Shown: positions 1 to 64,000 of the stretch, in pieces
Layout of the letters: each line of letters starts with the position of its first letter
Numbering within the stretch: the first letter of the stretch is position 1
Assembly: GCA_943736015.1 (NCBI GenBank)
Contig: OX031062.1
Span: 51,944,962 to 52,008,961 of the forward strand
Direction: 5' to 3'
DNA length: 64,000 nucleotides
Origin: Tridacna crocea
Lineage: Eukaryota > Mollusca > Bivalvia > Cardiida > Cardiidae
Notes under the pieces: model-generated
Seen by the model: the letters and a program-made list of their open reading frames with translations, nothing else
Database searches by the model: none
Told to the model about the DNA's origin: nothing
Translations under genes and position numbers: made by a program

Positions 1-229
1 TAACTCTTTGTCAAAGAAGCCCTTGTTTTCATGACCTCAGGATAGAAGCCTGTAGAAAACATTGTGGGAAAAGGAGAAAATGCTGGTAACCAGCATTTTC
101 TCCTTTGCCCACAATGTTTTCTACTCTGCTATAAAACAAATTTCAGTTTTTGAGTTATGTTTCTTTTGCTGTCTGCAAGTGCTTTCAATTTGGACCAGTC
201 TAAAATTTTGTTGTTTGGTAAAGAGTTAA
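1..229 (+). mobile_element. TTAA palindromic MITE, left edge cut
   Basis: Short arm left, long arm right, ending GGTAAAGAGTTAA. Central hairpin AAGGAGAAAATGCTGGTAAC and its complement. Family traits: TTAA at both ends, 10-bp tip CCCTTTACCA, about 60-bp near-perfect hairpin at the centre, no coding capacity. Confidence 0.85.
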
Positions 230-353
230 TACATCTATAATTATGTGGTGATTTGCTTGTTGTTATTGAACATGGAGATGCATTCAGCCCTCTTATGCAG
301 GAGCATGGCTCATGTATATTCTTTATATTAAAATATCAAAAACAAAAACTTAC

Positions 354-867
354 GAAAATGAGGTATAACAGAATGGGTAGATTCTAATGTATTCCACATA
401 GGTCACATATGGTAGATCAAAAGTCAAGGTCGCTGTGGAAGACTGTGCTATGTAGGCATCTTGTACTTTTGCAGTTCCATCCCAAAACATGTAGGATAGC
501 GGATACACAGGGTTATAATAGTAGTTAATGATATGGTGAGCCTTTGGGAGGGCATCAGTTGTGACATTTATGCCGCTATGAGTGTAGAAAACCATTGACG
601 GATAACTCGTGGTAGAGTAGTAATTTCCAGTGAGGTTCAGTCGTTCAACCAGATAGATTCGATTGCTAGCTGTATGTCCATTATTATCCATAATCAGGTG
701 GTGGTAATTTGGTTGGACATTCAGAGAGTTGATATAAACTGTTCCCGAGCCACCATACTGGTATGGGCCTTTTCCTCCATGGATGAGATATTCGCCAGTA
801 AAGTGGTTGTAGTCTGTGTGATAGATAGCAATTCTACCTCCTCCACCACCTCCTCCATTCGTTCCAC
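354..867 (-). CDS. Exon 36 (blocks D-E and start of second discoidin-like domain)
   Basis: Acceptor TTTTAG/GTGGAA, donor TTTTC/GTAAGT; phase 1-2, 514 bp. GGGGGGRIAIYHTDYNHF and GGSGTVYI, then HHLIMDNNGH. From about position 560 downwards it resembles exon 23: SYMFWDGTAKVQDAYIA, then ATLTFDLPYVTYVEYIRIYP (compare LTITLSQEYFINHVKIYP). The rest of this domain lies left of the window. Confidence 0.88.
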
Positions 868-3800
868 CTAAAATAATGGTCCACCAATAACTACAGTGGT
901 TACAACACTATCACAGCTTCATAGGTCCTTGCAGGAATTGGGTTTTGAAAATATTGTAGGAAAAAAGGGAACTACTTGTAAAAAGCAATTGCACCTTATA
1001 CTACAATCTTTTCTGTCCCATGCATGAAAAAACATTTTCTTTTCCTTTTCTATACTTTTCATTTGTGTCACTTTTCATAGTTCATTCTTTGTCAAACAAT
1101 AAAAAAGATTCCCTTTAACTCTTTACTGAATGATAAAATTTCAGACTTGTCCTAATTGAAGCATTTGCAGACAACAAAGTAAATGTGAATCAGAAATTAA
1201 ATTTTGACTTTGGAAGCGTTGAAAACATTATGAGAATAGGAGAAAATGCTGGTTACCAGCATTTTCTCCTTTTCCCACAATGTTTTCAAAAGCTTTTCTT
1301 ATCAGGGTCGTTAAAAGTCAGGATTGTGTGGTAAAGAGTTTACCAGACTAGGTAATTTTGGTTTGCTGAAATTGAAAGAGTTTGCGGACCACAAATTTTG
1401 AGATTTTAGGCCAAAAATGGTGGTATTTTTATCTGTAAGGGAAGAAAACACTGTGGAAAATGGAGAAAATGCTCATAATGAGCATTTTCTCCTTTTTCCA
1501 GTGTTTTCAAACACCTTCAACCTCAGAGCCGTAAAGAACAGGGCTTATCTGGGAAAGGGTTATTATCTTGCTAAAGCTGAAATAAAGTTTGGACAAAATA
1601 TAGGAACCAACAGTAAATTCACCTTTAATATACATGTACGATTAAATTTTCATTTTCAATCTTTTACAACACAACCCCATGTTCTATTGACCCTCAGGAA
1701 AATCTTTTTAAAAGCATTGTGGGAAAAGGAAAAAATTCTGGTAACCAGCATTTTTTTCTTTTTCCCACCATGTTTTCTACCCAATCAAAGACAAATTCGA
1801 ACATTTGAACAATTCATTCCTCAACTATAACTGCTTCAATTTGGACAAGTACAAACTCTCGTTTTGTGGTAAACAGTTAAACAAATCTAAAATATTATGG
1901 TGTAGTACAAAGATACACAAACAAACAACTACAAACCATTTCCTCCAGTAGATTCTATACTCCCAGTTCCATCTAGATGGTAGGTCAGAATATAGATCGA
2001 GCCTCCAGCTCCACCACCTGCCTTGGAATCCCCACCAGTCTCTCCATTAGAGTGGAGTCTTCCTTCAATTCTGAAGTTTTCATTGACATATAATTGCATG
2101 ATTCCTGCAAAAAAAAATAGTGCCTCAATAGATATTACCTTATTCAATCACTATACAGGATAGTCCCAGACCTACCTAAACTTGTGAAAAATACAAGCAT
2201 GCATTCATTTGAAAGAAGAAAAATATCTATTTTCAACCATATCAAACTCAATATGAAAAAGAAGTATTTGTTTATAATTAACCCTTTACCACACAACAAA
2301 ATTTTAGACCAGTCCAAATTGAAAGTATTTGCAGATGACAACGTGGCTCATATTAAATGTTTTTTCTTCCATAGGGTAGAAAACATTGTGGGAAAAGGAG
2401 AAAATGCTGATAACCAGCATTTTCTCCTTTTCCCACAATGTTATCAAAAGCTTTCTCTTTCATGGGTGTTAAAAGTCGTCATTGTGTGGTAAAGGTTTAA
2501 TTGGTACCTTCGTTACTGTTTTTTAACAAATCAGAGAAAAAAAAAATCAGATTACAGTCAAACCTGGTGATCCGTCCACCTCCATTCAGCGTGAACCTCC
2601 ATTTAGCGGCCAGTTCAATGTCCCCCCCCCCCCACAATCAATTTTACTCTACATTGAACCTTTTTCAACAAGCACCTTTAAAACGCACGCAACGGCCGCC
2701 GAAATTGTGTCCCGTTTTTCAAAACACCCTGGTAAGTAGCGGCCAATAACCAACGGAAGTCGGACTGCCAAAATTAAAATTTCACGCCTAGTGTACTTCT
2801 CACGTTCAACCGTTTTCGGATGAACAACCAAAGTGTCAAAATCGAACAATCATATACACACGTTGCCAATTAACAGGTGATTGCATATTACCTGATTACC
2901 TCGAGAACGTGTTATTTTGATGCAAATGATGATTTCGTAAGCTATTATACCCGATTTGTCACAAATTTTAAAGTTCGAAATCACGTGTAAATTACCCGAG
3001 TCAGATAACGAAAAATGTCTTTCAACTTTCGATTTAATCCGACATTACTGTAATGATTATATAACGCAATAATAAAGAAGCTGTTTCGCCTTTTTTTGTT
3101 TGTTTTGTTTTAATTTTTCTAAAGGGTGAGAAATGATTAAAGAAAACTGTCCTAACAACCGATTGTACCCAAATTAGTATAGGTAATTACATTTGCCGGT
3201 GTTTCAGAAATTGTCTTTCATTACGTTAATTTTTGACGATTACCCGGACGTCCTGTTGTCATTGACCAGTAAACCTACGATTGTTTGACCTTTTTGCCCA
3301 ATCATCTTTCGACCATTCGATTATTTTGATTGATGATTATTCCAAAGATGCAGATTTCTTATGTTTTGACCCTAAGATCTGTCTATTGTATTATTACATG
3401 CAACTCGAGACTGTTAATATCTAATCATGGCTTCTGCCAAGAGAAAAGTGTTGACATTAGAACGTAGAGTGGAAGTAATTAGACTTTTAAAATCTGGAAA
3501 GAGTTCTCGGATTCTAGCCGAACAATTTGAACTTGGGTTTGCACATGTACTTGTACATGGGGACATGTAACACCCCCCCCCCCTCCCCCCTTTATAAATT
3601 TTTAGGAAAAGATAACCCCGAGACCATCTTGCGTGATGGACCTCTTTTAAGCAAGCACCTGTCTTAAGCAAGCAATTTTGGAAGGTCCCTTGACCGCTTG
3701 CTTAAGACAGGTTTGACTGTATACTCTTTAAAATCTCACCTCCTCCACGACCACCATTCCCAGATGGTGAGTTACCTCCACCTGATCCCATTTCCTCAGG

Positions 3801-6800
3801 ATAATAGATCGAGTCATATGAATAGCCCGAAAAATATCCACCTTTGGATCGTCCCCCTCGGCCCCCATGACCTCCACCAGATCCCCCACCTTCGTAGCTA
3901 TTGGCGTTTCTTCCTGCACCAAGGCCACTGCCACCTGGAAATCCTGTGTGATCCGCATGAAATTCACCTGAAATATAAAACAAAGTAATACAGCAGAAAC
4001 ATAATATTAATACAAAAGGTATATGCAAGGAAATTAATCCTGGTTATACGTAAATTAGGATTTTTTACACACACATACAAAACTTGAAACTTAAATGTAA
4101 TCTAACCCATAACCAGTTGATCTTGGAGTGGAAGGCTTTTGAAAACATTTTAGATTAAAAGGAGAAAATCCTAGAGAACAACAATATTTCTTTTCCTCTA
4201 TATGTTTTCTTCTTGTACATCAACAAATTTTCATCATTTGAGTCACATCTAATTTGTTGCCTACATATGCTCTCAATGTTGATGACTCAAAAATGTTCTT
4301 CTTTGGGTGAAAGACGAAACAAATGCTGGTAACCAGCATTTTTTCCTTTTCCCACAATATTTTTTCTACCCTTTTCACAAAAAATTTCAATTTTTCAGTC
4401 ACATTTGAGACTGAAAAATTGTCATTTGCAAATGATTTCAATTTTGACTTTTTGAAATTTTCGTCATTTGGTAAAGAGTTAACATGTGATCTTGAGTCTT
4501 CATCAAGTTGACCGTAAAGGCTTTTGAAAACACCCTAGGGAAGGAGCCAATGCTGAATACTCACATTTTCCTTTTTTCCCCCACAATGTTTTCTAAAGCC
4601 TTCGGCTCAGATTTCTTAAAAGTTAGAATTCTGTGGTTAAGGATTAAACTAGTTACCAGAAAGATCTACTGTAACATTTGTAGCATTCAGTCGTAGGTTG
4701 TTGGTCCTTACAACACCATTTCCATTCACAATCAATCTCACCACCTCCAGGTTCATCTGTTTTTCTGCAGCAAGTGGTTCAAATCTGCCACCTGCTTTAA
4801 CTGAGATGTTTGTAGCTACCACATGCCCTTCTTCATAGCCGTGACTGTTTGCATAGGACCAGACATATAACTTGCCCTCGTTTTCTATTGTAATATCATC
4901 CATTCCTTCTATTGTTCCATTCACTTCTGCCCAAACTTCACGCAGGGTGACTCGATTTGGTACCTCTATCCTGCTGTATCTATAATTTCAGAGAGATTTT
5001 TGCATTGGTTAATTTACCCCTTATCAGACAACAAAATTTGATATGTTACTACTCAAGGCAATTTAGGATTACTATTTAAAAGTACCTCAATTATAGAATT
5101 TGTCTTTCAAAGTGTAGAAATCAGCAAATACACTGTTATCAGTTCTTTTGTTCATTTCTTTTCACAATGTTTTCTAAACCATTTTTCCACAAGAATGTAA
5201 AAACACAGGACCTTGTACTACAGTAAAGATCTAATGAATGATCAAAATAGCATCCATTGTCAAAATTCCTGGAAATGTGGAAAGAACTATAATTACTTAA
5301 TACTAAGTCTGTTACTATTAAAGAAAGAAAATGGAAATTATCAGCGTGTACTAAAGATCTGGATATTAACCCATTACCTTATAATCACTGCTTTTGACAA
5401 CCCAGAGAAAGAAGCCTCTAGAAAACATTGTGGGAAAAGGAGAAAATGCTGGTAACCAGCATTTTCTCCTTTTTCCAAAATGTTTTCTACCCTTCACAAA
5501 ACAAATTACAAAATTTCAGTCACTTTTTTTCTTCTTCTGCAAATGCTGTTGATTTGGACAAACCTAAAATTTTGTTGTTTGGTAATGAGTTAAAAGTTTT
5601 AAACCTGTTTTTGTCCAAATTATCTGGCAGAGAAGCCTATATTGTAGATCCAAGATTAAACTGCATGTTCTGTAAGGTCTGATGAAATATGCAGCTGTTT
5701 TATACATCCACCTACGTCCATGATTCATGCAAATAAGCCATGAACTGGCAGTCAATCTGTGGAGATATTTATGGTTAATAAAAACTACATCATACTAACT
5801 GTCGTTTGATTTCTCATTGCTTCTATATATTTTAACTGTTCACCGTTAAATCAAACTTTGTTCACATTCTTTTTCTTGATGTACCTGAGGAAAAAGGCTT
5901 TTGAAAACATTACTGGAATAAAAGAAGAAATGGTGGTGATCAGAATCTTCACCTTTTCACACAATATTGTCTACCCTTTCAAAGACAACAGCATCCTTTC
6001 AATCATATTTGACTTGTTTTCTGCGAATGCTTTCAGATTGAATGTGTCTAAAATTTAGTCATTTGGAAAAGAGTTAACACAAACCTGTAAGAAGCTAGAT
6101 TGACTGCCATGTACACATCCACTTCTGTAAACCCAAATGTCTGATTTTTCCCAGCATGCAGAACACCCGTCCTGTCACCAGAAAGAAAAGACACTCTAAC
6201 ATCGATCACTTCCTCCTCTGTATCGCTAAGAATAGCAACATGGGCATTTCCACTGACCTCCAAAAACTGAAAGCTGTAGAAGAAACTGTTATTATAGAGC
6301 CAAGTCACACCTCCAGATCTGGAAATGTCTGCGTACTCTCCATTGAGAAGGTTGACTAGCTCCCCTGATCCAAATGCTGTTTCTCTGGGGTATGTATTTC
6401 CATTGTTGTCGATTAATAACTTCTGGTGCAGCAGTGATCCTGTGGTTAAATTTCTTGCTTCTATATATGACGTTCCTGCACCACCTGACTCACTAGCACT
6501 TGACCCTACAAAAAACAACAAGAGCATCAAATGTGGGTGCCAATGCTTCGCTGCAGTTGCTTTCAGAAATAGATTAATTGATTTTCAATGAAAATTTTAT
6601 GTCGAAAAGCGCATTACCATGTCATAAATATTATAGATGGTCTCCTGCCCCTGTTTTACCATTTTCCCTCTTTATTGTTAACAAATAGTCTCAATTTGAA
6701 ATTTATATCTTTGGTATTGACAGATATATTATAAAACATCAAAGTTTTTTCAGGAAGACAAGAATGCATATGACAACAGGGCTACAACAGTACTTTGATG

Positions 6801-9800
6801 ATTCTCAAAACATAGCCAAGATAAAAATGTCTGTTTTTTTAACCCTTTCCCAAACAAGCCCGGGTTTTTACTTGTCTGCAGTAAAAGTCTTTTATAAACA
6901 GTGTGGGAAAAAGAGAACTTGATTGTAACGAGCAATTTCTCCTTTTCCCAGTGTTCTCTACTCTTTTTGAGAACTTGCTGCCATTTTCTCCAAATCTAAA
7001 ATAGTCATCTGCAAACTCTTTTGTTTTGGAAGAGTCCAAAATCTGTTGTTTGGGAAAGGGTTAAATGTTTCAATTTCACCTTTTCCCAGATGCAGTTACT
7101 GTTTGCAATGATGGCCTTTGAAAAGATACTGGCAGGCAAAGACATTGCTTACAATGAGTCATTTTTAGATATCTTAATGTTTTCTTCTCTGCATATCAAG
7201 CAATGCTAATATTCTCCTTGATATGGGGCATATATTCATTTTAGAATTAGCTATACTTGTTATAAACAATAGTGTTTGTTTGAGATTGAAAAAATGCTTT
7301 TTATCAAACAAATCATTTAAAAAAAATCTTGTATTGATCAAGTTACTAAATACTAGTTACATTAACCCATTACCATACAAATCCCTACTTTTGACGACCT
7401 TGAGTAAGAAGCCTTTAGAAAACATTGTGGGAAAATGTTTTCTACACCTCTCAAAACAAATTTCTAATTTTAAGTCACATTTTTTTCATCATCTGCGAAT
7501 GCTTTCGATTTGAACCAGCCTAAAATATTGTCGTTTGATAAAGGGTTAAGCAAATAAAAGGCTTTTATATGACAAATTATAAAAGTGGCACTTAGCGCAA
7601 CAAAGTACAACAACATGGTTCATATAAAACAAACTATAACAGTAGCTTTGTTACCAAACAATCATGTTTTCATGCCAGTGAGGAAAAATACTTTTGAAAC
7701 CATGGAAGGAAAAGTAGAAAGATGCTGGTAATCTGTAGTTTCTCCTTTTACCTCCTTAACCCTTTACCACACAATGACGATTTTTAAAGACCCTGAGGTA
7801 GAAGCCTTTTAAAAACATTGTGAATCTACCCTTCCCAAATGAAACTTCAGTCACTTTTATTTTGTTGTCTGCAAATGCTTTCAATTTGGACAAACCTAAA
7901 ATATTGTCGTTTGGTATTGAGTTAACAGACAAATCTCTTGATTTCAATTTCACATTTCAAATACATTTGATTGGGGAAACTTTATTGTTAACTCTTTACC
8001 ACACAATCCCGACTTTTAACGACCCTGAGAAAGAAAGCCTTTGAAAACATTGTGGGAAAAGGAGAAAATGCTGGTAACCAGCATTTTCTCCTTTTCCCGC
8101 AATGTTTTCTACCCTTTCCAAATCAATTTTCATTTTTTGATTCACATTTATGTTGTTGTCTGCAAATGGTTCCAAATTGGACTAGTCCAAAATTTTGTCA
8201 TTTGGTACAGAGTTAAATGAAGAGTTATATGTACATGTAGCAATTTAAGATACAATAGTGGCTCTATATGGCATACAACATTCAAAAAAGGGCATTTGGT
8301 TTTCAGTTGTTTGTGTGATTTTCTGTTTTGCGGAAGTCTACTGTAGCACAAAATCAAATGTAGTTGTAAAGTGCCGTCTCAACTTAGCCTGTGCGGTATG
8401 CCCAGGCTAATCCGCTACTATAATTTACGCAAATGTCCAAATGCCTCTTTTTGCAAGCCATATATAACATATCAAAAAGGCCTTAGATGTAACAACTTCT
8501 TCAGATATTACAAACCTCCATGAGCCTTTAATGTTATATTGAACTTTTTGATATTTTCACAATGGACAGCAATGCGCCCTCCGGCTCCACCCCCTCCAGC
8601 AAGACCAGAGGATCCGCCTCCATTTCCACCATTGGCTGTAATTGTTCCATGACCAATTATTTCTGTGCACTCTATGTATACAGAACCACCAGAACCTCCA
8701 CCTGCAAGTACATGTTCTGATTTACTCATCATGCTTAGCAACCCCTGAATTCTTTTCTTTTTAACTTATTACCACACAACAAAATTTTAGACTGGTTCAA
8801 ATTGAAAGCATTTGCAGATGACAAAATAAAGGTGAATGAAAAGTTGAAATTTATTCTGGGAAGGGTAGAAAACACTGTGGGAAAAGGAGAAAATGCTGGT
8901 TACCAGCATTTTCTAATGCTGGTTACCAGCATTTTCTCCTTTTCCTACAGTGTTTTCAAAAGGCTTCTTTCTCAGGGGCATCAAAAGTAGCTATTGTTTG
9001 GTAATGGGTTAATCTAGCATAAGACCACTTTCAAAAATTCTGGAAAAGGAGAAAGGGCTCTAAATGCGTAATTCCTCATTAAGCTTAAGATTTTTTATTG
9101 CATTTTTTCATTAAATTTAAATACATCTTAATTCTGAATTTCAAGGTTATTTTCAGTCATCTGCTCCAAATTCATGCAGAATGTTATCATAATGTAATAA
9201 TTATTTCTGATACATCAGTAACACACACTTAACCCTTTCCCAAACAAGCCCTTGTTTTTACGTGTCTGCAGTTCAAGTCTTTTGAAAACGCTGTGGGAAA
9301 AGAAGAAATTGCTCGTAGCAAGCAATTTCTCCTTTTCCTACGGTGTTTTCTACCCATTTGGAGAAGTCTCTGCCATTTTTATCGAATTTAAAATTGTTGT
9401 CTGCAAACTCTTTGAGTTTGCAAGAGTCTAATATTTGTCGTTTGCGAAAGGTTAAATTCTCCCTAGATGGTGTTAACCTTTTTTCTGCTAAACAATAAAA
9501 ACTATATCTTTAAGTTGGCTGTAAAAAACCCAAATATTACTTTTCAAAGTTACGTTTAGGTGAATAATATCTTCTTATTGGACAGTATAGATCCAAGATA
9601 AGACTGCACATTCTGTGCAGTCTGATTTTGAACTATGTTGTTCACTAAAGATCAGTGAGTCACTCTCAGCAGAGTTATGGGTTTATGAGATGAAAACTTT
9701 CCAGCTCATCAGCTTCCACAAAGAGTTTTCTCCACTGGACAAAAAAATTGGGACAAGCATGTGGGTCAGGTAAATAAGAAGAGCCATGCTATAGCATGAC

Positions 9801-12800
9801 TTAAAAATAAAGTGACCAACAAGTTCCAAAGCACGGGACAGGATTAAAAAAAAAGACTAGTTTCAATTCTTGCTTATCATGGATTTTTGAATAACAAGGA
9901 AAATCTTATCGTAAAGTAAAAGGACAAATTCATAATTCGATGTTATTGAACACTTTGTGACTTCCTCTAGTAACTCTTTACCAAATGACAAAATCGTACA
10001 CTTGTCCCAATTGAAAGCATTTGCAGATGACAATAAATGTGGCTAGAAAAATGAAATTTGCCATGGAAGGGTAGAAAACATTGTGGGAAAAATAGAAAAT
10101 GATGGTAACCAGCATTTGCTACTTTTCCTACAATTTTTTCAAAAGGATTCTTTCTCAGGGTTGTAAAAAGTCGGGATTGAGTGTGAAATAGTTAAGCATT
10201 GTATCTGTGTACTTTTTTCTCTCATAAAACATACCATACCAAGTTTTCCCTATCAAATGAATTAATATTGGCATTAAGCTATGGTATAAAGTAGTTCCAT
10301 ATAAGAATTCATAGTTCATCGATACAAATTAATTAACAGTTAATTGGAAACTATTTTCATAATAGGGTTAGACTCATGCCACAGAGAAAACTTGGTCTCC
10401 TTCATGAAATTTTTGTACAATACCTTTAACTTATACATTACGAACAACCAAGTTTTATCTTATAGGCAAACTTAGATCATATGTATACCTGCTCCTGCAT
10501 CAAATCTAGTATCTGGCGCCAATCCATTCACAGAGATGGTTCCATCTATATCAATATGTGTGCTCTCAAGCCACAATGCTCCACCCCCTGTTCCTCCAGA
10601 ATACTTCAGAATAGGGCTGTTACCATATGGATTATCACCGAAATAGATTTCCCCTGTGGAAATAAAAAAGTTGATGCTAAATCTATCACATCCCCTGAGA
10701 GCTGTGACAGATAGCGGTTCTCATTTTTATATGTTAGTTGATCATAAAACTAAGGGGTCTGTAGCATAAAGCATACAAAAGTGTTACAAAAATAAAGTTG
10801 TATGCATGAAATGTGATTTCTTCATTAATTTTGAGATGTCAAGTTTTTCATATATTCATCTTCAAATTTGTCAAATACCTGTGACAATTACATGTCCACC
10901 ATCTTACCAAGGTGCAGAAAATTCAAAACAATAGCAAGATCAAAATAGAATCTTTATTTATAGAAGTTGTACACTTGGAAAGCCAAAGTTTTGACTTGGG
11001 TCTTTTGGTAAAACTGTCTAAGATTTCAATTTGGTTGAGTTCACCTTTCTTTATTTTTTTATTTAACTCTTTACCACAGAATCCCGACTTTTAACAACCC
11101 TTAGAAAGAAGCCTTTTGAAAATACTGTGGGAAAAGGAGAAAATGCTTGTAACCAGCATTTTCTCCTTTTCCCACAGTGTTTTCTACCCTTCCCAAAATA
11201 AATTTCCATATTTAAGTTGTTTAAGTCGCATTTATTTTGATGTCTGCAAATGTTTTCGATTTGGAACAGTCCAAAATTTTGTCATTTGGTAAAGAGTTGA
11301 TGAAGGGTTAGCTCTTTCAGCATAAAGTTCATGTAAATAAACTCTACCCTTTTACTGTCTAAAAATATTATCCACTAAAGCTGAAAAAAATTCTATCTTA
11401 CAGATTTGACTAAACAAGTGGATGTTATAGATCTGAGATCAGACTACATTCTGTGCAGTATGATCTTTATCTATGTCATACACAAAAGTTTATGGTTTTT
11501 TTTATGGGTTTAGAATATTATATCTCTCCTACCTGCTATCATTTTACCTAGGGTTTAGACTATCATATCTCTTGTACCTGCTGTCATTTAACTTACCAAA
11601 GTATCTACCAAATCCACCTGCAGAGCCATATTGCGACGGTGAAAACAGAGAATCATATCCAACACCCACGGTTATACCAGATGAACCACGGCCACCACTT
11701 CCACCATGCCCTGCACCACTTCCTCCACTTGTAGATCCTAAGTAAACATCCTTTCTGTTTAGTATTCTTTTACAAAACAATCATCTTGGTTTAAACATAT
11801 TTATTTTACATCGATTGAGAAACAAGTTCTTACAACTTATACTAATCTCTCTCGATTCTGCTTCCTGGGAACTACACCGGTACTCGCGCTGAATGTGTGG
11901 GCCAATGAAAAATCCCAAAGTTGACACCCGCTCCCGGCTATCGAACTCAGGACCTATAGGTTATGAGGCCGACGCTCTACCTCACGACCACGAACACCAC
12001 AATCATCTTCTACTCCTTTACCAAGTGACATTTTTTTATTTTATCCAAATCCTAGCCATTTACAGACCATAAATTAAGTGTGTCTAAAATGATGGAAACT
12101 GTGTATGAAAGGGAAGGCAATATAATGGAAATGAAGAAAATACTTGTTACCTGCATTTTCTCCTTTTCCTACAATGTTTCCAAAAGCCTCTTTCCTAAAG
12201 GCTGTGAAAACTCAAAATTGTGTGGTAAAACAGCCTTCTGGAAAAAGGTTTTAGAAAACTCTGGAGAAGGAAAAAATGCAGGTTGGTAACCTAGCTGACC
12301 ATTTTCTTCCATCTTCCATTTCAACAATGTTTTACTATTCTTTCCAAAAAATCCCACCAAATAAATTGCGTCCTCAAAGCATATTAACCAGCACTCAAGC
12401 ACAATACAGTTATTTCCACAATCTGATCCTTTTTATTACAAAATCTATATGCTAACTGGAAAATTCCAACCAAACCCTCTGATGCAAAGAGCAGAAGCTT
12501 CACTCCCGCAGCACTTATTCTTTTAGACATATGTACATTTGTCCAACCTGAAAGCAATTGCAGATGACAATTTAAATGAAACTCAATTGATCGTTCTAAG
12601 ATATAAAGGGAAAAATTTTGTCAAAAATATTTTGAGGGTTACCTGCCCTTGTTGTAAGGGTAATCCTTTCAGTAGCTAATGCTAGCCCACGTTTAAAGCA
12701 AATTAACTCAACAAGACAGAGATATCAGTAACTGTAAAGATTTAAACCTTTACCAAACGACAAAAATTTAGACTAGTTCAAATCAAAATGATTTGCAGAA

Positions 12801-15800
12801 TTAATTAAATTAAATTTAGCAAATTAAATTTAGCTGAAATGATGATTTTTGTTTCTGATGGGGAAGAAAACACTGTGGGAAATGGAGAAAATGCTGGTTA
12901 CCAGCATTTTCTCCTTTTCCCACAATGTTTTCAAAAGGTTTCTATCCCTGGGTGGTAAAAACCAGGGATTGTTTGGTAAAGGGTTAAACAAAAACATCAA
13001 TAAAGGAAACAGATATGTCCTGGGAGTGCCTTGATCTTTTTCTTGAAAACTGCTAAGCTGAAAATCAAAGCACTGGAAAAACAGAGAATCAGGTTTTTTT
13101 TTTTATATTTTCAAAGGAGAGTTGATGTCAATGACTGACTGGTCTAACGAACAATGGTAGAAATAAGGGACCGGGCAGGATTGGAACCCTAAAACACCCT
13201 ACAAAAGGCCAATACCTTAAGCACTGAGCGAAGGAGAAATCTCTGACGCAGTAGTCAGGTATTGTATTCAATTTGGGACAAAGCCATGCATGAAGGAGTG
13301 GTCTCCAGTAACACATCCCCTCTTTAAGTCATCATTTATTGATGACTCAAAGCCTTTTTATGCAGAAATTCCATTTTTGGACCACAAACGGCATAATGGC
13401 GCAATGGCCAATCCCGGACCAACCCCCATCTTACGAACAAAATTCGTAACAAAGAACCAAATAAATGCATAGCTCAAGTACAAACCGCATCTGGCAGAAT
13501 TCGGGCCCACGAAAGACAAATATCCTGATTTTTTAAGGACTGAAAGCCCAATACCATAACCACTGAGCCAAAGAGATATCTCTCTGTTGCAGTTGTCAGG
13601 TATTGTATTTAAATCAGGACGAAGCCATGCCTGGAGGAGTGGTATCCCGTAATACACCCCCTCTTAACCCTCTCCCAAACAATCCCTGGTTTTTACGGGT
13701 CTGGAATAGTAGCCCTTTGAAAACATTGTGGGAAAAGGAGAAAATGCTGGTAACAAAGCATTTTCTCCTTTTCCCACAATATTTTCTACCCTATCATAGA
13801 CAGAAATTGTCTTTTCAGCAAGAGTTGATTTTTCATCTGCAAATGCTTTCATTTGGGTCTTGTCCAAAAGTTTGTTGTTTGGGAAAGGGTTAAAGTTATC
13901 ATTTATTGATGACTCAAAGCCTTATTAGGCAGAAAGTTCAATTTTTGAACAACAAATGGGATTGATGGCATTAATGACAATAAGAACTTAAAGTCATCAC
14001 AGAAACATCTATATGCCAACAGACATTATCAGTCTTGAAAAAAGACATCGCAATTTCATAGTTGTCTAAAGTGTTTCAACATATCACGCTATGTTAATTT
14101 CAGATCAGACTGGACTAAATGTGCAGTCTGATCTTGATCAACACTGACTACAAAAGCCACTACAGTTGTACAAGATGCTTTAACTCCTTACCAAACAACA
14201 AAGTTTTGGGCTTGCCCCGCTTAACCCTTTCCCAAAAGACGAACTTTTGGACTAAACCAAATTGAAAGCATTTGCAGATGACAATTCAACTTTTGCTGAA
14301 AAGATGATTTCTGTCTATGATAGGGTAGAAAACATTGTGGGAAAAGGAGAAAATGCTAGTTACCAGCATTTTCTCCTTTTCCCACAATGTTTTCAAAAGG
14401 CTACTATCCAGACCTGTAGAATACAGGGATTGTTTGGGAAAGTGTTAAAAGCATTTGCAGATGACAAATGATGCATGACTCAAATCTTTGATTTGTGTTT
14501 GAAAGGGTAGAAAACATTGTTGGGAACGAAGAAAATGCTGAATACCAGCATTTTCTTCTTTATCCACAATATTTATAAAAGACCTCTTCCACAGGGCTGT
14601 CAAAACAAGGGATTGTGTGGTAAAGTCTTACGGGTAACTTAGAGGGTACCATTCGACTGAACAGTATCAATTGCAAAAATACCTGCTCCAGTTCCGTCCC
14701 AAGTTGGTTCTTCATCTTGTCTGTAGCCTGCCCCATTTAGATTTAACCATCCGCCTGAGTAGATTGCAAACCAGTGATGTATCTTCAAGCGTAGGCCTGT
14801 ATTCACCTTGAAGTGTCCACCGCCATAGATCTGAATATGTGTATGAGAAAAAAAATCATACATTGAAATAAAAATTAATTCATAGCATTTTCAGAAAGTT
14901 TAACCTTTTACCAAACAATCCCTGGTTTTGATGACCCAAAGGAAGAAACCCTTTGAAAACATTGTGGGAAAAGGAGAAAATGCTGGTAACCAGTATTTTC
15001 TCCTTTTCCTACCATGTTTTCTACTTTTCTGATGTCAAGTTTCAATTTTTGGGTCATCTTTATTTTGTCTTCTGCAAATGTTTTTAATTTGGACAAGTCT
15101 AAAATTTTGTCATTTGTTAAAGAGTTAAGTGTTTCTTGCAGACAATGTAGAGCAAGGTACCCTATTATCTACACGTTAAGCACTCCAACGTGAATTTTGG
15201 AACACAATACGTTTTTCCGATCGGAAAACAACCTTGTTTATAAAGCAAGATTTCATTGGATATTTCATGCCATGACAAGGTTCATACGAAGAAAACTCAT
15301 CCAATGAAATGCCTTGAAACAGCTACACTCAATTTTGTGGAATTCAAAAAAGGTTCCTATCATCGACATCATTCAACTCCTATTATCGACACCCACAAGA
15401 ATTCTTTACAAAACAGTTTAACCCCTTTCCATCATCATTTATTTCATGATTTTGTAGCCTACAAATTCTTTCAAGTCAGTCTAGTCCAAAATTTTGTCGT
15501 CAGGTAAAGAGCTAGATCAGTAATTTACGTTAATTCCAAAACAAAGTTCAATTGTATTTAAACAGCCGTTCTACCTCATTGAAACATCTTTTAACAAAAA
15601 TGTTTCCTGCCAGGGCCCTGTTTAATTAATATAATTACGTACAAATTTGCACAACTATAGTCTGGTGACACATTTCTGTCACAAGATACGAGACAACTAT
15701 CATGCTTAGCCTACTTTTGAAAACTATTGTGACAAATCAAAGTTTCCTGAAAGTTTGACCTACATAAGATGAATAGATACAATTTCCAGGAAACTTTGAT

Positions 15801-18800
15801 TTGTCGCAATAGTTTTTTTTTTAAATAATCATGATAGTTATCTCCTGGTGCTGCTCAGATTGATACAAGTGCTACGATATGCTTACCTAAAACTTAGACA
15901 AATTTTGTTCGTAACTACCGCAGTAAAATGGGGCCTAGCTGAAGCGAGGTAATACTTTACACTTTTGATGGGAAGAAATCTCCACTGATACTCAAATCAG
16001 TGACACATTGGACAGACAAATTTACATTTTTCCCTTTTATCCTCATACGGTAGCTCGTATTCTGAGCGGTGTGGGCACATGAAACGCCACCGTGTATCGC
16101 ATATTTCACATATAACCCAACAGGATGGATGCCGGTCTCCCTTGCACCATACTGGACACATGTCACAGAGGGGTGTCGATAATAGGAAAGTGATGTTAAC
16201 ACCATAACCTTTTATCAACACCCTCAATATTTGCCAAACAGAGCGTGGTTATAACTTAAAACAAGTGGACAGAGGTATAATAGGACATTTACATCCGAAA
16301 AAATTCAATAATGCATGTTTTACAGCTTGATTTACAACATGGTGTCCCTATAAAAAATCATGTCACCTTAGCCAGGTCTGTAAGAACGCCGACAAAAACG
16401 CAAAATTTTTCTTTTCTTGTTTATACACATTCCAAAATGGCACCGACGAAGTAAAACATGTGGGACATCATTATTAAACTTCCCGATGTAATTAGATGAC
16501 ATAACAATTATATGTAAACAGAGAAAGGCTGCAGTGTCGATGATAGGAGAGGGTCGAAGTTAGGAAACATTGCTCTATATCAAGATCATATCGTACAGAA
16601 ACTTGAATATAAAATGGTATAAAATTGTAAGCACAGTGTGGCATTCTGGCTGAACTGATTGATATTAATTTTATGCTTTTTATTCTCATTTACATGTCTG
16701 TGCTTATCAGTATCAGCTTTAACCCTTTCCCAAACGACCACATTTTAGGCTGGTCTTAACTGAAAGCATTTACAGGCAACAAAATGAACGTGACTCAAAA
16801 ATTGAAATTGGTTTTGTGAAGGACAGAAAACATTGTGGGAAAAGGAGAAAATGCTGGTTACCACCATTTTCTCCTTTTCCCACAATGTTTTCAAAAGGCT
16901 TCTATCTCAGGGTCATAAAAACCAGGGATTGTTTGGTAAAGGGTTAAATCCTCATTGTGCTGAAATAACCTAATCAATCTTTTCAATCACAAAAACCCAC
17001 AAAAATATAACAATTTCGAATTATTCTTGTCTGGATATTGTACAAATGAATTTACAGTGTCAATCAAAGGTCAGACTACATTTTTTTTTGCAGTCTTATC
17101 TTATTCTATACTGTCTGCAAAAGGAACATGAGCTGATTTTAGCACACCTGGGGTTAAAAAGGGGGGATCAGTTTGTTGAAATTTTTTTTTTTGTCCTTTC
17201 ATCTAGGTTTTTAAACATAAATGCTGTTCCCAAACTTTCCACCACCTTAAAAAAAATTGGCATTTGATTACTTTAAAACATACTTCTACAATATGGGTAG
17301 TCGACATAAATAAGCCATGCTCTGTGATAAAGTGGCTTAATACATTTGCAAATAAGAGGGCCATGATGGCCCTGTATTGCTCAACTGGCTAATAAGTAAT
17401 AACACTACAAGCCAAACATTAAATATTTGAACAATTGGTTTCAAACTTGAGGACATACAAAAATTGTTCTATCTAATCCTACGAGAAAGTTGTGAAACCC
17501 GTGCAACGCAAATTTTGGCCACAAAGCTATAATTATTTGAATCCTGGTGGAGGTCCACAAGATAAAGCCCCATACCAAATAATACATTTCTAGAATGTGT
17601 GGTTATAAACAAGAATATTTTCAATTTTTTCTCAATAAAAGGCCCTGTAAAACATGAAACTCATAAGTCAGGGCTAAATTTAGTTGTCCTAGTCTTCATG
17701 ATGGTTAGTACATGCAAAATTTTGTAGTCTTAGGCCTTATGGCTAGGTACATGTACATTTTTAAAAAATTTCCAATATGAGGCCACGTAAAAATTTTGAC
17801 CCCCCAGGACGGGGCCAAATGTAACCCCAAGGCTTTAATTTGAGCACCTTTAGTAGACAACCACTTGATCAAGCTAGATGCAAAATTGAGTAGCCCTAGG
17901 CCGTATGGCTTTGTACCTGAAGGATTTCAAAGTTTTCCCTATATAAGCCCATATAAAACTTGTGACCCCCGGGGTAGGGCCAAATTTGACCCCTGGAGTG
18001 GCGCCAAATTTGACCCCTGGGCTATCATTTGGGCCCTCTTGGTAGACAACCACTTGATAAAGATACATGCAAAATTTGGAAGCCCTAAGCCCTATGGCTA
18101 GGTACCAGAAGGATTTTAAAGTTTTCCCTATATTAGCCCATATAAAACTTGTGACCCCGGGGTGGGGCTAAATGTGACCCCTGGGGTGGAGCCAAATTTG
18201 ACCCCTGGGCTATCATTTGGGCACTCTTGGCAGATGTACCAGAAGGATTTTAAAGTTTTCCCTATATAAGCCCATATATAAAACTTGTGATCCCCGGGGT
18301 GGGACCAATTTTGACCCCAGGGCTACTATTTGCAGGAACTTGGTAGAGGTCCACTAGATAAAGCTACATGCCAAATTTGGTAGCCCTAGGCTTTATGGTT
18401 TCAGAGAAGAAGATTTTCGAACAATTTCAACATTTTTGAGTTTTGTTGCCATGGCAACCAGCATTTTTAAAGGAATAGAATTCTTTCAAGGAATTCTGAG
18501 GAAAACCATGGCAGTATCATTTCTGTGAAGTTTCATCAAAATTGGATGAGTGGTTTCAGAGAAGATGTTTGAAATAAAAGTTAATGCACACACGGACAGA
18601 CCCACGACGGACACCAGGCCATGACATAAGCCCACTGGCCAAAGGGCCAGTGGAGCTAAAAATATCGACTCAGGTCAGCCTGCTTAGGTTGCACAGGCTG
18701 ACCTGTGCTGAAAGGGTTTGCTATCAGTCTATTTTCTGCATATCAAATGACCATTCTACCTCCAGATTTAGTCAATTGTTCAAAACAGATCTCACAAATT

Positions 18801-21800
18801 CATTATTATGTACTGATTTGCTTGTCACAATGCTCGAGATACATTAAGCCCCCTTTTGCCAGAGCATGGCTTAAACCAACATGAAAATTCTGGGGCAAAA
18901 ATAGATACTTTTCAACATCAATTTTTTCTGTTACCTAAATGATTTGTGACCTGTCACGCAAAAAAGGACAATGTGAAAATTCCATATATCAAAAAGATGA
19001 AATCAGATAAAAAATAGTGCAGGTCAATTTTAGTTGATAGTTCAAAAATGGTAGAATGACCACTTTTCATACAGAATATGCGCAGGCTGACGAGGGTCAA
19101 CATTTTTCGTAGTTCCCAGATGGTCCCTTTGTGCATGAAAGGTCACATTTCAGAAATCTGCTGTAAGACAAATACATGTAATATCTGCAGGGGACAAAAT
19201 TAATCTCAAAGGGGTACTTATAAACTAAAGTTCTTTGACAGGGTAGAAAACATTGCAGGAAAAGGAGAAAATCCTTTGCTTTCATGTGATATTCAAAATG
19301 CCTTTTCCCCATAGTCATAAAAACATGGTCTTGTTTTGTAAAAGGCTAAAAATCACATTCCAAAAATTGAAAATGAAGTAATACAGATGTTCAAGACCAT
19401 AAACCCTTTGGCTGCTATGCACAACTCACAGACCTTTTGTGAACAGTGAACAGTGTAGATCAAGATCAGACTGCACAGAATGTGCAGTCTGATCTTTGAT
19501 CTACACTGTCTGATCAGGAGATAATATTCCCCAAACAAAAAAAACTTTGAAATAGCAATGGTTAAGCTTTAACTATCAAAATAAACTTTTATTTTAGTTA
19601 TTTAACAGAATACAGGTTAAGTAATAAAATACAGCAAACTGAAAGAGCAACTCACAAAAAGAGAGGTTGCATCAAATTCAAATGTATCCTGTAGCTGATA
19701 AGCTTCCATCTGGAACACTCCCCCTTCTTGAACATGAAGAGACTTCAAGGACACTAAAGCCGGTACATGATTGGTTGCTATGCTCCCATTTGTGTCTATG
19801 GAAACTAGGCCACCTTGGAAAACGTAGATGTCTTCAAACCCTGAGACCTAAAATAAGGAATTTTTTTTTACTCTTTAACCCTTTCCTAAGCAAGCCCTGG
19901 TTTTTACGTTTCTACAATACAAGTCTTTTGAAAACACTGAGGGTAAAGGAAGAATTGCTCGTAACGAGCAATTTCTCCTTTTCCCACAGTGTTTTCTACC
20001 CTTTCGAAGAACTTTCTACCATTTTGATCTAATTCAAAATTGTTGTCTGCAAACTCTTTCAGTTTGGAAGAGTCTAAAGTTCCTCATTTTGGAAAGGGTT
20101 AACAAACAACAAAATTTTAGACTTATAATTATGCAAATTGAAAGCATTTGCGGACAACAAAATTCAAAAATTAAAATTTGTTTTGAGAATGGCAGAAAAC
20201 ATTGTAGGAAAAGGAGAAAATGCTAGTTACCAGCATCTTCTCCTTTTTCCTAAAATGTTTTCAAAAAACTTTCTCATTAAAAGCAGGGACTGTGTGGTAA
20301 AGGGTCAATTCTTAAACAACAAAGCTTTAGTCTAGTGTAAATCAAAAGCATCCATAGGCAACAATTTAGATCTGAATAAGATAGTTAGATTTGTCATTGT
20401 AAGGATAGAACAGAGCAGAAAAAGGGAGAACATGCTGGTTCAAGCATTTTTTTTTTTTCCAAACAATGTCAGGGCTCTTAAAACTCGGCATTGTATGGCA
20501 AAGGATTAAATAGATTTTGCCAATTGTGAACGTTATGACTGCAGATTATGTTAGGTCTGAAACAGAACCTACACCATCCAGTGTCAAGCATGGTGAACTT
20601 TTACCAAAAACATATTTATCTGTGGTGAACTGGTATTTTTCCAGTCTGAATATAGTCAAATTTATTTTTGTAGGCAGTCAAAAAGTTGAATATAAAGGCA
20701 GTATTCAGTGACACCAAGTCAGTATTTAAGGGGCTCATTACTACTTCTACATGTACATCTTTCATCTTTTACTATTATTATATCCTGTTTTCTTCAAGAT
20801 ATTGACCTTCTTCATTCTTTTATTTTTTTTTTTTATGAAGAAACAACTATTGCAAGTAAAAAAAAGGATAGAATGGGTATTTAAAAAGATAAACATCCTC
20901 TTTTGATGAGATGAAAATCTTAGTGAGAAATGGAGAAATTGCTTGTAACAAGTAATTGCTTCTTTTCCAATTTTTTTTTTAAATGCTATCTAGAGCACAG
21001 CAGATAAAAAAATCATATTTTCTGGTGCAATGAGTGACTTTTTACCACACAGCAAAATATCACTTGTCAATATTGAAGGGATTTACAGACATTTCAGATA
21101 TTTGTTACAATAAAAGTACTTGTTCTTAAATCTGTAGAAATCATTGTGGGAAAAGGACAAAATGCTGGTTACAAAATTTCAGTGTGGCTCAAACGGTGTA
21201 TTTTTTCAATGATAGAGTAGAAAACATTGTTGGAAAAGGAGAAAATGCTGGTTACTAGCATATTCTATTTTCCCACAATGTTTTCAAAAGGCTTCTTTTC
21301 CAGGAGCGTCAAAAGTCGGCATTGAGTGGTAAAGGGTTAAACACCCTTTTCACATATATCTGTGATAAATCAACTCCTGTTTTATACTCACTTTTCCAGC
21401 AGAGTACAGCTTTGTTTTATAAAAGAATGCTCTGGGTGGATATGTAATGTGTCCATTTTCATAAACATGTGCATTGAATGGGACATCAGAATCTGTTTCC
21501 AGCAATGTTAGATCTTGATTGTATCCAACATGGAGGTAACCTGAAATAGGAGGAGGTCACTTTTGTAACATCATTTAGCCCTAATCCTGCTAAATAAACG
21601 GAATGAAACTTTCAAGCTGATGTAAAAATCTCATTTATTGCTGTTTTAAAGGTACTCTTGGACGAAAGATAACTCCTGATCGGACAGTGCAGATCCAAGA
21701 TCAGACTGCATGTTCTGTGCAGTCTGATTTTGATCTACACTGCCCGCAAAAGGTCAGTGAGTTGCTCTTAGCAGCCTGAAAGTTAATATTTTGTGCTTTT

Positions 21801-24800
21801 TCAGTACTACTTCAGTTTCATCATGGTTCCCATTGCACTCATTTATGCTTTTCTAGTACTTCTTGAATCCAGTTAAATCCTTTTCATAAGAAATCTCAGA
21901 CACTTCCAAACTGAATGTAACCTACAAACCACAAATTTAAAACTGGTAAAAATAGACTTAACCCATAACCACACAATCCCTACTTTTGACGACCCTGAGA
22001 AAGAAGCCTGTAGAAAACATTGTGGGAAAAAGAGAAAATGCTGGTAACCAGCATTTTCTCCTTTTCCCACAATGTTTTCTACCTTTCACAAAACAATTTT
22101 CAAGTTTTCAGTCACTTTAATTTTGTTGTCTGCAAATGCTTTCGATTTGGACATACCTAAATTTTTGTCGTTTGGTAATGAGTTAAGGGTTTTGACAGGG
22201 TAGAAAACATTGTGAGAAAAGTTAAATGCTGGTTAACAGCATTTTCACATTTTCCTACGTTTTCAAAAGGCCTCTTCCTCAGGGTCGTGAAAACACAGAA
22301 TTATTTGGTAATTGCAATGGTTAATACACACAAAAATTTAGTTTTTGGCTGAGTTAGACTCTGGTGGTATCCAACATGGAGGTAGCTTGATACAAAAAAC
22401 ACATCGAAGCATGTGCAGGTAAGATTTATAAGTTGTGTGTAATGCATTTCAGTTGACAATATAGCAGATGACATATTAACCCTTTACCACACAATGACGA
22501 CATGTAACAACCCTAATTAGAAAGCCTTGCGAAAACATTGTGGGAAAAGGAGAAAATGCTAGTAACAGGCATTTTCACCTTTTCCCACGAAGTTTTCTAT
22601 CCTATCGAAGAAAAATTGCACCATTTGAACCACTATGAAATTGTCGTCTGCAAATACTTTCAATTTAACCCATTACCAAACGACAATATTTTAGACTGTT
22701 CCAAATCGAGAGCATTTGCAGACAACAAAATAAAATTTGAAATTTGTTTAGTGAAGGGTAGAAAACATTGTGGGAAAAGGAGAAAATGCTGGTTACCAGA
22801 ATTTTCTCTTTTTCCCACAATGTTTTCTACAGGCTTCTTTCTCAGGGACGTCAAAAGTAGGGATTGTGGGTTAAATAGGTCTAAAATTTTGTCATCTGGT
22901 AAAGACTCAAATGTGGCTCAAATTGTGAGACTTGTCTTTGAAAGCCTTAAAATCATAGTGGGTGAAGGAGAAAATGCTGCTTGCCAGCGTTTTCTCCTTT
23001 TCCTACGTTGTTTTAAAAAGCTCTTATCACAGGGAAGTAATCAAAGGGGTTTCTACGGAAAAAAAAAATCGACACTTTTGCAATAGTAATCAGTATTTCA
23101 TATATGGTGGCCTGTGTAGCTATTCATGTATTCCCAGTGTCTACTTCATGACAACTAAACACAACACTTTTTCAAAGCCCCTGTCTGCTTTCCAATATAA
23201 ACAGAGATTAAAACAACATTGAACATCAAACAACTAAATAAATGTGACAAAAACTTTGTTAAGATTGTTGGGAAGAGTGGAAAACATTGTGGGAAACAAC
23301 AATTTTTTTCAAATTTTAGGCTTTCAGCACAGAGTCGTGAAAACCTGGGACTGTTTGATAAAGAGTTAAATTGTGATTTTTTTTCCTATAAAAAATAAAA
23401 AAGTGTATACCAGTTTTGTCTCCAATGACATTGTCAGTAAAAATGCTAACTGCATCTGTCAAAGACTGTTTGGGTTTGAAAGCAAGATGAGCTCCACCCT
23501 GTATTTTTATGTCTGTGAAATTAAACACTTCTCCTGGGTCAGTCAATATCCATGTTGTCGCTCCCTCTAACTCGATGTTACCATATCTAATATTTATAAG
23601 ATATCCATCAGAACGATTTTTTTAAAAAAATATTCTTTTTGCAAACAACTACTTTAACTCATTACCAAACAACAAGATTTTAGGCTCGTCCAAATCGAAA
23701 CCATTTGCAGACGACAAAAAAAAAGTGACTGAAAATTTTGAATTTGTTCTGTGAAGGGTAGAAAACATTGTAAGAAAGGAAAAAAATGCTTGTTACCAGC
23801 ATTTTCATCTTTTCCCACAATGTTTTCTAGGGTTTCCTAAAGTTGAAAACATTGTGGGAAATGGAGAAAATGCTGGTTACCAGCATTTTCTTCTTTTCCC
23901 ACAATGTCTCTACAGACTTCTTTCTCAGGGTCATAAAAAGTAGGGATTGTGTGTTAATGGGTTAATCATATTTTGCCTCTTTTACAACTACAGCTGCCAG
24001 TACAAATCAAGATCAGACTGCACAAAATCATGCAGTCTGATCTATGATCTTCACTTTCTGATTTGCTAGAACACTACATAGAAAAGGCATCCACTAAATT
24101 GCCTTTATCTTAGAGTTATTTTAGAATGAAAATGTCCTTTGTGTTTATTTGGCACTTCCAGGATTAAAGATTTGTTCACACCAGGCTAACAGACGAGTAA
24201 TGGATAAAAAATCAATATATCTGTTTGTATCCATTTCATGTCTTATCCAGTGAATCCACTACTTGTCCAGCAATAGCCAGATACCAGCATTTTCTCCTTT
24301 TTCAATGATGTTTGCAAAACCTCTTTTCCTTGGGATCCTTAAAACTCAAGGACTATTTTGAAATGGTCAAATAAAATACCTGTCACTCTTGTCCTGACCA
24401 CCAGCAAATATTTCAATCTCACTCAGGGCAACATAATTGTATACTGATCCAGTACGCCTCATGTAGATATGTATTTCATTTCCATCTCTCATTACAGGCA
24501 ATCGCACATACGATCCTGTAGTTCCTGAAGAGCTGACATCCACATAGTTTGAGGTAATGTCATACTCTAACCCTGATGAATTGACACCTTTAACCTAAAA
24601 TTTATATAAAGTGTTTTCTGAACTAGTTAGCCTTTAACTACATAATCCCGAGTTTTAGACCTTTGAAAACAAGAGCCGTCAGAGACAGGTTATGCTCCCC
24701 GAACAAGTGCTTGTCATAAAATATATGAAATTGATATAAATTCACTTCTTTTATCCTAAAAGGACCTATTCATGCCCCCCAAAAATTGAAGTGAAAAGGC

Positions 24801-27800
24801 AATTATTATCTTGGAGATAGCCAACACAAACTTGTAGAGGACAATAAGCCCACTAAGCCCCCTTAAAGCCCCCTTTTCCCATAAGACAATATTGCATCAT
24901 TGAAATAAATACAATGGGTGTGTGGTTTGTGGCATTTTTGAATAATAATTAAAAAAATTCGAAATTTCATAAAATTTTGAGCAGTCATGTAGTAAATATT
25001 ACATAAAATCATTTTTTACATGAAGCTCCCTTTTTCCGTGACGCAGCCTGAAATTCAGAAACCGGAAGAGAGGTACCTGGGCAACGTTCCAACAAGCTCA
25101 GATTTGAAATTTCACAAAGTTTTGAGAACCAATGTAGGACGTACTAGTGAAGAACAATTTTTTCCATGAAGTCCCCTTTTTCCGTGATGCAGCCTCAAAT
25201 TGAGAAACCAGGATATAGGTATTTGCACATTAATGATTCATAGATTGAAAATAATAACAAGGGCACATGCTGAAACTTGTAAAACAAGATATAACCATGA
25301 AGTTTCATGAAAGTTTGACAAAAGCTGAACGATATATTAGTAAAAATTCCAATTTTGCATTAGGGCCCCTTTTTCCTTGGCTTTTTATAAGAAACCCCCT
25401 TTTTCCATGACAGAGGGTCAAATTGAAAAACACATAGATAACGAAACGAGCACATGGTGAAACTTTGAAAAAACAATATAACCATGAAGCTTAATGAAAT
25501 TTTGACCAACACTTAACGAGATATTAGTAAAATTTGGAATTTTACAAGAAACCCCTTTTTCCATGACAGAACGTCAACTTAAAAAATGCCGCGATTAAAA
25601 ATAGCAAGAGCACATGCTGAAACTTTCCATAAACAATATAACTATGAAGTTTCATGATATTTTGACAAAAACTGAATGAGATATTAGTAAAAATTGCAAT
25701 TTTGCATTAAGCCCCTTTTTTCCATGACACAGAGTCAAACTGAAAAACTGGGAAAGACACGTCAGCACTTAACCCTAAGGAGTTCATATATGAAGTTTTA
25801 TCCAATTTGGTCCACGGGTTGTGGAGAAATGGCTTCAGACGGACTGACAGACAGAGGGACAGAAGGACAGACGAAAGGACGGTCAGACGAAGCGACGACT
25901 GTATGCTCGCCCTTCAGGGAGCATAAAAACAGTTGTAAATTTACCGGGAAAGGAGAAAATGCTGGTAGCAAGCATTTTCTCCTTTTTCCACAATGTTATC
26001 TTTCCTAAAAGGGAACTTCTCTTTTTATTAATTTCAAAATTATTGTCTGCAGACACTCTCCATTTAGAGGAGCCTAAGACTGGTCATACTGGAAAAGGTT
26101 AAATATACAATACTGAAATATTAATAGACTCCTTACTAACCAGCAAAATTTTGGAAAATGTCCAAATTGGCAGCATTTGCCGACAACAAATTCAATATCC
26201 CGTAAATGATGAACTTTGGTAGAAAACAAGAGATTTTGTAAAACATGTATGCCCCCCTAATGGCATCCAATTCTAAATATAACATGTGATTATAAACTGT
26301 TCAGTTCAAAGTGTAAAAAAGAACAAAGGGTAATTACTCAAAAATTATTAATGATAAATTAACAATTCTTGGGCACTACACTTCCCATTTATGTGAACTA
26401 TCAACTTTAAAAGTTTCATGATTTTACCTAACATACTTTTTGAGTTATGCTCTGGAAAAAAAATTAAATATCAAAATCAACAAAGGGCAATACTGCAAAA
26501 ATATTATGGGCAGAGTTATGGTTCTTGTGCACTGCACTTCTCCTAAATAAGATCTATCTACAAGATGATACCTGAAAAACCTTTTGAGTTATGCTCCGGA
26601 CAAAAATTAAGTGTGAAAATCAACAAAGGGCAGTAACTCCAAAAATATGATGGGCACAGTTATGTTTCTTGTGCACTGCACTTCTCCTTTATAAGATTAA
26701 TCCACCTGTGAGGATTCAAGGTGATACCTGAAATACTTTTTGAGTTATGCTCCAGACAAAAATTAAGTATGAAAATCAACAAAGGGCAATAACTCCATAA
26801 ATATAATGGACCAAGTTATGGTTCTTGTGCACTGCACTTCTCCTTAATGAGATCTATATACCTAGGTAGTTTCAAGATGATACCTGGAAAACCTTTTGAG
26901 TTATGCTACAGACAAAAATTAAGTGTGAAAATCAACAAAGGGCAATAACTGCAAAAATATGATGGGCAGAGTTATGATTCTTGTGCACTGCACTTCTCCT
27001 TAATAAGATTAATCCACCTATGAGGTTTCAAGGTGATACCTGAAATACTTTTTGAGTTATGCTCCGGACAAAAATTATGTATGAAAATCAACAGAGGGCA
27101 ATAACTCCATAAATATGATGAGCAGAGTTATGATTCTTGTGCAATGCAATTCTCCTTCATGAGATCTATCCACCTATGTAGTTCCAAGATGATACCTGAA
27201 AAACCTTTTTAGTCATGCTCTGGACAAAAATTAAGTATGAAAATCAACAAAGGGCAATAACTCCAAAAATATGATGGGTAGAGTTATGGTTCTTGTGCAC
27301 TGCACTTCTCCTTAATAAGATTAATCCACCTATGAGGTTTCAAGGTGATACCTGAAATACTTTTTGAGTTATGCTCCGGACAAAAATTAAGTATGAAAAT
27401 CAACAAAGGGCAATAACTCCAAAAATATGATGGGCAGAGTTATGGTACTTGTGCACTGCACTTCTCCTTAATAAGATCTATCCACCTATGAGGTTTCAAG
27501 ATGATACCTGAAAAACCTTTTGCGTTATGCTCTGGACAAAAATTAAGTATGAAAATCAACAAAGGGCAATAACTCCAAAAATATGATAGGCAGAGTTATG
27601 GTACTTGTGCACTGCACTTCTCCTTCATGAGATCTATCCACCTTTGAGGTTTCAAGATGATACCTGAAAAACCTTTTGCGTTATGCTCTGGACAAAAATT
27701 AAGTATGAAAATCAACAAAGGGCAATAACTCCCAAAATATGATGGGCAGAGTTATAGTACTTGTGCACTGCACTTCTCCTTCATGAGATCTATTTACCTA

Positions 27801-30800
27801 TGAGGTTTCAAGATAATACCTGAAATACTCTTAGAGTTATGCTCCAGACAAAAACAAGTATGAAAATCAACAAAGGGCAAATAACTCCATAAATATGATA
27901 AGCAGAGTTATGATTCTTGTGCAATGCACTTCTCCTTAATGAGATCTATATACCTATGTAGTTTCAAGATGATACCTGAAAAACCTTTTGAGTTATGCTC
28001 TGGACAAAAATTAAGTATGAAAATCAACAAAGGGCAATAACTCCAAAAATATGATGGGCAGAGTTATGGTTCTTGTGCACTGCACTTTTCCTTAATAAGA
28101 TTAATCTACATATGAGGTTTCAAGGTGATACCTGAAATACTTTTTGAGTTATGCTGCGGACAAAAATTAAGTATAAAAATCAACAAAGGGCAATAACTCC
28201 AAAAATATGACGGGCAGAGTTATGATTCTTGTGCAATGCAATTCTCCTTCATGAGATCTATCCACCTATGTAGTTCCAAGATGATACCTGAAAAACCTTT
28301 TTAGTCATGCTCTGGACAAAAATTAAGTCTGAAAATCAACAAAGGGCAATAACTCCAAAAATATGATGGGCAGAGTTATGATTCTTGTGCACTGCACTTC
28401 TCCTTAATGAGATCTATCCACCTATGTAGTTTCAAGATGTTACCTGGAATACCTTTTGAGTTATGTTCTGGACAAAAATGTGGTCTACAGACCGACCTAC
28501 GGGACCGACTGACGGACCGACTGACAAATGCAAAGCATTATACCCCCACTTCTTCGAAGGGGGGCATGACAATTTTGGAAAAGGAGAAAATACTTGTTAC
28601 AAGCACTTTCTCCTAAACCCATTATATTTTTCCTTAGGGTTGTCAAAAAAAAATGATTGTTTAGTAAAAGTTTGGTAAAAAGGTAAATCAACAAGTACCA
28701 CTTTTTGTAACCTATGGCAGATAATCATTCTGAAAAAAATTGCAGGCAAAGGAACAACTGCCTATTGCAAGCAAGAGAACCTTTTTCCACCAAGTTTTCT
28801 GTATCATTCAGAAAGATTTCTTCCTATCCTTAGAGTTTCTCATTTATGTTACATGTTATAGTTTGTTTTTTGTCTTCAAATGATCTTTCAATTAAATGGC
28901 TTAACTCTTTCCCAAACAAGCCCTGGTTTTACGTGTCTGCATTACATGTCACCAGAAAACACTGTGGGAAAAGGAGAAATGTCTCATAACGAGCAATTTC
29001 TCCTTTTCCCGCAGTATTTTCTAGCCTATCGAAAAACTTTCTGCCATTCTCATCAAATTCAAAATTGTCATCTGCAAACATTTTGAGTTTGGGACAGTCT
29101 AAAATCTGTCATTTGGGAAAGGGTTAACTAAAAGTTTCAGCTTAATACCAAGATTTTTTCCACAAGATCACTTTACCACAAATCCCTCAGTTTAATGACC
29201 CTAGGAAAGAAACAATTAGAAAATATAGTGGGTAAAGGAGAAAATTCTGGTTACCAGCATTTTCTACTTTCCCAAAAATGTTTTCTCCTGTCAAATATGA
29301 ATGACATCATTTGTATCACCCTTAACCCTTTACTACACAATGCTGACTTTTAACATCCCTACGATAGAAGCCTCTTGAAAATATTGTGGGAAAAGGAGAA
29401 AATGCTTGTAACAAGCATGTTTTCTACCTTATCAAGGAAAAATCTAACCATTTGAGCAACAAAGAACTTGTCATCTGCAAAAACTTTCAATTTAGACATG
29501 GCTAAAATTTTGTCATCTGGTAAAGGGAAAACAAGTTATCTTGGAAAAACTTTAATTTTTGTCCAGTGTTAATATCTAGATGTGATACAGACTTAAATAT
29601 ATGCAATATACATTTATTGTGAAAAAAATTCCAAAAAATTACATCTATAACTCTCAAAATTTATACTGCTTCACAGTACTTACCATAAAAGCTGTTGGTT
29701 TGCTTATCACAGGATAAATCTTCACATGGTTTATGAAATACTCCTGGCTAAGAGTGATTGTAAGTTTGGCAGTTTGTGACTCAGCCATGAAAAAGTCTGT
29801 AGCCGAAGTTCTCAATGTCTGATCAAACAGATTGTATAGCAGATACCATGACGGGGCGTTGGTGTTGGGACAATAACAGTTTGAGCTGTAGCAGTAACAG
29901 TCGTAGACATCTTTGTCAAGATGGACCTTCAAGTAAACAATGCATCAGTTATGTTCTATGGAGGTTTAATGCATATACAAAAAGTTTTGAAGGCTGACAC
30001 GAGTCAAAAACTTTTTGCTTTTTTAGATTTACTGCATGTCTAATGACTGTTCTTCTGCATGATTCTATAAGTTGTTGGACAAAATTGATTTGATCCATAC
30101 TTAAACAATGAAACAAAATGTGCAATGCAATAAAATATTGCAGTACATGAGGTCTGCAAAGGGGAGTAATTCAAGTCTGAAGAACTCTATCAAGAGCATG
30201 TCATCTATGACACACAAGCCCATTCTTATATGTAATAATATTGACCTTTGAACCTAGTATCTGAAACCTCTACTTTACATGCTGTCTCACTGAGATGCAC
30301 ATATGTACATTATTTTCAAAATGAGAGCAGGAGTTTCTAAGGTATGTTGCAGACAAAACTTAAAAGTATATGACCTTTTACCATCTACTGTGACCTTGAC
30401 CTTTGGGCTTGAATGACCCTCTTTTAGTTCAAGTCTGCAAAAGAAAGCTTTGTTTCAAGGTAATTGGTCACAAATTTATTTCAGGAGGTAAAGAGGTAAT
30501 TGCTCAAATGCAAGTCAGCAAGACAAGACAGAAAACATACTAACCAGATGTCCTCCAGTTGTAAAGTAGGTGTTGGTTTTAGAGTAGGATGACAGTGAGG
30601 AAGATAAATCAATCCTGAAGCCTTCATTTAACAGGGCTGTTTCCTCAGATATCTGGCTGGCACCATCATTGTCAACCTGTAACATTCTGTGAGGCAAACA
30701 AATTTATCAATATGGTTATTCTTAATAACTATTTATCACGCAATACCTATTTTTCGAAAGAAATCTAAGCTTTTGAAAACACTGAGGGAAAAGGAGAAAA

Positions 30801-33800
30801 TGCTGGTAACCAGCATTTTCTCCTTCTCCCTCAATGTTTTCTATGCCATCAAGGACAAGTTTCATAATCTGAACACCTCTTCACTCTTTACCACACTAAA
30901 GAATTTTAGACCAAACTGAATCGAAAGCTGACAATATTATTTCTGTCTCTGATTTGGTAGAAAACATCGTGTAAAAAGGAGAAAATGCAGGTGACTAGCA
31001 TTTTCTCCTTTTCCCACAATGTTTTCAAAAGGCTTCCTCCTCGGGATAGACAAAAATTGGGACTGCCTAGTAAAGGGTTAATTTATCATCTGCAATTGCT
31101 TTCAATTTTGACAAGTCTAAAATTTTATTGTGTGGTAATGAGTTAAAGCTATGTTAACGTATGTTTTGAGAAAGATTTTTATAAGTCATTTAAATCTTTG
31201 GTATTGTAAAATCTTTAGGTCATGACTGTTCTTTCTTATTAGGTAAAAAAAAAATATGAATTTTAACCTACTGCAAAAATAAAAATGCCATCATAAAGAC
31301 TCAAACCCACAATCATAAACTCAATAGCAACCATAGCATGTGCCAATCATGTGTGTTTAATCCTGTACTAAAGGATTTTAGACAAGTCCAAGTTGAAAGC
31401 ACTTGCAGACGACAAAATAAACATAACTCAAGAATTAAACTTTGTTTCCAGCAGTGTAGAAAATATTGTGGGAAAAGGAGAAATTGCTGGTTACTAGCAT
31501 TTTCCCTTTTCCTACAATCTTCTCAAAAAGTCTTCTATCTCAGGATTGTAAAAAACCAGGGATTGTTTGGTACAGGGTTAAAATGCTCTTTCGATTTTTC
31601 ACATAGCAGCACATTACAGACTAGAAAAGAAATTTCACATTAATGCAGTCTGATCTAGATCTATACCATCCAATAAAGCTCACTGATTTGACTTAAGAGC
31701 ACAGGGACAAATTAGTGAAACTTTTTACCGTGTTTTTTTCACATACTGAAGGTTAAAAAAAAACAAATTTTTTAACTTAATTAACCCTTTACCACAAAAT
31801 CCTGACTTTTGGCGACCCTAAGAAAGAATGCTTTTGAAAACATTGTGGGAAAAGGAGAAAATGCTGGTAACCAGCATTTTCTCCTTTTCCCACAATATTT
31901 TAAACCCTTTCCAAATCAAATTTCAATTTTTGAGTTACAATTATTTTGTCTGTGAATGCTTTCAATGTGGACTAGTCCAAAATTTCATCATTTGCAAAAG
32001 AGAATACCCCTTAACTGCTTAATAGAATGTATATAGCTGAAAGAAAATACCAAAACATTGCAATGACAAAGTCACAAATCAAAATTCTGATGGACACAAC
32101 CTGACAGCCAGAGATACCTACGTGTAATCCCTCTCTGAATCACTGACATACACTGTGCCTGAAGCTCCGACTTCAGCATTATCACCAGTTTTACCCCCAT
32201 AAACATCAAAGTACCCTCTGTATAGTGGTATAGTTTCATGTCTGGCATGGTATAAGGCTATACGGCCTCCAGAGCCTCCTCCCCCATTGGTAAGGTCACC
32301 TGATCCACCCAGGGCCTGAATGTGGCCAGTGTGACTGCCTATATGGGGAAAATAATAACCCTTAGAGTGCCTAATGGACCCAAATCATATTTTCATTCCA
32401 GGAAAAATTGCATAATAAAAGCAATGCCAATGTCAAAGATGCATTCGCAGAAGACTTAATTAACTCTTCACCAAATGACAAAATTTTAGACTGGTCCAAA
32501 CTGAAAGCTCTTGTAGACAACAAAATTAGCATAACTGAAAAAAAATGAAATTTGTTTCCTGTAGGCAATAAAACATTGTGGGAAAAGGAGAAAATGCTGG
32601 TCACCAGCATTTTCTCCTTTTTCCACAATGTTTTCAAAAGGCTTCTATCTCAGGGTCGTAAAAACCAGGGTTTGTTTGGTAAAGGGTTAAGGAACAGTGT
32701 TGATCAAGGATCAGACTTCATTTTTTGTGCCAAAAGACAACTTCAATTGCAATAGGGCCTTTAAGGGTTAAAAGTAACAACATTGATCATCAGTATGAAT
32801 TGAAAATTTCTACAATAAAAGAAATAGGCATCTCTCCTTTGCCACATTGTTTTAAAGTGATATGCTCAAAGATGCATGCAGGTTTAACTCTTCACCAAAT
32901 TAAAAAATTTTAGACTGGTCCAAATTGAAAGCATTTGCAGATGACAAAATAAACATAACTCATAAATTGAAATTTGTTTCCAGCAGGGTAGAAAACATTG
33001 TGGGAAAAGAAGAAAATGCTGCCTACTAGCATTTTCTCCTTTTCCAATGTTTTTCTCAGGGTAGTAAAAACCAGGGATTTTTTAGTAAAGAGTTCAGTCA
33101 TAATTACTTTGGAATTTCATAGGAGTAAGATACTAGATAGACAAAGCTGGTTCCTAACATCTTCTCCAGTCCTCACATTGTTTTCAAAAGAAAACTGGCT
33201 ACTAGCATTTTCTCCTTTTCCCATGTTTTCCTAGGGTAGTAAAAACCAGGGATTCTTTGGTAAAAAGTTCAGTCATGATTACTTTGGAATTTCATAGGAG
33301 TAAGTTCCAAGATAGATAAAGTTGGTTCCCAGCATCTTCTCCATTTCCCACAATCATTTTTAACCCTTTCCCAAACGACAAACTTTTGGACTGGACCAAA
33401 TTGAAAGCATTTGCAGACGACAATTGAACTCTGGCTGAAAAGATGATTTCTGTCTATGATAGGGTAGAAAACATTGTGGGAAAAGCAGAAAATGCTGGTA
33501 ACCAGCATTTTCTCCTTTTCCCACAATGTTTTCAAAAGGCTACTATTCCAGACCCGTAAAAACCAGGGATTGTTTGGGAAAGGGTCGAAAGATTCCTTCT
33601 ATAGGGCATTAATACTCTGATTTTTTGGTATACAGTAGAGTTAAATACCACAAAATGAAAAAATAAATTCCTTACCTGTGAAGTTATGTGTCTGTATGTA
33701 TATACTGCCACCACTTCCACCACTATCTCCGCTCGATGAACTAAGAGTATTTTCACTGTTTGCTTTTATATAGCCATCCACTGCCAATGTGTGGGCAACA

Positions 33801-36800
33801 AGCATTTCAAGAACACCTCCACCTGCAATATCAAAATTATCTTATTTACATCATGTACTGCCACGCCCCATTAGCTCAGTCAGTAGCTTGCAGGATTTGC
33901 AAACACAGGGTCCAGGTTACGGTCCCTGGCTATGACCTCTGGCTTGGCCAATTTCTTTCCAAGGATTGATGATAGTCAAGATTCATTTTTCTCCAATCAT
34001 TGACCATTGTTTCGACAATGATCATGGGGAAAGCAGCCAGTGGCTTGGACAGAAAATTGTGCAAAGTACCGGTAAAAGAAACTCCAGGTACACATGGACA
34101 GATGCACTGGACACCACAATATGACTAAAGTAATTCTGAAAGCGTGTTAAACAGGATACAATCAATCAATACATCATGTACAATAACTGAGACATATAAG
34201 GTTGTACAAGTCCCAGTAAGACAGGTAAAGGTTAGCCCTCTCATTCCACACCCCATCCCCCCCACCCCTTCAGCTCCATGCATGTACTTCCACACAATTC
34301 AATAAAAACAGCTGAAAGTAAGAGCAAATGCTTTGCTGCATTTCCTATTACAGAAAATTTTCAAACATCAAGTATTTTACACGACAATGTAAAAAATTGT
34401 GACACAGATAATGCCAGGGCTATGACAATACTTCAATCTTTTCTTCAAACGTCTGAGCAAGAGAATTTCAGGCTATTTACCTGTCCCACTTGTAGTGGTT
34501 GCTCCACCAGAACCATGATCTATAGGCTTGTATAAGTCCCCATATGGTAGGTTTCTCTGCAGTTTACAGGTCAGATAACCCGCACATGCTCCACGACCTC
34601 CCAAACCACCATGGGAGGCACCACTGGATCCAAGACGGCTTTGAATTCCTGCTCCTGATGAATTTTGAAGTTAAATAATAAGTTTAGGCATTATCGACTC
34701 TAAAATTGGTAAATCTAACAATTTAAGTAATTTCAAGGTTTACCCTTTATTCCACTCCAATCTGGAAGTATTGGCAGATAACAAATTTAATCTGATTCAA
34801 AAAATAAATGTATATAGATATGTCCTGCACAGGGCAAAAAACGTTAGGGTTAACTCTTTACCGACTTTTAACGACCCTATAATAGAACCCTTTGGAAAAC
34901 ATTTTTGGGAAAAGGAGAAAATGCTGGTAACCAGCATTTTCTCCTTTTCCCACAATGTTTTCTACCATTCCAACAACAAGTTTTATTTTTTCAGTCAAAT
35001 TCATTTTGTCATCTGCAAATGCTTTCAATTTGGACTGGTCTAAAATTTTGTTGTTTGGTAAAGAGTTAAGAGGAAAAAAATGCTAGCCGCTAACATCATT
35101 TTCTCCTGTGAGAACATTTTTTTTGAAAGTGTTTCAAATCAGGGCCATTAAAATTTGGGATTATCAATTACAGGGTTAAATCTACTGTAAACATTAACCC
35201 ATTACCACACAATCCCTACTTTTGACGCCCCTGAGAAAGAAGCCTTTTGAAAACACTGTAGGAAAAGGAGAAAATGCTGGTAACCAGCATTTTCTCCTTT
35301 TCCCACAGTGTTTTCTACCCTTCCCAGAACAAATTTCAATTTTTCAGTCAGCTTCATTTTGTCGTCTGCAAATGCTTTCAATTTGAACCAGTCTAAAATT
35401 TTGTCATGTGGTAAAGAGTTAAACAATTTTGTTTATTAAGCTATATTATACACAAAAGAGCAGATTCTTTTGACAAATTCTGTGTTAATCAAACATAAAC
35501 CTTGCCTTTTATGAGGTAGATAACATTGTGGGATCAGGAGAAAACACTGGTTACCAGCATTTTTTCTATTTCAAACAATGTTTTCAAAAGGCTTCTTTCT
35601 CAAGATCATTAAAAAGGATTGTGTGGTAAAAGGTTAATTTGTTGTCTGCAAATGCCTTGAACTGGGACCAGTCTAAAATGTTGTTGTTATTAACTCTTTA
35701 CCACACTAGAAAATTTTAGACTGGTCCAAATTGAAAGCATTTGCAGACGAGTACAAAATAAAGGTGACTGAAAAACTGAAATTTGTTCTGGGAAGGGTAG
35801 AAAACACTGTGGGAAAAGGAGAAAATGCTGGTTACCAGCATTTTCTCCTTTTCCCCCCGTGTTTTCTACCCTTCCCAGAACAAATACCAGCATTTTCTCC
35901 TTTTCCCCCAGTGTTTTCTACCCTTCCCAGAACAAATTTCAGTTTTTCAGTCACCTTTATTTTCCATTTTCTCCTTTTCCCCCAGTGTTTTCAAAAGGAT
36001 TCTTTCTCGAGGGCGTCAAAAGTAGGGATTGTGTGGTAATGGGTTAAGTATAAGGATAAAATGTAACAAAATATTACCAGTTCCTTCCTGCGGTCTGTGA
36101 CCTCCATTACTGACATCCAGTAAGCCTCCATCATCCACTGTAAAGTCAGTGGCCTGTATGTTCAAACGACCACCTTGTATAAGCCCTCCACCTTCAATGA
36201 TCACCCATCCAAAGACAAGCTGGTAGGCATCTGTGTCTGCATTAGGATTTGAGCAATTGATGTAAGAGTCAGCTTTTATGACAATTTTTCCGAGAATGTA
36301 GTAATCCAGGGGGTCTCGGCGATTTGTTGAGCCTGTCTTATAGAATTTCATCCCACCTCCCTGGATCAGGGTCAGATTATGAATGTGATCAACAGTGCCT
36401 TCGACATGAATAAAAACTTTCTCGACAAAAGTTTCTGGAGCAAGACCCAGATATCCACCGTCATACACATAGGCACTGTAGGGAACATCAATAAAGCCTC
36501 TGTATAAGTCCATTACCTGATTTGGGCCTATGTGTATGTAGCCAGTCCGGTCACCAATCATATTTCTAAAGAATAAAGTGCAGCCATCGGCATGGTTTTC
36601 TGGCATCATGGCTAAGTGGGCATTACCATAAATCTGCAGCTCATCAAAGCTATAATCACCTGAGCCTCCAGCCAACCAATGGTCTGATGAAGCTGGTAAA
36701 ATCCAGCCTTTGAAACGATCCTGTGAAATATCTGTGTAATCATAGAGAAGGTTGACATCATCAGTAGTCTGTCTATTGTTATTGTTGATATAGAGAGTAC

Positions 36801-39800
36801 TGTGGTTCATTTTAACATTGTATATAAACACAATACCTGGGCCTCCAGACTCGGCACTTCCAGTAGAGTACCCACCATGACACTGGTATGTCCCCCAGTA
36901 AGTCACATTTTCACGGAAATAAACGGCTATTCGACCTCCAGCTCCTGCCCCACCATATCCATTTGATGCACGGCTCCCACCATTTGATGTAATATTGCCC
37001 ATTCCTCGAAAGCCATAAGTATCTATCACAACCGTCCCACCTGATCCACCACCACCTTTCACATGTTTGGCATCTCCTCCATTTGACCTGATTTCTCCAT
37101 CTATCTGAATTAAATTTGACACCTGAATATTAAGTCTCCCTCCCCCTTGACCACCAACATTAGCTCCACCACCACCAGCACTGCCCAATTCTTTTGGTTC
37201 AAACAGATGACCATACGGCTGACCAGTTAATGAAGTACCTGCCCCTTTCCCACTTGTTCCACCATGACCTCCCCCTGAAGAGCCATAATCACTTGTATCC
37301 CCAAGTCCTAGATTGTTGGTACTTGTTTTTGGGTCTTCTGAACGATATCCTAAGCCATCAGCATGGATTGTAGCTCCATTATCAATTATCATATCAGTGC
37401 ACAGAATGTTCATATTGGTACCAAAGAAATTTGCACCTCCTTCCATGGACAATGTGTTGGTTACTCCAAAGTAGGTCTGTGGGTCTGTGACAGGATCTGT
37501 GAGAATACTGATGGTAGCATTGTCCTGTATTCTCACCCATAGAAAATGGAAGTGATCTGATACATTTCCACTCGTAAAGGCACCCTGATGTAGAGCTAGG
37601 TAACCTTCATGATGCAATGTTATGTTTTCAACATGATCAAGCTGCCCATGTAGCCATATTGTAACATCATGAACTACTGTGTAAGGGGCAAGACCCAAAT
37701 AGGATCCAGCATAAGCACGAACATTAAATGGTAGATCTATTTCATACCTCTCCAGATCCATTACCTGAGCATCACCAAGGTGAACCGTTCCAGTCCTGTC
37801 TCCAATCATATATAGGAAAAATATATCTACTGGTGTGCCAACTGGATCAGGAAGGACAGCAAAATGGGCATCACCATAGATCTGTAGTTCATTATAACTG
37901 TATTTGTAAGCTCCGTTTGTGAAGTTACTGTACCCTGACTCGGGTAAAATCCATGTACGGCATGAATCATACTGTAAATCTCTGTAATCTTCAATAATAT
38001 TGAGGGGATCTCGACACAGATATCCATTGTTGTCAAGCACCAGTGTTTGATGATCCTCACCCATGTGATACAGGAAGACGGTGCCAGCTCCTCCAGCCTC
38101 CGAACTAGAACCGCCAGCTTTTCCACCATAGGCCAGCACACGGAAAGTTGACATAGTACTGTTCTTTTGGAAATAGATAGCAACACGGCCACCAGATCCA
38201 CCACTTCCTGTATCTGAAGTGTAATTCGATCCCGCACCCCCATGAGCTGTGATCAGGCCATAGCCTTGCATTTCATTACAGTGCATCCATATTGAACCAC
38301 CCGAGCCTCCACCTGCACCATTATTAGTACCATCTCCTCCATCAGCACTGACAACACCATCAATAAATATGGTGTCTGTTATATTAAACCACAGCCTGCC
38401 TCCACCCCGACCTCCAGTTGCTCCATTACGACCTGGTCCCCCTGAGGACCCTATATTTCTGGGTTCAAATATATTTCCATTTGCAAACCCAGATCTTGAA
38501 CTGGAACTAGATTCTCTTCCACCACTACCACCATGCCCTCCCCCACAGCCTGTACTAGGTGCACTGCCTGGATTGACAGTCCCATGAACAGAAGTGGAGC
38601 CATGGTCTGTATCTGTATGCTCAGTTCTGTACCCTAATCCATGAGAACTCAGCAAGCCTCCAGCATCCACTGTTATATTCTCCATATTAAAGGTAAGATA
38701 TGTTCCGTGTAGAGTCCCGCCTCCATCAATGGTCAATTTTTTCATGGTAAATGTAATACCCTCTTCAGACACAGGGTCTGTTGTGGAATTCAGTGTGGAA
38801 TCATCTTGAATCTGAACAAAGTCAAACTTGTAGTGATTGGCCTCTTCCTCTCGAGTATGTCCACCATTTTTTAGCCACACATAGCCACCATGGCGTAAGG
38901 TCATGTTCAACACATTGGTGAGTGTCCCACTTACATGTATATCCACATCATGGACATATGTAATAGGACCGAGACCCAAAATGGAAGAAGCATACGAATA
39001 TGCATTGTAAGGCAGGTCAACTTCCTCCCTTGCCATTGCCTGATCTCCCCATTTCATCAGGTCAAGTATTTGATTTGCTCCTACATGGACAGTGCCTGTG
39101 CGATCACCAATCATGTACTTAAAGAACATCATTACATTGTAGGACTGGAGGTTCTCATATTTGTTAGTAAAAGTAATATCTAGTCGATTTGTGGATACAG
39201 CTTCATTTGTATCATATGGAGGCCAAACAGCCAACTCACCATTTCCATATATCTGAAGTTCATCGAATCTGTAAGCAAACATAAAGTCATACCCAACGAG
39301 ATAGGGATGACTGCCAGCAATGGGTATAATCCAAGCGCGTCCACCATCATCATCCAAACTGTCCCAGTTAACATATCTAGTTATGGGGGGTGGTGCTCCA
39401 TTATTGTCAATAATCAAAGTACTGTGATCTTCAATCAAATGATATATGTACACAGTACCTGGGCCACCTGCCTCACATTCGTCACATTCTCGTCCTGGAT
39501 ATCCACCATTAGCAAGATACCTAAACTCACTGAAAGTCACATTCTCTGCAAAATTAATACTGATACGACCACCAGCTCCGCCCCCTCCAGCTGTCTCATC
39601 CAAAGAGGAGGAAAAGGTAAAAACTTCTCGACTTGGTGGATCTCGCTTCGTTTGAGATTGTTGGGAGTTTGTTATATCTCGTGTGACACAATTACTGCCA
39701 TCGTAACAACAAGTCTGTTGCCATTTATAGTAATCAGTTACATAATCTTGCTCCCAATAACAACAAGCTTGGGTACCTACCCAGTGTGTTCCATTGTTTA

Positions 39801-42800
39801 CCATGGCATTCTCATAACAACATACTTCATCATACTGTTTACTGGTGTCTGTATGACAACAAATATATTCAGAGTTCAAGTTACTATTGAGACTATCATA
39901 GAAACTATCAACAGACTGGTAACACCAGTTTGTCAAACTACTGTCATAACAGACCTCTGTCTCAGCACAACTCCCACTTGCACTGCATCTATCCTTAGTA
40001 TTGCACAGTCTTTCACAGTTCTGGTTACCACTGCAGGAAAAGTTCCCATGAATAGAAAACCTGTCATCCAGATCTATACCAGTGCACGTATCATCAGACT
40101 GACATACAATATACTGACATGTTGTAACATTCTGACATGCTTTTACATCGCTGCATATTTTTGTGGTTTCACAACGATACTTCTCTAAACCATCACGGCT
40201 TATCATTTCATCCACATAGATCTCTTTCAAGGATCCATTTCCACCTGCAGCTTGGATCAGACCAAACCCAGTGATCCTGTCTGTATAAATCCATATGCTA
40301 CCCCCACTGCCACCTCCACTTACTTCACTGTTGATGGTGTTAGCATGACCAGAGTTTGCTGTAAGAGAGCCATCTATATGTAGAGTGTCAGAAATATTCA
40401 TCCAGATTCTACCTCCGCCCCTTCCTCCTCCGGCCCCGCCTCCAGCTGAACCAAACAGGTTGGGTTGATAGATGTCACCATATGCACTACCACCCTTTGT
40501 GGAACCTAAAATGATAATAAGAAAAAAAAATCAGTCCTCATTAAAAATGAAATATTTAAATATTGACTGGACAAATCCTGCTTTTTCCAGTTCTTGCCAC
40601 ATATATCTCTTTGAAAAGATTGTGAAAAGAGGAACAAATTGCTTTTAACTAGCATTTTGTTCTTTTTTCCACATTTTCTTCAGTATTCCATATAAACTCT
40701 CTTCTCCTTTTCTTTAAATGTTTCCCCCTTGTGTAACTTGTGGAAATTTTTGGTATGTTTAAAAGCAGCCAGTGAAGTAATTAACCCTTTACAAAATGAC
40801 AGAATTGTAGACTTGTCCAAATTGAAAGCATTTGCAGACAACAAAAAAATGAGGCTCACATATTGAAATTTGTTTTGGAAGGGTAGAAAACATTGTGGGA
40901 ACAAGAGCGGCAAATTGTCGCATGATACGCCCATCTTACCCCAAGTTGTAAAGGTGGGGCATGCACTGGAAAAAAATTCAAGTATGAAAAACATAAATAA
41001 AGCGAGCAAGAGTTATGATTCCTGTGCACTGCACTCCCCCTTGGTGAGATCTCTCCACCCATGAAATATCATAACCCTAGCTAGTATAGTTTTAGAGATA
41101 TGCTCCGGACAAAATTCAAGTATGAAAAACAACAAAGGGCAATAACCCAAAAATTAAGCAAGCAAGGGTTATGATTCCTGTGCACTGCACTGCCCCTATG
41201 TGAGATCTATCCACCCATGAAATTTCATAAGCCTAGCTAGTATAGTTTTGGAGATATGCTCCGGACAAAATTCAAGTATGAAAAACAACAAAGGGCAATA
41301 ACTCAAGAATTAAGCAAGCTAGAGTTATGATTCCTGCACATTGCACTCCCCCTCGATAAGATCTATCCACCCATGAAATTTCATAACCCTAGCTAGTACA
41401 GTTTTGGAGATATGCTCCGGACAAAATTCAAGTATGGAAAACGACAAAGGGCAATAACTCAAAAATGAAGTGAGCAAGAGTTATGATTCCTGCGCACTGC
41501 ATTCCCCCTCGATGAGATGTATCCACCCATGAAATTTCATAACCCTAGGTAGTACATTTTTGAGATATGCTCTGGACAAAATTCAAGTATGAAAAACAAC
41601 AAAGGGCAATAACTCAAAAATTAAGCAAGTTAGAGTTATGATTCCTGCACACTGCACTCCCCCTCAATGAGATGTATCCACCCATGAAATTTCATAACCC
41701 TAGCTAGTATAGTTTTGGAGATATGGTCCGGACAAAATTCAAGTATGAAAAACAACAAAGGGCAATAACTCAAAAATTAAGCAAGCTAGAGTTATGATTC
41801 CTGCGCACTGCACTCCCCCTTGATGAGATCTATCCACCCATAAAATTTCATAACCCTACGTAGAATAGTTTTGGAGATATGCTCCGGACAAAATTCAAGT
41901 ATGAAAAACAACAAAGGGCAATAACTAAAAAATTAAGCAAGCAAGAGTTATGATTCCTGCACACTGCACTCCCCTTCGATGAGATGTATCCACCCATGAA
42001 ATTTCATAACCCTAGCTAGAATAGTTTTGGAGATATGCTCCAGACAAAGAACTGGACGCCGCCCGCCAGCCCACCCTCCCGCCCGCCAGCCCGCCCTCCC
42101 GCCCGCCAGCCCGCCCGCCAGCCCGCCCGCCAGCCCGCCACCAGTGATCCCATAATACGTCCCGTCTTCGACGGGCGTATAAAAAGGAGAAAATGCTGGT
42201 TACCAGCATTTTCTTCTTTTCCCACAATGTTTTCAAAAGGCTTCTTTTCCAGCGTCATTAAAAGTCGGGATTGTGTGGTAAAAAGAGTTAATCAGGCCTT
42301 TACCAGAATACAACTAGAATAACTGTCACAGGATGCAAGTTTTAGGTATAATCTATATTAAAACTGATAGAAAAAGTGCTCAAATTAGTTGGACAAAGTG
42401 ATTGTGAAAGTATATAACAAGTCTGAAAGATATTTCATTATTTTACAAGTGTTTTTTATATGGATAGAAAACAAAGGAATAGGTGAAATTGCTGCTGAGA
42501 GCATTTTCTTATTTTCCCTCAATTTTTTTTTAAAAAACTTCTCCCTCAGAATCTTTTAACTCTTTACCACACGACAAAAATATACATGTGACCTTATTGA
42601 AAGTTCTTGCAGAGAACAATTTGTGTTTGATAGGGCTGAAAATTTCGAAGAAAAAGAAGAAAATGCTGGGTACCAGCATTTTCTCCTTTTCCACAATGTT
42701 TTTAAAAAAAATGTCTACTTCAAGATTATTAAAACTCTTGGTCATGAGTTAAACCTCTTTAATCATTTGTTACTGGGTTTAAAGATAAGAATGTTTACCT

Positions 42801-45800
42801 TCTGGGCGACCCCCACTGCCACCATGTCCAGCACCAGCCCCGACATCTCTGCGGCCAGGATTTATGACACCAAAGTTGCCTGTTGAACCATCATCTGCAT
42901 CTGTCACACGGTAACCCAGCTCATCAGCGTTCATAACACCACCTGAATCTATGGTAAGGTTTGTTGATTTAAAGTAGATATGTGTTCCACGCACCAATCC
43001 ACCACCATCAATATGCGTATACACTGTGGTGAACTGTATTCCATCTTCTGTCACAGGGTCTGTAATCATGTGCAGATAGCCTCCTGTTTTAACATGCACA
43101 GTATGAAAATTGTAGAAACCAGCTTGTAAGTTCTCTGTCCTACCTTCTTTAAACAACCATAAAGAAGCTTCATGATGTAAAACCAAATTCTCAACATTGG
43201 CCATGGTGCCATTCAGGTAGATATCAATGTTTTCCATGTAGGTATCTGGCGCAAGCCCTAAAGTCCCAGTAGGATAGACGTGAACATTAAACGGTATGTC
43301 AATTTCACCCCTGTTAAGGTCCATGATCTGGTTTGGCCCCACATGAATTGCCCCTGTCCTGTCTCCAATCATGTTACGGAAGTATAATGTTGCATTGGTT
43401 CCAACAGGGTCAGTTAACACAGCCAGGTGTGCATTTCCATAAATCTGGAGCTCATCAAACCTATATTCATTGGTGACTGAAAAAATAAAATTAGTTTTAA
43501 AACCCTTCATCACACACAATCCAGAGTTTACAAATCCTGAAAAAGAAGGCTTTTAAAAACACTCTTGGGAAAGGATAAAATGCTGGAAAGAAACCACCAT
43601 TTTCTCTTTTTCGAACAATGTTTTCTATACCATCAAGACAAGAGTTCATGATCTGAGCTGCATTTAATTGGTTGTCTACAAATACTTTGAATTGGCTGAG
43701 TCCAAAACCCTGTTGTCCAAGTTATATTTTGCAACCTTGTGCAATAGATTTCAGTTTTCAAAATGAGCTGGTCTGCCTTTCATCAAGTCTTTTCCCAATC
43801 GCGTAATCTTGATCTTATCCAAATTGAAATCATGTGCAGCTGTCAAACAAGGCTCAAATAATGAATTTACCTTTGATGGGTAGAAAACCCACATTGTGGG
43901 AAAAGGAGAAATACATATTCTCCTTTCCCCACTAGGTTTTTTCATAAGGTTTTCCATACTATCAGAGAGCTCAAGTACCAATTTTGAGTATGTCCTCTGC
44001 AGATGTTCTGAATTTCGAAGACATGAAATTTTATCGTTTGAGAAAGGATTAAAGAACCAAGCATAAGTTTTGCACTATACCTTAAACTATCTTCCTCTAA
44101 AAATGACTAACAGCCTTTGATTGGTATCAATATCCATATATATATGGATATCAGTATCCATATGTGTGGCAAGGATAAATTATTGCAAAACAAACAGTAC
44201 CTGTTGGAAATCTTGAATTACTGCCATGATAGGGGAGAAACCAGGTATGGGCTGTATCCAGTGACAAGTCACTATAGTCTTCTATAACTCCCTGTTTGCC
44301 TGATATACCTCTTCCAATGTTGTTGATGAGTAAAGTGGAATGTTGATATACTGTCAAAGAAAGAGAAAAGCTATCATTAAATAAGCCACAAGTGAAGAAA
44401 TTTTTAATCCTGGCTTATAAAAAGAATTGTATATGCAAACTTTAATACTATACAATACCAAACAATCCTGTGTTTTATCTACAACAAGAAAGCAGACCTT
44501 TGGAAACACTGTGGAAAAAAAAGAAAATGCTGTGCAAACAGCATTTTCTCCTTTTCCAACAACTCCTTCTACATTTTCAAGACAAGTCAAACAATTTTAG
44601 AAACATTTGTCTGAAAATGCTTTCCTTTCTGTAGGTCTTAGATTTTTGTTAAAAGCATATGTTGAGCCTTAGAGCACCATGTAAACCCACCAACAATGTT
44701 CACTATAGAAATGATAGCTAATAAAGTGTAATTTCATAATTGCTCTCATCCATAGTTTTCACAAAGGCATACAACTGTATGTCATGTTTTATGCCGTCTG
44801 ATTTTGATCTACACTGCCTGTAGAAGCAACAACATTTGTGAAAGGTGCTTTAACCCATTACCAAACAATAATATTTTAGGATGGTCCAAATTTCCAGACG
44901 ACAAAATTAAAATGACTGAAAATTTGAAATTTGTATTCTGAAGGGTAGAAAACATTGAGGGAAAAGAAGAAAATGCTGGTCACCAGCATTTTCTCCTTTT
45001 CTCAATGTTTTCTGAAGGTTTCTTTCTAAGAAGAGTCAAAAGCAGGGATTGTGTGGTAATGGGTTAAGCCGTTATCAAATGACAAAATTTTGGATCAGTC
45101 CAAATTGAAAGCATTTGCAGATGACAAAACAAAAGTGACACCCAAATTGTAATTTGTTTTGGGGAGGGTGTAAACATGTATGGAAAAAAAGGAGAAAATG
45201 CTGGTTACATTTTCACCTTTTCCCACAATGTTTTCAAAACAATTTCCTTTCTCTGGGTCCTTAAAAGTAGGGATTGTTTGGTTAAAGGATTAACAGCTAG
45301 ATATGAATATCTTATATAAATTCTATCGAGACATACTCAAAATATCTTTATTATGCCATCATTTGCACCAGATACTATCGACGAATTACCAGCACTACAC
45401 AGTTTCAGCATTTTTGTGATGATGAGATGCACGATGATTCTCAATGAGATCTCGGAAACACAAAATACATACTGTTATGATAGAAAAAAGCTGTTCCAGA
45501 GCTTCCATCCCCATTATCATCAGTTGCATCACCTCCGTATATGTCCCACGATCCAGCAAATGTTTTGTTACTGTTAAAATACATGGCTATTCTGCCCCCT
45601 GAGCCTCCACCGCCTATATAGGCTGTGTTAGAGTATGGGTAATAGGTGCCATTTCCTCCAACCACTTGGAATTTACCATAGCCCTGCAATGCAATTTTGA
45701 TGGCATTGAAGTCTTTGTATGACAACAAAATTTTAAACTTGTTTAACTCTTTATCACACGAGAAAATTTTAGACTGGTCCAAATTCAAAGCATTTGCAGA

Positions 45801-48800
45801 GGACAAAATAAAGGTGACTGAAAAATAGAAACTTGTTCTGGGAAGGGTAGAAAACACTGTGGGAAAAGGAGAAAATACTTGTTACCAGAATTTTCTCCTT
45901 TTCCCATAGTGTTTTCAAAAGGCTTCTTTCTAAGGGGCATCAAAAGTAGGGATTGTGTGGTAATGGGTTAAGCCTTTACCGAACAATCCCTGGTTTTTAC
46001 GACCCTGAGACAGAAGCCTTTTGAAAACATTGTGGGAAAAGGAGAAAATGCTGGTAACCAGCATTTTCTCCTTTTCCCACATTGTTTTCTACGCTACTGG
46101 AAAAAAAATCAATTTACGAGTTACGTTTAATTTGACGTCTGCAAATGCTTTCAATTTGGATCAGTCTAAAATTGTGTTGTTTGGTAAAGGGTTATCGTAT
46201 TGTCAGCAACTATAGCTGACAAAATAAAACTGAACCATGTGAAAAAGGGGCTTGATGCATCTGCAAAATGTTTGGCACTGTCAGCCTGCCCAGTCCACAA
46301 AGGCTGACATGAGTTGAAACCTTTTGCCTTGTGTTGATTTTCTGCATTTCCAAACAGCATTTCAGAATGACAGAATTTCTCATGGTTCCATCCCCCCCTT
46401 TCTCTCCCCCGCTTTTCAGTTAGCCATACATGGGGCTGTAAAACACAGATTCACTGGTCCTTCAGCCTTTACCAAACAATCCCTGGTATTTACAACCTTG
46501 AAATAAAAGCCTTTTGAAAACATTGTGGGAAAAGGAGAAATGCAGGTAACCAGCATTTCCTCCTTTTCCCACAATGTTTTCTATCCTGCTGGAAACAAAT
46601 TTCAATTTTGGAGTTACATTTACTTTGTCATGTGTGTGTGCTTTCAAATTGGACCAGTCTAAAATTTTGTTGTTTGGTAAAAGGTTAACTCTTTACCAAA
46701 CAAATTTTTAGACTGCTCCAAACTGGGAGCATTTGCAGATAAGAAAATAAATGTAACTGAAAAATTGAAATTTGTTTTGGGAAGGGTAGAAAACATTGTT
46801 GGAAAAGGAGGAAATGATGGGTACCAGCATTTTCTCCTTTTCCTACAATGTTTTCAAAGGGCTTCTTTTTCAAGGTCGTTAAAAGTAGGGATTGTGTGGT
46901 ATAGAGTATACTGGCTAAATATACAACTACTATTTCTCTTTCTATAAAGAGCTTTTTGTGCACTAAACATGCTAAATAAGTGAAATGAAACTATCAAGAA
47001 ACAGTCTGCAAAAGGTGCTTGAGTCACACTTAACCCTTTCCCAAACAATCCCTGGTTTTTACATGTCTGGAATAGTAGCCTTTTGAAAACATTGTGGGAA
47101 AAGGAGAAAATGCTGGTAACCAGCATTTTCTCCTTTTCCCACAATGTTTTCTACCCTATCATAGACAGAAATCATCTTTTCAGCAAGAATTAAATTGTCG
47201 TCTGCAAATGCTTTCAATTTGGTTTAGTCCAAAAGTTATTTGTTTGGGAAGGGGTTAAGGGTTAATACAATATAGCAAAGTTGGGCAATTGCTTGCTTAA
47301 AGCAATTGCTCCTTTTCGAGCAATGTTTTCAGTTATCATTTCAAAAATTGTTCTTCTTCTATATCATGTTTCTCATCTGTGCTATTTATAGGAATAACCA
47401 TTATAGGTCGAGCTTCATATAGCTTGTATTTGTAATAAATCACTGCCACTTTTAATTATATTTCAGTTATATTGAAGTTGCTGTGCACTTCTCCATGCTT
47501 TCCCATGATCAAGCAGTGTTTGTGCAAAAGATTCCCATTCTTAAGCTAAAACCAGCACCAACAAGAATCATCCATGAGAATAATCTGGTTTGAAGAGCAT
47601 AAAACATCTACAGTACAGTACAACCTGTATTCAGAGACCACTCAAAGAAAGTACTGAAATTGGTCTCTAACAGCAGGTGGTCTTTAAATACATGTTTCAT
47701 TAGGTAAATGTAAGAAGGGTTGCTGAATCAGAACAGTGGTCTCTTAAAGCAGGTGGTCTCTTAATACAGGTGGTCTCTAACACAGGTTTAACTGTATATT
47801 TCTGTACAAAAAGTAATTTTAACCACAACAAACTTTGCCCTACCTTTATAAGATTCACATCAATTAGAATGGAACCACCACTACCACCACCAGAGGCGCC
47901 GGTCCCTGCCTCACCATTACAGCTTATCTCTCCATCATTTTGCAGGGTACCATGAACAAGCAGATATATAACACCCCCTCCTCTTCCTCCGGTCCCAGAG
48001 AGTGTAGAGTTGCCACCGTTACATCCTCGGTCTTCTGGTGAAAACACCTGACCATAGGGAGCCCCAGTATTTTTGTCTAGGCTACCACCTCCTCTCCCAC
48101 CATGACCTGCCCCTGTTGATTGATATATAAAGCATATTCACGTCATTGACTAGCACAATCATCTCCCACAATTTTTTTTTTTTGGCATGCTAAGTTGAAC
48201 CCAATGACAGATGACATGTAAAATGTGATTCAGGAGGAATTTTGAAAGAGTAGAAAACATGGTGGCAAAGGAGAAAAAGCTGGTTACCAGCATTTTCTCC
48301 TTTTCTCCACAATGTTTTCAAACACCTTTGTTATTAAAGTTGTTCAGTATATGGCAATGCACAACCAAATGCTAAGAAGCTTTTTGTATAATTGAAATTG
48401 GTTTATGCTGCCTTAACTGTACTTCAGTCATATTACAATGACAGCTTACCAATTCATGTCTTTCAAGCATTAGGCTGGGGCTCTTCAGTAGTTTACTAAT
48501 ATTGACAATCCTATGCAACAACACTACCAGTTGTAATCTAGTTATTAGGACCTCATTACAAAGCCAACAATTAAACCACAGAATTACCCAAAAGCAGACC
48601 GATTTGTCTAGCAGTGTAAATTTTTTTTAAAAATGGTATAAGAAAAAAAAATGATCATGACAATATCTAATTATGATTTGAAGAGAGCAAAAATCATTGT
48701 GTGAAACAACAATGCTTGCTATCATCATTTTTTCTCCTTTCCCCACAATGCTTTCAAGGGCCTTGTTTCTCAGGGTTGTTACACACAAGATTCTGATCTA

Positions 48801-51800
48801 AAAAATAATCACCGCAACATCCTATGTTTTAAGACCCTTAGATAGAAGACCTTTGACAACATTCTGAGAAAAGGAGAAAATGCATTTCTTACTTGTTATC
48901 TGCAAATGCTTTTATTGTGGACAAGTAAAAAAGCTTTGTTGTCTGGCACACAGTTATACACAAGAATGTTCTAAAGCTGTTTACATAGACTTTAGTTTAG
49001 GAAATAATAAAGATTTCACAGAGTATTTCTATCAGGATGTTCTGAGAATCATAGACTTTACCTGTGCCCCCATAAGCTGTAGTGCCCGAATAGGCAGCAT
49101 CACAGGGAACTGTATGTAGATCACCAACTATTTTACCCAAGTCATCCACTTTTAAATCATCTGCCTCAATGTTTATGTGTGTGGCATGGATCTCTCCCCC
49201 TCCTTGGACAATCAAGTTGGATACCTGCAAGAGAAAACAAGAACCTGTTTAGCTTTTGAAAGTTGGAAATGATAAAACAGTTGTCTGGATTTTATTGTTC
49301 AGTAATACCTTTAAAGTAAATTTTGCTTTCCACTCATTTTTTATTGCAGATAAGTTTTACTCTTTACCAAACAATCCTTACTTTGACAACCCTGACAAAG
49401 AAACCTCTTGAAAACATTGAGGGAAAAGGAGAAAATGCTGGTTATGCCCTTTTGCACATTGTTTTTAATCATTCCCTCAAATCTTAACAAATAAAACCCT
49501 GTTACCAAAAGCGTTTTACTTCGAGACAGAAAAAAAGTGTAATTTACAGAAAGTGTTTATTCAAATTTATACATCAGTATCACACATTATCATTTCTGTC
49601 AAGTATCACTTAGCATCCTGTATTATAGTCTGTATCAAACAAAGTAATCATTATGATATTCTTTCCAAGACCGGTACTAAACTCAGTACCAGACCATAAA
49701 AATTTAAGTCTAGATCAGAGTGAAAACAATTGCAGCTAAGCAATTAAATGTGGCTAAAATCATTGGATTTGGCTTAGTAAGAGTAAAATCCTTTTTAGAA
49801 ATAGGAGAAAATACATTTTCTCATTTGCTTAAAGTGTTTTCATATCCATTTTTCTCTGAATCATTAAATCACACTTTATCTAATGATTCATTACATGGCT
49901 TGCAACAGGTGAAAAGGGTCATTTGATCATTTGTAGATCAGCCTGTGCAGGCTAATCCAATGCAATAGTTTCTGTTTTTAAGTAATTTACTGTTTTGTGG
50001 AAGTCTAATGATGAACAAGGTCTAATGTAGGCTTTTAGTACCATCTCGGATTATCCTGTGCGGACTGCAATGGCTGATCTGAGACAACACTTTACGCAAA
50101 TGTCCCAATGCATATTGCAACCCCTATGTTATTTAAGGGAGTTACATACCAAAAACCTGAATTTCATTAAATAAATAAAAAATTCAAAAGCAATTCACAA
50201 ACCTTCAAATTAATGACATCTTGCTCTCCTGTCAAATCATATGTTGAGGTTATTTCGCCAAAAGCTGTCACAGTCAAGGACACAAAGTCATAAAGACCTG
50301 GCGTACCAGTCACATTGGTACGGGTAGTTGTGCCTGTACTCCCTAGATATAGTGAACAGTTCTGTCCTACTGACATCTCATGTACACCCAGGGTTCCCCT
50401 GTAAAAAGAATCAACTCCTTTAACCCTCTACCACACAATGACGACTTTTAACAACTCAGAGAAAGGGGCCTTTTAAAAACTTTGTGGGAAAAGGAGTAAA
50501 TGCTGGTGACCAGCATTTTCTCCTTTTCCCACAAAGCTTTTTACTCTATCAAAGAAGTATTGCATCGTTTGAGCCACTATGAAATCATCATCTGCAAATG
50601 CTTTCGAACTGGATAGGTCTAGAATTCTGTTCTGTGATAAAGGGTTAACTCTTTACCAAATGACAAAATTTTAGACTGGTCCAAAGTGCGAGCACTTGCA
50701 GATGACAAAATAAATGAAACTCAAAATTTGAAATTTGTTCCAGCAAGGCAGAAAAAATTGTGGGAAAAGAAGGATATGCTGGTTACCAGCATTTTCTTCT
50801 TTTCCCACAATGTTTTCAAAAGGCTTTTATCTCAGGGTTGTAAAATCCAAAGATTGTTTGGTAAAGAGTTAAAAGAAAAACTTTGTTTCAATGACTCTGA
50901 TGTAAAAGCTTTTGAAAACAATGTGGAAAAAGGACATGCTGGTTACCAGCCCTACTAAGAAGACATTCTACTGTTTGCCACATGTGTCATTTTGAACTAT
51001 TTCATATCAGGACAATAAGAGGCTGTGCAAAAATTGGCATACATAGCAGTTCTTCAAACTCATTCATTGACCCAATAGTGCAACTAATTTTTGTTAAAAC
51101 CCTCTACATCACATCACAAATTATTTTGAAAGGGTAGAAAAATTGTGGGTAAAAGGAAAATCCTGGTTACCGGAATTTTCCCCATTCCCCCCAGTGTTTC
51201 AGAAGCCTTTTTTCCTGAGGGTCGCTAAAACTTGGGATTGTGTAGTAAAGGTTCAAAACAAGACAAGACTTACCAAATAAAGAATTCCACATTATGACAT
51301 ATAAAATCATTTGGAAGCACCAGAGTCCCTCCTTCATACACATAAATGTTCAGTAAGAGTTCAAGGTCATCTGGGTGCTGGATCACCACCATCTGATCTG
51401 GTCCAATATGAAGAACACCAGTAGTATCTCCCTCAAACAAAAAGCTCCTCAGTTGAAAAACATCTCTGTGAAAAATTCAGGACAACAACAAAATTTTAGA
51501 ATATTTTTCAAATAATGATTTATCTGAAACTTGTTAGTCTTTTTCAAGAAGATTTAACTTATTATTTCATGCTGTCCAGTAGGATATCGAGATATAGCAG
51601 TGAAAATATTTTTCAACCTTACACTGGTACCACCAGTGAAAATACCAATTTTCATGTTCTTGTTGCCTAGGTTAATTGCATGTGCCTCACAACCAGATGG
51701 AAATATGACATCATTTACCTTAAATTTCTCGCGCTTAAAGTAATATTGTAATGCGTTGCTATGCGGGATGGGTACGCCACGGGGCATAACAGAAAAGAAC

Positions 51801-54800
51801 TGTACTGGATTTTGATAAATCTCCTCCCACAAAGGGTTAAAAGCATGAAATAAGTAGAATACATATTTGTTTTTTTCGGTGAAAGATTGAAATTTATTTC
51901 ATCTCGTGAACACCATCGGTAATATTTTCAAGAGTAGTGCAGCCAGGAGTGAAAATAGTACCAGTTTGTGTCCATTCAATGAAATAAATTTCAATCTTTC
52001 ACCGAAAAAAATAAATATCCTCTATATCATGTAATCCCATACTTAACAGCGCTTGAAAAGTGATCTTAGAATTTCAATGATATGGGTCTTATTTCCAGAC
52101 TGAAGTGTCCTCAAGGTTCATTTGAGCGCTTTAAGTGTGAAGTCTCCTCAGATACTGTAATGATAAATTCCAGCCTTCACTTCCATCTTGTCTGTAGAGG
52201 TTCACTTTAGACCTACCAAAACTATTTTGTTTGTTTGCTTCTATATGGTGTCTTACTTCCTTAACCCTTTACCACACAATGATAAGCTTTAAGGATTTAA
52301 GAAAGTAGCCTATTGAATACATTGTGGGAAAAGGAGAAAATGCTGATAACCAGCATTTTCTCCTTTTTCAACAATGTTTTCTATTCTAATCAAAGAGTAA
52401 TTCCATCTTTTGAGTAATATTGGAATTGCTGTCTGCAAATGCTTCCAATTTGGTTAAGTTTATAAATCAATTTCGCTTGTGTGGTAAAGAGTTAAAACCC
52501 TTATCCTACTAAATAAGTGAAATAAAACTTTCAAGCCAAGACTTAACCCTTTACCACACAATCCCGATTTTTCACGACCCTGAGAAAGAAATCTTTTGAA
52601 AATATTGTAGAATGGAGAAAATGCTGGTATCCAGTTTTCTGCCCTTCCAAAAACAAGTTTCAAATTTTCAGTCACTTTCATTTTGTAGTCTGCAGATGCT
52701 TTCGATTTGGACCAGACTAAGATTTTTTGGTTCGGTAAAGAGTTAAAGCAGACTAATGTTTTGCTTTTTCAAAGATATTTTGAGGAAAAGACATCTCCTT
52801 ACCAGGCAGTATGCAAATTCTGTGCAGTCTGATCTTGATCTACACTATCAACCAGAGTTCTTCAAGATGCACTCGGCAGCTTAAGGGTTCATATTATTTC
52901 AGTCATATTCAGTCAGGGAAGCCTATACTTTCATGGACTTTCTTTCACAAGTATTTTGCACTAATTTTTTCCAAAGCCACTTGCTGCTTTCCCACATAAT
53001 CAGAAACTAGCACATATTATCTCTTTGACCCTTTCCCAAACGACAAATTTTAGACTCTTCCAAACTCAAAGAGTTGCAGACGACAATTTCCAATTGGATA
53101 AAAATGGAAGAAAGTTCTCCAAATGGGTAGAAAATACTGTGGGAAAAGGAGAAATTGCTAATTACGAGCAATTCCTCCTTTTCCCACAGTGTTTTCAATA
53201 GACTTGTACTGCATACACGTAAAAACAAGGGCTTGTTTGGGAAAGGGTTAAAAAAACAACAAAATATTGGAATAGTCCAAATTGAAAGCATTTGAAGACT
53301 ACTAAACAAATTGGAATCGAAAATTGAAATTTGCTGTGGAAAGTGTAGAAAACATTGTGGAATAAGGGCTTCTTTCTCAGGGTTGTTAAAAGTCGGGATT
53401 GTGAGGTAAAGAGTTAAATGAAAACCTTTATGTTTCTCTGTTTCTCTATGGGTAGCTTTGTTGTAAACAACACAAGGTTTCCAACAAAATGTTTGAATGC
53501 TCTTTCAAGGGTAACAACCTACGCCACAGGAAGTGATATCGGACCTGCGCATTTTCGTAACTTATGTCAGCCATATTGAAAAGTAAGTATGATATGAAGA
53601 TAGAATGAGGCTAGCTTCTGTAGATACAAACGGACTATAAAGACTCTCATGTATTTATCAAAGACATTAGATGAATACATTTAATATTCTGATGTTTTAG
53701 GCAGGAAGCAGATGTCTATATGCACAAACACTTTGACCAAATATCAAAAAGTGATTGGGTTTTAATAGTTGGTCGAAGTCTATTCCATTATTATAAGTAG
53801 TTAACAAAAGCTTTGACAAAAAACAAAGTCCCTCAGCATTGTACACTTTGGAGGTCTAAAGACTTTTTCAGATCATTTAAAGGAATGATTACAAAAAAAA
53901 AAAACAGTCTTACCAAACACGCACACTGACTTTATAACACGGGTCCGACATCACCACCTGTGACGTCACACTGACGTACGTTGTGAGGGATGTCTTTAGG
54001 GAATGGGAATGAAAAATATAATATACATCATCTCTATGTCTTGGATTTTCTGTAACGCTATTAACTTACGAATTGAGATCTGGACTGATTGCAAGATGTG
54101 CATCTCTGACAAGTCTGATCTGGTCCATTTCCTCTATAGTATCTTCTGTAATCCATGTTCTGCTTCCTTCAGTGTCATAGTTACCATATGTATGGTCTGT
54201 GATTTCAAGCGGGGTAACAGCTTGTCCAAAATTATCTATTATTAAGGTCTTATTCTGCGCATCTGTGGTGGCATCCTGTACAAAAATATATTCGACTTGA
54301 CCCATTAACACACAATCCCTACTTATAGAAAGAAGCCTTTAGAAAACATTGTGGGAAAAGGAGAAAATGCTGGTAACCAGGATTTTCTCCTTTTCCCACA
54401 ATGTTTTCTACCCTTCACAAAACAAATTTCAACTTTTCAGTCACTTTCATTTTGTCCTCTGAAAGTACTTTTGATTTGGACAAGCTTAAAATATTTCTTT
54501 TGGTAATGAGTTAACCTTTTATCACATGATTCTGTGTTTTAATGACCTTGATGAAAGAAAGGGCTTTTGAAAACATTGTTGGTAAGAAGAGAAAATGCTG
54601 TTTACCATCACTTTCTTTTTTTTTTCACCACAACGTTTTATACCCATTCCAAAGACCACTTCCATTATTTGAACAACATTAAATTTGTCCTCTGCAAATG
54701 CTTTCAACTTACAGGATTTGAGAGATCTGAGGAAATGAGAAAATGCTTGTAACCAGTGTGTTCTTCTCAAACAATGTTTTCTACTGTGTCAAAAATGCAT

Positions 54801-57800
54801 CCCATAATTTAACTTTTTACCACACAATCCTGACATCCAACGAAATTTTGGACTGGTCAAAATAGAAAGCATCTGCAGACGATGAAATTAATGTGAACCT
54901 AAAATTGAAATTTGATTTGGAAAGGGTAGAAATCATTGTTGGAAATGGAGAAAATGTTGGTAAAGGAGAAAATACTGGTTACCAGCATTTTCTGCTTTTC
55001 CTACAATATTTTCAAAGGCTTTGTTAACTCTTTACCAAACGACAAAATCTTAGACTGGTCCAAATTGAAAGCACTTGCAGACAACAAAATAAAGCTGACT
55101 CAAAAATTGAAACTTGTTTCCAGTAGGGTAGAAAACATTGTGGGAAAAGGAGAAAATGCTGGTAACCAGCATTTTCTCCTTTTCCCTCAATGTTTTCAAA
55201 AGGCTTTTTTTTCAGGGTCGTTAAAAGACGGGATTGTGTGGTAAAGAGTTAAAAGTCAGGATTGTGTGGAAAAGAGCTAACATCCATACCTGGAGATAAA
55301 TGATTCCAGCTCCTCCTATTCCTTTACTCCCGGCTCCACCTTTAGCATTTAAAGTACCAAACCAGTACTCTGTGGACTGATAATACACTGTCAACCTGCC
55401 TCCACCACCGGCCCCTGAGTCGGACCCTCCTGCCCCTCCTGCCACCTCAATATTGCCTGAGCCCTCTAAATTATAAGTGTATATGGTGATGCCACCACCA
55501 CTCCCACCGCCTATAGTACTATGTCCATTGTTTCCATTTGCATGAATGGTGCCCTCTATCATTAGCAGTTGGGAAATGTGAAGTAGTAGTCTTCCTCCAC
55601 CTGTCATATTTGAAAGAGTAAAGACATTGTTGAAATCTTTAACTACCGTATAACGGGTTTTTTTTACGTGCTGCCAATTTTTTTTACTAATTTTTACGCA
55701 TCAAAAAGATTCATAAAAATTTGACGTGTAAATAATTACAGCATAAAACCGTAGTATTTTATCGATATGAAATAAAGGGTTATCAAAATGTAATACCTGT
55801 GCACTAAATACACGCATTGTAAGAATATATTCACTTGTGTTCTGATTACGTGTGATAGGACTTCTCTCAATCAGTCATCTCTATTTGGATATTTTAAACC
55901 CAGCTTCCATGGTCAAACGGAAAACTAACTGATAATTCCAACCCATACTACACATGAATTGAATATTCAGGTTAAAAATGCTTCGACACCACGTAAACGA
56001 GGGACTTTCACGACACTCGACAGGTTGATTATGGCAGTGATGAGATATTGACTCGGCATTGGGCCACTTCAATAATGTCACGAATGGGACTTGTGAAAAG
56101 ACGTGGCTGTACAACTGCAAAACCCAAGGTTAAAAATTTCGATGAGCTAAAGGAGGGCGTTCTATACAGAGTGAAAAAAGTAATGAGAGATGACAATATT
56201 CCTCCTAAGTTAGTAATCAATTATGACCATACAGGTATAGCTGTTAAAACAGTTATTCGCACGTCAAAACAAATACCGCTATCAGCACGCAAAACAAAGA
56301 GTGACACTTTTCTTTTAATCTGTATTTAAAAGAAACAATACAGTTACAATCTTAAATGAAAGAATGGACAATGCACTGGTATTTTTAATGCTGTAATTTT
56401 TTACGCATGTTTAGAATTAGTAAAAAATAAAATCGTAAAAAATTAAATCACATGTTTTTACCTCAAATCCATAAACTTTTACAGCAGTAAAAAAAAAAAG
56501 TTATATGATATTTAACATAAACATAACATAGCAAAACATAACACTTTTCTGAAGTGAAAGCACTTGCAGATAACAATAAAATGTAGCTAAACTGATGAAA
56601 CAATTTGTTCTGAAAGGTTGAAAATATTATGGCAGATGAGAAAATAGAGACAAACTTTTGTAGAAAAATAAAAGTAATGACTATTTTCAACCCAGTTATG
56701 AACAAGAGCATTGCATGTGGGTGCCAAAATTTGACTGTAGTTACTTGATTTTCGGTGGAAATTTGTCAAAACGGGTCATGTCTCAAAATGATATGATGGT
56801 TATGTGCCCTTGTGGTATTGGTTCCTCTTTTTATAGTTAATCACTTGTCCAAGTTTGAAGTCAATATCTTCACTAATTTTTGATATTACAAAACATCAAA
56901 GTTTTTGCGCAACCACAAAGATGACATTTGGGCTTTTACCATACCTTCATGTTTTCTTTGTAAACAGCCATGTTAAAAACACTGATAAATCACAGGACAG
57001 GAAATGGCTTTGGTTTGAACTGTCTCATACATTAGATTATAAAGAGGGGAGCAAAGACTGTCAAATATCCAATGCCTAAGCTCCAGGCAAACAACAAACC
57101 AACCTGATCCATATGTTGTTGTAGCTCCAGCTCCACCACTTCCATAGAGTATTGCTGCATCAGCAAACAAGCCATAAGGTTTTCCAGGCATGCTGTCTAT
57201 AAAAAGGAATTAACCCGTTACCACACAGCAAAATTTCAGACCTATCCAAATTGACAGAATTTGCAGACAACAATTTCAAAGTGGCTCAAATGGTGCATTG
57301 GCTTAAATGTTGCAAAATTGCTTTGAAAGGGTAGAAAACTTTGTGGGAAAAGGAGAAAATGCTGGTATCCAGCATTTTCTCCTTTTCCCACAATGTTTTC
57401 AAAACGCCTCTTCCTTAAAGGTATCAAGTCTTCATTGTTTGGTAAAGAAGTAGGAATTATATATCATTTAATTCTTTATAAAATGACCATGTGTTTCCCC
57501 GACTCTCAAGAATAATTTTGTAAAATGCCTAATGTTGTTTTGAATATTTTTCAGTTATATTACGACTGCCAGTGTATCTATCCGTGCTATCCTGAAATCC
57601 CTTTTCTCAGTATATTGCATGATATTCTCCAAAAGCCAGTATCTCGTTTAACCCTTTACCACACAATGCCAACTTTTGATGCTCCTGGAAAAGAAGCCTT
57701 TTGAAAACATTGTGGGAAAAGAAGAAAATGCTGGTAACCACCATTTTCGCCTTTTTCCACAATGTTTTCTACCTGGTCTAAAGCCTGTACAAAATGAGGA

Positions 57801-60800
57801 ACTGGGCTTGTCATGAAGAGCAAGGATTAACTCTACCAAATGATAAATTTTTAGACTTATTCAAATTGAAAGCATTTACAGACAACCAAACTGAAAATTT
57901 GAAATTTGTTTTGGGAAAGGTAGAAAACACTGTGGAAAAAGTGTTTTCTTTTACTACAATGTTTTCAATAGGCTTCTTTTTCAAGGTTGTTAAAAATCAG
58001 GATTGTGTAGTTAAAAGTTAATTAAACATCATAAAGAAGAGAAGAAAATACTGATGACTTGTATTTTCTCCTTTTTCCACAAAGTTTTCTACTCTTTCGA
58101 AAACCATTTCCATCTGAGACACTTTGATTTTCATCTTTCAATTTGATTTGGCTTGAAATTTGTTGTCTTTTATACAGTTAAGCATCTCTACATATAAAAT
58201 CTATATTAACATTTTTTAAAATATTTCATACTTATTATTCGTTTGATTGTACATATTTCTATGAAAAATAGAATATATTAGTAACGCCTTATCAATTCAC
58301 TTTAATTGAAACAGTATACAGACATTTTGCCTGCATTCAAAATTCTAAATTAAAGCAAAAGTACCAGCGACATCAGAATTTGCTCCGCCTGTACCACCAT
58401 AACTGCCACCTGCGTTATTGACACCCTGACCTTGACCTCCAGTCCAACCCAAACCAGTGGCAGAAATTTCCCCGCCCTTGTCCACTTTCAGGATATCCGT
58501 GTCAAAAAGTATATTCCTACCCTCAACAATACCATCCGACTCTACTGTAATCATGCCAGTGTAGGATCCATAGCGTACCTGGAAGTGTATTGTTGAAAAT
58601 AATTATTTCTTGTTTCAAAAGATGTCTACTATGGACATACAGGGTCCATATTCATCAACAATTCTCAAGAGCATTCTTTGTCTTATTCTCCAGAATTAAA
58701 GTTTCTTGGACATTTTATCTTTTCTTTCTATCTGGATAAAAATTTCAGGAAAACGATTTATCGCAATAGTTTTCTAAAATTATCATAATAAGTTTCACAT
58801 ATCTCGTAGAAGATTAATGCCACCACACTCCACACTATACTTACGTATAACTCATGCTAATTTTGTTCGTAATTACCTCAGTGAAACGGGGCCGTGGAGG
58901 TCTGTACACTCTGATCTTGATTTACACTGTTGCTTAGGTGACTCGAGTTATGCGTAGCAATTTTTAAAAACATACTAAGCCTTACCTGTAGATGCCATGG
59001 GTGGTCAGTATCAGCTGGACTGTGTAAGTTAACAATCCCTCCATGCTTGACAGTTAAGTTGGCAAAGGAGATATCACTGGTGCCAGACACCCCCAAGTCC
59101 AGTACAGCCCCTGCAGATTGTATTAAAGGATAATTTGGGCATATTCATCCCATGGAAATTCATGGCCTCTTTCTTAAGAGATATTACTTACCGAAACCTT
59201 TCTCCTGTCATACACAACCATTACTGTATGTTTGAGGTGTGTATAAATATATTGCTGAGCGTCATTTTAGTCTATACAATCTGCTTCTGTGTCAGCTATT
59301 TCAGTCAAACAATCATTGTTGAATGCAAATAAACTGAACACCAGATAAGCTGTATTTCAAACTAAGGAGATATTATAAGTGGCTAACAGTGATCAGACTG
59401 CTACTCTTCCTCATATGACTAAGTATGGGACTCAAACAAATCAAAAGTTTTGCACACAACTACATTGGGATTTGTCTCAGAAAGGGCAGAAAACATTTTC
59501 AAAACATTCTCTTCCTTACAACAAATGACTGTTTGGTACAGAGTTATTTCAGAAACCTTTGGTTTTGAGTTCTTAACTCTTCACCACGCACACAAAAAAA
59601 ATTGGACTTAACCAAAGTCAAAGCATTTGCAGACAACAAATCAAATGTATCTCATATCATTTTTTCTGTCTTTGTTAGGGTAGAAAACATTATGGGAAAA
59701 GGATAAAATGCTGGTTACCAGCATTTTCTCCTTTTCCTACCATGTTTTCAAAAGTCTTCCTCCTTCCGGGTCATTAAAACTTGGGATTGTGTGGTAAAAG
59801 GTTAAGCTGATAGCTGCTTCTTATAGTTTAAGAATCTATGAACTAGGTATTGAAGATCTGGTTGTATACAAGATGTCTCCTGACTGTCTATGGTCAAACT
59901 TGAACTCTTTACCCAACAAAGGTACATTTTAGACCCGTCTGGTTTGAAAATGCTGGTAAACACAGCATTTTCTCCTTTTTCCTCCATGTTTTCAAAAGTT
60001 GTATTTGCCAGGGTCATTAAAACACCAAATCATTTGCAAGAAGATCAAACCTACCTGTAGACACAATGATATGAGTCCTTGATGCATCTAGAGTGCCCCA
60101 TATTCTTCCAGTAGTAGACCTAAGAAACCCAGCAGTACAAATATCAGCATCTGAGGTCATTCCAAGTCCTGCCTGGTCCAGAGGCTCTCTCAGTTCTACA
60201 GTAGTTTGTGGTAAAGTCCAGAGAGCGCCCTCATATAGATACACTTCATATGTGATGTTGGTCTTTAAATATTCATTTTCCTGAAAAGCAAGTATCATCA
60301 AAGCACTAAAACTGTTACACCCTTAACTCTTTAGCACACAATCCCAACTTTTAACGACTCTGAGAAAGAAAGTTTCTGAAAACATTGTGGGAAAAGAAGA
60401 AAATGCTGGTAACCAGCATTTTCTTCTTTTCCCACGATGTTTTCTACCCTTTCCATGGCAAGTTTCAATTTCCCGATCATTTTTATTTTGTCGTCTGCAA
60501 GTACTTTCAATTTAGGCCCTGCCAAAATGTTGTCATTTGGTAAAGAGTCAAAGCGCCAATATAACCAAACAAACATGCTTAGTTTTGAAATACAACCAGA
60601 ATAATTGCAATGTTATGATGTTTGTAGTCTTCAACAATTCAGGAAAGTGGACATGTGGTGAGGATCAAAGATCAGACTGCATATTTTCTGTGGTCTGATC
60701 TTGATCTACACTTGCTGCAAACACGACCATGGCTGTTAAAGGCATCCTATGGGTTATCACTCATTATGCTCATAAAGAAAAATGTCTACCCCCTCCCAAA

Positions 60801-63800
60801 CATACAAAAACAGCTGGTATATGTGTATAGACTAAAACTGTTCATTTGATTTGTTTACCAGTGTAACTATTGACCCCGCATGTTTTCCTGTTCATATATG
60901 GTACATATAAAGCTTTTTGTATCTGTACAAAAACAGCAAAGGAAAAATTTGTGGAATACAGCACATACTTGCAGCGATTAACGTCTTGCTCTTTTACCAG
61001 CAATGTTCCGGCACTGTTCAATAAAAATAATGTTTTGCTTACAAGTGTAGCTCGTAACAATTTACATATTCAGCAAAGGTTTGATACAAAGCTGTCATAT
61101 ACACTTCCATACCTCTGTCAGCTCAAAAAACTGCCCAGGTCCAATATGCAAATGTCCTGTTTCATCCCCATACATCCTGACAGCCTGTAAACCAGTACCT
61201 GACCCTTCAAGGGCTAGATGGGCTCCACCATACAGCTCAACATATGTGAAGGAAAACGTAAAGTTGTCTGTTTCAGGGTGAAGATATGCAATGGCTCCTG
61301 AAAGAAATTTATGAAAAGAAATTTGAGCCACAGACCAATTAGATGAAAAACTAAAGGAAAAGAGCTGAAAGCAGCACAGAAATATCATAAAACTGAGAGC
61401 TAAGTCTTATTAGTAACTTAATGGAAGTAAACCCCTTACCACACAAGAAAACTGGAAGAATTTGTAGAGGAGAAACAAAAAAATACTCAAATGATCAGAT
61501 TTGTTTCACAAAAATTAGAAACAATGTGGGAAAGGAAGCCAGCATTTGTCTTTTTCCAAGATGTTTTCAAAAGGCTTCTTCCTGAATTCATCACCAAAAC
61601 AACAATATTTTAGGCTAGTCCAAATTGAAAGCATTTGCAGACGACAAATTTATAGTGACTGAAAATTTGAAACTTTCTCTGGGAAGAGTAGAAAACATTG
61701 TGGGAAAAGGAGAAAATGCTGGTTACCAGCATTTTCTCCTTTTCCCACAATGTTTTCTAAAAGCTTCTTTCTCTAAGGGTTGTCAAAAGTAGGAATTGTG
61801 TGGTAATGGGTTAAGGTCATTAAAACTTGGGTTTTGGGTAAAGAGTTAAAACACTCTAACTATACCTGTTCTGGTATAATAAGCATATTCCACTGTGCCA
61901 GCAGCGGAACCTGACGGTTCTGTTACCTGTATAAAAGGAAAAAAATCAATTTAAGGTTTCTCAATCAACTCAGCATTACAAAAATATGAAATATCACACC
62001 TCTGCCGAGATCGACCCATCTTTTGAAAAATAGAGGTTTTTCATGACCCTAAGAGATTGAAGCCTTCTGTAAACATTGTGGGAAAATGAAAAAATGCTGA
62101 TAACCAGCATTTTCTCCTTTTCCCACAATGTTTTCTACCCTGCTGGAAACAACTTTCAGTTTTTGAGTTATGTTTATTTTGTCGTATGCAAGTGCTTTCA
62201 ATTTGGAACAATCTAAAATCCTATCGTTTGGTAATGAGTTAAGCCGGATTAAATTTGCAACCTACAGACATTTTTAGTACTAACAATTTTTTTTTTTTTT
62301 TCATTAGGAAGTCAGCAGATTTTGTTTTCAAATACATCATAATAATTTTATTACAATGTATCTAAAACGATGCTACATGAATAATTTGTTACGAACAAGA
62401 AAGTTTACAATAAATGCACAGCTGAAATACAAACCACCTCTGGCGGGATTCAAACCCATGACGGACAAATATCTTCGTTTTTCAAGGTTCAAGAGACCAA
62501 TACCATACCCACTGAGCCAAAGAGATATCTTCCCAATGCAGTAGTCAGGTATTGTATTTAACTCTTTACCACACGAGAAAATTTTAGACTGGGCCAAATT
62601 GAAAGCATTTGCAGATGACAAAATAAAGGTGACTGAAAAATTGAAATTTGTTCTGGGAAGGGTAGAAAACACTGTGGGAAAAGGAGAAAATGCTGATTAC
62701 CAGCATTTTCTCCTTTTCCCACAGTGTTTTCAAAAGGCTTCTTTCTCAGGGGCATCAAAAGTAGGGATTGTGTGGTAATGGGTTAAATAAGGACAAAGCT
62801 GTGCATGAAGGAGTGGTCTCCCATAACACAATCATGAACTTTATTTCTTTATGGTTAAAAGATACACTCATAATCAATCATAGCTGATGAAAAAAGTCTC
62901 ACACATACAAGCAAAATTACTGTACAAGTACTCACATTTGGGCTCTGACAATTATTATCCACTCTAAGATTGGTGATGGTGGATGTCTGAAAGAATGTAA
63001 GACCTGGACCCCCATCTTCTCCATAGGTTGAGGAACCACCTGAAAGTCGGAATCAAACAAAACCTGTGTCCAACCTCTAGTTACAAACTAACATGGACTT
63101 CTGAAGAACAGTGACCAACTTATAGCTTTCCATTCCTTGGGTGCTCTGGACATATTTGGTATAGACTTTCACTCGTTACAAGAAGACCATCTTTGCAAGC
63201 CAAGGTAATGATCACTATGCTGATCTTATAATAAGACCCAAATAGTGATTGTCAGCTTGGCTTGTGAAGGTGCCAGAAGACAAAAATATAGACTCTACTA
63301 TACTGCAGGCCTCTGAAGATCTATTAGTCTATCACAAAACACTAAAATTGTCCCTGGTCGATCATCAAATACTTATAGCACAATGGTGCATCCCCTGTAT
63401 AACACAGAATATATAAATTCAAATTTTCATTCAGGCCAAAAATGCTTATATGCTGCAGATCAAATGCTTAAATTTGTCTCAGAAAGAGTAGAAAATACAG
63501 AACATATGGTAAAAAAGGTTTGCTACCAAGCGTTTTCACCTTTTTCCCATTATATTTTCAAAAGCTTTATGTATTCCTCAAAGTCACAAAAAAAACTCAG
63601 AGGTTGTTTTGCAAAGGAATTATTCAGCACTTGAAAAGAGCAAGTGAATACCTTTATTTTGTACCAGTCCAGAATGATAGTTTGCAGTCTGTGTGAAAAC
63701 ATGGATGCGACCTCCTGCTCCACCACCTCCGTATGTTGCACTGCCTCCATTACAGTACATTTTTCCTGTCAGGCTGAAGTCTTTGTCACTATGAAGATAA

Positions 63801-63835: not shown

Positions 63836-63938
63836 CTGTTGGGAATAAGACAAAAATCATATCAATAAAAGATGTCTATAATCTATAAATAACAAGATAA
63901 TTTTGACAACAAGATGCATAAATTTTCAGTGAAAATTT

Positions 63939-64000
63939 TAATTCTTTACCAAATGACAAATTTTCAAACTTGTCCAAATTGATGACAAACTGAATGTAAC
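63939..64000 (-). mobile_element. TTAA MITE cut by the window edge
   Basis: TTCTTTACCAAATGACAAAT and the beginning of a long arm. Confidence 0.65.

Follow-up and report, generated by a model that had tools for sequence, protein, structure and literature searches.

A published description of giant prokaryotic genes mentions predicted proteins of up to 85,800 amino acids (aa) and also tandem beta-helix domains (PMC12057145). The locus analysed here is animal, and was found in a 64,000-nucleotide stretch of the bivalve Tridacna crocea (the window; C7:51944962-52008961) on a 62.4-Mb contig, C7, of a 1.049-Gb assembly with 31 contigs. The window is the middle part of one enormous, still incomplete animal gene model of about 12,700 aa. 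We favour, with a probability of roughly 60%, the reading of one nuclear animal gene, spanning 225 kb or more, whose product contains over thirty modules of ~420 residues and would form an extracellular beta-solenoid rod that serves as scaffold or adhesive filament.

Three modules of a single open reading frame (ORF; 36019-40530, minus strand) were combined into a 421-position profile, which matched 25 segments on the minus strand of the window at E<0.01 and none on the plus strand, and the minus-strand segments followed each other in cyclic module order from 63838 down to 644. A purpose-written splice-aware dynamic programme, which treats the module as circular and scores splice sites generically, yielded 2531 nats for the minus strand of the window versus 14.6 nats for the plus strand. 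Because the programme itself enforces matching phases and the absence of stop codons, the evidence for the exon chain is this difference between strands, not the phasing. The window-only model contained 38 non-empty exons, three of which are doubtful at under 30 nt. Its 8 module junctions correspond to 9 modules, including two incomplete ones; a longer model, computed over 364 kb, placed 37 exons within the window. The donor score reached by 5.6% of all GT sites was reached by 59% of the chosen donors, a contrast to be read with the programme's own preference for good donors. The initial annotation had counted 36 exons and about nine modules of about 400 residues, in good agreement with these models; its coordinates lie within the chain but take in only its middle, as the chain runs past both edges of the window.

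Each module combines a Gly-rich half (GSxGG ... GGGSGGSI ... GGGGAGGRIA) with a half of short beta strands. On the minus strand, profile matches and the splice model placed module 0, which starts to the right of the window, at 58365-63838 (exons 63838-63652, 63039-62936, 61364-61113, 60280-60055, 59110-58986, and 58578-58365). Module 1 (48054-57196) comprises exons 57196-57104, 55600-55290, 54275-54070, 51465-51274, 50398-50203, and 49224-49062 and the first part of 48112-47844, the rest of which opens module 2 (40480-48053), followed by exons 45683-45473, 44350-44201, and 43476-42799 and the first codons of a long exon. This 4.4-kb exon (36078-40505, minus strand), placed by the ORF and the longer model, carries modules 3 (A) and 4 (B) and most of 5 (C). 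Module A contained an intron in the window model, and both the longer model and the ORF read straight through it. The stop-to-stop ORF (36016-40530), of 1504 codons, amounts to three ~420-residue modules, which can be aligned over their full length if a Cys-rich insert is disregarded. According to the module alignment, this insert of 207 aa (39604-40224, minus strand) lies between the Gly-rich motifs of module A; it had no Pfam match. Neither the three modules in one exon nor the insert had been noted in the initial annotation.

Further left on the same strand, again from the profile and splice model, module 6 (11649-34541) comprises exons 34654-34481 (across the junction), 33822-33676, 32338-32122, 23586-23411, 21540-21392, 19847-19656, and 14830-14683, together with smaller, less sure ones. 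Module 7 (3813-11648) is formed by exons 11737-11597 (across the junction), 10653-10489, 8716-8516, 6505-6085, and 4979-4657 and the first part of 3967-3740, and module 8 (509-3812), which goes on to the left of the window at -3364, by the rest of that exon and exons 2104-1937 and 867-509, the left end of the last being unsure (377 in the window model, 509 in the longer model). Viewed along the chain, 36078-40505 holds about three intron-free modules in one 4.4-kb exon, and neighbouring modules are split into several exons. By eye, two modules apparently have a similar stretch (29657-29944 and about 353-520); an F5/8C-like name, given to these inserts by eye, was dropped because neither matched Pfam and the second did not match the PDB.

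Other repeats were also present in the window. A 22-base word had 118 matches (up to 3 mismatches) with 0 expected by shuffling, and many of them formed head-to-head pairs giving a ~44-base palindrome; it is probably a dispersed hairpin repeat. The word occurred outside the long exon, with no match between about 35.9 and 42.2 kb. Tandem arrays of 156-base units were located between modelled exons at 26561-28479 (12.3 copies) and 40995-42048 (6.8 copies).

Searches of named families returned little for the animal sequences. Pfam-A scans, which covered selected animal pieces and not every exon, detected no family in six animal proteins at E<=1 and six at E<=5 (one common to both), nor in module B with its lead at E<=0.1. 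The NCBIfam model NF047640 (gliding_AgmC_N) matched the 1504-aa ORF in 3 stretches (E 8e-5, 21.7 bits), module B with its lead at 17.4 bits, and 12 of 39 module rows, animal and prokaryotic mixed, at E<=0.01; against the giant protein of prokaryotic locus L007 it gave 9 stretches at 1.1e-46. The animal sequences did not reach the curated cut-off for equivalog membership (275 bits), and AgmC is regarded as a relative rather than a family to which they belong because the scores fall far below that value. The same model was found in none of 14 named control genomes and was above its cut-off in none of 13 genomes. The initial annotation knew of no named domain with this pattern, which held for Pfam in the animal pieces; NCBIfam does name a weak relative, the AgmC domain. 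PDB sequences, Rfam, and PHROGs provided no useful name (best PDB sequence match, E 0.52); PHROG 13336, matched at 7.5e-4, has no function. An NCBIfam beta-lactamase match of exon 42779-43552 (E 0.14) was rejected as noise. Phages, plasmids, and viral contigs, searched with the BLAST low-complexity filter on, returned no relative, and none of 130 and none of 296 pattern-matching viral stretches were confirmed. No description of this animal protein was recognised by title or start of abstract among the literature matches listed.

The initial annotation had called the protein undescribed and had named hits limited to lophotrochozoans as an outcome that would support its reading; the profile searches do not support a module unknown elsewhere or so restricted, as it is common to giant prokaryotic proteins. 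In a collection of genome contigs from 84,980 species, by its own description, the scan with the Gly-rich half confirmed 13 bacterial or archaeal loci among 547 candidate stretches; scanning the same collection with second-half motifs only confirmed none of 38 stretches. The prokaryotic proteins scored up to 385 bits against the animal profile, with several copies each; the module repeats every ~257 aa in L011, L003, and L005, mostly every ~360 aa in L004 and L006, and every ~430 aa in L007. The order GSxGG / GGG / GGGSGGSI / GGGGxGGRIA, within a Gly-rich half of ~150 residues, is present in the animal modules as in the prokaryotes, and in the DNA model the animal copies likewise follow one another head to tail, as a single chain of great length. 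In the reciprocal search, four prokaryotic module-set profiles recovered window exons (best 1.7e-27), and hhalign of the animal module against the four sets gave 99.3-99.7%. The full-module alignment spanned 315 columns with L006 and 135-159 columns, corresponding to the Gly-rich half, with the other three sets; for the second half alone, compared with L006, hhalign gave 60% (E 1.2e-5). Module B with its lead was 21-33% identical to 27 whole prokaryotic rows. A profile combining 11 prokaryotic rows with 2 animal ones had matches at E<=0.001 in 24/194, 13/119, 9/44, and 29/192 genomes of four phyla, counts that include the seed genomes and perhaps chance among the weakest matches, in phyla picked for holding a seed. 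In one genome from the phylum of L011, three matches were located within a 14,967-codon open frame (G112:C1:3963589-3967644).

Horizontal transfer from a bacterium or archaeon to an animal ancestor, followed by expansion and intron invasion, would be compatible with the favoured reading, and we consider it a reasonable possibility at somewhat below even odds. Compared with one Verrucomicrobiota module, the Gly-rich half of module B was 41% identical and that of module C 38%, and the modules of other, non-Verrucomicrobiota prokaryotes in the same alignment were 37-48% identical to it; the exons carrying about three modules without introns are also in line with a transfer. Verrucomicrobiota modules, however, were 56-67% identical among themselves, and the animal rows are therefore not especially close to that phylum. 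In a tree of 61 rows, 10 of the 13 animal rows formed one supported branch (97/81) and labels changed 4 times, compared with 11.9 in shuffles, but the remaining three, long-branched rows were placed elsewhere, and no bootstrap tree grouped all animal rows. An ancient presence in eukaryotes is equally possible, the comparison having covered this animal and prokaryotes.

The number of genes involved was considered after adding 300 kb of flanking DNA, for a total of 364 kb. An iterated profile matched 84 minus-strand and no plus-strand segments at E<0.01, with E-values that lean towards the gene because the profile was built from its own matches. In window coordinates, the extended model reached from about +85.7 kb down to -139.7 kb, where the DNA examined ended; it comprised 102 exons coding for 12,744 aa, with 31 module junctions. 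The gene start was not recognised in the 364-kb model and the 3' end was not reached, since the last exon reached was still module sequence; no signal peptide was found in this incomplete model with its unrecognised start. A further piece, at 95.3 kb, may be part of the gene as well and was not counted. At 131-224 kb, the model's first 12 pieces, three of which were empty, were artefacts and were excluded; by eye, this part includes three GMC-oxidoreductase-like copies (L037-L039) at about 204-224 kb right of window position 1. Right of the window, the 660-aa exon at 68679-66697 lacked the Gly-rich half by eye, and its Pfam scan gave no match. Several neighbouring genes with a few modules each would also suit a span of 225 kb with large introns and ends not found, and the chain and phases are imposed by the programme on a model drawn from DNA. 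Nevertheless, all 31 module junctions lie inside exons and none at introns, so any gene boundary would have to cut within a module, and such a cluster seems unlikely to us. The one giant modular protein proposed in the initial annotation is thus supported as far as DNA can show.

Glycine makes up 16.4% of the model protein, and Gly-rich sequences readily match each other, which raises the question of a chance resemblance to the prokaryotic proteins with no common descent. Among 12 matching proteins of at least 300 aa, each subjected to five full shuffles, five Gly-fixed shuffles, and one reversal, the controls scored at most 2.4 bits (the L013 fragment of 234 aa and 33.4 bits was excluded as shorter than 300 aa, and a thirteenth listed ORF had an own score of just 1.9 bits). 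Since even the Gly-fixed shuffles collapse, and the alignment shows agreement at non-Gly positions and in the order of elements along the module, we consider a chance origin of the likeness very improbable.

A second gene on the same contig was found by searching the genome with the 1504-aa ORF, which gave at least 40 matches, all on the minus strand of C7 (at least 19 in this gene and at least 21 at C7 30.63-30.81 Mb; lower bounds, as 31 of 87 first-look candidates were scored). One match, at 51935208, read across a TAG, which may be a mere reading over an exon edge. The second gene was 64% identical to the first across 1175 stop-free codons, and its ORFs paired with those of the first (1344/1504, 1420/1422, 1059/1037, 813/839, and 675/690 codons), the 1344-codon ORF sitting opposite the 4.4-kb three-module exon. 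Judging by this pairing, the long exons may predate the duplication. Bacterial contamination or mis-assembly, which the occurrence of the module in many prokaryotes might bring to mind, is very unlikely, given that the model has about 100 introns and that C7, 62.4 Mb long in a 1.05-Gb assembly, also carries the diverged second gene.

Structure prediction suggested a beta-helix-like fold, in line at the level of a model with the beta-helix-like structure of the initial annotation, and each module is tentatively predicted to be a stretch of beta-solenoid. In Foldseek, the model of module B matched proteins of an Ostreococcus virus, a Pandoravirus, and a Bathycoccus virus with probabilities of 1.00, 0.97, and 0.91. 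These matches in the viral structure library had E 0.0036, 0.027, and 0.24 and 19-21% identity, none reaching E<=0.001; viruses of these kinds may carry relatives.

In the single-gene reading, one transcript would encode over thirty ~420-residue modules arranged head to tail, and the secreted solenoid chain would form a stiff rod of great length outside cells, bearing N-glycans and side inserts. Beta-solenoids usually rise by about 0.5 nm per coil of 20-25 residues; 12,700 residues, if all solenoid, would measure roughly 0.25-0.3 micrometre. On or outside cells, such a rod could act as a scaffold or adhesive filament, with which the Gly-rich loops, the Cys-rich insert, and the sequons appear compatible. 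Sequons, already pointed out in the initial annotation, occur slightly more often than expected (136 in the 12,744-aa model versus 110.6 +/- 9.5 in 500 shuffles). More tentatively, the animal may have co-opted a giant surface adhesin of prokaryotes, expanded its beta-solenoid module to more than thirty copies, and duplicated the whole gene. If so, the product may rank among the longest extracellular rods in animals and would represent a type of matrix or adhesive polymer not yet described in them, and animal extracellular proteins would gain a size and fold otherwise known from bacterial adhesins. A gene without a Pfam family is now tied to a bacterial and archaeal module, so that lessons become testable across both, and three-module intron-free exons in an intron-rich gene bear on how such giants grow.

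Among known systems, AgmC, compared through the NF047640 model alone, showed weak sequence likeness, with nothing in the comparison pointing to a gliding role for the animal gene. The predicted fold would be shared with beta-solenoid adhesins, and the best re-aligned structures were the autotransporter passengers TibA, Ag43, and pertactin, together with EtpA and tapirins, at about 10% identity in structural alignments. Unlike autotransporter adhesins, the gene is of animal origin, and no autotransporter barrel was seen. The giant proteins of Verrucomicrobiota, Patescibacteria/Dojkabacteria, Nanoarchaeota, and other metagenome-assembled genomes (L001-L011) differ from the animal gene in that no introns were seen and the second half of the module has diverged or is shorter; the CARDB domains of L011 and L007 and the DUF7619 of L011 were not seen in the animal pieces. 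They nevertheless share with it the cyclic module, the head-to-tail copies, and the long ORFs, and the best reading of these sequences is that the animal gene probably represents an intron-rich branch of a prokaryote-wide family of giant modular proteins.
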